Below, in pieces: positions 1-64,000 of a DNA stretch of 64,000 bases (the stretch's first letter is position 1; every line of letters starts with the position of its first letter). Source of the stretch: Magnolia sinica. Lineage: Eukaryota > Streptophyta > Magnoliopsida > Magnoliales > Magnoliaceae. The stretch covers positions 65,682,001-65,746,000 of the forward strand of contig NC_080588.1 in NCBI RefSeq assembly GCF_029962835.1, given 5' to 3'. The position numbers were made by a program, and so were the translations under genes. The notes beneath the pieces were generated by a model. The model made no database searches and had not been told where the DNA came from. It saw only the letters and a list, made by a program, of their open reading frames with translations.

Positions 1-504
1 AGCAGGTTAGCGTTGTTGCCTGGATTAAGATGAGAGGAATTATATGATCCTCAGCAAAAGGATATGGATGGTCTGGTTCTTAGTTTTTCACAAGTTGGGA
101 CTTGGCTATCCAGTCCCTTGATCTGACTTACCCAACTGTCAATTGATCATGACCCAAAAATCTCCTTGGTGAGGAGAAGTCCTAACTTGTTGATTGGCGG
201 CCTGAAAAAAGGAGATAAAGCGGCAGTCCTCGTTTAACTGGAAAAAGGCCAACGATTGGATGGCTATGATCTTCCAACCTGGAAGTTTTTTGGGGCATGG
301 TCCATCCATTGTCGGGTCTTTAGATCAACAATCTCAATTACTGTGGGATAATATACATATCATCAGATATGGGATTGTGGAATTCATATGAAGGAAACAT
401 GCTCAGTTAAATCTCGAGTCTGTCATCTGAAGTTTCCTTCCTGTCGTCTCCTTGCACCTGTAAGTTTTCTCAAATCCAAATGAAACTATCATCTCTATGA
501 GCAG
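1..504 (+). other. Intron of the beta-xylosidase gene (left part off-window)
   Basis: No coding similarity is visible here. The stretch ends in a clean acceptor (AG at 503-504) directly before the first recognisable xylosidase exon, so it is read as the 3' part of an intron. Around 280-345 it carries a degenerate piece of the local 'gtccatcc' repeat sequence. The exons for the N-terminal catalytic barrel must lie left of the window. Confidence 0.6.
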
Positions 505-2037
505 GAATGGATATCAACTGTGGAACATATTTACTTCGGCACACTCAGTCAGCAGTCAAAAAAGGAAAGGTTCGAGAAGAGTACATCGACCGAGCACTTC
601 TTAATCTGTTCTCAGTTCAACTGCGACTTGGGCTTTTCGACGGAGACCCAGAAAATGAGCTGTTTGGAAAATTGGGACCTCATGATGTATGTACTAAAGA
701 GCACAGAAAACTGGCACTAGAAGCGGCAAGACAGGGGATTGTACTTCTCAAGAATGAGAAGAAGTTCTTGCCACTGAAGAAAAAGATGGTCACATCGTTA
801 GCTGTAATAGGCCCTACAGCCAATGCAACAAGCAATTTGGGTGGTGGCTACACAGGTTTGAGACGCATATATGGTAGCCTATTTCCATCGAATTGATTCG
901 AGTTTTATTGTTTTTATGTTGTTGGGTTTTGAAATCTGTAGGTATTCCATGCAATCCGAAGAGTATTTTTGATGGACATAGGGCTTATATACAGAAGTCA
1001 TTGTATGCCTCTGGTTGCCTTAACGTGTCGTGCCAATCTGATGAAGGGTTTGAAGAAGCTGTCCATGTTGCCAAAATGACCGATGTTGTCGTGATGGTTG
1101 CTGGGTTGGATCTAACGCAAGAAACCGAAGACCATGACCGGGTGAGCCTACTGTTGCCTGGTAAACAGATGGATCTTGTATCAGCTGTTGCCCGTGCAAG
1201 TAAAAGGCCAATTGTACTGATCCTGATAGGTGGTGGGCCGCTCGATGTTTCATTTGCAAGAGATGACCCACTAATTGCAAGTATTATGTGGGTCGGATAC
1301 CCAGGTGAAGCAGGCGGGAAAGCAGTAGCTGAAGTTATATTTGGAGAATTCAATCCAGGTTAGTACCTTGACTTGTCCACAGAGATTTTGATACCCTTGA
1401 TGAAAGACAGTTGATGCAATCATGGAAATGCAAAACAGGTGGGCGGCTGCCAGTGACTTGGTATCCTGAATCATTCACTCGCGTCCCCATGAATGATATG
1501 AGCATGCGGGCTGACCCTTCACGTGGGTACCCTGGAAGAACATACAGATTCTATACGGGAGAGGTGGTTTACGGATTCGGATATGGCTTGAGCTACTCCA
1601 AATACTCTTACAAGTTCTTATCGGTGCCTGATAGAATCAGCTTGTCAGGATCTCTTGTCAATGCCAATCCAAATAACAGATTGGCGTATGAAAGAAAATA
1701 TGGGCTCAGTTACATCCACATTGATGATGTGGCATCCTGTGATGCTTTGAGGTTCTACATTCAGATCTCGGTGGTCAATAACGGCGATATGGATGGGTCC
1801 CATGTTGTCATGTTGTTCTCTAGAGCAGCTACAATGCTCAAAGGTGCCCCACTGAAGCAGCTGATCGGATTCAAACGCGTGCATACAGTGGCATACAAAG
1901 CTATTGAAACTAGCATTCTAATCGATCCGTGCAAACATCTTAGCATGGCAAACGATGCTGGATTGCGGGTGCTGTCTCTGGGAGCTCATGTTCTGATGTT
2001 GGAAGGTGTAGAGCAGCCTATCCTCATTGAAAAATGA
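505..2037 (+). CDS. BXL: Beta-D-xylosidase, GH3 family, BXL type (3' part only)
   Basis: Three exons are joined: 505-855, 942-1358 and 1439-2037 (TGA 2035-2037). Both complete introns are GT-AG and split glycine codons (G|GT), and the frame stays open over about 454 residues. Visible family landmarks in order are MDINCGTYL, DRALLNLFSVQLRLGLFDG, GIVLLKNE, LAVIGPTAN, GGGPLDVSFA, WVGYPGEAGG, GRLPVTWYPE, YPGRTYRFYTG and YGFGYGLSY, followed by a fibronectin-III-like C-terminal domain. This is the second half of a plant apoplastic GH3 enzyme, usually about 770 residues, that releases xylose (and often arabinose) from xylan or arabinoxylan side chains in the cell wall. The signal peptide and the barrel with the nucleophilic Asp are off-window. 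No frameshift is seen. The family is secure; which BXL paralogue it is remains open. Confidence 0.93.
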
Positions 2038-3336
2038 GTAGGCCTTTTGATGAGAGATGAAGTTTGGGGTATCTCAGAGCTTTATGATTCAAAGAAGAGA
2101 GGATTCATGTAATTGGATTTCAATCTGTTATAGGTCATTCATCATCTTCAACTGGGCCCATCATTGATAAGAATTGAATTTTGTGGTGTAAAGCACATCC
2201 TATTTTTATAGAAACATAAGAATGCCATTTGATGAGATTTGGAGTTTGGGGGGGTGTGTTTTAGTTTCTTGGGACATGCATTGCAGTTAAAAATGTTGTA
2301 TGTAATAACTCAAAGAAGATGATTTCATGTCATTACATTTCAATCAGTTATAGGCCATTCATCATCATCATCAACAGCTAGGCCATCATCGTATTTCTCA
2401 ATACTCTTGTAGCAGTTTCCACAATCTTCAAGAGTAAGATTCAATTCCACGACAGATGTATGAACATATACAACTGCTGTTTGTGTCAACTTCTAGATGT
2501 TTAAATACATTTCTTCTAAAACACAAGCACATGTACTGACATGGCACACGTATGGGGATCCAATCCACCATCAGGTGGGTCATGCCTTGCTCATCAGGTG
2601 GTCTAAGATGCTAGAAACAAATGGTGGCTTAGAAAAACTTCGACAAGCCTTACTTATGCATCCATTTGTTTCATAAAATGTAGCCCACCTCATCAGTGGA
2701 GTGGTCTGAATTTTGGATCAAGTGAAGCTCAATGATGGAACCAAGCTGCTGGACGGCTTGTACTTACCATGCCCCAACTACAAACTCTGTATTTGCAGCC
2801 CACAATCGCTCCTGTTCCACCAAAATTCCCCTATGCGATCATAACCATCAGACCATCAGATGGATCTACGTCCGATGGGGACCATTGATTGTAACCATCA
2901 TGGGCGAGAACACAGGCCCACCAGATGACATTATAGATTGCTGAAAGGTCTGCTGGATCAAACTAATTTCCCAGTTTGGCATACGTCGAAGATCTGGACC
3001 ATTCATCAGGTGGGTCCCAAAAACTATGTTCCACGGCCTAAAATAAGTATTCATTCTGATCATCAGGTGGACCACATAAATGTCGAATATCAACCAAACA
3101 TTTTAACCATCTTTTTCTTTTCATTCGTCGTGTGGCCTGCCTGATGACCATATTAGCCTGATTTTCAAGCCAACGTTCACAAATCATCCATGTCAGAACA
3201 CAGATCCACACAACCCAATATTAAAGGAAAAACGCGGCATCATTTTCACTCTATAAACATTTCTTATCCTGAATAAATATAACAAAAATCCAATCACAAG
3301 CAAACCCTGTCGGAAAATAGGGCGCGGAAGCTGCAA
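2038..3336. other. Convergent 3' flank of xylosidase and ODR4-like genes
   Basis: The two genes end tail to tail 1.3 kb apart. The first part is 3' UTR and flank of the xylosidase and holds a diverged duplication (2045-2165 against 2227-2391). From about 2530 to 3180 the DNA is repeat-like, with several 'catcaggtgggtc' or 'catcaggtggacc' motifs also found elsewhere in the window. No coding sequence was recognised. Confidence 0.6.
2045..2391. repeat. Diverged tandem duplication in xylosidase 3' flank
   Basis: Blocks starting with 'tttgatgaga' (2045 and 2227) and ending in 'ttcaatctgttataggtcat' or 'ttcaatcagttataggccat' (around 2117 and 2340) occur twice in the same order. The second copy carries an insertion of about 45 bp and an expanded 'atc' run. 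The probable origin is a local duplication of the 3' UTR. Confidence 0.6.
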
Positions 3337-6300
3337 TCATTTAGCCATGCTTACAGGCTTGACAAACACCCCCAGCCCAAGTAAGATTGCAAGGATGACA
3401 ATAGCTATAGTAACAATCATGTTCGAATTTTTATTTTTAGATCTACTACTGCCTTCTTTTCTTGACAAATCTTGTCCATTCTTTCTTGCAATGTGGGGAT
3501 CAGAGTCAGATGCTGGCTTGCCAGGGACCACATCCCAGAATGATTTAGCAGTCAATCGAGTGGCTTCCTCTTCCAGTTCTAAGATTGTTGATGTATCTGT
3601 CGGGAGCTCCATGGACATCATCTCCTTGCAACGATCTTTGAGATCCTAGAGAGCACGAGAAATATCGGTAGGCAATTTGTAGAAGATAGCAGTGATGAGA
3701 CATGTACTAGGATGCACGCCTAATAAAAACTCTATGAAGTGTCATGCCAATTGGAACTGTTGACCTACCGTGGTAGTAATTGGACAGCCTGTTTGATTTT
3801 GTTGCATGTCTTCCCCATTGACTGGGCTATTGCTCTTTTATTAGCTGACTGCCTTTTTTACAGGCAACAAGTTTGGAATTAAACGAGAGGTGGGGGCAAT
3901 ATACTAACCTCAAATGTCTCCAACGGCTGTAGATAGTCACAAATAAAGATCCTGCCCAACCAAGGAACAAGAACTCTTCTTGGAAAGGAGAGACTGCACG
4001 TTTTTCTGTTTCCAAAGGAATGCAATAACGCACTTAAAAGATAGTAGATAAACATAGGAAGTAATTATCAATGTAAATAAGAACAGTACAGGTCATGTGC
4101 ATCATATCACGTGTCAGTGTTGGACATGGATAGAGATGGTACTATTTTTAGAGAGAGAGAGAGAGAGAGAGCTAAAACACCTTGCTAGGTGCATGCATAT
4201 GACATTTATCTACAGAAAAGACACCCCACCCCATCACGGTGTGCTGTAATAGCCCTTGTGGGAGCCGTAAAGGCTGTTACGTAAAGGTAACAGTGGCAAC
4301 CATTAAACGTTACGTGGCTGTCACAGAAAAAATGACCCGTAACGGCTTGTTGCGCCCTCCGTAAAGGCTGTTTTGGCCCCATAATGGTCCATTACCGGGC
4401 TGATACAAGTTTTTTTAATTTTTTTTAATTAATAATTTTTTAAAAAAAAAGATACTGTAACAGCCGTTACATCTATATCATAAAGGTAACGGTGGTGGAA
4501 GTTACGGCGGCCGTTGCAGAATATCTTGACCCCCATACATCTTGGCCACTTGTTTGCAATCAACAGCTGCTGCTTGAGGGGTACTATGTGGCCATGCCGG
4601 GGCCTGATTCTGTGGCGCTGCATGAGTGCTGGGTTCATTCAGAGTCCTTCCCTTAAATCCAGGGTATTGGTCGAGCTGCCAAATGCTTCTCTCCCTCTTT
4701 TCTCAAGGTCTGCCTGTGGTGCCATTCCAAGCATCAAAAGACTCCTACAATGCAACCACCACTCCAAATGCTTTCTTTTGCTCACTGATATATCTCTTTG
4801 GTTCAAGCCCTTTATATAAAAATGGACAAGGCTTCAGTCATAGTTCACTGCTGTTTTAAAATGGCAGTGACTTGTCCTTTCTACACATGGCATAGATGCG
4901 CACAAAAATCTCAAACCGTACAAATCATACATCCCCAAAAATCTAACTGATTGAGTACCGTAGCTGTCCAATTCATTGCTATCTGATGCATGGTTAAGAA
5001 TGATATGGTAAATGGTCCAAATTCAACAAGCAGATTCAGATGGTTAAGATTGTCCCATCAACGTTTTCTTTGGGATATGCTCCATGCATAATGGATCTTG
5101 TGACTTGGGTAGTCTAGATCAGGGGTGCTTGTGCCCCACATTTATAGTGGATGAGGACCATTTGAGAAAACAGAGGTACATTTGAGAAACAGCGGCTGTT
5201 AAAAGCCAGATTCACCACACATATACAACTATTTAAAATAATAAAATACCACATCTTAATAGAATTTATAACTCAATATTTAAAAAAATAATAGAATAAA
5301 ATAAACAACAAACGATAGGAAACCAAAAAACTCAATTGTTTATATGTAAAAGAAACATCCACCAAAAATTAAAAGAAAACAACAATAGTTCAACAAAAGT
5401 GTCTTGTTTTTATACGAACTGAATCTAGGAATATCAGGCCTGCAGACATGAACATATGGACATGGACATGGACATGTGTCGATGGTGATGCACCTTGTTA
5501 CGTCATGATATGGTAATCAACAGATGATGCTGTGAAACTCAAGTGTGGCACATCAAATCCGCTTAATGAGCAAGATATTTTAGTCCAGGATGTCAGCAGT
5601 GATGGCACAACTACAACAACCACAATAGCAGTGATGATGATGATGATGGCACCAGGTTACAATGACATAGTGGTGGTGGTGATAGTCAGATTTCCCCAGT
5701 CAAAGAATAGTATGATAGATCAACAAATTAATAAGCTTGACTATGGCTACACATAATATGTTGAAGTATTCACAAATAATGCATCAGCATATGATATATC
5801 AATACTACATGATGAACCAACCTCAGTTCATCTAAGATGAGTTGGTGGGTCGATTTTTCAGTTAATATTTCACTGTTTGCCTCCCCACTGCCATCAACGG
5901 TTGAGCCCACATCTTCCTCTGCCTCGTCACACATGATATCTAACCTACTCCGTAAACTGGTGATAATGTCTCCCTAACAGAAAAAAAAAAAAAAACATGA
6001 GAAGCATTGATGCATTTGGGAAAACGTATGAAATTACAAGTGCATATAAGAGTCAATCTAACATTGGATCGTCAGGAAAAAATACTTTCCCTTGGTTAAG
6101 GTAGTGATATACAAGACAGCTAGGCCTTAAAGGTATTGAGACGAAAATGCCCACGTAGATTTTGGGTGCATTTGTTGCACCAAAAATAATGAAATTCCAT
6201 GATATTTTGCACCAAATTATACTGATTAATCATGAAATATCATGATTTTTGGTGTACCAAACACACCCTTAGGGATTTTTACTGCAAACTTCCTCAAGAA

Positions 6301-8793
6301 TTCTAATTTTGCCGAACAATGTCTTGACTTAAAAGTACTTCTGAGTGAAATGACTAAAATGCCCTCATCTATTATTTTTCTAAAGAATAGTGGTAGTCCA
6401 GGCATTGTAGGATCCACGTGTTGTATGCCATCCAACCTGCCCAACAGATGCACACCGCCATGCTGATCATGCTAACCAGAATTCAGGTTGATCCAACTAA
6501 TCCAACCACCAGGTTGACCATATCATAAAAACAATGCACACCACCCAAAAACTTCCAAATTCACATGCTGACACCTGATAATTTGATCAGTCTAATCATT
6601 TGGTGAAATGCACCTGTTGGACAGGTTGGATGTCATAACACACCACATGGATCCCACAGCATGCAGCTGCCAGTTTTTTAGAAAAATAATAGATGAGGGC
6701 ATTTTAGTCATTTACCCAAGGCGCATCCCTGTGCTATGGAAGAGTCAAGGCTGTTTGGTAAACTCAAAATTCTTGAGGAATTTTGTGGGGAAACTGTCCA
6801 TACATTCATGCTCGTTAAAATGCTAAAGGTAAATACTAAAAACGTTAATATATGTTGAGTGGCACGCATAGGGGAACAATTTTATTTATAATGGCAGCAC
6901 AAAAAATTGACCATGAGACAGGTTCAAGCCGGCAGCTCAATGGTAGATAGCAGGTTTCAACATTGACGTCTTGAGCTCAAGACCATGAGACACCATTGTG
7001 GACACGGCCCATGAGACACCAATGCAGAATGTAGACACGGCCCATGAATTTGTACCCATTAACATTTTTTTAACATGATATTTCCATTAACATGCACAAT
7101 ATGCTAATGGCTACAAACTTGAAAGTTAACCCCTAAGATCAACAGAAAGTTAATTAAAAAAATACAATCATAATAGGACGGAAACTATATCATGATATTT
7201 ACCAAACAAAAGGTCCCTGCACTGGTCACTTCAAATTAGGTCGAAAGTGTCATTAGGAATCACCTCACGTATTCATGCCCGTGTTCTTGTTAGAAAAGGT
7301 TGGCAGGTGCAACACTCAGGATTGGCATGTCGAGGTGTAGAGATTGTCTTCTCACCCTACATTTCTTTTTAAGTTGGAATACAATTTTAAGTTGGATTTG
7401 AAGTGGCGCTAGTCAGAATCTTAGTTTTCAAACCGATACAGTAAACCTTGGACAATGCCAAGAAAATTACTATAAATATTGTTCAAAAAATGTTGAAATT
7501 ATGTGACCCTTGGAAAAAAAATAGGTGAATAGCATGGATGTGAAGTTCCCTAATGACCAAGAATAATGCTGAAGATGAAGCTATCCAATACCTTTATATC
7601 AGATATGGCTTGCAAAATTGATTCTTTTGGACACAAGTATGAAGAAGAACATACAGCCCCACTGAAGATAACTAGGCCAGCGACCTCCTCCATGCTGAAT
7701 GCTTTTCATAATACACCACAGCATTAGCAGTTCGGTAGTAATAATTTCACTAATGAATACAAACGAACATAAGAAAAGGGAACTTTATTTGATTCAATAC
7801 ATAAGTGGCAACACACCTTCAGCAGGCCCATCTTTCATGAATGGCAAAAGAAGCTCAACTTCATGAAGACCGTCTGAAGTGCTTTGCTGATCTTTAACCA
7901 CCTAAGATTATACATAGTAAAGCAATACTTTACCAATCCTAAAAGAAATTACTTTCCTAGGCAAGATGGTAGCCACAATACATATCTTAAAATATTTAAA
8001 AAATAATAATAATAACTTTAGAAACATGTATACAAGGTCTTTACCAAATTTCCATCGACCAAGGCCTTTGCACCTTTCAGCTCTTTCACATGATATGAAA
8101 TTCCATTGCGAAGAATGTCTCTCAAGGTACTAGCATTCGGTGCATCCTTAGTAAATATGGGTAATCTGGGCAAAGGAAACCCACAATAAGAAATGAAATC
8201 CAACATTCATAAGTAAAGCAATAATGCAAAATTGCAAATAGTGATAACTCTCTGTTTGTATAGTTTTTCTGTTTTTCTTAATAAAATTCTTCACCCTTAA
8301 TGCAAATAATCATATAACTTTAAAACAGGAATGGAATACAAGACAACATCACTATGAGATATGAACATTACCTCATCTCAAAGCTGTACATGCATCTAAA
8401 AGTTTGAAGGGTAGCTAATGGTTTTCCCATTTTGAAATCACAAGCCCTTAAACTGGTCGATGTCATACTGGAACCCAACATGCAACTTCGGCAAGTCCAC
8501 CTATACAAAACCTAAAACTTAGTGTATCGGGAAGCAAAAATATGTTGTTGGACCATAATCAATCAAAGCAAAAAGAAAATTTTACATGTAAGGTCCTGAA
8601 ATTTTACATCTGTTAGTTCACAGTGTAACTTAAAGAAAGCTAAAAATTTATATATAATTATTGTCAAGATACACCTTATCTATGGACTCATGTCAATGTT
8701 TAAGAACTTGCAAGTGGGCCAAATATTTCAGCAGAATGGTAATCAGCCATCCATTTGGTGCTGATGGATTTTGGGAGCTACATTATGCAATCC

Positions 8794-8837
<44 letters not shown>

Positions 8838-11349
8838 CATGTTTTCCTCCCAAAATCAATATCCACAAGCATTATGAGTATTATTTAGGTGGAAACAGCT
8901 CACGCATCCAACTATTTTGAGACATCCAAATAGGCCCATAATAGGATGCTGAAGAGGGAATGAGAATATGGTTAAATATCTAAAATATGAGACCCATCAC
9001 ACAATTGCAGCCTGTAGCATAGCTGCACTAGATGAACTGTTTGCAATTATCCAATGTGCTGATGTATTGAAATATTTAGTGCTCAAAAGACACCAGCAAC
9101 GCCAAACTGGAAGTAGGCCAGATCAATCAAACAAAGAACTAGAATCTTAACCAACATTCTAATTTTGTTTTATTTTTTCAGTTAAACTGACACTCAAAGA
9201 AAAGAGAAAGTGGAATTCAAAATGGCATTGGACTTGTCAAAGAAAAACATATTACATTTTTTATAGAAATATACGCCGTAAAAGGAAGCAGATAGCCACC
9301 CATTCGAATAAAAAATGAAGCTTTTCGAGTACATAATTTCACTGATGACAATCGACATGTATTTATGTGATTTCCTCGACAGAAATTAGAAATCAAGATT
9401 CAAAACAGCAAATTAGAAGTCAAGAAATTTCTACAGAATGCAACACCTTCTCGGGCTATACGAAATGTGAATTAGTAGCCTTTCATCCAAATCACTCTCG
9501 TAAAAAGGTGCTGCTTCCGCAACTCCCTTGACTGTCTGCAACAAAAGACACATTAGTAAAATGAGATTAGCTCATTTCATCTATCAAATTACTAATGACT
9601 ATCTGTCAAATTATTCTAAAAGGTAAACTTCATAATTTACCACATTGCAGCAAGAACAGATGTTATATTAGAGTTAAACAATCAGAGTACTTGGATAAAG
9701 AAATAAATTTGGTTCATCAAACAAAAGAGAATTGTCTGTTGGTCCAAAATTTGGTCTTTCAACTTCCAGGTTTTAGTTAGCCAAGCTACTTTGAACTCAC
9801 CAATTCATTTATCAAATCTCTAGTCTTTGATAATTCAGCACGGTTCTACTGAAAAATTCCAAGTATGGAATCAGTATTTCAAGTTTATCAGCTAAGAACA
9901 TCGGCTGGAATTTTTGTGCTTCATTACATGACACCAAAGCAGATGCTAGTCCTTTTTATTTATTTTCTTTTCTTTTCTTTCCCACCTCCTCCTCCTCCTC
10001 CTCCTCTGTGCTTCATTACATGCCACCAAAGCAGATGCTAGTCCTTCTTCTTCTTCTCCTTCTTCTTCTCCTCCTTCTCCTCCTCCTCCTGCTCCTTCTT
10101 CTCCTTCTTCTCCTCCTCCTCCTTCTCCTCCTCCTTCTCCTTCTTCTTCTCCTCCTCCTTCTCCTCCTCCTCCTCCTTCTCCTTCTTCTCCTCCTTCTCC
10201 TCCTCCTTCTCCTCCTCCTCCTCCTCCTCCTCCTTTTTTCCATCAAGAAACACAAATTTTATTAAAGAAGTGAAAAGGCAATCTAAGAAACCCAGAACCA
10301 ACACCGAAACAACAATGCCCTGCCAACAAAGAAAACAACAAAGCTAAAAACACCAAAACACAAGCACTGGATCCCACTCCAAATGATTAAATGAACTGTT
10401 TAATCAAGCAAGAAGACCAGTGCAAGCCACCAGACAAGGCATGCAAATGGCCCACCTAGCCAGCACATTGCAGCCACTTTCAGAATTCACCATCAAACTT
10501 CCAATCAGAGTGCAGAAAATCTGTCGAAGCCCCGGATGGGGTCAAACAACCTTGCAGTCAAGATCAGTTTGTCTTTGGAAATCCACCTATTCCTCTCATG
10601 GTATTCTTACATAACGGTAACAGTATGGGCCATTACGTGTTATGGGGTCATAATAGCCTGTTCCAAAAAAATCGGACCATAATGGACCGTTACGGTCCAG
10701 CGCCATTACACATATACAAGCCCCCTTTTGGGGGCTATTTTCCAATATTTCGCCATTTCTCCTCCACTTTTTTATATTTTTACTTCTTAGGACTATTTTT
10801 AACCCATTTTCGACTAGATTTTTGCAATCTTTGAGGATTAAAATACAAGATTTAAGCACTTTTTTAAGAATCAACGATCCAGGGCCAAATTTAGGAAATT
10901 TTGAAAAAATATGTAGGTGGTCTTCCTTCTTTTTTTTCTTTTCTTGTTTTGGAAGGTAATGAAAATTTATTAGAATAGAAGGGAAACAACAACAGCACAA
11001 GCCCGATCAAGATGGGAAAAACCACTCAAGCAAAACCCATGGAACTTAAAGCCCAGTCCGCAAATCAGACTTCACCGTTCTAAAAACCTCCAAAGTCATC
11101 CCCCCTTAGTTCTGAAAGCACCAATTATTCTTTCCCCCCAAAGAAACCAAAAACTAGCAAACAAAGTAAACCTCCACAGCACCTCACCATTTTTTTTTTT
11201 CTTGCTGCAAATGTATTGATCAGTGTTTTAAATAGCAGTAGCGTGTTGCGTAGCATTCAGCCCTGTATTGCATGTAGCATGAGCTACACGATACTTCTAA
11301 TTTTAATTTTAAAAAAGGAAAAACATGATAAATAATAAGAAAAAAGCAA

Positions 11350-11380
<31 letters not shown>

Positions 11381-12315
11381 CGCGCCTAAAAGATGATTCA
11401 TTTTTCAAGCAAGTTCAAAAAAGTTATTAATTATCACTTATCAAAAGCCAATCCAGATGTATAAAGTTATAAACCAAATCAAATAATTATCACATCAACA
11501 ACTTTGTAAGAAAACCACTTTAATTAATAAGGTCTAATTGAAACTACATGTCACAACTCACAGGTATGAAAAAGAAATAAAAAACCCACAGGTTAAAGAG
11601 TATTAAGAACAATACAGATGTCATCAATACAAAGAGAGGTTTTCGAAAACTGTCTCTCAAAACCCTTTTTTCTTTTAAGTTTAGTTTCAAAGGTTTTTTA
11701 ATGTGTGAGTTTCACACCAAAGAAAGGTGAAAGTAAACAAGGAAAGGTTTGATTTTAACTTTACATCTTAAGTTTTTCATGACGTTTGTTTTACACCTTT
11801 TTTTTATATATATATAAGCAACGATCAGAAATTCATTAAAAAAGGGGGGAACAAACAACAAGAAAGCAAAAGCGAAAAAACAGAGGCACAAATCTGCTGA
11901 GATAGCAGAAAGCACCTAACTACCTAAAAAAGTAAAATCAACACTAGACAAGTTCTTGACATTAATAGCCCATTCTAAAATCATCCTTTTAGCCCTAGCC
12001 CCCACCGTAGCAGCTGTAGAAGAACGGTTATTGAAGCATCTCTCATTCCTTTCTTGCCAAACCGCCCACCAAATAGCGAGAATAGACATACACCAGATCT
12101 GCAATTTGTTGTTTTACACTATTTTTAACAACAACAACAGCAAATATATATATATATGCTACACACTACGTAGCTGTAGCGTACGCTACAGAGGATTTAC
12201 GCTACATAGCGTTACAACTACGCTACGCCACGAGCACTAGTTGAAACAATGATATTGATTTAACATTATATTACTAAAGCGACCGAATCTTGCTAGATTT
12301 GTACTCGATTTGGCA

Positions 12316-12370
<55 letters not shown>

Positions 12371-15300
12371 TTTACTAGTTTTTATATAATTTTCAGCAAT
12401 TTTCAAACTTTTTTTTAAATATTTGAACTGTAGATTGTTCAAATACATGTATAAAGTTCAAATCTACATATGCATGTACTAAATCAGTGCTTTTCATCTC
12501 TTTTTTCTTTTTATTTTTTGTATTTTTGTAATTTTATATCATTTTTTGAATAATAATGCCAAATTTGTTTTTAATTTTTTTTTTTCCTCAAATTTCTTGG
12601 TGGGAATGATAATCCCACAGATTGCATGAATTTCAACTCGTTTTAGGGGGGCACTCACATGGTCCCAAATCAGCCCGACACTCTGCATCCGAATTTAAAT
12701 TTAAATTTTTCCCCAAATCTCTTTAGGGAAATGGTGTCAGATGGTTTACGATATGCATTAGTAGGATGAGTTCCACAGATTGCATGAATTTCAGGCCATT
12801 TTAGGGGCATTCGAGTGATCCCAAATCTGCCTAAAACTATTCATCCGATTTTATTTTTTAATTTTCTCCTCAAATTTCTTGAGAGAAATGGTATGAAATG
12901 GTAGGAATATGCATTAGTGGGATAAGTTCCACAGATTGCATGAATTTCGAGCCTTTGTAAGAGGAGCATTCAAATGGTCCTAAATCGATCCAATACTTTC
13001 TTTTTTTTTGAGAGATAACACAAAAGATTGTATTGATGAAACAAAACAAAACAAAACAAAACAAAACCAAAAAAAAAAAAACAGGAACACTGATCTGCTG
13101 AGATAGCAGAACACTTAGACATCTAAAAACGCAAAATTACAATCAAAAGGCTTGACAGAGTAGGTGGCCCATTCAACCAGATAGTGGATCGCCCTTGAGA
13201 ACGTAACCTCCGCAGGATTGGCTCTACCATTGAAGCATCTGCCGTTCCTCTCGACCCAGACAGCCCACCATACAGCAAGAAGTGTCATCCACCATAAGGG
13301 AGTACACTATTTCCCGCACTTGACTCCATGCCAAGAATCAGGAAGGTTGGAGGTTGAGACAGGGAAGCACCAGGAAATGTTAAAGCGGAGAAGAGTAGCC
13401 GACCAAATCTGGAGAGTATAGGGGCAATCGATCCAATACTATTCATCCTAATTTAATTTTTAATGTTTTCCTCAAATTTCTTGGGGGAGATGGTGTAAAT
13501 TAGTTAGGAATATGCATTATTGGGATAAGTTCCACAAATTGTATGAATTTCAAGTTATTTTTGGGCCATTCGATGGTACCACATGCATGATAGGAAAAGG
13601 TTGATTGACTCCCAAAGAAAGACCCAAATGCATTTAATGCGTGGGCATTTCACACCGGGCTCGAGTGGGGTAGCCCGTGGGATGCGGGGACACACTCGGG
13701 GTGGGCGGCCCATATGATTTGGGGCCCACGAGCCAACGAGGGGGGTTCGGCCGAGGTCCTAACCCATGAGATGTGAGGCCTGAGCAATGAGATAAAGGGG
13801 TTAATTCGCCATACTCTAACAGTTCGAGCTTTTAAAGCGAGTGGTTAAAGCGGGAGGTCTTGTGTTCGAGACTCCTCACCGGAGGTGATTAATGCAGAGG
13901 CATTTTCACACCGAGCTCAAGTGGGGTAACCCGTGGGATACGGGAATACTCGGGGTAGGTGACTCATGTGATTTGGAGCCCACAGGGGAGGTCTCGTGTT
14001 CGAGACTCCTCACCGGGGGTGATTAATGCAGGGGCATTTCACACCGGGCTCGAGTGGGATAACCCATGGAATGCGGGGACACACTCGGGGTGGGTGGCCC
14101 ATGAGATAAAGGGATTAATTTGCCATACTCTAACAGTTTGAGCTTTTAGAGCAAGTGGTTAATTGTCCTGCATCAGCATTAGTGACATTTGGGGCATGAT
14201 AGGAAAAAGGTTGATTGGCTTCCAAAGAAAGACCCAAATGCATTCGAGGGCAATTGGGGCATTCGAGGTCACCACGTGCATTAGTGGCATCCGAATTTAA
14301 TTTTTAATGTTTTCCTCAAAAAAAATTAATGTTTTCCTCTCTTCTATGCAGCTAGCCTTCTTTCCATCTTTTCAATGACAAGTACCAGATGGATGCAGAT
14401 GGTGGATTGTCTCCCAAAGAAAAACCCAAATGCATGATAGGAAAAGGTTGATTGCAACACATACATAATCCATGCAAATTATTAGACCTATGGGCACTAA
14501 AGGTAGAAAAATGCACAAGCATAACTAAAAAAAACCAGTGCACGAAAATCAACATGAACAAATGATACCCAGATTCATATTGTAGAAGTAATATGTGAAA
14601 GAAATACCTGCCAGAGTATTGTGCTTGAATTCTTGAATGAACTCTCAGAAGCCCATATATAGACCCCAACCACATTCACGCCACCCAAGAGCATCTTATA
14701 TACCTGAAAGTGCAATATAACCTCAAAAAGTGCATCCTCAATGCAAATTGCAAGCATTCTTCAAATGCTAACTAGTTATTAATGGACCCCAATGCTTAAC
14801 TTTTCATATAGAAATTTTCAAAGCATCACATAGGATATCATTAATTGATTAGCATGAACAAGTTGAGAAAATTTTCAGTTTACATACTGCTTTGCACAAT
14901 ACAAGCCTCCAACACACAACTTCAAGAGATTTTGCTAACCACACATGCACCTCTACCCAGAGACACATGCCAATCTGGCATCTGAACTGTGTATCAGGAA
15001 TTCAGGTGGGACCCACTGTGTAGATGATATGGTCACAAATCAGGCTGGACAACTATGATCTAGCCCACACATGCACGAGAACAGTGAAATGTCTAAAATG
15101 CACAAGCTCTTTTTGACCATCCATTGCCTACATACATTTGTGGCCCATCTGATTGTTGTCCATCCGAGTTTTTGGCCAAATGATCAACATGATGGACCCC
15201 ACCAAATACACGGATCAGAGGCCTTACATGCATGCCAGGTGGTTGCATGTAGAGGCAAGCATGGACAGGAGCATACAGGACTAGTAAACCTCTATCTTCA

Positions 15301-16618
15301 GTAAGCTTGCAGACGTATATTGACGAGTGACAGAATTTTTTACATTCCACTTTTTTTTTTCTTCCAAATATACAATACTGTGTCTTTATCACTAACTAGT
15401 ATATGAAGGCACCTACTGACACTTGCATTTCAATTTCAAGGTTGCACTTGTAGTTTATGGTGAGTAAAGGTTTTCAGCTTTTCTTTTTTCCTTTTCCTAC
15501 TACTACACTTAGAGAGAGAGAGAGAGAAGATTGAGGCTCTGCCATGGCTGGTTCCAGAACCCAGGTAAAAGAAGAAGATTCATGCGGCTCTGCCATGGCT
15601 GGTTCCAGAACCCAGGTAAAAGAAGAAGATTCATGCCTAGTGGGCAACCAACCATAAAACTTTTCCCAATCTACCATTTAAAAGCCGGCGGCAAAGTTCT
15701 GAAAGAAGGCTAAGATGATGAGGATGACAAAAGATAAAACAAATCAAAAGTGGCAACTTTTCAAATTAAAAGGAAATATAGTATGCTTGACCTACCACCC
15801 TTTTCATTGCAGCAAGCAGTAAGTATGGGTGGGTCCCATCTTTCACAGATCCAGATTCCAAACAGTTCACCTGATGGGAATTTGTCTGCATAAGACTTTA
15901 CCCGGGTAATCCTAGGCACCCAACCATTGGCCTACAAATGAATGGTTACAACTAAAACAAATCAGTGGTCTATATGTGATGATAAAAGGTCCATCAATCA
16001 GATGTCTCAGATTGTTGGATGGAACTTTCTCTTTCACCCAACAAACAATTTAGATAACTAAGAGGTGGGCCCAACTCATCCAATACCTCTCAATAGAAAG
16101 CGCATCATATCAGCAGTCATCTTGATAGCAGATTCTTAGGACAACAACAATTCCAAACAGCATAGCCTTTTATTCTAAAACAAACTAAGATGTTCCAAGA
16201 CAGATTTCACATGCATTTGCATTTTAGCGTAGCGAAAGATCAACAACAAATAACCAGATTGCAATCACTGAAACCAAAAACGCAAATTCAATACCGAAGA
16301 GCAGACCAAAAAATCAAGTGGGTATTTTCAATTTGACCTGACGAGCGTGTTCCGCCAACCAATCCCGATCGACCAACAGCATTGAAGCTTCCATCTGAGA
16401 CTTCCCTTTAGAACCCTTCTTCCTGTCATCTCTTCCACCGTCCGATATTGAACAAGCTGGTTCTCCAGCATCGTTGGGGGGCGTCGGTACCAAATCAAAG
16501 ACAAATCCCCGGTCTAGACTGGAACTCAGCTTGCCTATAACAAGACCCACCTACGGAAAGAAGAACCCATTCCTAAACTCTCACGAGAAGATTTAAAAAA
16601 AGGCAAAATTTACGATTT

Positions 16619-16661
<43 letters not shown>

Positions 16662-16742
16662 CTGTGTTGGTACTTGAGATTGGAAGAGTCGATCCTCTGC
16701 TGATTTTAGTTGGGTTTCTTCTCCAATTACTGATTTCACCAT
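3337..16742 (-). CDS. ODR4: ODR4-like protein, ER tail-anchored (complete, 11 exons)
   Basis: Exons on the minus strand: 16742-16662, 16550-16338, 14703-14608, 9535-9447, 8500-8372, 8165-8045, 7901-7817, 7701-7592, 5973-5822, 4005-3909 and 3645-3337. They total 1482 nt, or 493 residues. The start MVKSVIGEETQLK, then GLVIGKLSSSLDRGFVFDL, PTPPNDAGEPACS, WLAEHARQ, ISYSPRRWTCR, CDFKMGK, FPRRVLVPWL and ICDYLQPLE match the plant ODR4 family as I recall it. A hydrophobic tail (about residues 467-486, followed by a short KPVSMAK end) predicts a C-terminal membrane anchor. Animal ODR4 assists membrane-receptor trafficking and recruits the UFM1 protease UFSP2 to the ER; a similar ER role in plants is inference. 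All introns look GT-AG except the first, whose best donor is GC. The gene spans 13 kb because introns 2, 3 and 8 are large and repeat-filled. Confidence 0.92.
4151..4170. repeat. (AG)n microsatellite
   Basis: A run of about ten AG units in ODR4 intron 9. Confidence 0.85.
4230..4525. mobile_element. TTACGG-rich inverted-repeat element, copy 1
   Basis: About 300 bp dense in 'gttacg' and 'cgtaac' words in both orientations, for example 'gccgtaaaggctgttacgt' on the left and 'aaggtaacggtggtggaagt' on the right, around an AT-rich core at 4405-4450. The right end resembles the termini of copies at 25.6 kb and 48.9 kb. It looks like a non-autonomous DNA transposon; the superfamily is not assigned. 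Confidence 0.55.
6164..6268. mobile_element. Tourist-like (PIF/Harbinger) MITE, 105 bp
   Basis: The ends GGGTGCATTTGTTGCACC and GGTGTACCAAACACACCC are imperfect inverted repeats around a 'ccatgatatttt...aaatatcatga' palindromic core. The right end is followed by TTA, and the left is preceded by TTT, a possible decayed 3-bp target duplication. The termini resemble those of the hairpin element at 38451-38505. It lies in ODR4 intron 8. Confidence 0.65.
8796..8835. repeat. (GT)n microsatellite
   Basis: About twenty GT units in ODR4 intron 4 (8501-9446). Confidence 0.9.
9915..10046. repeat. 40-bp direct repeat flanking a pyrimidine-rich insert
   Basis: The sequence starting 'tgtgcttcattacatg' is present at 9915-9954 and again at 10007-10046, matching at 39 of 40 positions. 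The 52 bp between them are T-rich and then (CCT)n. This looks like a local tandem duplication or slippage product. Confidence 0.75.
10041..10237. repeat. Long (CTT/CTC)n polypyrimidine tract
   Basis: About 197 bp almost wholly of CTT and CTC triplets; the minus strand is purine-only GAA and GGA. It abuts the tail of a LINE-like 3' end on the minus strand. Open frames across it (poly-Leu, poly-Arg, Glu/Lys) are low-complexity artefacts. Confidence 0.9.
10238..10560 (-). mobile_element. LINE-like 3' tail fragment
   Basis: Read on the minus strand, it ends in T-rich 3'-UTR-like sequence with 'tttaataaaatttgtg' and then an A/G-rich tail that runs into the purine tract. The style matches the better-supported LINE tails at 11.8 and 13.0 kb, but no protein remnant is clear. 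Confidence 0.4.
10605..10705. mobile_element. TTACGG-rich element fragment, copy 2
   Basis: A short piece with 'acataacggtaacagt', 'gccattacgtgttatgg' and 'aatggaccgttacgg' words, like copies 1, 3 and 4. It appears truncated. Confidence 0.45.
10915..11205 (-). mobile_element. LINE-like 3' tail fragment
   Basis: A T-rich left edge (minus-strand A-rich tail), then 'aaaatttattagaatagaag' as a minus-strand 3' end. The probable extent to about 11.2 kb is set by loss of the pattern at another T-run. No coding remnant was identified. Confidence 0.4.
11786..12119 (-). mobile_element. 5'-truncated LINE insertion with 11-bp TSD
   Basis: A perfect target duplication TTGTTTTACAC lies at 11786-11796 and 12109-12119. 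The insert between (11797-12108) reads on the minus strand as the end of a LINE ORF2: IWWAVWQERNERCFNN, then a stop, a short 3' UTR, and an A-rich tail at the left edge. It carries the stem-loop TCTGCTGAGATAGCAGA (11893-11909), also present in the 13-kb copy. Confidence 0.85.
12320..12365. repeat. (AC)n microsatellite
   Basis: About 22-23 AC units in ODR4 intron 3. Confidence 0.9.
12615..13580 (+). repeat. Tandem array, about 156-bp unit, four units
   Basis: Units start with 'cacagattgcatgaatttc' or a close variant at about 12616, 12772, 12930 and 13531, and each runs through 'ggtcccaaat', 'atccgaattt', 'cctcaaatttcttg' and 'atatgcattagt'. The third unit is split by the LINE insertion at 12998-13425. 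Without the insertion the spacing is regular at about 156-172 bp. Confidence 0.8.
12983..13440 (-). mobile_element. 5'-truncated LINE insertion with 15-bp TSD
   Basis: A perfect 15-bp target duplication AATCGATCCAATACT lies at 12983-12997 and 13426-13440. The 428-bp insert starts with a T-run (minus-strand A tail), then the TCTGCTGAGATAGCAGA stem-loop (13094-13110). On the minus strand it reads as the C-terminal LINE ORF2 motif WWAVWVERNGRCFNG. It splits the third unit of the 156-bp array, so it is younger than the array. Confidence 0.9.
13585..14453. repeat. Complex direct-repeat block
   Basis: Three copies of a module around 'catttcacaccgggctcgag' followed by 'cgtgggatgcggggacacac' occur at about 13645, 13900 and 14033. 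A second module 'ggtctcgtgttcgagactcc' occurs twice (about 13855 and 13987). A 'gcatgataggaaaaggttga' module occurs at about 13585, 14195 and 14431. The TTCGAGACTCC part resembles a tRNA T-arm and could point to a SINE-like origin, but no promoter pair is established. Confidence 0.6.
14704..16337 (-). other. ODR4 intron 2
   Basis: A 1.6-kb intron between exon 3 and exon 2. It contains 'tggcccatctgattg'-style repeat DNA at about 15000-15300, a poly-T run near 15350, an AG run (about 15511-15527), and a 51-bp tandem pair (15535-15636). No further exon was seen. Confidence 0.65.
15535..15636. repeat. 51-bp tandem duplication
   Basis: Two adjacent and nearly identical units (15535-15585 and 15586-15636), each with 'ctgccatggctggttccaga' and 'aggtaaaagaagaagattca'. 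Because 51 is a multiple of three, it also makes a short repetitive open frame that is not a gene. Confidence 0.9.
16551..16661 (-). other. ODR4 intron 1, probable GC-AG intron with (CT)n
   Basis: Exon 1 ends ..ACA CAG and is followed by GCAATC. Exon 2 begins GTG after a 'tccgtag' acceptor. Joining at GC keeps the segment VPTQ-VGLVIGKL, which fits the family best. A GT donor 12 nt upstream (16673-16672, CAA|GTACCA) would also be in frame and drop four residues. Just inside the donor lies a (CT)n microsatellite (plus-strand AG run 16624-16657). Confidence 0.7.
16624..16657. repeat. (AG)n microsatellite in ODR4 intron 1
   Basis: About 17 AG units; on the gene strand this is a CT run that starts four to five bases from the splice donor. 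Confidence 0.9.
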
Positions 16743-17049
16743 GTCTCGGAGATGGGGTTTTTAGATATCACAGAGAAAGAGCATGTGTCTATATGAAGAG
16801 CGAGCTTTGCTCCCATACAAAGTCTCCGGCTCCAAGTAGGCCCGCCTCTAATCACGTGGACCGTTGGATGCGAGGGGTTCAACTTCGACTGCACGTGGCC
16901 ACTATATCAACCTGATTAGCTGATCAAAACCGTCGAAATGAGGGATTGAATAAAACGGCAGCATCAAATTTACTCTGACCGTACATTTTTCATGCTGTTT
17001 TAATATTCGATCGCGGTTATTTTATCCGTAAGGTAACATCGATGGCATG

Positions 17050-17608
17050 TTCTCGACTTGACTCAAAAAAGTTTGATTTGACTCGGTTGGAAATTGAGTT
17101 CGAACTGAGTCGAAACAAGTTCAAGTTTGCCTGAGCTCGACTCGGCTCGGATCGAACCCAACTTGAATCGAACTCTGATTGAACCAGTTCGATGACTCAG
17201 TTACTTTGATATTGATGTTGCTCACCAAGTGTTTGATGAAATTACTCAACAAAGTGCCAACTGGTAGCAAGGACGGTATGTTTCATCAAATAAATACTCT
17301 TTTTTTTTATTTTGATGTTACCTACAAGGTGTTTGGTGAAATACCTATAAAACCATGGCTGGTGTTTTACATACAGTGATAATTTGAAAGTGTAGCTCAT
17401 GTGTTTGTGAAAATACTACACAAGCAAACTCGGCTCAATCTTGGCTCGAACTCGACTCGAATTGACTTGAGCTGCTAACTGAACCGAGCCAAGTTGGCCA
17501 TTTAGGCTCAAGGACCGAGCCGAGTCAAGTTCGAGCTGAGGTCAATTAGTGGCCGAGCCGAGTCGAGCTGTGCCAAGCTTGACTCGGTTGGACTAGTGTA
17601 CACCCCTA
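17050..17608. mobile_element. 'Gagccgag' inverted-repeat element, copy 1
   Basis: Both ends are built of 'gactcggctcg' and 'cgagccgagtcgagct' words in opposite orientation around an AT-rich core with 'caagtgtttgatgaaa'. The right end finishes TGTACACCCCTA, a terminus also seen at 58982-60020; the matching left terminus is missing. The second copy is at 52963-53525. Confidence 0.65.
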
Positions 17609-17639
17609 GTCCTTGTGGAAGCGGATTACGTGGTGTGAG

Positions 17640-18090
17640 CGTGATGTGTTGAAGTGACAAAGTTTCTTGGGCTTTACTATGATGTATGTATTATATCCAC
17701 ACCGTCCATCCAGCTTGAGAAATCATTTCAGAGCATGAGCATAAAAATGAGGCAAATCTAAAGCTCAAGTGGACCACACCACAAAAAAGCATCGGAGATT
17801 GAACGCCTACCATTGAAAACTTCTTGGGAGCCACAAAAGTTTTAGATCAAGCTAATATTTGTATTTTCCCTTCATCCCAAGTCTGTGTAAACTTATGAAT
17901 AGGTTAGATGGAAAATAAAAATCATGGTGGACCCTAAGTGGGTGCAATTGTCCCCAGTGCTTTCTGTGGTCTGATCCGCTTTATTTTTTGACTCATGCCC
18001 TAAAATGATCTAGTAAAATGGATAGACAATGCATGTATAACACATACATCATAGTGAGGCATACGGAACTTTGCAACTTCAACACACGTC
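17640..18090. mobile_element. Foldback element
   Basis: The left half runs 'gatgtgttgaagtgacaaag', 'atccacaccgtccatcc', 'aagtggaccacaccac'. The right half is its reverse complement in outline, ending 'catacatcatagtgaggc' and 'ctttgcaacttcaacacac'. The centre has 'ttttagatcaagctaatatt' and 'cccttcatccc'. There is no coding potential. Confidence 0.75.
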
Positions 18091-19089
18091 TTTGTCAATT
18101 GTATGTGAACCCAAATGGCCAAAAGGGGTAGAAATACCCGATCCTAGTGAATGTCATCCGTTGTGAATTTGGTCCATTGAATATAATTCCATGGTCCACC
18201 AGACATGTTTTTGTTTAAACTAGTGTTTTCCCCTGGCAAAGGTTTTATCCCAAACATGGGATTAGATGGATACAATACCATGGTATTTCCATATGCGCAA
18301 TCATTGTACAATAATGATGTTAATCCCATCTTACACAATTCAATTCCACGGACCAAACATGCCCTATAGTAGGAGAAAAAAACAAGGCTGCGTTTCACAT
18401 ATGCCACACCAAAGGCAACAATGGAGAGAAACGTCAAATATTATTTATTACAGGGCTTTCTGCAAAGATTATAAGAAATCCACTCTAACTATTTGATTCT
18501 ATTATAAAAAATAAAAATAAAAAATTAGGCCTGGGCTCCAGAATCAGGACAATCTATGATTCAGGTAGTGACTTCCTTCCGCATTGGAATCACAAGGGGG
18601 GTTTTTGGGTATTCAAAAACTGAAAATATTCCCATGAATCTATACAATTAAGTAAATATTTTGGTAAACAAGAAAGTCAAAACATTTTATGGAAATATCA
18701 TATTTTTCTGGAAATTTTCAGATCAAAACCCCCAAAATTTTCTTTTTAAAGATTTTCTGCTGCTGAAAATGCATTCCTGCTAGTGATTAGTTCTCATTTT
18801 ACTTTCGTCTTTATGAAATTCCTACAGATATGGGGACCGGGGTAACAGCTCAGTGGGTGAGTCCCTGTGAAATGTATGCGTAAGGATGTTGAGCTCAGCT
18901 TGGAATGCAATCATGAACTTGAAAGTACCAAATATTCTTATGAGCATACCATCAAGAAGCTTCCTTGACCTATATCAAGAAAACAGCAGGAGCAGCCGCA
19001 ACATGAGCTAAATACGCAACAACAATCCTGACCATAGGGCCCATCTGGGTGTGTGTTGTTTAGCCACTTGGTCCATCAGTTTTTTCTTT

Positions 19090-19385
19090 TCATTTTAGGG
19101 CATGGCCCAAAATGAAGCAGATTTGAATCTCAAGTGGACCACACCACAGGAAACAATGGCCATTGAACATCAACCATTAAAAACTTCATATGGCCCAATA
19201 CAATGTTTATTTGTCATACAACCTGTTGATAAGGTCACACTGACCTGAATGAATACAAAACTTCTGTGGCCCATGAGAAGCTGACGGGAAACACAAATAT
19301 CAGCTTGATCTAAAACTTTTTGTGCCCACAAGAAGCTTTTAATGGTCAATGCCCACTTGAGATTTGGATTTGCTTCATTTTTTAA
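19090..19385. mobile_element. Partial foldback element
   Basis: Contains the left-arm core 'caagtggaccacaccacagg' and the right-arm 'ttttaatggtcaatgcccac' with the usual centre, but the outer arms are decayed. Confidence 0.6.
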
Positions 19386-20948
19386 TCCTCTATCAACACC
19401 AATTTGAATCCTTAGAACATTGACCCAAATGAAGTTATCTCTTCTTCTTCTTTTTATTGCCTAGCGACCGTTTCTTGTTGCTGCTGCTGCTGTTTGGTGC
19501 ATGGACCATCTAAAGTTAGACCCACGGTATCAAAGTTCTGAATCATTGAAGCATTGGCCCCACCTGTACAAACTAGAAATCCGAACATTACACTCCCCCT
19601 AGGCATTGTAATTGCATGATACCTCCTAGTCTCTCTTTTTTTTTTCTTTTTTTTCTTCTTTTTTTTTTCCTATTTTTTTTTGGGTTAGCTTGTTAGTACA
19701 CACCCATGTCAGTACACACTCCATGTTAGCCACCCCCACTAGGGATACCTCCTAGTCTCTGAGTAGGTTTTAAGTTGCAAAAATGTTAGTTGCTGCCGGC
19801 TCCGTGCTTGACCCATGTAGACCTACTGCAAGCATGTCTAGCTCAGATGCACACATGCCTGTTCATCAGGTGGCCAGTGGCCACACATTTCCATCTCTGA
19901 CAAAGTATACTGCCAATTCTTCCTTTCTTACTGTCCATTCATACTCATGTGGCCCACCAAATGAGTAAAATGGCCTGATTTTCAAGCCAGGCATGTTTGC
20001 TGCCCCTCACCTGGTGACATGGTCTTCTTGAGAGGAAAGCCCCTATGTTGCAATGCAATGTTGGGTACAACCACGAACACCATTGTGTCATTCATTGAAA
20101 CAAATTCATAACAGCTTTCTATCTACAAAACTTTTTTTAACACACACACACACCACAGTGGGATTCCCCGACAATGGGTACTCGAATCCATGACCTTGTG
20201 TTGAGACTCTTGTGAGTCTACTACAAAACTAGTTCATAATGAAGCTGGGATTGTAACCTAGACTGATAGGGTGCCGGGGTGAGTCTCATGCATCTATACA
20301 TGTCATGGGCACCTCAAATGAAGACCACCTAAATAGCACGACCCAGTGTAGATTGATCATATCCCCAAGATCAGACTGATTAGACAATCATGAAGTCTGA
20401 TTGGTGTGCATTGGGACAGTTCTCGTTTCCAACGTCCATCAGATGCCCACCAACGTGCCAGTTAGGATCACACTTCCAGCAAAGCTCTTGGGCTATAAAT
20501 CCATCTACAGTGGGGTCCACTATTTGGGTAAATGGGATTTGAGGCAGATCCTACGTGTAAAGCAGGAGGTGCGCTTGCACCATAGTTGTGGTAAAAGAAA
20601 CCAAGCAAACAGGACAATATCTCAATATGAAACTTTAAAATGCCAAGGCATTTTCTCCAGTAATATCCAGTAGCAGATTTGAAGAATGAATCACCAAAGA
20701 ACTAGTCAAGTAAACATTCATATAGACTTCGAGACAGTATCTTCAAGAACAGAACCCATTATTTTGTTGAAAGAGAGTAGCATTTGAATTGAACTGACAC
20801 ACAAGCCGTCACATACTATATGAGCTGCAATGGACGTTTATGCCTCATATTGAAAAGATGGTCAGAGTCGAAGACACTTGAGTTGACACATGACAGACTC
20901 CCCAAGAAGGCCACAATCAACATGAAGCAGAAGCATTCAGCTACATCC

Positions 20949-21761
20949 TCAAATTCCCTGGAGAATATCATAAAATTTCGAAGGCTGATTCCGGAACTTC
21001 CAGCAGAGTTCCTGAAAAACAAACCACTCCTTGCTGTCATTAGTTGTCTACAGGTAAAATAAAAAAAAATGGACAGACAGACACTTGTTCTTGTGTGAAA
21101 ATAACAATCACCTCCACTGCAGAAGCCACCCGCAAGATAGTGGCCTCGCCCCACGGACGGCCTATCAATTGCAAACCTATAGGGAGTCCTTGTTTATCAT
21201 GACCAACCTGAACATGGAAAATGTTAAACCACAAGAAAGATAAAAAGAAAGACAGGTGGTGAGTAATGGACAAATGATAGGTGATCGGATCTTCCAAGTC
21301 CTACACAATCTTGGTCACATTGCTTGAAGGTGCACCACCTACTCTTATTTAGATACTGAAGCTTTGCTAGTTAGATTTTTCCTTTCACAATTTTCTACAC
21401 TACCGTTCCAGCTCTCATAGTATAGTTGTACAATCCTCAGGCCTGATGAAGCGTTAAGGTGTCAGCGGTCCAGAATTGCTAAAAATTAGAGCCCATGGTT
21501 CCGATCCAGACTGTTGACATGTGGTCCATCAAAGTATTATTGCTTAACAGTCGATTTGCCTGGCAACAGATCAAAGGGGAGGATCCCATCAGGCAGATTT
21601 TGGGGCACAGTCCATCCACAGTACAATTAATCAGATCAACTGTCTGGTTGGGGTGAAGGGCCTTATAGTAAGGGCTGAACCTGACCTGCTACCTATTTGT
21701 TGTGGCCCCAACCAATCTTATAATTGGATTGGTCCATGACAAGTGCATCTTCCTTGCTGCG

Positions 21762-21846
<85 letters not shown>

Positions 21847-23369
21847 GGTCTCCTGTGCACCATACCGTAGATACCTTTGTGCGCACCAAGGCTGACTCAC
21901 TTAGATGGGTAGGGCTGGGTAGGATGAGGTGGGCCTCACCATGATAAGTTCATGAAATCTACTCCAATCATTTGGTTTGTAATATAAATTTAGCAGTAAG
22001 GGTAATAAAACAGGAATATTCGTGATTCAAGTGAGCCACACTACAAGAAACAATGGGAGAGCGAATGCCTATTGTTGAATCTTTACAGGGCATACCGTGA
22101 TATGTACATGAAATCCACTCCAACCATTAGCTGATTCGTGAAAATGGATGCAGAGGGGGAAAAAAATTAGGCCCATGGGTTTATGTGAGCCACATCAAGT
22201 GAAAAAGTTTGGATGGTGGGTGCCCCTGTGCACTGTTTCTACTCATATTACCCGCCTGGATCAAGGGTTTGGGTGACTTCACATACGCATCACAACACCC
22301 CCCACGATGTGGATTGCGTAACTAATGGGCATGGATTGCTAGTTGGTGGTCATGGCCCCAAAATAACGTATTTGTTTTATCCAAGCTGTCCATCTATTGT
22401 ATCATCTCATTTTACAGCATTAGCTAAAAACCGAGCCAGATCCAAATGTCAACTGGACCACACCACATGAAAACAGTGGTGATGGAACGCCCATCATTAA
22501 AAACTTCCTAGGTCGATTGTATTGATTAAGTCATACAAGCCTAGATGAAGGGAAAACACAAATATCAGCTTGATAGAAAACTTGTAAGGCCTCCAAGAAA
22601 ATTTTTAATGGTGGTCATTTAATCACCACATTTTCCTGTGGTGTGGTCCACTTGAGAATTGGATCTTTCTCGTGTTTGGGGTCATGCCCTAAAATGATAT
22701 GAAAAAAGGGATGGACGGTGGATAAAATATACATATATTATGGTGGGGCCCACATTATACTTCCAGCACCTACCAGCAGAAGTTACTGCTGGCAGGCCGT
22801 CTGGTCAACATGCAGAGATGGGTGGGAGAACTAAGGGAGGGGTGGGGGTGGCCCAATGTGATTTGTAAGTGAAATCCACTCCAAACATATGGCGTGTGAT
22901 GACAATTTGGTAATAGGGCTCAAACTTCATCCACATTTATAATTTATGGTGGGCCACGTTAGCTGAAACAGTGAAGGGGATGCGAGCCATCCAAACTGTT
23001 TCACTCAATGTGGACCACATGAATCACTTACGGGCATAAAATTTGGTTCACATGTATGGATCTTCACTGGGTGGATAGTGGTTGGAGTGGATTTCATATA
23101 AACATCATGGTAGGCCCAGTACAAATTCAATGGTGGTTATTCCCTACTCCACTGTTTCCTTTGTTTGGCACACCTAAATCATGAATCTGACTGATTGATG
23201 AGCCTCATGGCTAATTTTAGCCTGTCCGGCTATAATGGGCGGAGTGGATTCCATGATTACAATATGATGGAGCACACCCCAGCTCTACCCTCTAAGCAAG
23301 TCCCCCTTGGTGCGCGCGGACGTCTCTTGCGGTACGTGCGCAGGAGACCACTACTATATATCACACCAC

Positions 23370-23417
<48 letters not shown>

Positions 23418-23957
23418 GGGAAATGGTACTATGAGGTCGACCTCATGGGAGCTCTCCATGACGTCGAGCTGTGTGGGCCCCACAATGGTGTTTGTCGAAC
23501 ATCTACACCGTGAATTTGATGGGTCCCCTTTAAGTTATGTGATATCCCAAAAATCAGCCATACACGGAAATCAGGTGGGCCATACCATATAAAACCATGT
23601 GAAGACATTACTAAAATATATAAAAGCACTTGGTGCGGCCCACTTGAGTTTGGGATGTGGCTAAAACTTGGTCTGACCCCTCATCCAAATGGGACACACA
23701 CAATGGATGGGCTAGATTTGAAAACCACATCTCAGTGGGCCTAATAAATGATTATGAATGTTTTAATGGGAGGATAACCCCTCTCAATTGTTGTATGTGG
23801 TGTGGCCCACCCAAGTCATGGATTGACTTGATTTTTATGCCCGTGGCCCACCATGGAATGGTGCATCTGGCTGATCGGGTAAGATGTTCGACACACATCA
23901 CAGTGGGGCCCACATAGCTCGACCTCATGGGAAGGTCGACCTCATAGTACCATTTCC

Positions 23958-23993
<36 letters not shown>

Positions 23994-26900
23994 TTTAGTT
24001 TGGCATAATCATCTTCTGTTTGAAGCAATAAAAGGTGATATATTTTCTTAAAGGAGATACCCTTCTAAAATTCCTCTAATTCTACAGAAAACATCAAAGT
24101 TAAATAAGGCTATGAATTTTCAAAAGTACCAGAGTATTCCCTTAGGGGTGCGTTCCAGTGGTACCGGTAACACCTCAAGCTACCATGGGATTGGGCAGAA
24201 GTGCGGCTTATGTGATGTATTCATGACATCATACCCGTTCATCAGATGCATCACCTAACGTTACCCCCAGGGACCAAAAATAAGTCCAAATGGAAACTCA
24301 AGTGTGAACAGTGATGGGGATGGTTGAGAAAGGATTGCCACCCTCGATTTATTTGGAGGGTCGACCATGTTGTTTATATGGAATCTATGCTATCCGGACC
24401 CTTCATCTGCCCTGGATAAAGGGTTAGGACAACAACTCAGGCTGTTATGCAACTAAGGTTGGCCCCATTGAGAATCGAGGATGGGCGTCTCCTCCCACCT
24501 TGTTTTCTGTTCTGGCCCACCAGCATTTTGGATTGAACTGATTTCAGTCCCTGGGGGTATCCTAAGGGCACGCATAAGATAAAGGTTCATTCCAATTTGA
24601 AGTGTCTGAGTGACAGAACTTCATAGGGAAATTGCAAGGAGAAGACATGTTTTACTTACAGGGACAGAAATAGCTGGGAGTCCAAGAAGGTTTCCTGCTA
24701 TTATAAATCTCATGAGATAACCTGAAATTGAGATCCAACAAAAAGCAAAATAAGTGTTCGGAAAAGTTTGAATGAATTTCATCATTGAGATCTATTGGAG
24801 AGAGATTGTTCAAATAACATGAGGTGTTCCATAATTAAAAAAATATATATTAAATTAAAAGAAAAAAAAAAAAAAAAAAAAACTGAAACAAGACTCCAAG
24901 GTCCAAAGAAATGTCTGCTCGCATTCTCGGATCCAAGGCAACATAAGTTTTTAAGATTTTAATCTCATTTTTTGATAGGTAAGTTGAGTTCAAACCCAAG
25001 ACCTAAAGATTTTAGTCTCCCGTTGTTGCTTTTCCTCCACAGGCAATACTTCAAAGGAGAAGACCATCTGACGATGGGGAGAAGAGTACAAGTGAATCAA
25101 AGTTTCTAGCAGCAACATATTTCGGTCTCTGTTAATTCTCCTTTACTATGTTGCACTAATTTCTTCTTGTATAGAGAAACTATTTAATTTAATTTTATTT
25201 TATTTTTTTTTAAAAGAAGGGTTGGTGTCTGGCAGGCAGCTAATCATTGAACTTCCATCAAAAATCAAGAGAGGCCAAACTGAAATAGCTGGGACAAGGC
25301 CATGATGATAATTGATAACAAGGAAATTCTACCAAATTTGTCTTTAAAAAATCACTTCTAAATCTTAAATAGAGATCCTACCCGAGTGACAAGGGGTGCC
25401 TCGCACCTTCCTTTCTTGTGGCCGCTCCTATTTTTGGGTGCGTCTACTTGTGGATTTAATTTGGACCCCCTTTTTCTTTCTTCTTTTTTTTTTTTTCTTT
25501 CTTTTTTTTTCCAAAATTCAATTAGGCATGATAACCTTCAATAGAATTTGGTTGAACAGGATATCCTTCATTTACCTTTGTTCATCCAATGGAACAAGTC
25601 CAAAGCTCACAATCAAGGTGTTCCATAATGGTAACGGTGGCCGTAACAGCCACCACCGTTACCGTTACGATACCGGCCATTACATCCTTTTTATTTTTTT
25701 GGAAAAACCTGTTTCAAGACCATTACGGAGCCGTTATGGACAGTTTTTTCTTTAACGGCCGTTATGGCCCCGTAACGCGTAATGGTTATGGCAGTTACCG
25801 TTACATAATGGCCATTACGTAACCATTTTTATATACCATGGGATGATGTCATCAAAAGTATTTAGTCAATGAATATCCCAGAATAGCATGCCACCATTTT
25901 ATACACAGCACAAAATAGTGATCTAGATTCTAGAGACTTCTAGCATGGAAACAGAACTCCATAATTAAACAAATCTCTCATTCAACAAAAGTTTTCACAC
26001 AAGCACACTTGTAAAGCTAACTGGATCCAGGTAATATTATGTTAGTAGAAAGCAAAGACAGAGCATAGACATCATCTCATGCAAAGATTCTGGAATGAAG
26101 GTTAACCAATTCCTAGGTGATGGTAAAAGGATAAAACAACTGACCTGACACCTTCAAATTGGACTCCCCACACTTGAGAGAACTCGGAGGTATCAATGGG
26201 GCTGTGATGCTGTTGTACCCCAAAAAAAAAAAAAAGAAGAAGAAGCAGGTTATCCTACTATGTAAATATATACACACGTATCAATATAGAGCCTATCATG
26301 TTTAGAATTGTGTGGAATAAAAGTCAAAATGTTGCGTAGGAATGTATGACTAGACCATTGTAGAAACTTCATGGCTCCAATTTTTTCTCAGACAATCATG
26401 GCTTCTTCATTTCAAAGAACCCCAAACGTGGCAGTCATATAGTGAATAAAATGAGATTTTAAATTCGAAATGTCTTTCAAAAACATCAACTCAGTACAAA
26501 TCAAAGTTGTGGCTATGACTGTAATCTAACAGAGAAGTAGATCATACCCAGTTGTTGGGGTAACTATAACATCAACCTTTTTGAAAGCTTCCATATGATA
26601 ATACATTATCCTTCTCCTGTCATAACAAAACAAGATGACAAAAAATAAATGCAAATAGTACACCATCTATCATCATCACTCCTATGAAGATAAATTGTAA
26701 TGGTTTTCAAATTTTCATAAGACCAATTAATAACATAATTTCCGAAAGCAAATGAGCATAAGGAGAGGAAGAAATATTGGCTAAAATCTTCAAACTGAGT
26801 AACATCCATATGGTGTTTATAGCAGGCACACAAAACTTACGTGGCCACCCATAGAGACTCATTTAACTCACTATTTTTATTTTTATTTTAGAATATATAC

Positions 26901-29900
26901 AAAAATCAGAATGTGAAAGGATTAGCAAAGATGAGCAATTACTGGCATGTGCATATTTATTTAGAGGGTAGTATGTAAAGAAACCAAAAAAGTAGGAAGG
27001 CTTCTATAGTCGCCGCCTTTGCTTAGCTTGCTGGAAGAACAAGATCCTTGCTATTGTCAATCTTTGGAAGTGACCTACGATTTTACAAAACGTGTCTGCT
27101 ATGTATAAAAAAGCTGAGTTGGTAGACCATCTGTTTATTCATTGTTCGTTTTCTAGGATTATCTGGTATTCTTCAATGTTCAGACTTGGCCTGGGCAATG
27201 CCAGGCTTTGATTGAAGGGTTGCTCCGCTCTTGGCATGCGGAGGGAGGAGGCTGGTTGGGCAAATCCAGGTGGAAGGTTGCTTTGCTTGCTATTCTTTGT
27301 TCCTTGTGAAGTGAAAGAATTAACCAATGCTTCCAGAATATCAATGGGTCTACTGATGGGGTCCTTAGGTACATTTGTATTTAAGGGAATGGTGTCTGAT
27401 TGTGGGCGTGGGCTGTTGCCTATTGTTGGGTCTCTAGTTTCACCTCTTTTCTGTTGTTCTGTTTTTAGGTTGTCTATTTTGGGCTTCATTTGATTTTTTT
27501 TTTCTGTTTCTGCAATCTTCTGTTGTAGTTTTTTTTTTTTTTTTTGCTGGCTGCAACAAAAAAAGGGGGGGTGTGTGTGTGTTAATAGCAGCTCTGTGAC
27601 AGTGCGGACAGCCATGCAAGGACTGTATTATCCTACAGAAATTGAAGAGAAAGCATTTTTCTCACTCTAAGGGGAGGAGCAATATAGACAAAGAAAGAAA
27701 TGGAAAATCTTTTGTTGAAGATTTCCATCTAGATGTACATATCATAAACATCATGAGTCATTGTCAATACACATATCGAGTGACGTGAACCATGTGGGCT
27801 TTCAAACAGATGTTTCTAAAAACAATTTCAAAAAAAAAATAATAATAATCCTAATCTAAAAGTATAGCAGAAAAATAAACCATAATCTTAGCATAATTCT
27901 AATACCAATTAATCTTGGAAAAACGCAGCCGTAGTCCCCGGCAATGGCGCCAAAAACTTGTTCACAACCCCAAGTGTAGGGTCGTGATGTAGTAATAACT
28001 CACCAAGGTCTAATCCACAGGGACTAAACTTGTACGTATTCCGAAAATAACTAGAACTAGAACTAGAATAAGATCTAAATCTAAATCTGAAATAAAAGAG
28101 AGTAATTGTGAATAATGTTGATTAAAACTATCAATTGAAAGGTGGGAACTAGGGTGCCAAGGATCCACTTGTAGCTATCAGGATGCTACCTTACTTGATT
28201 CAAGGAACACAATTGGAATTGGAGTCCTATCCTATCCAATTGGAAGATAAAGCAATTAAATCAAATCTCTGAACTTTTCATTGATCTATTCCTCAATGAA
28301 GGAGTATTGTGAGGATTGGAAGGAATTTCATCACCCTACCATACCCAGGAGACAATGGTGAACAACAGGATTTACTAGAAGCCAAAAGTATTGTCGTGTT
28401 AAAACTAATGAGTTCTCCAAATTCATAAAATAAGTTTCCTCACCTAATTCGTTGAGCGGCAACATACTCTGCTGCAGTAAATGACTCGAAAACAGCCAAA
28501 TTAGTTCGGGTATCATGCGTTAGTTCAGAACCTTTCCTACAAAAGTAACATAATAAAAAGGTTTTCAATATGAACCCATAAAATTAAAAAAGGTTAGGAG
28601 CAAAAATCATTCTTATAAGATCTTTCTAGTTAGCATACTGATCCTAATTGTTGTATTTACAACAAATAAACTTTCTTATTATGTAATCAAACAAATTCGG
28701 AAGCATACCCGCTTAAATAGTCAGGATTTAGAGCACACAAGGATTCAGAACCAATAGAAACTACATGGGAATTGCGCATCTCTTGCAATTCTGGCAATAT
28801 AATCTCAGTCACCTTGATCCAAGACAAATACATAAATTAGGATCTCAGTGTAGAATGTATATGTAAATCCTGAAATGACAATGATTCTCCTTTCATTTAA
28901 TTCAAAGCTGAAACTTCATTAACCAGATTACTTGAAAAAAAACAAAGAAGCAAATAATGATGGGTGTATTTGCAGTGATAGACTTACCTGGCATCCGTAA
29001 GTCGATGTAAGGAGGTTAAGAGCATCCTCACACTTACTGGAGATATCAGTTGAGTACACGTCATTAAACCACTGCAGAAGAAAACCATATTTTCGCAGAG
29101 TTATATATTGTATCAATAGCAACTGATATTTCCCCTTCCAACGGTGAAACCTAGCTATCTTTACCTCCGAATATTTTCCTAGTCTCAGTGATCTCAAAGC
29201 ATCCAAATTGTCACGTGACCTTAAACAAGGCAAACATGGAGGTGACTGCAAAGGAAACAAAAATGGATTAAATGATTACAAGTATAGTTCAAGGTATACA
29301 ATACAACAGATGAGAAAAGTAAGGTTTTGGTAGCAAAACTTGAATAGTTGAAGCACAACAATTCAAATCATAAAGATGTGAGATGCTAGCAAAATAATGA
29401 GAAGAAACCACAGAAGTCCAAAAGACACCAAGTACTGCATTAGAAGCTTAGATCTGAATATTGAATATCCTCATCTATAAAGAGGCAAAGAGAACAAACT
29501 GCATTAATTTCATTATATTCGTTAAAATAGGCATAAAGAGTTCAATGTGATATGGATTTTTTTTTCTAGCAGAAAACTTTAATGTGTGGAAGAAGTTTGA
29601 AATTTGGATAGTGTTCAAATGTAGCACAATAAGAATAAGCACGTGATTGTAGATACAATGGCTTGAGTAACTATAACCACTTTCATGAATGATAAGGCTG
29701 TGGCAAGTAAAATGCACTGAGCTCATGCATTGTGTATTTCATATTTTCATGTGATCAATAGGCAAGAAAACTAGATTATATGCTTTTATATTGATTGATT
29801 CTTGTCCGGGTGTCCTTGCTATCCTGTTTCTTCTGTAGCATACAAAATTTCCTATAAAAATATGATATTTTCTAGACATCAGGTGAGTACTACCCACCTT

Positions 29901-32900
29901 TCAGTTCCATACAGATAACTATATAACTGCAGCATGTTAATAAGCTTTGTGCAGCATGTTAATAATCTTTTGACAAGAAGGATCAGCAATATATACAAGG
30001 CACTGAAACAATAAGGTATATCTTTTACTTTCATAGATTCAAATGTAACGAATACATGTGAATGCCTTGACAAAATTATAAGGTCTGAATACTACCGGAT
30101 TCAAACAGATTCTATCAGCTGGAGAGGAGCCAGTCATTGCTGCATACCTGAATAACCCATCACCAGTGTCAGAATGGAAAGTAAATTCATTTTCAAAAAA
30201 AATTGATGAAAAAAAAAATCCTTATAAAAAGGAGGAGCATTGAAGAACAGGCAAAATAATACAAATTATCACCACAACATACTGAGATTGAGTGACACAA
30301 AAGATAATTTGCATGCAGGCCAGTCAGAAGTCTTTTTTATTGTACGTCAATGCACCAAAGCCATGCCAAGTATAAAGAACAGCACTTCTCAAGTTTCAAC
30401 TTTCTAGTCACTACAGAAGTTCTCTAAACCGATACTCACTGCCCCATGGTCAACCCAGCACTGTGTATTTTTATTTTTTTAACATTGATAATTTTATTGA
30501 TGATAGCCCAAAGCCCAAAAGATACAAAGATAGAACCAAAATAAATTACAACTCACGCCAACTATCCAGAAACTTAATAATAAACATAGAAGCTATTGCC
30601 CACTCTATTACATTAGATTTAGCCCTTTTGAATACTTCCGACACTTGCCTTTTTCGATTCTTGAAGCACCGCTGATTCCTTGCTAACCATATAAACCATA
30701 ATCCCGCTAATAGACTTAATTGCCAAACCTTCCACCTAATTTTACCCTTTCCTCCACCATGCCACATCATAAAGAAACAATCAATGGATTTCAGCGCCAC
30801 CCATAACACTCCAAATAGTTGAAAGAAATTGCCCCATAACTCTCTTGCAAAAGAACGGTGTATAAAAAGATGGTCTACCGATTCCTCATCGTGATAACAT
30901 AATAGACGAATATTTGCAATATCATCTATCCTTTGTGAAGGTTATCTATTGTCAACACCTTACTCCTTCCCACTAACCATGCAAACGCCACTACTTTAGG
31001 AGGAGCACCATAGCTCCATACAAATTCCGTCGGACTGCCCCCTTCTCCACTACACCTCCCGCTATCTCATTGTAGAAAGATTTCACTGAGAACTTCCTGG
31101 ACTTATCTTTGAACCATTTCATCGAATCTGATTCTAAAAGCACTGGACACAGTTTAGACAGCAACTTTAGAAGGCCTCTGAGCTATGCATCAAATAGGCA
31201 CCGTGCCATTGATGAACTATCCAGATCAACTCATCTGGTGGGTTACACATGTAATGAAAACAGTTGACAGTCTGAATGTATTGCCAATGGTCCACACTTA
31301 ATGTACACATTTGGCCAACATGTCGAGCCTACTGCACACAAGTCAGATGTCCCACACGCATGCCATGTTGGCATGTTCAGCCACATGCAGTGGTGCATGG
31401 AACGAAAACCTCCATTCTGTTTTCTCAGTATTCACTAGACTACAAACTCAGCACACATCGTTACAACTAAGCTGTGTTATAGTAAAATACATTGGCAAGT
31501 TATCAATGGAAATGAGATAAAGGATAGAAGGTTCTCAATGGAAATGAAATATTTCTGAAAGAAACTTGATATGGCCTCACAACAATGAGCGATAATAGTT
31601 TGACTGGCAATTACAGTTGCAGCCTCTAAACAATTATGGCACTTACAGTTGCAGCCACCCTAAACAATTATTTTCTTTCTGTGTATATAGAGACTAGAAT
31701 TAACCAGAAAGGTACAAAAATCTGTGATAATGAAAGCTCCCTGACATGCATATTCAAAAGTAGCATTAGTCTTGCTTTTGTACCATGTGAATACACTTGA
31801 AGAAAATGCGATTACTTTCATAAGGTTGATTATGGTATTAAAAACCCCATTAGTTACAGTTAAAGACGATGAAAAAAAAAAAAAAAGACAAGTTCCTCTT
31901 GCACAAAATATATTTGTATCAAACCATTTTGGATGATTGAAACACCTCTGTTACATTAACACAGAAGAATATATTCTATAGAAGGCATCTTCTTATAAAC
32001 AAATAGGAACTTGCTTCTCTAGATATGATGAACCTTGTTTAAACTCGGAATTTGAAAGCCATGCAAGCACCAAGTTGCATATGACTAAGCTACGAAATCC
32101 AGTTTAAGGTGAAAATGAGACAAAGGCATCCAATCATGACTTAAAAAAGAAAAAGAAAGAAAAGAAAGAAAGAAAAAGAAACTAACACCAGTATGATATC
32201 CTCAACTGTGGCTGCAAGTGGTGCAACAACTTCAACAGTCCCACAATCACATGTGGACCTGCAAAGACCAAGCTAGATGGTTAAAAACATATATGTCAAT
32301 GCTACACAAATTCATAGCATGTCTCTCAATTTATCTTCCATATGCCAAAAATTAGGGCAGAAATTATGGTAATAAACAGCGAAAACATAAGCTCAATCAA
32401 CTTTATTGAAAGTGTGTGACATCATTAACCTTTTGCAATATATGATTGGAAAGTCAAAATTATGTTTTTCAGGGAAATAAAAAAGATTTCTAGAATCAAC
32501 CTAAGATAGTCTGGTCATTAGGAGTTTATTGCCATAATTACTTTTGTTTTTTGGTTTTTCCTGAAAAAGCAATCAAAGTATTACATGTCAAGGATGATTC
32601 ACCAGTTTATAGTATCTATACTTCATAGATGTTCCTTTCTGTTTTATTTTATATACCTCAAAGGAACTCAAATCATTTCATATGGCCTTGTATATGAGCC
32701 ATTGTGATCAATGGTTGCAAGAGCCTCGGTAAAAGAGATAAGTCGATGTCTGGTGGACAGCCACCCACGAAGCTTTTGCCAATGTACTGTTTAAAAACCA
32801 ACCCAAATTGTTGGGATATAATGATGATGGTGTTGTTGCTGCTGCTGCTGCTGTAGACGCTTCAATAAAATTGTTGAGAAATACAAAATGCATTGTGGGT

Positions 32901-35900
32901 CCGTTATTTCCAGAAGGGATGTAGCATGTGCAATGCACATGGAGAGAGAGGAAGGAAGAGGGGAATTCGGGATAAAGAAAATCAGCACTAGAGCTTGGGG
33001 AGAGACAGTCAGCAAGGAGCCAATCTTTTTCCATGTAAAATGTAAGCCGTTCATGGGCTTTTACGGGTGAAATCTAAGCTGCCCGACAGACACCAGCGAC
33101 ATTTTCAAGTTCTTAAAATACCTTTTAACTTTAATTTAGATGTCTTACCATGTCCTTAAAATAGTCAAGGTTCTCCGTCCAGGAAAACTATTTGCAGGGG
33201 CAAATATGTCCAAGGCCTGCCATCATATATGGTAAACATATACCCTCACAATACAACTTCTATTATTATTGTTGTTATTGTTGTTGCTGTTTCGAAAAAG
33301 GTTCTTACAATACATTTGTATAAAGTTTCAAATCAAGTAGCCAAAAAGCGGGCATGTTTAGCATGTAACATGATTACCTATGATTATTCAATAACATCTA
33401 AACCTACAATATGTTCCTTGCTTATCATATGAGCTGCAGATAAAGCATAACTGAGAGAAGCAGCTATTGTATCCAAGCAAACTCCTGACCAGATAGCTAC
33501 TATATGAAACAGATATCAGAATGCTACTGGTGGATCCACTTGGTTTTTTGGTTTTTACTGTTAGCATTTCATGTTACGTTTGGAAGTTTCCTGGTTCCCC
33601 AAGCTGCAAGTGAGATCATTCAGGACATTCTGCATATCTCACTCAGGATTAGGGTGCGGGAAAAAGAGGACAAATGAAAGGACGCTTAATACGGGTTCTA
33701 TTTTCCACTGCCCAAAAATAAAAGCCTAACTTGTTGGCTCAGATATCTTGCTAACTGCGATTTGGCAGTACATTTGAATGCACTCCTAAAAAGCAAAATG
33801 AAAAGCTTCCACATCATGGAAGATTGATGAGAAACAAGGCATGCACACTACCAAACATCATATCATAATGTGTAAAGTAATAACTGCATGAGCAGACAGG
33901 TGAATAATAATTCAACTAATGTAAAACAGATTACCCTTTCATGTCAGTCCGCCCATATGCAGTTTTCAAGCCCACGATACCACAAAGAGAAGACGGAATT
34001 CGAACAGAGCCTGCCTTTTACATAAAATATGCACTAAAATTAGGTCCATATCCTGACATAGGATACTTTCTGTATATATCGAACCGTCATTTTGTACAAC
34101 CTCCACCGTCTGTTCCAACAGCAGCTGGACATAGTCCAGAAGCTACAATTGCCGCAGGGCCTGAGGAAGATCCACCTGTATACCTTTCAATGGAGTGTGG
34201 GTTTCTCGTTGTTCTGTAACAAAACAGGTGTTAGAAAAACAATTCATTGACAAATGACATTGCCTACTGACAATTTCAATAGTAACAAGTTTCTGATGAA
34301 ACCGAAAAGTTATGCCTAAATGGCATATTCCTTACCCATAGTTTGGATTATTTCCAGTTGTCCCTAGTCCCAACTCATGCATGTTTGCCTTCCCTATGAA
34401 AATCACACCACAACTTCTCAATCTTGAAACACAAACTGCATCTTCTTTGACTTGTCGGACTTTATGAAACCATGTCGTCGCACCTGGCATCAGAGAGCAC
34501 TAAGCTGCAATATACGAATATGGAGGGTGATGTCTAGAAAACATCAGTCTTTTGCAAAATATTACCCTTGGTTGGATGAGGATAGCAGTCTATATCATCC
34601 TTGATGGCCATGAAAATCCCATCCAAGATTGACAAGGGATTCCCTGCAGGCAATGTCAATAGGTCTATAAGGACTAGCATAACTTAATGGTAATAAAACT
34701 GACACATAGTCAACATACCCATAACCATCATAAACATGGATATACATTTTATATATCAGCAATACCTTCCTCGAACCTTCTTGTAGAGGCTGCAGCTTGC
34801 TTCCTCACATCCTCGGCATTAAAAGAGATCAATAATGGCATGGGAGGCCTCTTACCATTGGACTCCTCTACTGCTGAGATGATGTGCTCCCCAACCTAGA
34901 CAATGAAAGTGGATCTCACTCTCTTTCTTTTTTAGTTTTTTGGTAGTTTAATTAATAAAGAGCAAGAACCCTAGCAATTTGAAATTCACAGTGACTTACA
35001 ATCGATGGTGTAACAGACTTGGATCGATAAGCATGTGCATAATCACGTATTGTCCAATACAAGAATGAACCAGGGGAGTTACTGCTCAAATGTCGCTCTG
35101 GATCATAAGGTGGTAGGCACTCTATGGCAGATTCAACACGGACGGCAGGTTTGGTGTCTTCCCCTATGACAATCACCCCAGGTTCCGGCTCTAGAATATA
35201 ACATGATTGTGAGATCAGAATCAACACAGTTCTTTGGGAATAAGGGAATGAGACTATTTTAGACTACCAGCTGCAATCACAAAGGGTTTCTTTTTCTTTT
35301 TCGAAAGATAGCAGTGTCTTATTAAAGTATGCTGAAAAAACTCACAACTTACACCAACAAGGCACAATGCAAATGAGAAAGATTTCAATCAACTAAGGAC
35401 TCAATATATGAAGCCCACCCCCAAAAACTCAGCCCTTCTAAACACTTCCGACACTGATCCACTCCAACTTCGAAAGCATCGGTTGTTCCTTTCCCCCATA
35501 AGGCCCACAAACCCACTAGGAGCACAAGCCTCCAAACCACCTTCCCTTTTCTCTCTACAACTCCCCCATACCAAGCTAGAAAAAAAATAAAAAAAAAATC
35601 TATGGATCCCGGCATTACCCACTCCATTCTAAAGGTTTCAAAGAACCTTTCCCATGCTTCTTTAGCAAAGGGGGCAATGAATGAAAAGGTGATCCACCGA
35701 TTCCACACTCCGAATACGCATAACACAGATGTTGGAGAAGACCATCCCTTTTCTGAAGGTTGTCGATTGTTTAATGCCCTATTCATTCCCCCCAACCAAG
35801 CAAAAGCCACAACCTTAGGGGGAACTCTGCCATGCCACATGAAGAATGTATGCCCACCATGCACTGCGGATGAGGACCCAAACATCATATTGTAGAACAA

Positions 35901-38005
35901 ATGGACTGGAAACCAGCCCAAACTCTCACAAAGTTTGATGCTCCGGTTTCATAATTTTGTCTTCCCTTTAGATAATACGTCCATTTCTTAGCTTTCCTAA
36001 GATATTAGCACCCAAATGAGAAAAAAATAAAAAATGAGGCCCTTTTAGTCCTTGAGGATGTGCATGGAGTCTAATTCCAAAGAGAGACTACTTCATTAGA
36101 CCTACCACAAAACTGAGCATTTTCGGCATTTCGGCAGCCTATATCAACAAAGAAAATTGCACAAACAAGAATTATCATCTCTGACTCTCTCACTTACTGA
36201 AATAGAATTTTCAAAAATGTACTTTTGAATGACCAAAAGCACCCAAAACCAAGAACCTCATTTTACCCCTGTATCTCATTTGTGGCAATGATTTCAAACA
36301 ATGGGCATAATTTCAAAGAAAGAATGACTTGTGACATCATCTACAATATTGTCCAGTACAATATTATCCCCTTGATGTTCATTGTTAGACCTTATGGGTA
36401 GACATGTCATACAATGTTTATAGGTATCAACGTGAACAAAACATTTTGTGTATTATCGGGTGCATATGGATATGTATTGTTTCAGAAGCCACCCAATTTG
36501 GGGTTAGATTTTATACCATGGGGATATCAGAACATATGGAAAGCATGGGGCTCCAACGAACAGGGACATCAATTTCGCAATAAATAAATAGAGACCAAAC
36601 CTTGTGGTGGAAACTCAGGTCGATACATGGGTAATTCAGGAATGACAGTATTCTGCAACATCTGCCAATCACAAGCATGAACTCCATTCAATATCATACA
36701 ATCACCACTTCAAAAATCTGCAGTCAGTTACATTGCAAACAAATACTATGTGTGCCCGGAACCAAACCTCAGGAATTTTATTCTGCCGCTTCAAGAATGA
36801 CAAGATCAAATGCCCGATGAACGGGGTCTCAATCAACCAAACAAAAAGCTTCAATGCATATCCAGTTAAATGAGGAGCTGCAACACCAAAAAAATCCATA
36901 CTATAAAAGCATCCAAATCAGTCTCTTTATCTTACCCCTTTTCTTTAGTGGAGATTCGGGGCCGACTTTGGATGCAGAAGTGAATTGAATTGCAAACATC
37001 CAGTTTAACCAGAGAAAATGACAAGAATTACTTTCCTTCCCTCGTGTTCATACTGACATTGTAGTCTCAAATTTGCAGCCATGCATCTTTCAACTCCAAT
37101 TTCAAAATAACAAGTACATGGTGCCTTTTGCATTATGCGGGGTCTTTGATAGGAAAAGAATGGATGAATGGAAGGACCTTCACAAATCAAGTGGTTGTTG
37201 TCGCATCTAGAAGAATCACTTCTATGACCATCAGTTGGTCTAAATGAAGTGGTGGATAGACCCACAAAGAGGGAGTGAGAAGAGGGTCCCTCTTTATTGG
37301 CCCCTCAGCGTATCCATTGTGGTGTATCTTCTTTTACCTTTTTGAATAAAACTAAAAGCTTTAGTCGCTTTTCGTGTGTGTTTGTGTGTGTGTGTGTGTG
37401 TGTATAAAAGTAATGTAACCCTCAATATGAATACAAAAAGAAGTAAATTCAGTTATTTCCATTCGAAGTTCATTTTGCCTCCATTGAGAATTCATGATCC
37501 AACTCCTGTCACCATCAATTGGGGCCCTTATCCTAAGATAGTCGAATGATTCAAACTATATATAATCTATTTGCAACCATATAAAGCAATTATCCTAACC
37601 TTATTTGATTAATTTTGAGCCATTGAAAATTTTCTTTCCATTGTTCTAAATTCAACTACAAATACTGAAAGTGAAGATCATCCAATCAGCGTTATTTTCT
37701 TACAGTGGCCTGTATAGCATACTCGCCACAATATGGACAGTTACAATCATCAAACCACTTAGCATGTGGCTCCCAGTGGCAAATTCTTAGTCGCAACAGA
37801 GAAAAGGCAAATTCTTTCCACTTTGTTAGACTAGTAATTGCAATTCAGTTCAACAGTCCAAGAAAGGCACCCAAAAAGAATAAAAACTAAATATTGGGCG
37901 GTGAGTGAAAATTACAAGAACTCCACCTTGGATGACTTCAGGCTGATATTTAACAGCCGAAATGTCGACATCTTCAACCGGCAACATGACATGCTTCTTT
38001 CCCAT
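20949..38005 (-). CDS. FAAH: Fatty acid amide hydrolase (complete, 20 exons)
   Basis: Minus-strand exons: 38005-37927, 36877-36768, 36652-36601, 35190-35000, 34895-34766, 34643-34566, 34483-34336, 34213-34101, 34010-33935, 32258-32187, 30147-30096, 29245-29165, 29071-28988, 28812-28709, 28536-28444, 26616-26548, 26209-26145, 24721-24660, 21207-21112, 21011-20949. They total 1818 nt, or 605 residues, close to the 607 of Arabidopsis FAAH, and all phases close. The amidase signature is intact: Lys202 in MAIKDDIDC, Ser278/Ser279 in TGGSSSGPAA and Ser302 in GTDGGGSVRIP, which align with the known Lys-Ser-Ser triad. The enzyme hydrolyses N-acylethanolamines to fatty acid and ethanolamine at membranes, ending that lipid signal. 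The start is set by MGKKHVMLPVEDVD. The C-terminus KFYDILQGI fits the family. All introns are GT-AG; exon 10 uses GTTAGT, which is needed to keep the phase. Confidence 0.96.
21763..21844. repeat. Compound (AT)n(AG)n microsatellite
   Basis: About 21 AT units followed by about 20 AG units, directly touching the left end of the inverted-repeat element at 21845. Confidence 0.95.
21845..23351. mobile_element. 1.5-kb inverted-repeat DNA element
   Basis: The left end starts GTGGTCTCCTGTGCACCATA. The reverse complement of the right end is GTGGTCTCCTGCGCACGTAC. The similarity continues about 60 bp inward through 'gcgcaccaagg' and 'cttaga'. There is no transposase frame. A foldback element (22345-22760) lies inside, and microsatellites sit at both borders. 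Superfamily not assigned; the length of the terminal repeats would fit a Mutator-like non-autonomous element. Confidence 0.75.
22345..22760. mobile_element. Foldback element nested in the 1.5-kb element
   Basis: The left arm 'ctggaccacaccacatgaaa' and right arm 'tttcctgtggtgtggtccac' are reverse complements in outline. The centre is 'aaatatcagcttgatagaaa'. Outer arms: 'tttgttttatccaagctgtc' and 'ggacggtggataaaatatac'. Confidence 0.8.
23361..23416. repeat. (TA)n microsatellite
   Basis: About 26 TA units between the 1.5-kb element and the 541-bp MITE. Confidence 0.95.
23418..23958. mobile_element. 541-bp MITE, TIR GGGAAATGGTACTATGAGGT, copy 1
   Basis: The first 26 bases are repeated exactly in reverse complement at the right end (23933-23958). 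The TIR itself contains the palindrome GAGGTCGACCTC. The left border abuts a (TA)n run and the right border a (GT)n run, so no clear target duplication can be read. A related copy is at 51840-52357. No coding potential. Confidence 0.85.
23959..23991. repeat. (GT)n microsatellite
   Basis: About 15 GT units immediately right of the 541-bp MITE. Confidence 0.9.
24722..26144 (-). other. FAAH intron 17
   Basis: Contains AT- and A-rich sequence (24838-24880), poly-T tracts (about 25187-25210 and 25480-25510) and a TTACGG-type inverted repeat (25615-25830). No exon. Confidence 0.6.
25615..25830. mobile_element. TTACGG-rich inverted-repeat element, copy 3
   Basis: The left end is 'aaggtgttccataatggtaa'. 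Palindromic 'gtaacggtggccgtaac' and 'accgttaccgttacg' words fill both halves, and the right part reads 'gttatggcagttaccgttac'. The left terminus matches the reverse complement of the right end of copy 4 (49.2 kb). Confidence 0.6.
26990..27600 (+). mobile_element. LINE 3' end (degenerate zf-RVT region)
   Basis: Translation in the plus frames, with breaks, gives KKAELVDHLFIHCSFSRIIW, the zinc-binding motif after the reverse transcriptase of plant LINEs, then WKVALLAILCSL and a 'QCFQN' remnant as in the tails at 11.8 and 30.6 kb. It ends in T-rich 3'-UTR-like sequence with an A-run near 27558. It is the only LINE piece here that runs against the host gene. Confidence 0.7.
27936..28140 (-). mobile_element. 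Possible LTR-retrotransposon remnant with tRNA-Asp PBS
   Basis: CCCCGGCAATGGCGCCA (27936-27952) matches the 3' end of plant tRNA-Asp with one mismatch as I recall it. On the minus strand it would be a primer-binding site of the kind used by Athila/Tat Ty3-gypsy elements. The repeat-like sequence to the right (cacaaccccaagtgtagggt, ctaatccacagggac) would then be LTR. Neither the LTR borders nor a second LTR was found. Confidence 0.45.
30148..32186 (-). other. FAAH intron 10
   Basis: Apart from the LINE piece, it holds 'ggtgggttacacatg' and 'gccaacatgtcgagcc' repeat-type DNA (31180-31400) and A-rich sequence (31870-31885, 32140-32180) next to exon 10. No exon. Confidence 0.6.
30466..31150 (-). 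mobile_element. Degenerate LINE ORF2 3' end
   Basis: The minus strand reads KFSVKSFYNEI near 31.1 kb, then broken frames, then RWKVWQLSLLAGLWFIWLAR and RNQRCFKNRK (30809-30546), the usual end of plant LINE ORF2. The left edge is T-rich (30466-30495), the A tail of a minus-strand insert. It lies in FAAH intron 10 (30148-32186), in the same orientation as the gene. Confidence 0.75.
32259..33934 (-). other. FAAH intron 9
   Basis: A 1.7-kb intron. It has a CTG-type run (32832-32855), a 'tattattattgttgttattg' stretch (about 33263) and otherwise unremarkable AT-rich sequence. No exon or clear element was recognised. Confidence 0.6.
35191..36600 (-). other. FAAH intron 3
   Basis: Half of it (35275-35960) is a LINE 3' end. 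The rest (35960-36600) shows no recognisable exon or repeat boundary. Confidence 0.6.
35275..35960 (-). mobile_element. LINE ORF2 3' end
   Basis: A 178-codon open frame (35921-35385) reads LFYNMMFG, MWHGRVPPKVVAFAW, KEAWERFFETF, KGKVVWRLVLLVGLWALWGK and QCRKCLEGL, the zf-RVT and tail region of a plant non-LTR retrotransposon. The A-rich tail is the T-rich stretch at 35286-35304 on the plus strand. It is truncated at its 5' end and is not a host gene. It lies in FAAH intron 3, in sense with the gene. Confidence 0.8.
36878..37926 (-). other. FAAH intron 1 (coding region)
   Basis: A 1.05-kb intron with a (GT)n run (37374-37403). No exon or transposon was recognised. Confidence 0.6.
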
Positions 38006-38750
38006 CCCAGAAACAGAATCCCCTACAAAAACAATTAACGAATTCCGAAGCATTGGCTAGAGAAGAATTAAGAAAGATAGGGGAAAAAGCAGGGCAATCC
38101 GCTATCCCTGAAGCCGGCACCACCACGATCAGAACCGTTCATTTAGCAGGTCCATCTCTGGAATGCCAGACGATACAAAATTCCCACTGAATGGACAATC
38201 CAGCGGGCCCCACCAAAAAGAGAAGTCGAAAAATGGGCGTGAACAGCCGGCTGCTGCAATTCCTGCATAGTGGACAAACAGCAGCGGGCTGACCGGGCGA
38301 ACAGATTCCGACGGACATCAAACAGATACCGACGGACATCAACGGTCGCCCCTACATATGGCTAAGAGCATGTAGGGCTAGGATTTCGACTGGTCCCGCG
38401 GACTACCAAACAGATGAAGAAGCGAATATTACAAAGTTCTCAGTGATTTAGGCTGCGTTTGGTTGCACCAAATATCATGATATTTGGGGCAACCAAACGC
38501 AGCTCTTAGTGATTTCTCCATCAAATTCCGAAACGAAAGAAAATCGATTAAAATTCGATAAAAATGCATGAAACCGACCTTTTCTTCTTCTCAATTGAGA
38601 GAAATCCTTCGCCAGTTAAAATCTGAAGTTAAACCAAACGAGAGAGAAAGAGAGAGATTTGAAATGGATTGGTGAAAGAGCGAACCGGAAACGAGAGATG
38701 GACTGTCGTTTTCCGCCGAAAATATGGTTTTGATTTGGTTGGCTGCTTTT
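38006..38750 (-). promoter_or_regulatory. FAAH 5' UTR, 5'-UTR intron and promoter-proximal DNA (inferred)
   Basis: A good acceptor ('tgtttttgtag', AG at 38024-38023) sits 17 nt upstream of the ATG. A matching donor GAAAAG|GTCGGT falls at about 38580, after a pyrimidine- and A-rich stretch (38581-38700 on the minus strand) typical of a plant 5' UTR. This suggests a non-coding first exon and a leader intron of about 550 bp, which contains the hairpin MITE at 38451-38505. There is no transcript to confirm it. Confidence 0.5.
38451..38505. mobile_element. Tourist-like hairpin MITE with TTA target duplication
   Basis: Two 26-base arms (38452-38477 and 38478-38503) match at 25 of 26 positions with no loop. 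The ends are GGCTGCGTTTGG and CCAAACGCAGCTC, and TTA occurs on both sides (38448-38450 and 38506-38508). This is the form of a minimal PIF/Harbinger (Tourist) MITE. It lies in the predicted FAAH leader intron. Confidence 0.8.
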
Positions 38751-38822
38751 AACGAGAGTCTTCAATTCCCTGATGCTGCCGCTGCTGGTGTAGTGTCGTA
38801 GGTCCCTGTGGCGGAAGGACCG

Positions 38823-39344
38823 GGAAGCGGATTGCGTCCTACCCCCGTTTAAACGGACTCGGTCCAATCAGGGGGTTTTCGTACCTTACAGTGATTTATG
38901 GTTTCATCCATGCCGTCCATCCATTTTTTCAGATCATTTTAGTTTATGACTCCAAATATCAGGTATATAAAACCTTAAACGGACCACACTATAGGAAGTA
39001 TCAGTGATAATCACGCTCACCGTTTAAACCTTCCTAGGCCCACCGTGATTTTTATCTTCCATCCAACCTGTTCATAAGGCCACATAAACCTGTAGAAATG
39101 GAAAACACAAATACCAGATTTATCCAAAACTCTGCGGCTCTCAGGAAGTTTTTAATGGTAGGTCTTCCATCCCCACTATTTGGTCCAGTTGAGCCTTGGA
39201 TCTCCCTCACTTTTTGGGCTTATACTATACATAAATCTGAAAAACTGGATGGACGGCGTGGATAAAACCCATACATTATATTGGGCCCCACAGAGCCCCT
39301 GCCTGGACTGAGTCCGTACAGGTGGGGCTGGACGCAATCCGCTT
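38823..39344. mobile_element. Foldback element with GGATTGCGTCC ends
   Basis: The terminal AAGCGGATTGCGTCC on the left (38825-38839) is matched in reverse complement at 39330-39344. The inner arms include 'ccatgccgtccatcc' and 'ggatggacggcgtgg', with the usual centre. It starts just upstream of the inferred FAAH transcription start. Confidence 0.85.
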
Positions 39345-39366
39345 GCAACGGACCGCAACTGTTAAT

Positions 39367-39755
39367 TGGACGCGGCCCCGAACGGGCAGTTCTGGGCGTG
39401 AGCCCACCGTGATGTATCCGTTTATCCAAGCCGTACATCCTTTTTCTCTTAAAATAATTTTAAGGCATGAGTACAAAAATGAGTCAGATTCAACTCTTAA
39501 GTGGACCACACCAAAGATTCTCTTGCATTTAATGCAACTGGCATTTAATGCTTTGGGCATGTAATGCAACCAAGCTTATTATTTGGTGTAGCCAACTTAA
39601 GCGTTGGATCTGCCTCATTTTTATATTCATGCCTTGAAATGATAAGAGAAAAGGGATGGACGGCTTGGATAAACAGATACATCACGGTGGGCTCACCCAC
39701 AGAACTGCCTGTTCGGGGCTAGAGACGGGCGGGTAGGACGCAATCCGCGTCCCTG
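39367..39755. mobile_element. Foldback element, shorter type
   Basis: The left 'ccgaacgggcagttctg', 'agcccaccgtgatgtatccg' is mirrored by the right 'gatacatcacggtgggct', 'cagaactgcctgttcgggg'. The centre differs from the other copies ('gcatttaatgc' repeated), a subtype shared with 57077-57468. Confidence 0.8.
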
Positions 39756-39766
39756 TTAATAAGGCC

Positions 39767-40240
39767 TGTTCTACGAAACTTCGTAGAACACCCGATCTCT
39801 ATGGGCCCAACATGCTTTATATGTAATCCACTGCGTCCATCCGGTGGTAACCATTATTTTAACCGTAGGTACAAAAAATTGGACGGGTAAAAACTATGAT
39901 GAACCATAACAATGGGACAGTATAAAACTACTAAAACATCCAAGTTTGCACGATGTGACCTGACTGATATTTGGATGAGATGGTTTTTGGTATTTTCAAT
40001 CTGCCACGTTGAGATACACCTGATTAACCGTTTTGATGAAAGATATAAACCATGTTGGCCCACACACAAACCTATGGCCAGCATCCCATCCCATGGTTCC
40101 CTGTAGTGCGTGGCCCATCTGAGTTCTGGGTCTCTCTGCTTTCTCTTCACTAGGCCTTAGAATCGAGGATGAACCTGATGGACGGAGTGGATTTGACACG
40201 TACAAATGCCCCCACAGCCTTAGTTGTTTTCAACGCTGCG
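39767..40240. mobile_element. Foldback-like element, diverged
   Basis: Begins at a perfect 11-bp hairpin (39767-39790). The left arm 'taatccactgcgtccatcc' is mirrored by 'gatggacggagtggattt' near 40178. The centre has 'ccaagtttgcacgatg', unlike the main family. Confidence 0.55.
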
Positions 40241-40659
40241 TAGAGCACGTGTTAGAGAGAGGATTCCGGTTCCAAGGTGCGCACAGACCTTGTTTGTCTA
40301 GACGGCAGGGATGAAACCGATACATTATTGTGGGGCCCACAGCATATACGTTATACGTACTGAAAGGGTCACTACTGAACCCGAGAAGGGCGGGCTCCCT
40401 ACTGTACGGCAAATGCTTTGAATCCCTATCATAGTCTGAGCGGAATCAATGTGATTTTGAATCCTGAGCTGTATTCAGCTGCTTGTACTCAATGTGGGGT
40501 AATCCGTAATGTATTTGTTTTTTGGAAAGTTTGTAATATAAAGGACTCGAATTTAATTAATAAAATTATTTTTAATGTCATAAATTTATATATGTATATT
40601 ATTATGGGTAAAAGTGGATTGATTAAAGAAAGGAGGTTAGCTCGGACCTTTCTATGGGA

Positions 40660-41233
40660 CACGAGGCCGGTCAGCACCGGTCATAACCAATAAACTCCAC
40701 AATATTTAAGAAAAAACAGTTGGTCACATACTACATAAAATACACTCAGGTCTAGTCGGCAAACTACACCCAAAACAGGTCGACATACTACTCCGAGGTC
40801 AAGTTAGCCAAAATTACTTCGGCATCCTAATGTATATCTCCGCTGATTCCGAATAATAAGATCTTATTTAAGAAAAATTCACGTGAGATCCTTAGAGAAT
40901 ATTTGCAACACGCTTGCGATCCTGAGATTTTCGCCGAGGATATCGGGAGATTCCTCCACGCGTTCCGGATTCAAATCCCTCTACGGTATGTCCTTACTAA
41001 ATAGGAAGATCTTATCTACGCCACCACCTTTCCTCGACTATAAATAGGAGCATCTCTAATGGTGAAAGGTACATAGAATATCTCACCTAAAACCTTTTAA
41101 TATTATAAGACTCAGATTCGTAGCCTGACTTTGGCATCGGAAGGTCTCCTGCTCTAACCAGGGTCTCTTTTGTCTTCTTCTTATACAGTTACTCGTATGT
41201 CTAAAGAGGGTGGACCAGATTTTTACATCAACA
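40660..41233 (+). mobile_element. Probable solo LTR
   Basis: About 550 bp with a TATAAATAGGAGCATC promoter (41038-41053), a downstream 'tgactttggcatcggaaggt' leader of the kind common in Ty3-gypsy LTRs, and a CA end in 'acatcaaca' (41233). The 5' border is uncertain. No adjoining gag-pol was found, so it is read as a solo LTR. Confidence 0.5.
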
Positions 41234-43290
41234 TTATATATATATATAATATTTGATTAAATGATTATAATAAATCCATTTAAATATATATTATGCTCAA
41301 AATGAGAAAATTTTAAGCCCATGTCAAGCCACAAACATAAAAGTCATAAACAAGCGACTCACTAAAAATTTTTGACCATTTGTCTAGCTGGCTAACATTT
41401 AGATGATTTGGATCATTTCAGTGATATAGTTCTCGTGTTAAGGTCAATGATTGATTTTTTTGGATATCGCCAACATGCCAAATGTACGGGTGCATTGGTA
41501 ATTTAGGGTTCATTTGGATACAACCAAATAAGTTAGTTTTTCTACTTATAGTTATATATAAGTAACTTCTTTTTTCTCATGCACACACACACTTACACCA
41601 TAGCGGAATTTCATGACATATGGGTAGTCAGCCCCTTGAGCTGGTGTGGAAACTCCAAAGAGTCTACCAGCGAAGCAAGGGTAATGACCCTATATAAGTA
41701 ACTTAATTTAGATAAATAAGTTTCGATTATGATTAATTATAAGTAACTTTTTTACTTAAAAGTACTTAATTATTTTAGTTAATTTTTTTTAACTATTTTA
41801 CTTTTCATAAGTTGTTAAAGAGAGGAATAGAAAAGATGAAAAAGAGAAAACTAATAAGTTATTTATCAAATATACTTATTTTTTTAATAAGTAAAAACTA
41901 ATATAAATTACTTATGGCTTAAGTAAACTAACTTAAGCAACCTAAGATTTAAATGGCCTTTACCGACACATTTCTTACACCGCATGATAAGTAAAATGCC
42001 TTCATCCAATTTTAGCTTACCTTATGAATAGAGTAGAATGGATGGTAAAAAAAAAAACATTACAAATATAATTATAGTGGACTTTAGAAAGTTTTTAATG
42101 GTGAGCTTTTAATCATTACTATTCCTTGAAGTGTAGTCCACTTGAGATTTAGATACGTTTCATGTTTGAGATTGTCTGAAAAAAGACGAAGTAGACATAC
42201 CATGTATAACCAAGGTGGGCCTTATGGTAAGAGTAACATATAATAAGTTGTTAGCCTGATAGCTACTAATCTGAACCCATTTCGCATTTGAAGGTGCCAA
42301 AAAAGACAGACAACGACACATGTACCACATTAGACAGATGCGCATTCCATGACGAAAGATTTTCATGAGAAATGATATTCCTTTTCCTTTTCTTTTCATG
42401 AATTCAAACAAATTCAAACAAACTCAAACAACCTTAAAAGATAAAAATCATAAACCCTATGCTCCCATATAAACTCCTAAGATGGAGAATAAGTGAATAT
42501 TTCCCACTCAATCACAAAATGACCTAATAGTCCACGGGCAGGATAACTCAATTAATGATTTTTGGTGCATGGATCATCTATGGTCAGCCCCATTGAATCA
42601 ATGGTCTGGATCACTGAAACCATGACCCCACTTGTACAAATTGGAAGTACTTGAACTTTCAGTTTAGTGTGGTCCATTGAATGGAGGGTTTGGATATCAC
42701 TGCAGATGGCCCCACCTTCAGGAGTTAATAATCCGGACGGTTTCTGAATCCATTCTCGATGGACAGAAATTCTTCTTGTCTCCTCTCTCTCCCCTGTATT
42801 GTTGCATCCGCTGTCATTTCCTCTCCTTGTCATTTACGTGGGAAGTTAGGAAATCAGTTAGACTCATATAAGAGTTTACCACCATTTATTGATTGATCCT
42901 CCCTCCCCAGTGACTCTCGTGTACAGCTATCCAACCATCGAAATCAGGGAAGATGGTGTTGATTTACAGTATATCTAATATCACACTGACCAAGCAATCC
43001 TAACCTTTCATTCGATGGCTATCGAGATGGATGGCGAAAACCAAATTCGTGACCGGTTCAAATCTCAGGAGAAAAATCACATGGTAGATGTCATTTTCTC
43101 CATGCGATTCTTGGGTTACGCACGATCCAGATTCGGGTGAAAGTTTTAGACGGTCTGAACTCCCGCACAACCATGAATTGGGTCCAGTAGAATCACCCCC
43201 ACTTTAAATGGTGGCAAACTCGCATGAATGGCTATTCTAATAAAGAATAGGAAGTGGGTGCGTAGCTGCGCACTCTGGTATCTTCTAGTG
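41234..43290. other. Gene-free AT-rich and repeat DNA
   Basis: Includes AT-rich sequence with many 'aagtaactt' and 'taagttactt' words (41500-41960), bounded by 'gttcatttgga' on the left and 'ttaaatggcc' on the right and so possibly one inverted-repeat element. It also holds a 'ttacaccatagcggaatttc' repeat (41590) also met near 48.9 and 61.5 kb, and a 'ggtctggatcactgaaacc' repeat (42600) similar to 19.5 kb. No gene. Confidence 0.5.
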
Positions 43291-43294
43291 GAGT

Positions 43295-43799
43295 GGATTA
43301 GGTGGGTCGCATCTTAGTGGGTGTTACCTTACCGTGGCGTCCACATTAATTTTTTTTGTATATCTACACCGTTCATCTGTTTTTACATCCAATTTTAAGA
43401 TGTATTACCAAAAATTATACAGATAAAAATATCAAGTAGACCACACCACAGGAAATAGTGGTGATTGAGTGCCTCACCATTAAAAATTACAAAGGTCCCA
43501 TTGTACGCTTTCATAATGTTTATTTTCCATCGAACCTGTTGATAATATCAAGAAGATTTAGATGAAGGGAAAATAAAAAATATCAGCTTAATCCAAAACT
43601 TTTGTGGCCCATAAAAAGTTTCTAATGGTCATTCATCACTATTTCTAGTGGTATGGTCCACCTGAGATGTTTAGGATCTTGTACTAAGATAAGATTTTAA
43701 AACAGATAGACGGCGTGGATATAAAATAAATACATCAAGGTGGGCCCATACGGTTAGTGTAAAAGCCCACCAAGCTGTTACCCGTGTAACAGCTAATCC
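43295..43799. mobile_element. Foldback element, GGATTAG-ended type
   Basis: Left end 'ggattaggtggg' with 'gtgggtgttacc'; right end 'ccaccaagctgttacc' and 'gctaatcc'. The inner arms 'atctacaccgttcatctg' and 'agatagacggcgtggata' are reverse complements in outline. A sister copy is at 63103-63607. Confidence 0.8.
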
Positions 43800-43969
43800 G
43801 TTAGGTTTAGGGAGTTGGTATTTGTAGCTTCCGATGATTTCTAAGTCAGTTGGCCGGGGGTGGATTCTTAATGGCGACTGGCTTGACAAGCTGGCGATAA
43901 TAAATTAAACAGCTACGTACTTTTAACTTAAATTAGACCGTGCTATGTGAATGTGGACGGTAGTACAGT

Positions 43970-44374
43970 GCATGCCCGAGCTGGCATGGGAGCGCCTCTG
44001 AGGGGCCACCATAATGTATGGATTTTATCCACACCGTCCATCCATTATGCCGTGTCATTTTAATATGTTATTCAAAAAATGAGACAGATCCAAGGATCAA
44101 GTGGACCACACCACATGAGGCATCAATCATAAGGTCACATCGATATGGAAGAAGGGGTTTCAGAACTTCCATGCCAGTCAAGAAGTTTTCAACTGTAGGT
44201 ATTCAATCTACACATGGTGGTCTATTTGAGATTGGATTTGCCTCATTTTTGGGATTATAAGTTATATGGTATTAGAAAAATGAATGGACAGTGCGGATAA
44301 AACTCATACTATACGATGGCCAAAGACTCTAGTTTGTTTGGAGCTCTAGAGGTGGGGTAGTACCCAATCCACCG
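43970..44374. mobile_element. Foldback element
   Basis: The left 'gggccaccataatgtatgga', 'tccacaccgtccatcc' is mirrored by 'ggacagtgcggataaaactc' and 'actatacgatggcc'. It directly abuts the next element. Confidence 0.7.
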
Positions 44375-44909
44375 AAACGGATTGGCTACTCCCCCCGCCA
44401 CCGGCCAATGGCTGATGGTCGGTGCTCTATGCGCCCCAACATGATGTATTTGTTTTATCTATGCTGACGATTTATTTTTCTAGATGATTTTATAATATGA
44501 TACCAAAAATGATATATATCCCAATCTCAATTGGACCACATTATAGGAAATAGTGTTGAATGAGTGTCGACCATTAAAAACTTTTTGGAGACCATTAAAG
44601 CTTCGGATCAAGCTGATATTTGTTTTTTCCCTTCATATAAGCCTGTATGACCTAATCAACAGATTAGATGTCAAATAAACAATACAGTGTGCTTTAGGAG
44701 AATTTTAATTGTAGATATCCAATCACTATTGTTTTCCTGTAGTGTGGTCCAACTGAGACTTATATCCCTTTAATTTCATGAATCAAACCATAAAATGATC
44801 TTTAAAAATGGATGAACGGCATGGATGAAACACATACATCATGGTGGGGCCCACAGAGAACCGACTACTAACCGCGGGGCTGGTGGCAGGGGGAGTAGCC
44901 AATCCGTTT
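44375..44909. mobile_element. Foldback element with perfect 21-bp ends
   Basis: The 21 bases at 44375-44395 (AAACGGATTGGCTACTCCCC and one more C) are the exact reverse complement of 44889-44909. Total length is 535 bp. The arms contain 'ggaccacattataggaaata' and 'tttcctgtagtgtggtcc'. This is the best-preserved member in the window. Confidence 0.9.
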
Positions 44910-47320
44910 CCCCATCTACTCTGGGTGAGGCAGTGACATAGGCAGTGACGAGACTTGATTGTGATGCGTATAGATTAACTTTGAAAGCGGCTGATGTGAT
45001 GCTTTATATTGAAACCGTATTAGGACCAGCTGGCAAAGCTTAGCCAAAAAATAGTACAGATCCAAAAGATCACGTGAACCACATTGCTAAAAAATAGCGG
45101 GGGATGGAACCTCTACTATTGAAATCCGTTTGGAGTCGTGGAAGTTTTGGATTACTATGATACTTGTTTAGCATTTCTATCTAGGTTTGTGTGACCTTAT
45201 TAGCATATTGAATGAGAAATAAACTTTATGGTAGGCCCTACAAATATCTTAACCGGTTATTTGTGGCCTGGTCTACTTGACTCAATTTGGGCTCATGCTC
45301 TAAAATGATTTCACCAAATGGAAAACACACTTTGCATGGCACATGGTCACACCAGCTAGGTTGATGTTGTGTGGTACACCTGCCAATCTGCTTCCAATAA
45401 CTTCGGGCCGTGGATTTAATGCTAAAGCTTTTCACATGAAGTTCATGCATTGGAATGTCAGGTAGGGTCTACTCATGCGTTTGCGAGAAATTCACACTGT
45501 CAATCCATTTTGAGTGTTTATTGTAGGACATGCAACCAAAATTGAGCCATGTCCAAAACCCAAATGAGTTGCCTGAGAGGAAATAGTGGAGATTGGGTGA
45601 CCACCATTGAAATATTTGTATAGCTACAAAATTTCATATTAGGCTAAAATTTTTGTGCTTTCACTTCATCTCGGTGGGAATGATCTTATAAACGCTTTGG
45701 ATGACAGATAAACGTCAACGTGGAGCCTAGAAAGGTTTCAATGGTAAGAAATTATTTCCTCAATTTTCCCTTCCATGTGGCCCACTTGTGTTTTGGATCA
45801 CCTTATTTTTTGTCGCATATCCTAAAATTAGCTCTCAAAATAAATGAATGTGTGGATTTCTCATAAACATCATGATGGGCCATCTAGCATCCCAACATAG
45901 GAACTTCATGTGAAAGGCATTAAGAGGAAATCTACCTCCCGTAACTTTCAAACGTGCATTGATGGCCTTGGTGGCATTTAATTAAATGATGCCGGGAAAC
46001 ATTGAGTTTGGTGAGGCCCTCTTTTAATTGGTCTATATGCTATTGTCTAATATGGTTATCAAGGGAGTGAATTGTGTGCGACGTCGGGCGAACTGTGTGG
46101 GGCCCATAGAAATGTCTGTGACAAATTCACTCTGTCCATCTATTTTTAAGGACCACAATAGAACATGATTCTAAACATCAGGCGGATCTAAAATTCATGT
46201 GGTCCATACCACACAAAACAGTGGGGATTGAACGCACAGTGGTGACAAAAGTTTTATATTAGGATAATAATAATTCTATGAATGGTATGGATGGCATAAA
46301 AACATCATGGTAAGCTCCAGGAAAGTTTCTACTGTGGACGTTGTTGTTTCCACTGTTTTGTTGCACAACTCACTTGAATTTCGGATCTCCTTGATTTTTA
46401 GAATAATGTACTATTGTAATCTTTAAAAACATACTGACAAAGTGGATTTGTCATGGACATCTCTACGGACCCCACACAGCCAGGTACAGAGTTACAATCC
46501 ACTCTGAGGCTCAGCCATCAAAGCATGTTTGAAGGTAGTTTGCTCCGCCCATGTCACACATCAAATCTCGTGTGCTTGGACCGAGTTAGGCATAGGAGGG
46601 GCTTAGAGGGGCCACCATAATGGATGGCTATATCTCTAACAACAGTACTTGGGCTAATCAAATCTTGCTGTAAACTAGCATTTTCCATATCATTAATCAT
46701 GTGTTTAGTCTGAGTGGCTTGAAGAGGAAAGTTGCACTGATTTTTGTTGGTGCTCGATTTCTAGTTATAGTCACGTGACAAGTGTGGGCGTGTCAAAATT
46801 GAATTCGTGACTCAATTCAAACCGGCTCCCTAGCTCAAGCGGACCACACCACAGCAGCAATAGGGATAATAACACCCACAGTCGAAACCTTCTTAAGGCC
46901 CAACACAATATTTATTTGACATCCCTAAATGGAGGAAAACACACATATAAGGTTGATCAAAAACTTCCTACAGCTCTCCTTACCCTATGGTTCACTTGAG
47001 CTTTGGGCTCATACCCTAAAATAACCTAACATAATAAATGGATGGCATGAATAATAATAATAATAATAAGCATACACCATGGTGGGTCCCATAGAGTTTT
47101 TGGTATTTCATGCACTATGCAAAACAAGTGCTCCTTTTGATTGTGCTATGGTTGCATTTTAACTAGTCTTGAATTCGCCACTGCTGATGTTGGTGGGGCA
47201 GCTGGTAAAGTGGATTGTGTCCAAAATCAGTCCAGGCACAGCCTCTGTGGGAGCCAATATGGTGTATGGCTGGGTTTTATTCAGTTCATTCCTTAAATGA
47301 AAAAAAAAAAAACAACGCAA
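44910..47320. other. Gene-free block of decayed foldback halves
   Basis: Arm-type words recur about every 200-400 bp, for example 'ggcccacttgtgttttggat' near 45778 and 'gcggaccacaccacagcagc' near 46840, along with a recognisable element at 46070-46505. A short (AAT)n run lies at 47050-47070. No coding sequence. Confidence 0.55.
46070..46505. mobile_element. Foldback-like element, 'ctgtgtggggccc' type
   Basis: The left 'gaactgtgtggggccc', 'gacaaattcactctgtccat' is mirrored by 'gacaaagtggatttgtc' and 'ggaccccacacagccag'. The centre is diverged. Confidence 0.65.
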
Positions 47321-48178
47321 TAAAAACTTACAAATGGTTGAAATCCAAACTTAGTTTTACAAAAAATGAGACCTTACGTTGAACTTTTGGACTCAAATCT
47401 TGAAAATCTTTAAGGTTAGATGATAATCTTGGCCTGCGAAATAACAATTCAAGAGGCTACTTATATTCTAAGTAAAAGAGTTAAATGATCATAGGTTTGA
47501 TGTCTTCAATCCGAAAGAGTTTTTGGTGTCACCGACCATCGCATAAATGGTTGAGATCATTATAACATGACCTCGAATACATCTTTTGCAGTTTCATCCT
47601 TTCCCCGGCAATGCTTTGGAGAGTTGGATTAGGATAATTATCATCAATAAGTGATAATCTTATCATCATGCTTTTGTGATAATCTTGACATGAGCTATAA
47701 ATACAATTACTTTTCAAAGTTCTAAATTCATCAACATATGATCAAAATCCGCTCGCTCTATGTTTATTATAATGAAACTTTACTGTAGAATCTAAAACAT
47801 GAACTGTTCTGATCATGGGACCACTTCTTCAGCATGTGGACCCCAACGGCAAGGGACAAATATGTATATATAGTCACAATTGGGCATGTCGATAGTTTAA
47901 ATCATCGATCTTGATTGCTCACTTAATGGTTCTAACCATCCATCAACTGACCATTTTCTGTTTAACTATCTTTCTTAGCCTAAGATGGAATGTTTTGATC
48001 ATCTGGCCAAAGTGAGCCTTTAGAACCATAGACTATCAAAGTAGGCCACACCTAATGAATGCTTTAGATTAAGGATTAAACCTTTTTTGGTATAAAAAGA
48101 TCATAGTCGTCTAATTTTTTTATTTCATTAATGAATGGATGCTTGGGAAGTAATATGGTTATAAAACCATCCACCTGT
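47321..48178. other. Gene-free AT-rich stretch
   Basis: No exon, RNA gene or clear repeat was recognised. Confidence 0.4.
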
Positions 48179-48306
48179 AAGGCTGTTAGTGAGCCAGGCT
48201 CGGGATGGGAAATTCAAATTTTTGAATAGGCTTGCCCCATGGACCTTGCCCCAACAATTCAAAATTCAGGCCAAAGCCAACCCAAGGTTTAGCCCATTGA
48301 CAGCCC
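48179..48306. mobile_element. Short inverted-repeat element, GGCTGT ends, copy 1
   Basis: GGCTGTTAGTGAGCC at the left and TTGACAGCC at the right are imperfect inverted repeats about 128 bp apart, similar to the next element at 48647. Confidence 0.45.
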
Positions 48307-48646
48307 TGAGCTTTAATTAATTTATTTATTTTTCTCTCCCTTTTTTTATATTTTATTTTAACTGTCCAATCCAATTCCAGAATGGATGGCTTATGTTTTA
48401 TAAATAAATTCACAAGACAATCATGTTCATTACTTTTTAATAGTCTTCCTACTACATATTTGACTATCATATGTTTTTATTTTTATCATTTTTCTCCATA
48501 TGTCAACAGGCACAGCTGAGGCAAGATTGTCTGACAAGATCGATTTTTGAATTGTAAACAATCCATACTAGGCCCCTGCATATAGGCGGACTTGATTTGC
48601 ACATTACTTAACACATGTCCTTTGAAGAACCCTACCATATTACAGT

Positions 48647-48773
48647 TAGGGCTGTCAACAGGCCAGGCCAATGGTGGGTCTCGGCCCAAATTTTGAACTG
48701 TTTCAAGCTGGGCTGACAGGCTGGACCTATTTAAAATTCTGATCCCCCCGGAACGAACACATTGGCAGCCCTA
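48647..48773. mobile_element. 127-bp MITE, TIR TAGGGCTGTCAA
   Basis: TAGGGCTGTCAA (48647-48658) and TTGGCAGCCCTA (48762-48773) are inverted repeats with 11 of 12 matches. The TAGGG-type ends suggest an hAT-like MITE; the flanking 8-mers no longer match. Confidence 0.6.
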
Positions 48774-48944
48774 TTTCTCACAAATACTTAGAAGTGTAGA
48801 TCAGATCATCATCTAGTGCTTGCACGAGGTAGGGAGTCCTTTAAAAAAAAATTTAAATTAAATTAAATTTTATGCATGCACACACACCCCACACACTCAC
48901 GCCATAGTGGAATTTCACCACCTATGACTCGAACTAGTATGAGG

Positions 48945-49230
48945 TGTTGTAATGGTTCTTATGGGATTGTAAAGGCTGTTACATAAAGATAACTATGACA
49001 ATTGTTATGAGCCATAGAGTTGTAATAGCCATAACAGCCATTACAACCCCCCCAGCAATGATAAGTAATGCTTCCCTTAAATGTTATAAGGATCAATTAT
49101 AAAAGTGATATAGATTTTTAATTTTTAATTTTTAATTTTTTTAAATGAGACTGTAACTACTGTTAGCTGTTACAACCCATATAATAAAGATAACGATCAT
49201 AGCCACTTTTACCGTTACGGAATACCTTAG
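48945..49230. mobile_element. TTACGG-rich inverted-repeat element, copy 4
   Basis: The left 'attgtaaaggctgttacata' parallels copy 1. The right end 'ttttaccgttacggaatacc' is the reverse complement of the left terminus of copy 3 with changes. The core is AT-rich with three 'tttttaatt' repeats (49109-49138). Confidence 0.6.
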
Positions 49231-50340
49231 GCTGAGCGACGAGTCGGGTTTCAAGCATCAGTTAGAGTTAGCCCCAGCCCAACCCATTCACTAAACGGGC
49301 CAAGAATTCTGATGCATATCCAACTCATAACCAATACTCTATGGATGGACTTGACCCTTAAATCATCAGTGTTCCCATGGAGCAGCATCACTCCATCTGA
49401 ACCATCCATGAGGTGGGCTACAAATACATAGAGTAGAAAAAAAGAGCTTGGTCCGTCCACCAGGAATCAATCAATCAAAATAAAACGACGGATTAAAAAA
49501 AGAAAAGCCAATGGCTTCTAATCCGCTTCGTCCATATGGTAGGTGGACGCTGTCCACCTAATGGAAGGTGTAGATCATACATGCGTGCCACAATCCGTAC
49601 CTTTGATTTGCGGACACTTGTTTGTGGGGTTAGGATCATTGGATTTATTTTTAATTTTTTCATTTTATGTCCATGATATGTCTAAATGGTGCCTACCATT
49701 GGACGGCTTAACTTCTAAGTAATTATGCACATATAAGCCTTCCTAATAACTCAAAAAAAATGCTTAAGCTTAGCTCCTATGAGATGACACGTGCGTGAGT
49801 TCATAGCCATTGGTGCAAAGATCAAATTGGTCCACTCATCAGGCAGGCCGCACTTGTACAAGAAACTTGGACAGAAAAAGATCCAATCAATATTCAAAGT
49901 ACTTGTTTGGGCTATACTTGATTAATGGACGGCCATGATCTGCACTTCCACGGCATGAAAATGGTACACCCCACGTGATGAACGGCTGGATCTTGCAAAC
50001 CATGCCTGTCCATGACTCACATGGTAGAAAGCTGAAATCAGCAAAGAAAGAAAAAAAGGGAAAGCAGGTAGAGGTTTTTCCAACTCCCAACTGCTCCACT
50101 ATCCATCGGACAGAAACGACATATCCATGTAAGGAACCATGATCGCGACCTTCGAGAGTGGGCCCCACTTTAGTTGAGAAAGGCCCACTGAAAATCTCAT
50201 GGATTCTGATGCAGAGGAGACATGGAATCTTCGTCATAAGGTATTGTATGGGATACTCCGTTTTCCAGGGATAAGTGGGGCCACTTCAGTCAATCAAGGG
50301 CTTGTGAAAAGGACGGGTATTTCCTGCAGGGAGCTGTAGT
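49231..50340. other. Gene-free repeat-like DNA
   Basis: Contains scattered 'gaggtgggctac' and 'catcaggcaggcc' words but no clear element borders. The short open frames here have no recognisable similarity. Confidence 0.4.
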
Positions 50341-50345
50341 AGGGA

Positions 50346-50818
50346 GCCCGTGCAACATAGAGCACCGTGGGGTCACTGTGGTTTTTGTACGATAAATCTG
50401 TACTGTCCATCATTTTTTCCAGCTCGTGTTAGAGAGTGAACCCAAAAATCAGGCAGATCCAGTATTTAAGTGGGCCACACTACAGGATAAAGTGGGATGT
50501 AGACGTATTCCATCAAAATCTTCTTGTGGCTCGTAGAAGTTTTGGATCCAGTTGAAATTGGGTACCTTACACTTCATCCTGGTGTGACCCACCTTATGAA
50601 TGGGTTGGATGACATTTAAACATCACGGTGGGTCCCAGGAAGGTTGCACTGGTGGGTATCTCCATTCCTGCTTTTCCCTGTAGTGTGCCCCACTCTAAGT
50701 TTTTAAACGGCATTATTTTCAGTATGGTATACAAACATGAGATTCCTACTATGATGGACGGAGTGGATTTTTTAAAAAAAGTCATGGTGGACCCCACAGA
50801 GATTTTCGTTGCACGGGC
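50346..50818. mobile_element. Foldback element, GCCCGTGCAAC ends
   Basis: GCCCGTGCAAC at 50346-50356 is the exact reverse complement of 50808-50818. The inner arms are 'gggccacactacaggataaa' and 'ttccctgtagtgtgccccac'. Length 473 bp. Confidence 0.85.
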
Positions 50819-51839
50819 ATTCTACCCCAACTTCTGTTGGAAACTGGCGTCCCCGTGAAAATCACATGCCTTCCTACTCCTGCGGGGGTGTTTGCCCGTG
50901 CCATCAGAAAGGATTAGGTGGGATGCGATTCAAAAAAATATAATTATTATAAATGACAAGGATTGTCAGCTATTTCCATGGAGCAAGCCTAATTCCATAT
51001 TATATTTGTACCATGGTGGTATTGGCTCTTTAGTTTGTCCATTAAATAAATATACCCACCATCATTTGAAATTATTGAGAATAATATATATGTGTTATAT
51101 CCATGTCATTTATCTTATTTGCAACCTAATTTTAAGGCATGAGCCTAAAATTGAAATAAATTCAAAACTTACGTGACCACGACACAGAAATTAGTGGGAA
51201 CAATAATGCCCACTGTTGAAATCTTCCTAGAGTCTACCGTGATGTTTATTTGCTTTCTAATCTATTCGCAAGATTCAAAAGACTTGGATGTAGGGAAAAT
51301 ACAAAAGTTAGCTTCACTCAAAACTTATGTGTCCCCAAAGTCGATGGATTCTGCACAATCTCATATATAGCATTACGTGGAAATTAGTAGAATAGCCAAA
51401 CAATGATCGTTTTGGTCTACTTATCATCCATGCAGCCGTGATCTTTTCATGTGGAAAGTAATGATTACCAAAATGCAGTATCGCCCTGCCGTCGGCAATC
51501 ATTACAATGGGCCCACCTTTAATGTATGTATTATATGACATATGTGTTTTCATCATTTGGGACATGAGCCCAAAGTATCCAAATCTCAGGTGGACCATGC
51601 TACGGGATATAGTGGTGATTGAATGCCCTACCATTAAAAACTTTCTTAGGACCATCTAATATTTATTTGCCATCTAACCTGTTGATAAAGTCAAAGATGA
51701 AGAAGGAAAATAAAACAAAATCTCAGCCACCCCACTACTGTAGGACTCACCTTGATGTTGAATATATATGGCCAGCACAAGCCGAGTTCAAGTTTGGGTT
51801 CGAGCTACCATCGACAATGGCTAAGACAGCATATATATA
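50819..51839. other. Gene-free block with half-foldback sequence
   Basis: Two decayed left-arm-type stretches lie near 51170-51300 and 51510-51680 ('atctcaggtggaccatgcta', 'taccattaaaaactttctta') without good right arms. No gene. Confidence 0.5.
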
Positions 51840-52357
51840 GTAGTATGAGGTCAACCTCATGGGAAGTACACGGCAACTTTCCATGAGGTCAGGAGGTGTG
51901 TTGATTATCAACATGGTGCGTTGGATGGGTGCCCTTTAGGTTATAGGAGACCTCAAAAATCAGCGGTATACAGGACTTAGATGGGCCATGTCATTTAAAA
52001 TCATGTGAAGATATGCTTAAAACATATAAAAGTATTTGGACAGCTCACCTGAGTTTTGGATGTAGTCAAAACTTGGTTTGACCCCTCATCCAAGTGGTAT
52101 ATACACAATGGATGGTCTTAATTTGTGAACCACATCTCAATGGGCCCAATAAATGATTATGAATGTTTTAATGAGAGGATAACCTCTTTCAACTATTGTA
52201 TGTGGTGTGGCCCACCCAAGTCTTGGATCGACTTGATTTTTAAGCCCGTGGCCCACCATGGAATGGTGCATTTGACTAATGGGGTAGATGTTTGACATAC
52301 ATTATGGTGGGACCTCATGGGAAGTTCTTATGTAGTCAACCTCATAGAACCATTTCC
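51840..52357. mobile_element. MITE of the GGAAATGGT family, copy 2
   Basis: Shares with the 23.4-kb copy the terminal 'agtatgaggtcaacctcatg', the internal 'accccctcatccaa'-like and 'aaatgattatgaatgtttta' stretches, 'gtggtgtggcccacccaagt', and the right end 'ctcatagaaccatttcc'. The outer left nine bases are lost. It too lies in TA-repeat DNA. Confidence 0.8.
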
Positions 52358-52962
52358 ATATATATATATATAACCGAACTAAGTCTAATTCGAGTTAAAC
52401 GAGATTGCTTGATTTATGTCCAGCTTTAATTAGGGCACTGATATTATGCTCTTAGTTGCATCAGGTTACTGGGACAATCCAAAAGATCAATCTAAACCTT
52501 CTATCAAGTCCATGACACATTTTAATGGCTAAATCCATCTTAAATACAGCCTTATTTTATGTAGCTGTGATTTTTCCAACCCATGAATCAGATAGTGAGA
52601 TTGCCTAACCAAAGTGACTCTTTAAACTCACAACCAATTCATGATTGGAACTATCATTGTTTATTGGAGCTGTTTTTGTTTAAATATTCTTGATGGTCCA
52701 TATCAAAGGCCATCGATTTAAATGGTTTTAATCATCAGAACGACGTGGTATTTATGTGGTAGACCAAATGTGTGCTGAACTAATGATAGTTCATGAGCAT
52801 CTTTCAATTGTAATTTTATATATCAATTGTAATCTTATATACAGGGAAAAGATACTGCGAGGTCCATGGTGATAGCTTTTAATGGGATGCAGTTTGGCTA
52901 GTGACCCCAACACCAACCAACTGGCTGGTGTCAAAGTTCTATGCCCTCACCACGAATGATTA

Positions 52963-53525
52963 GAGTTGTACATGAGCCGAGTTTGCTCAGTCAGCGAGCT
53001 GGATTCGACTCAAAAAAGCTCGACTTGTCTCGGCTTGAAATTGGATTCAGACTAAGTCGAGCTAATTTTTGGAGCTTGAAAAAATTTCAAGCCGAGTTCG
53101 AGCTTGCCCGAGCTCAACTTGACTCAGATCGAACCTCAACTCGAACCGGCTTGAATTGAATCAGCTTGATGACTCAATTATTTTGATATAGATGCTACTT
53201 ACTAAGTGTTTAATGAAATAACTCAATGAAGTGTTGGCGAGGAAGGAATGTATGGGTGTTTGATTTTAATGTTGTTGTCCAAGTGTTTAATGAAATACCT
53301 GTAAAAATGTTGTTAGTATTTTGCATTATTTGAGAAATTAAATATGCATTTTACGTGTTTGAGAAAATGCCGCACAGGTCCTAACTCGGCTTGAGCTGGC
53401 CTGAGTTGCTGACCGAACCGAGCCAAGCTGGCCAAACAGGCTCAAAGACCAAGCTGAGCCAAGTTCGAGACTAGCTACTAGCTGAGTTGTGCCAAGCTCG
53501 ACTCGGTTTGACTCGTGTACAACTC
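52963..53525. mobile_element. 'Gagccgag' inverted-repeat element, copy 2
   Basis: The ends GAGTTGTAC (52963-52971) and GTACAACTC (53517-53525) are exact inverted repeats. The interior mirrors copy 1 ('gactcaaaaaagctcgactt', 'ctaagtgtttaatgaaataa', 'gccaagctcgactcgg'). It is 563 bp without coding potential. Confidence 0.75.
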
Positions 53526-54800
53526 CAACCATGATACATGTGCTTTATACATGACATCCATCCATTTTTCTAAATCATTTTAAAGCATGAGCTAAAAAAG
53601 GAGCCCACCTGTAGTCCGAATCTCAAGCCTAAAAAATTAGTTGGGCTTGGACCCATTGGCCCAACCCAGCCATACCGAATTTCTATCAAATCATATGAAT
53701 TTTCCTAATCCATCTGCTTATCAAGTGAGCCATGTAATTATCTGGCCATACATGTAGACCTATGACATGGTCGAGTCTATCGGAGTCGCTGAGTCATTTA
53801 ACCATGATCAAGCCATGTGTGTCAGGCCCAAGCCCAGCCCACGGACCAATCTGTTCATTCCAAGCCCAGATCACCGTCCATTGCCGCCCCTACGACTAAT
53901 CTGATAAAGGGCATATTAAAAAGGGGGTTTGAAGATATAATTTTCCAAAAGTAAAGGTTCATACAGCTAATCTGCCTACCTATACACCACCATAGATCTA
54001 TAAATGATTAGGTACTCGCATCAGTACCATAAGATTAGTGTACTTCACCATTTTTAGCTCACATTTCCTATTTGTAGGACATCCGAACCGTGGAAACAAA
54101 TGGGGCCTTTTTGGAAATCACGAGAAGTGAAAATATTTCTCAGAAATTTATAACTTGGGCCACAGATATATGCTTGATCTAGATGTCTGTAAAGAATTAT
54201 TTTAGTACAGTGGCCCACCTGATAATCGCATCCGCTTGAATTTTTTGGTAGGTGATCATCATGGTGAGGATGGAATTTGTATGGAGAGGATTTAATATAT
54301 GCATGACATGACTGCTGGAATAAAGGCGCAGTACGGAAGGCTATGGTACTGAGAAGAAGTATCAGATCATTTCTCCCACCACTTTCAACTTGTGTGTCAT
54401 GCCGCCGAAAGCTGTTGGAAAGAAGCGAACACGGACAAGGCCGAATACTGCTTTCTCTTGCTGCCCTGCTGGGTCCACACGTGCGCGTTCACTTTCCTTG
54501 TACTTACCAATTTGGCACACGTGGAAAAGATCCAGTCTGTTCATCAAGTGAATACGACAGTTCAGGTGCATTGTCCGTTAAATAGGGCCGATGTAACTGT
54601 CAGGTGGGGCACACATGTACAGATTCTGACTGAATGGTTTAGATTCTTACCCATGTGTGGTCCACCTTACTGATATTTGCCTGATTTTAAATCCAGGGAT
54701 TTTACGTAGGGACGGTCACGTGAATCTGTCTCTTACGCACGTGTGATGCGAGTGCATTTTCCAAGTGCTCACGGTCGAGTGCGATTAGCATCCGCGTAGA
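53526..54800. other. Gene-free spacer
   Basis: Begins with a partial left arm ('tccatttttctaaatcattt') and a 'ttgggcttggacccattggc' stretch, and ends in 'ggtggggcacacatgtac' and 'ggtccaccttactgatattt' repeat DNA (54600-54700). The open frames at 54343-54673 overlap each other on both strands and match nothing I recognise. Confidence 0.4.
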
Positions 54801-55290
54801 TTCGGGACGCGGATTGCTTAGGAAGCGATTTGGATGGTAACCCCATCCCCAAGCGAGTGAGCTGGTGTCAAAGCTCCTGGTGCCTCATCATGATATACGT
54901 TTTTTTTCTTCCCCGTTCGTCCACTTTTGCAACTAATTTTATCGTATATGGAAATCGCATGTGGACCACACTACAAGAAACACTGGGGATTGAACTCTTG
55001 AAACTTCTTCCAGACAGTAGAAGTTTTGAATTAAATTGATATGTGTTTATGTAACCTAATGACCAAGTTGAATGGCAAACAAACATTACGGGGAACCAGG
55101 ACATTTTTAACAACAAGAGTTTAATCACCATTGTTTCCTATGGTGTGGTCCCCCTGAGACTTAGATCTATCCCATCTCTGGCATCATGCCTGAAATTTGT
55201 TAAGAAATAAATGGACGGCTAGGATGAAACACATACATCAAATGAATGAACGGCTAGGATGAAACACATACATCATGTGGGGCCTATAAA
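54800..55290. mobile_element. Foldback element with internal 35-bp duplication
   Basis: The left end 'gggacgcggattgc' and arm 'gtggaccacactacaagaaa' are mirrored by 'tttcctatggtgtggtcccc' and the right arm. The right arm unit 'acggctaggatgaaacacat' occurs twice in tandem (about 55214 and 55250). Confidence 0.7.
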
Positions 55291-57076
55291 CACCAACTAC
55301 TAGAAATGTCGTCACTTGCAGTGTCAGTATCCGATGAGGCATGGTTTTTATTTTCCTTTGTTTGCTTGTTAGTACACCCAAGTATCAGTTCACACATTAT
55401 TGTTAGTCACCCCCGCTAGGAAATCTATACCAAGACCTCAGTACTCAAATAAGGTATCTTTCACCAAAGTTTATCACTTGAGCTATGGATCAGGGTGTAT
55501 ATCAGCTGAATTCAAAAACACCTCTCATCACTACTGTTTCCTACAATGTAGTTCACTTGAGATTTAGATCTGCCTCATCTTTAGATCATGATATAAAATG
55601 AGATGGAAAAATCAGCATAAAAGCTTGATTCAAAATACGTCCAATCATGGCCCACTTGCGATCTGTATTGACTCATTTTTGGAATCATGCTGGAAAAACG
55701 AATTTACTGCGTGGTTAAAATAGAATACATCTTGGTCCCACAGAGCTTTTATAGCACGGTCCAGTGGGAGGTGCTGCTGTCGGTATGAGTATATGCCATC
55801 CGTGTGGCCATACAGCCAGTCTGGAATGCTTGAGACACCAGTGTCTGTGAACGAGTGGCCCATGAGTAAGTGATCTATACCGTTGATTTAACAGTCACGC
55901 AAGGTATTACTAATGTGGTAAAAACATATTTCAGATAGTTACATCCTAGCCATCAGCTGGTGGACAACAATTATTGGATGGACAAGATTTTCGAATATAG
56001 AAAAATCTAAGCATATCTCTGGATCTCTAGTTAGGCCCAATAGATAAACGGTCTGGATCACCTACACGTGGATAAACATATCGAAAATCATGATCTGACA
56101 ATTTATCCCCACCTCTTAATTGAAAGGCCCACTCTCTTAATTAAAAGGCCCACCTTCACATGCATTTAATGCTGCATTTAATACTGCATTTACTAGAAGA
56201 CTATGGAAGTAGACCAACAATCATACGGTGGCTTACCATCGTTTTAAAATGGTGGTGACTGTTCAAACACATATGCCTAATTGTACTACCATCTGAACCG
56301 TCCAAGTATCTGGTCCAAATTTTGGATAAGCAGAACCTAAAATTTATATTGAGAATATGATAATAACCTTTAAATTTTGGACAATTCAATAATATACTTT
56401 TAATCATCCAATTGATAGCCATCAATCGTACGGTTATAATTGCTTGTTCAGACTGATTTTTAGACATAAGCTCCATCCTCAATGTACCCCACAATTTGGA
56501 CGGCCTGTAAAGTTGTACATGAGGGCCACATGTCAGGAAGATGAGTCACCACCGTTTTGCAAATGGTTGGAGCGCATAAGAGCATAACACAATGAAGTTA
56601 GTCTCCGTATACATGCACTACCATTTAGGAAACTGATTGATGGGACGATCTATCATCTTACTCATCGGGACTTTTTTTTGGTTGAATTTAGACCGTTGAG
56701 TTTTCTAGATCCATCCGTTGTCCTCTCCACGTGTAACTTGTGAGCCAAGAACGGCACGTGTGGGACATCTGAATCCAGCTGTGTTAATGTGGGTCCATCT
56801 TCAAGATGACCACACGCAAGACTTATAAAAGTGTTTTAGTTTGATTTTCGGTTCACAGACCATCTACAGAGGGACACACTATTTCAACAGTTTAGATTGA
56901 ACATACGTGGGGAATATGTAGGGAATATATGTAACGTGCGTATGGATATGATCGTAGAGTAGCGAGTATCATAGTTTTTTGTTCTGATATGGCATTTTCG
57001 TAGTTATCGTCCAGTCAAGGCATTAAATATGAAGCTAACCACCCCACTGGCCACTTCACACCCGCGCGATCATGAC
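55291..57076. other. Gene-free spacer
   Basis: Includes a repeat 'gcttgttagtacacccaagt' and 'gttagtcacccccgctagga' (55360-55430) shared with 19690-19745, one decayed right arm (55550-55760), and 'catttaatgctgcatttaat' repeats (56160-56190). No exon recognised. Confidence 0.4.
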
Positions 57077-57468
57077 GGAAGCGGATTGCGTCCGACCTCC
57101 AGTCGAACCAATAAGCGTTCGACCATTATGTGTAGGGCCTACCTTTATATATATATGTTTATCTACACCGTCCATACCTTTTATAAGATCATTTTAAGAT
57201 ATAGTACTATAAATGAATCAGATCCAATTCTCTAGTGGACCACAGTAAATAGTAATCTTGGGTTGCGTTAAATGCACAAAGCATTGAATGAAAGAGTCAT
57301 CTATGATATGGTCCACTAGAGCCTTGGATCTACCTCATTTTTTGGTCTATACTTTGAAATGATCTATGAAAAGCGATGGACGGGGTGGATGAACAGATAC
57401 ATCACGGTGCCACCACGAAGATCCTGTAGGATGCTTGAAGGCCATAGCGGAGGTCGGACGCAATCCCC
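57077..57468. mobile_element. Foldback element, short type, perfect 18-bp ends
   Basis: GGATTGCGTCCGACCTCC near the left end and its exact reverse complement near the right (57449-57466) define a 392-bp element. The centre carries 'gcgttaaatgcacaaagcat', as in the 39.4-kb element. Confidence 0.85.
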
Positions 57469-58064
57469 TGCCGATCATGACATACGATCCGGGCCATGCA
57501 TTTTCCGCTGCCCTCTCATCCATTACAAGGCCGAGAAATCCGAAGGCTACTCTCGGAAGTAGGATTATCTCCACCGTTCATCAGGCGAACCATTTAGATC
57601 AAGTGTCATCTCGAAAAAATCCAGGTCTGCTTATCTCATAAGTGGGCCACACCTTCATGTTAGATTTTGGCCACTTGTTGATTTTTTCATACACGCGTAG
57701 CACATTTGAACCAATTGCCTGGCGGATTTGTAGACCATGCATCGCGCGTGATGAATGCCCTGTATGATTGTATCTCATACAAGGTGGACAACATAATAGA
57801 TTCATCGCAAAACAGTACACGCGGCAAGCTGATGAAGCAATCGGAGCCGTCCATCTCATGATACCCATCATGATTCAACGGCCCGTATTCCTAAAATACG
57901 AAACATCATACCATCCTACCCGTCACTTTTCTTCACTCCCTACGCTGCGATGTGTAGAGATATCCAACGCATGTGTATTTAGAACCATTTGTCAATTGCC
58001 ATCAACATCTGTTGTAGGAAGCGCATTCAAGGTGCAACACCTGAGCTGTATGGACCCAGCTTCG

Positions 58065-58510
58065 GTAGATCCCTGACCGTTGAGTCCACCGTGATGTACA
58101 TGTCTTATATCTACGCCGCCCATCTGTTTCTCCAGTTCATTTTAGGGCATGAGCCTAAAAAATTGCAGCAGATCCAAATCCCAAGTGGACCACAGCATAG
58201 GAAACAGTTGTAATTGAACGCTTACCACTAAAAACTTCCTAGGGCCAACCGCAATGTTTATTTTTCATCCAACCTTTTGATAAGGTCAGACAGACTGGAT
58301 GAAGGTAAAACACAGATATAAAAAAAATTTGTGGCTCTCAGGAAGGTTTTAATGGTCAATCAACACTCTTTCCTGTGGTGTGGTCCACCTGAGAATTGGA
58401 TCTTCTGAATTTTTGGTCTCACTCCTAAAATGAAATGGATAAACGGATGGACGGCATGGATATACGAAAAACACATGAAGGTGGGCCCCACATCAGGAAT
58501 CCACCGAAGT
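58065..58510. mobile_element. Foldback element
   Basis: The left 'gagtccaccgtgatgtacat', 'ctacgccgcccatctg', 'agtggaccacagcatagg' is mirrored by 'tcctgtggtgtggtccacct', 'ggacggcatggata' and 'aggtgggccccacatcagg'. Confidence 0.8.
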
Positions 58511-58981
58511 CGCGTCAGGGCAGTTTAGGGATCACAGCCGTCTGTAACATCTACTACGTCCATCAGTTGCGCCACCTACTTTTCATTATATATAATTAAA
58601 AGAAAAAAAAGCTCGATCCAAAACAAAGGCGGGACCGTACGGCACAAACAATATAAAATCACAGCAAAATTTTCTAAATCCGCTCAGTATGACCCACCTG
58701 AGTTTTGGATCATGATAATTTTTCTGTTGTACCTTCATCCTTCTTGGATGCACCTGATGAACGGATTGGATGTCAATTAGATAACATCGTCGCCCGAGGA
58801 AGGTCTCCATCGTGGGGCGTCCCATCCCCACCGTCCATATCATTTGGACCAATGGATTTTTTTGAATATTCCCTATTTTTCTGGCTCAGATCGTATGCCG
58901 ATGTTTAATAACTGATGGACGGAGTGGATGTCATATAAACGTCACTATGGCCTAGCCTGACAAAAAGCTAAGTACTGCTTG
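58511..58981. other. Gene-free spacer
   Basis: Contains 'gacccacctgagttttggat' and 'ctgatggacggagtggat' words of the other inverted-repeat type. No gene. Confidence 0.4.
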
Positions 58982-60020
58982 TAGGGGTGTACACGGTTCG
59001 GTTCGGTCTGGTTTTGGGGTGAAACCGGAATCGGACCATGAAAACCAGTTTGGTTTCGGATTGGTTTCATAGTTTAGAGCTTTTTAAACTCCAGTCCAAT
59101 TGCATTTTTTTAATAATACTATTAAGGTCTTGGAATCATATAATTGAGAGTGAATGGATGGTAATAATTTCATATCAATTCTTGGACGGTTTGAATGTTT
59201 TACACATTAGAGATGTGGACACATATATGACAGTTGAATGGTAATTTATCATCCAACTAGTTACATGGGAGACCTCTTTTTGTAATAACCTACACGAAGC
59301 AATCAGACACTAGATACGTGGCTTGCATGTAACAGAATTCAAACCATCCAAATAATGAGACCCACTATGGATGGGACAGAGCTCCAAATTTAGATTCATT
59401 AGACAATTCTAACATCTGATCAATGGACTTTTTCCTATTGATTTGGATCGTCGAAGATTTCTCACTATAACGGTCCATCAAATGTCCACGAATCAGTCAG
59501 TTAAGATCATATGCTAAATGATGATCCTTCGATACTGGACCCACTACTTGGATAGTTCAATTTAAGGTACATGTGTGCCACGTGTAATGATATTGGGCGT
59601 ACATGGGACGTAGCCACACCATCAGATTGACTCAGCAATGCTGTTTGCCGAGCTTGAAATTCAATTCAATGTACATCTACTTTGTTGAATTTGAATATGT
59701 TGTTTTGACCGTTCATTAGATGTCCACCGATCAGTTAGTTATGACCTACATTCATTAGATGTCACAGTTCGAATCCACGGTTCTTGTAACGGTTCAGATC
59801 CACGGTTCGTGAAGTTCGGATCTACGGTTTGTGTAACGGTTCGGGTCAACGGTTCGGTTCGGTTCTACAGCGCCCTAAATCAGAATCGATCCGTAATCAA
59901 CGGTTTTGCGAATTTTGAAACTAGAACTGGACCATTAACACCCTAGAACCGGACTAAACCGGACCGATACAACAGTTCCGGTTTGGTTACACAGTTCCTA
60001 TGGTTCGATGTACACCCCTA
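58982..60020. mobile_element. 1.04-kb hAT-like element, TIR TAGGGGTGTACA
   Basis: TAGGGGTGTACA at 58982-58993 is exactly mirrored by TGTACACCCCTA at 60009-60020. The flanking 8-mers ACTGCTTG and ATTGCTTA agree at 6 of 8 positions, as expected for an aged hAT target duplication. Subterminal 'cggttcggttcggt' repeats occur near both ends. No transposase frame, so it is non-autonomous. Confidence 0.75.
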
Positions 60021-60296
60021 ATTGCTTACATGCTCTTCCTATAACATGTGTGGTAGACGATTCCAGTACACGTGCATGTGGCCGACCAAGGCTCGAATTA
60101 TACTTGCGCGATTAGGCATGGCAAGATAGAAGTGCAAAGAATGAAAAAAATACTTGAAAGGGAAGGGAAAGTAAAAGGTGGTAATAAAGAAAAAGCGCAT
60201 CTTCTCCTTTTAAAACATACGTTGGGGATAACTTTACCAAAACGCAATCTGCCGAACGTATACCATTTCTTCATTCCTTATACATCCTTCGTTCTC

Positions 60297-60305
60297 TTAT
60301 AATAT
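60297..60305 (+). promoter_or_regulatory. Possible TATA box of the CYSTM gene
   Basis: TTATAATAT lies 59 nt upstream of the ATG and is followed by a CT-rich leader. Position and context suit a plant TATA element, but the transcription start is not known. Confidence 0.4.
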
Positions 60306-60322
60306 CACAATCCCACATACTC

Positions 60323-60324
<2 letters not shown>

Positions 60325-60358
<34 letters not shown>
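60325..60358. repeat. (CT)n in the CYSTM 5' leader
   Basis: About 16 CT units directly upstream of the CYSTM start codon; a second (CT)n run (60411-60436) begins the first intron. CT-rich leaders are common in plant 5' UTRs. Confidence 0.85.
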
Positions 60359-60360
<2 letters not shown>

Positions 60361-60363
60361 GAA

Positions 60364-60967
60364 ATGAATGACCCCAAGTATGCTTATCCCTATCCGGCCC
60401 AAGGTATTTAATCTCTCTCTCTCTCTCTCTCTCTCTGGTGTGTTTGGATAAAATGAATTTATAGAAATAGAAAACATTCTCTCAATTTGATAAGTTTTAT
60501 TATTTAGATAAAAAATAGTAACTATAAATTACAAAGTATTATTATTATTTTTTTGATGGAATTTCTCTGACCTAAGATACGAGGTGAAATTTTATTCATG
60601 TTCACACCATATGTAAACAAGCTCAAACAATATCATTTTCTTTTGTTTGTAGGATTTGTCGCTTAGTTTGGTGCAACCAAACACACCCTTATTGTGATAT
60701 CTTTGATTAGTCTTTTGGTTTTCCTTGGATGGTTGTCATTCTCTTTTATATAGTTCAGTAGATATTGTTACCCTAAGTCATTAATCTCTTCCATATATCA
60801 AGAAATAATTACTACACTTTTCATGTTTTGAAGTGATTATGGTCTGTCTGATGTGGGTCTCTTTTAGAATTTTATCAAGAGTCAACTTAACCTTTTTTCT
60901 TTTTTTTTTCTTTTTTAATTATAAGTGATGGAAAAATAAGTTTACATTTCTTAAGAGAATTTGACCA

Positions 60968-61028
<61 letters not shown>

Positions 61029-62789
61029 ATATGGTCACTGCCCATTTCATTCTAGGAAGAGCTTGGGGCTACTTATAGTATTATACCTTCAGAGAAATTA
61101 CAGGTTTAGTGATGTATCATGATGTGAACAATGTCCCTAAATGCTCAAGTGGGGCACATGATCGTGTGATCCAGACCGTTGACCTGATAGACCCCATCAT
61201 CGATGCAGATGCCTCTAAAGTTTTTTAGGTTAGAAGACTGGGATTCACTGGACCATTGGATTGGATCACCTACTGATAGGCCCCACTTGCAGGCTGGAGG
61301 CTAGTTCTGATGCACAAGTACCTTATGATTCCCCCTATGTCTGGTGGTTCGGTCATCTTGAGTTGTTCTCCAGCTTTTTTTCCTTTGATCCTCATTAATT
61401 GAAATAGGGAATTTTACCCATAAAAAAAAAAACCTTATTAATATAAAAATTACATTTGTATCTTTTTCAAAAAGTCTTTTTTTTTTTTTTTTTACACACA
61501 GTCGTACCATACAGTGGAATTTCACCTGAACAGATGTTTGGGATGGTTCATCCATGATGAGGCCATCACATCAACAACTAAGATCGAAAGACTGTTTGTT
61601 GAAATTTTGGTTCTAAAATTAAAAAAAAAAAAAACAAATATTTTGAAAATTTTCACTTTCCCGGCAAAAACAACATGAAATTCAAATGAAAATTTGAAAT
61701 TTCTTTAGTCCCACATCCAAAAGAATGAAAAGAAATTTTGTGATTTATAAGTGAATGTCTGTATATAATTTTTACTTACATAATTGGAGGTCTAGAGGCT
61801 CGGATTGATTGTTCCAAACTCAAGATTAGAGGACACCACAAAAACCTTTTATTTTTCTCAATTTTCTTCTGTTTTTCCTCCTCTTTATATCCGTTTTTAC
61901 AGGTTATTATCAAGGTCCACCTGTAGTGCCGCCACCTCAGTACTACGCAGCTCCACCACCAAATAGACAGCCAGGATTTCTTGAAGGATGGTATGCATTT
62001 TCTTTTTCCTCAGGACCAATTATCTCATTATAGTAAAATGAGGCCAAAGTGGGCCCCACCTCTGATCAACTAAGACCATTGTATTGGTGGGGTCCATGGT
62101 AGACTGGGTGAGCCAGATATGTTGCACTGCAAAATATACGCCAGGCCCAAGTGGGTCCCACCTGATGATCGGCTGGGGTCTGTGGTAAATTGCACCTGGC
62201 CCAGAACTAACCATGATTGTATGATCACAGTCGTACAAATGAAGGCATGAGAAATGGACGGTGAGAGAAATTAACCTACTGTACAAATAAGGGTGATGTT
62301 GGGGTCACGTTCTAAACCAACGGTATCACATGATGATCATGTGCGGGCCCGGACCTCATCTTACCTCCGTACACGTGGCATGCTTCTAGCAGTTCATCTA
62401 AGGCACCAAACATCAATGGGCCCTCCAAAATCATCCAGAAAGTATCACGTTCCTAGCTGTCAATGAAGGGACTTCTTACAATTACAAACGAACGGTTACA
62501 AAGAAGTCCAACAAACGGTCCATTTTCAATTGATGTAAAATAATCCTTCAAGGCATGTAGGATCACATTACATTACTGGTATGATGTTTAGATCCATCCA
62601 TCTGAAGGACCAGCAGATGAACGGTTTGGATCTTGAACAAGTGGGCTACATTGCCCAAATTAACTGATGAAGGTAATTAGAAGTCAGATATTCTTGAAAC
62701 TAATAAAATTTTTGGACAGCCTTGCAGCTCTATGTTGTTGCTGTCTCCTTGATGAGTGTTGCTGTGATCCGTCCATAATCTTCGTTTAG
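60364..62789 (+). CDS. CYSTM-family (WIH-like) cysteine-rich membrane protein
   Basis: Exons 60364-60403, 61903-61990 and 62720-62789 (TAG 62787-62789) join through GT-AG introns (G|GT and TG|C) into 65 residues. The N-terminus MNDPKYAYPYPAQGYYQGPP and the Pro/Tyr-rich part up to PGFLEG are followed by CLAALCCCCLLDECCCDPSI, with eight cysteines in residues 43-58 and a short IIFV end. This is the layout of the plant CYSTM module proteins, small tail-anchored proteins of the plasma membrane linked to stress tolerance and, for WIH1/WIH2, to sporogenesis. The start is chosen because it gives the family N-terminus right after a CT-rich leader. The exons are too short to be found by open-frame length. 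Which family member it is cannot be said. Confidence 0.93.
60404..61902 (+). other. CYSTM intron 1
   Basis: A 1.5-kb intron. It holds (CT)n at its start, a Tourist-like region with right end 'ccaaacacaccctta' (about 60439-60691), a long (AT)n run, poly-T runs, and a 'cagtggaatttcacctg' repeat (61511). No exon. Confidence 0.65.
60971..61025. repeat. (AT)n microsatellite
   Basis: About 27 AT units in CYSTM intron 1. Confidence 0.95.
61991..62719 (+). other. CYSTM intron 2
   Basis: 729 bp containing 'aagtgggccccacctctgat' and 'aagtgggtcccacctgatga' repeat-type DNA and little else. No exon. Confidence 0.6.
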
Positions 62790-63102
62790 CTGATGAAAAT
62801 ATGTAATACTATAGAATTTTTGTACTCTTTTTTTTTCCTTATTTGGAAATGATGTTTGAAGGTATTGTACGATTGTATAAGTGCCTTTATAATAAGGTTT
62901 GCACTTAAAAAGTATTGGGTCTTTGTTTTTTTGTTTTTTTTCCATCTAATTCTAATGTTAAAGATCTAGTTAATGTTGGACAGACTCCATTTTGGGATAT
63001 TGTTTGATCAGGGAATCAACCATCTTTCCCATCTGAAGAGGGCCCACAATTTGAACGGTCTAGATTAGCATGCCATGTGTAAAATGAATAATAGTAAGTG
63101 GA
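62790..63102 (+). other. CYSTM 3' UTR and flank
   Basis: An AT-rich 3' flank with T-runs (62828-62836, 62925-62941). A poly(A) signal cannot be fixed. It passes into repeat DNA near 63000. Confidence 0.5.
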
Positions 63103-63607
63103 AGCAGATTAGCTGTACCCGGTTACCCTAACCGGATGGAGGCCACCTTGATGTATTTTTCGTGTATCCACGCCGTCCATCTGTTTTTGCATCTAAATTT
63201 AGGACAAGATCCCAAAAATTAATAAGATAAAAAACTTATGTGGACCACACCATTAGAAACAGTGACAAAAGACTATTAAAAACATTTTGTGGGCCCCAAG
63301 TTTTGGATCAAGTTGATATTTGTATTTTCCCTTAATTCAGTCTTCTTGACATTATTAAGACTAATAAACGTTACAAAAGCCTTACGATCGGCGTTTTGAA
63401 AATTTTAATGATGATGCACTCAAACACCATTTTTTCCTGTGGTGTATTCCACCTGAGATGTGTATCTGCTTAACTGTTCGGACCCACGTTTTAAAATGGG
63501 TTGTAGAAACGGATGGACGGTGTGGATATATAAAAAACCATCAAGGTGGGCTCCACAGAAAGGGTAACACCCACTAAGCTGTTACCCGCGGTAACACCTA
63601 ATCCGCT
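63103..63607. mobile_element. Foldback element, GGATTAG-ended type, second copy
   Basis: The left 'gcagattagctgtacccggt' is mirrored by the right 'gcggtaacacctaatccgct'. The inner arms 'tatccacgccgtccatctg' and 'ggatggacggtgtggatata' flank a centre with 'ttttggatcaagttgatatt'. It is the same subtype as 43295-43799. Confidence 0.8.
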
Positions 63608-63619
63608 CTTACAGTAAGC

Positions 63620-64000
63620 GGAAGCGGATTACGGCCTGGCCTGGCCTGCCTGGACGATAATCCATCCAGGCAGGCTCTGAGGGGCCCACCTTGACGTATG
63701 GGTTTTATCCACGCCATCTACTTTTTTTTCCAAATCATTTTAGGATATGAAGCAAAAAATGAGTCAGATCCAAGGCTCAAGTGGACCACGTGGTGGAGAT
63801 TGAACGCATACCGTTAAAAACTTCCAGGGGCCACAGAAGTTTTGTATCAAACTGATATTTGTATTTTTCCTTCATCCAGATCTATATGACCTTGTTAAGT
63901 GACCTTATGAACGGATTTGATGGAAAATAAACATCACTGTGGCCCCTAGAAAGGTTTCAACAGTGGGTGGCATTATCACCACTGAGATAATGCATTATTA
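63620..64000. mobile_element. Foldback element, cut by window end
   Basis: The left end 'ggaagcggattacggcc', then a local 'gcctgcctggacgataatcc' and 'ggatt'-type hairpin, 'tttatccacgccatctac', 'aagtggaccacgtgg', the centre, and the start of the right arm ('aaaggtttcaacagtgggtg'). The right terminus is off-window. Confidence 0.75.

Follow-up and report, generated by a model that had tools for sequence, protein, structure and literature searches.

Palindromic foldback elements in Magnolia sinica, very probably non-autonomous Mutator-type MITEs, with a common body and several mirrored end types

The window analysed in this study, a stretch of 64,000 nucleotides of Magnolia sinica (NC_080588.1, positions 65,682,001 to 65,746,000), contains 32 loci of one repeat family, which cover 11,630 bp or 18% of its length (nhmmer profile, E<=1e-4; Table 1). 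The profile was built from 12 of the 13 element coordinates given in a first-pass annotation of this DNA, with the one at 63620 left out of the model; all 13 turned out to be real, each falling at most 23 bp from a locus found by nhmmer. No profile match was obtained in 20 dinucleotide-shuffled windows or in the reversed window. The motif GTGGACCACACCACAGG was detected 20 times in the window at up to 3 mismatches, compared to 0.10 expected occurrences. Between 38 and 60 kb there are 23 family loci, and the profile search found 0 bp of the family in 1-17.6 kb and 24.6-38 kb. The elements had been said to make up much of a gene-free region at 38-60 kb. Their coverage there is 36%, and the gene-free state is supported but not proven, because ten of the 20 reading frames of at least 85 aa that overlap the region were tested, none of them with a Pfam match. 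Element 22342-22776 sits between the two halves of the I-type element, which has (GA)n at its left and a TA-rich stretch at its right. The H-type element at 23418..23958 is flanked by (TA)n on the left and by (GT)n on the right.

Table 1. Family elements and fragments in the window, with nhmmer scores and further observations
Feature	Position	Strand	Evidence
Foldback element (annotated at 17640)	17617..18089	+	343 bits on + / 241 bits on -; left tip GGAAGCGGATTACG, right tip unrecognisable
Partial element	19030..19383	+	171 bits
I-type element ends (GGTGGTCTCCTGYGCAC)	21844..23352	.	family matches 21927-22239, 22839-23305; inverted arms 22047-22152 / 23053-23158
Foldback element (annotated at 22345)	22342..22776	-	345 bits; orientation from centre; RNA fold z -11.6
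H-type element, mirrored tips GGGAAATGGTACTATGAGGTCGACC	23418..23958	.	129 bits over model 48-488, E 1.6e-39
Decayed relative	24211..24544	.	29 bits
Foldback element, B-type tips	38823..39346	-	367 bits; orientation from centre; 9-bp flanks GAAGGACCG/AACGGACCG, 7/9
Short B2-type element without asymmetric centre	39368..39752	.	arm parts 84-92% complementary; 9-bp flanks 8/9; fold z -23.7
Decayed element	39796..40204	.	49 bits
Fragment	40299..40379	.	21 bits
Partial element	41996..42227	.	61 bits
D-type element, GGATTAG tips, GTTACCCGGGTAAC-like zone at one end	43290..43801	-	341 bits; orientation from centre; tip match
Foldback element (annotated at 43970)	43965..44373	.	258 bits
A-type element, tips (C/G)GAAACGGATTGGCTACTCCCCC	44373..44911	+	424 bits, best score in window; no in-register duplication (3/9)
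Partial element	45041..45322	.	88 bits
Foldback element, diverged tip zone	45479..45894	+	145 bits; orientation from centre; fold z -8.9
Foldback element	46064..46484	.	117 bits; inverted pair I3, 79%
Partial element	46833..47107	.	74 bits
Foldback element, GCCCGTGCAAC ends	50351..50813	+	322 bits; no in-register duplication
Partial element	51086..51344	.	97 bits
Partial element	51506..51728	.	90 bits
H-type element between TA arrays (left short, right longer)	51840..52359	.	78 bits at 51949-52319; tip match
Fragment	53528..53603	.	31 bits
Foldback element (annotated at 54800)	54821..55336	+	299 bits
Fragment	55471..55612	.	53 bits
Fragment	55648..55753	.	31 bits
Short B-type element, perfect 9-bp duplication GATCATGAC	57077..57472	.	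237 bits; 9/9; tips 12/14
Foldback element (annotated at 58065)	58062..58493	-	379 bits; orientation from centre
Decayed element	58513..58959	.	76 bits
D-type element	63100..63610	+	360 bits; 9-bp flanks ATAGTAAGT/ACAGTAAGC, 7/9
Element cut by window end	63621..64000	+	202 bits

The family appears to fill several percent of the 1.84-Gb genome. Genome-wide, GTGGACCACACCACAGG occurs 46,878 times at up to one mismatch and the reversed pattern 8 times. A genome sample of 200 kb contained 47 loci with 15,083 bp, corresponding to 7.5% (bootstrap 4.4-10.9%), and the reversed sample none; extrapolation from this sample gives an estimate of ~430,000 loci. Such a share would match or exceed the total MITE content of rice, stated as 6.04% in the available part of PMC12550479, although the methods differ. 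For Kmeria septentrionalis (Magnoliaceae), a value of 0.54% for all DNA transposons is given in the available text of PMC11246460; if this species carries the elements, its published annotation missed them. Exact 25-mers of the family were absent from viral and prokaryote contigs, as expected.

The consensus of the family is a near-perfect palindrome around an asymmetric centre of ~113 bp. With orientation set by the centre alone, left and right arm consensus agree at 148 of 157 arm-core positions, so that most of the arm length is mirrored. The earlier description of the right half as reverse complement of the left therefore holds for the consensus, but not for exact complements at the present day: the copies are mostly diverged and apparently old, and the 15 inverted pairs detected in the window are 70-92% complementary. 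Nine of these pairs lie within a single copy, and the other six (I6, I7, I10, I13, I14 and I15), with 616-1416 bp between the partners, connect separate copies or halves. The proposed central motif TTGGATCAAGCTGATATT was not found exactly but has 9 occurrences at up to 3 mismatches. Arms diverge from the arm consensus by 23.8-25.8%, and type A copies by 8.2% from their own consensus. When all types are taken together, the two arms of one copy (0.351) are hardly closer to each other than left arms from different copies (0.359).

The tips of the elements resemble GGAA(A/G)CGGATT. They were used as anchors in the analysis of target-site duplications, because noise was too high (null median score 20) when at least 8/9 matches were required and the ends left loose. 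Flanking duplications of 9 bp with at least 7/9 matches were found in 26 of 39 tip-matched elements (12 at 9, 8 at 8 and 6 at 7), 22 of the 39 coming from loci fetched by exact tips, which favours younger copies, and two overlapping with a common right end (L042:1408, L042:1497). The chance rate, obtained from shifted flanks, is 0.2% (null mean 2.3). Among elements from the window and a preset sample, which were not fetched by motif or tip, 7 of 11 have a duplication of at least 7/9. The 26 elements with duplications span 375-539 bp; no duplication at this level was seen in the other 13, including 44373-44911. Two copies of the window showed their 7/9 duplications only after tip anchoring. MULEs are described with 9-11-bp duplications and long terminal inverted repeats carrying transposase sites in the available part of PMC3310237.

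Very probably, then, the elements are non-autonomous palindromic foldback MITEs of the Mutator superfamily (MULE). They combine a 9-bp duplication and matched terminal inverted repeats with short, non-coding sequence in high copy number, and long palindromic arms able to make one hairpin, as seen from consensus arms and fold energies, place them in the foldback type. Of the terminal subtypes distinguished earlier, those with GGATT have 9-bp duplications in several copies; for the GCCCGTGCAAC ends, annotated at 50346, none was found in register. Palindromic MITEs occur in several superfamilies, but an origin from hAT, PIF/Harbinger or CACTA, with duplications of 8, 3 and 3 bp, is hardly credible and is supported by nothing in this analysis, as the in-register duplications are 9 bp long and lie directly outside the GGAA-like tips, in 12 cases perfectly.

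A reading of the copies as fragments of a longer autonomous element was rejected, because they carry their own 9-bp duplications and are complete elements bounded by them. MULE transposase domains are abundant in the genome: 150 of 1,104 candidates were scored, all those listed exceed the cut-off, and many among the matches listed sit in frames of more than 700 codons. No autonomous element with the ends of the family was found in one MULE and one 4.3-kb tip pair that were inspected. The MULE, a repeated lineage of 5.1 kb with a 780-codon frame (L050), has no clear terminal repeats, no matching ends and no family match; the pair of B tips on contig 2 (L049) consists of two separate MITEs.

The claim of one dense palindromic foldback family with common inner arms and different terminal subtypes is supported. 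Genome-wide, type tips number 11,009 for A, 5,453 for B, 1,240 for D and 1,777 for H, with 0 for all four reversed-pattern controls. All types have the body in common, but each has its own zone of ~42 bp behind the conserved tip; this zone recurs in mirror image at the two ends of a copy and shows no relation to that of other types. Zone 13-54, compared in 28 elements, matches its own partner at 0.796 and permuted partners at 0.640 (0/5000 as high), compared to 0.579 for other types and 0.566 for shuffled letters. The values for tips 1-12 are 0.887 and 0.809 (0/5000 as high); since selection of the elements already required similar tips over 22 bp, inverted repeats are better judged from zone 13-54 and from the arms. 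Type A taken alone shows no advantage of own (0.829) over permuted partners (0.839). When tip zones were clustered at 0.68 identity, A and B fell together.

Among the end types, only H, perhaps also I, was seen next to microsatellites. H-type elements often adjoin (TA)n arrays; contig 1 has 11 exact H tips, 6 of them with TATATATATATA at most 20 bp outside, and no TA array was present in the inspected flanks of types A and B. A small nested palindrome in every tip zone was considered and is not general: of 13 representatives, 7 have a significant one by comparison with shuffles (p<0.02) at one end at least, 4 of them at both. Strong nested palindromes (score >=8) were found at 24% of 58 ends of 29 elements, compared to 1.3% in shuffles and 2.4% in core-arm windows.

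Mirror identity of the A and B consensus, taken in 20-bp bins, is 0.90-1.00 in the outer 120 bp and 0.55-0.90 in the 80 bp that follow. Judged from these profiles, the two arms changed together in their outer ~100 bp, but not in their inner parts. The family seems to be a very abundant foldback MULE variant with exchangeable ends. We tentatively propose that one body changed its ends repeatedly, by replacement of a ~100-bp cassette per arm in both arms together, which would have handed the body between MULE transposases that prefer different targets, TA microsatellites in the case of H and unique DNA in that of A and B, and let it reach its present share of the genome, with arm-to-arm copying through fold-back as the engine. 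Mobility would come from a MULE transposase encoded elsewhere in the genome, with the outer ~100 bp, mirrored at the two ends, as its recognition site and cut-and-paste transfer into a 9-bp target. For a new type, one end would change first and the other would follow by copying or by selection; changed ends might let a different transposase use the same body. The proposed cassette comprises the tip-proximal zone and the outer arm, with its own small nested palindrome in about half of the types.

Mirrored ends could also arise without copying between arms, if the two ends drift and only elements with both ends fitting one transposase survive selection for transposition, so that symmetry is restored by double changes. 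We regard this as possible and would adopt it only with reserve. The idea has been published for mariner-like elements, as cited in the available part of PMC2955051, and the mirrored stretch is located where MULE transposases are expected to bind, MURA binding a ~32-bp TIR motif according to the text available of PMC3310237. However, between types the ~42-bp zones are hardly more alike than shuffled letters, and nevertheless they are mirrored within copies; step-by-step double substitution would be slow for whole zones of this length. It is unlikely that each end type was founded separately, as a new palindrome from one arm of an older copy that was then amplified. In its favour, every type is mirrored, and the short B copies look re-formed in that the asymmetric centre is missing from them (no centre match in 39368-39752, only 14 bits in 57077-57472). 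A and B, however, have retained the same asymmetric centre as well as left/right differences in their inner arms, so re-copying in these two types can have reached no further than the outer ~100 bp. If ends were really exchanged in pairs, as in the proposed cassette replacement, it becomes a testable question how a MITE outlives its first transposase.

Judged by published descriptions, the elements are best placed with FARE and MuTAnT among the foldback MULEs. MuTAnT of Medicago truncatula is likewise a family of foldback MULE MITEs, hairpin-forming, with long mirrored ends, 9-nt duplications and a (TA)n context, which here is that of the H-type; it has 218 copies, 90% of them of 200-300 bp, and a putative autonomous element (PMC4486113, available part). 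The present family differs in copy number, estimated at several hundred thousand, in a copy length of ~400-540 bp, in its several end types and in that only H, perhaps I, was seen at microsatellites. FARE and other Arabidopsis foldback MULEs share the long palindromic repeats at both ends and the MULE class, and Micron-like MITEs the TA microsatellites that H-type ends often abut (both from the available part of PMC4486113); unlike the latter, here only H adjoins TA. Among the matches listed, no report on FARE or Arabidopsis foldback MULEs described a common body with several mirrored end types. Maize Mutator (Mu) elements resemble the family in their long terminal inverted repeats and short target duplications. 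The Mu classes have common ends and different interiors, whereas here the interior is common and the zone behind the tip differs. No published text with three 16-17-base family motifs was found. Neither the family itself nor MITE end exchange around a common body was seen among the matches listed, in a search that covered few subscription papers, and the matches listed included no report on Mutator MITEs in Liriodendron.

The first-pass annotation further suggested that transcripts of these hairpins could feed small-RNA production, a plausible prediction. In the proposed mechanism, a hairpin-forming transcript would be a by-product and could feed siRNAs. It is quite improbable that a role as hairpin precursors of regulatory small RNA maintains the elements: the arms decay, there is no perfect helix of more than 30 pairs (the longest per copy being 12-30 bp in 17 folded copies), and the whole window has no Rfam match at gathering scores. 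On the other side, all 17 of these copies fold more stably than shuffles (z -2.9 to -23.7), and C-to-T changes at CpG in 14 type A copies reach 11.7%, about twice the 5.5-5.9% at other C, as past methylation would leave.

All 13 coordinates at which the first-pass annotation had placed at least twelve foldback copies were recovered among the loci of our first profile: 12 as members of the model, which was built from these copies, and 63620, which was left out of it, as an independent match. In the window this profile found 32 loci (11,630 bp, 18%); 20 dinucleotide shuffles and the reversed window gave no match. Both strands were matched at 32 of 32 loci, as expected of a palindrome. Of these loci, 23 lie within 38-60 kb and cover 36% of that stretch, and the profile found none at 1-17.6 kb and 24.6-38 kb. 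With a second profile, for which 41 near-full copies were used, the count was 35 loci and 12,197 bp. At 21844-23352 an I-type foldback element, whose ends adjoin a (GA)n array and a TA-rich stretch, is apparently split by, or encloses, the element at 22342-22776.

From the outside, the element comprises a 9-bp duplication, a tip resembling GGAA(A/G)CGGATT, a zone of ~42 bp specific to the type, a ~157-bp common arm, which begins TGTGGGGCCCACCATGATG ~55 bp from the tip, and an asymmetric centre of ~113 bp, followed by the mirror image. The arms were compared in 42 of 54 pairs, oriented by the centre alone; the 12 without a usable centre were omitted. Left and right consensus are identical at 148 of 157 positions, and seven of the nine differences fall at positions 129-157, adjoining the centre. 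Single arms diverge by 23.8-25.8% from these consensuses, and present-day copies are therefore imperfect palindromes. RNA folding of 17 copies gave z-scores of -2.9 to -23.7, with a longest perfect helix of 12-30 bp per copy.

Mutator-like elements (MULEs) are recognised by nine-base duplications that directly flank such tips. In fixed register, 26 of 39 elements with matched tips have flanks that agree at 7/9 bases or better, 12 of them perfectly; shifted flanks reach 7 of 9 in 0.2% of cases. Of the 39, 22 come from loci fetched by exact tips, six from loci fetched by the 17-mer, seven from the preset sample and four from the window, and young copies are therefore over-represented. Within the preset sample and the window, 7 of 11 elements have flanks of at least 7/9. 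In the 26 elements with duplications, duplication identity is 0.915 and arm identity 0.775. That the arms were already imperfect at insertion is only a hint, because these 26 were picked for good duplications.

Flanks of individual elements in the window
Position	Feature	Flank match	Duplication	Remark
57077-57472	element with duplication	9/9	GATCATGAC	clear window case
39368-39752	element with duplication	8/9		damaged left tip, so not among the 39
38823-39346	element with duplication	7/9		
63100-63610	element with duplication	7/9		
44373-44911	element, flanks poorly matched	3/9		

Several types of ends are carried on the common body. Genome-wide tip counts are 11,009 for A, 5,453 for B, 1,240 for D and 1,777 for H, with control counts of 0 for all four; types C, E, F, G and I are represented in the loci by a single or a few occurrences each. 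Zones were compared in 28 elements with duplications of at least 6/9, one overlapping copy having been removed. The terminal subtypes had been described as different, and this is borne out, zone identity between types (0.579) being near that of shuffled letters (0.566). The two ends of one copy agree at 0.796, versus 0.640 for permuted partners (0 of 5000 as high). In type A, the two ends of a copy resemble each other no more than they resemble other A ends (0.829 vs 0.839), which would follow from descent of the A copies from a single mirrored source; in type B own partners are closer (0.792 vs 0.708), probably due to subtypes inside B. H ends differ in their tips, GGGAAATGGTACTATGAGG, and are often next to (TA)n. 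Such an array adjoins 6 of the 11 exact tips on contig 1, one end or more of each of the two H copies in the window, and the sample's one H end. The H copy at 23.4 kb still matches the family (129 bits, E 1.6e-39). Nested palindromes of small size are enriched and common in the zone but do not occur throughout: 7 of 13 representatives have them at one or both ends, and 4 of 13 at both.

In the consensuses of A (14 copies) and B (8 copies), mirror identity is 0.90-1.00 per 20-bp bin over the outer 120 bp and 0.55-0.90 over the next 80 bp; in 19 single copies the mean is 0.90 at the tip and declines to 0.53. At common-arm positions 1-40, four of six A/B differences are mirrored in both arms and two are single-arm; positions 41-80 have no mirrored, four single-arm and nine mixed differences, and positions 81-150 have four, 26 and 14, respectively. 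Across 42 copies of all types, a copy's own arms differ by 0.351 vs 0.381 when permuted (0 of 5000 as low); between left arms of different copies the value is hardly higher (0.359). Taken together, the outer ~100 bp changed in concert, and the inner arms drifted. Either copying from arm to arm or selection for matched ends would yield this pattern; for replacements of whole zones we prefer, without proof, the former.

The window spans bases 65,682,001-65,746,000 of contig 16 in an assembly of 1.84 Gb in 127 contigs (contigs 1-18, 72-142 Mb; contig 19, at least 65 Mb). The 17-mer GTGGACCACACCACAGG occurs 46,878 times genome-wide at up to one mismatch; the reversed 17-mer occurs 8 times. A sample of twenty 10-kb stretches, their places on contigs 1-18 fixed beforehand, gave 47 loci with the first profile (15,083 bp, 7.5%; 4.4-10.9% when the stretches were bootstrapped). 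These loci fall in 14 of the 20 stretches, and the reversed sample gave none; the second profile gave 8.2% (4.9-11.9%). Extrapolation from the sample amounts to ~430,000 loci (257,000-625,000). Among the matches listed for contig 1, its middle is poor in exact A-type tips: of 100 (to 134 Mb), 38 lie below 40 Mb, seven in 40-100 Mb and 55 above.

MULE terminal repeats are described as containing transposase sites (PMC3310237). A MULE transposase supplied in trans would most likely bind both mirrored ends and move the element. The genome holds 1,104 candidate MULE domains, of which 150 were scored; those listed exceed the cut-off, and many frames among those scored are longer than 700 codons. 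Such abundance makes a transposase source plausible; a transposase gene with family ends was not found in the two stretches examined. Eight domains, spread over five contigs, have the same score (115.7 bits) and lie in open frames of 493-780 codons, which points to a MULE lineage that spread recently. One of its copies (locus L050) has no clear terminal repeats in 5.1 kb.

Foldback MULEs are a known kind: MuTAnT, with 9-nt duplications as in the present family, and FARE are named together in PMC4486113. As far as literature searches reach, the scale and the combination of a single body with several mirrored types of end are new. Published MITE contents across 207 plants reach 6.04%, in rice (PMC12550479), and DNA transposons were annotated at 0.54% in Kmeria septentrionalis, which has 19 pseudochromosomes (PMC11246460).

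MITE-derived siRNA has been reviewed (PMC12595863), and small RNA from the family's hairpins may be suggested. The best candidates would be short B copies (L040, L042, L043 and L044 elsewhere in the genome, and 39368-39752), which are 375-413 bp long without a clear asymmetric centre and for the most part tighter palindromes (76-84% for the arms of the four L loci, 84-92% for parts of the arms in the window copy). C-to-T change in type A is about twofold at CpG (11.7% vs 5.5-5.9% at other C sites), which fits past methylation and does not indicate its cause.

Outside the family, frames at 878-2037, which contain a glycosyl hydrolase 3 C-terminal domain and, below threshold, an Fn3-like match, are probably exons of a beta-xylosidase-like gene. 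In a MITE-free stretch, a minus-strand frame with a sub-threshold zf-RVT match (35388-35948) is perhaps a LINE remnant. By eye only, a second repeat apparently recurs between the MITEs (17500-17610, 52960-53530, near 58985), with many words like GAGCCGAG and AAGCTCGA, close to 'gtgtacac'.
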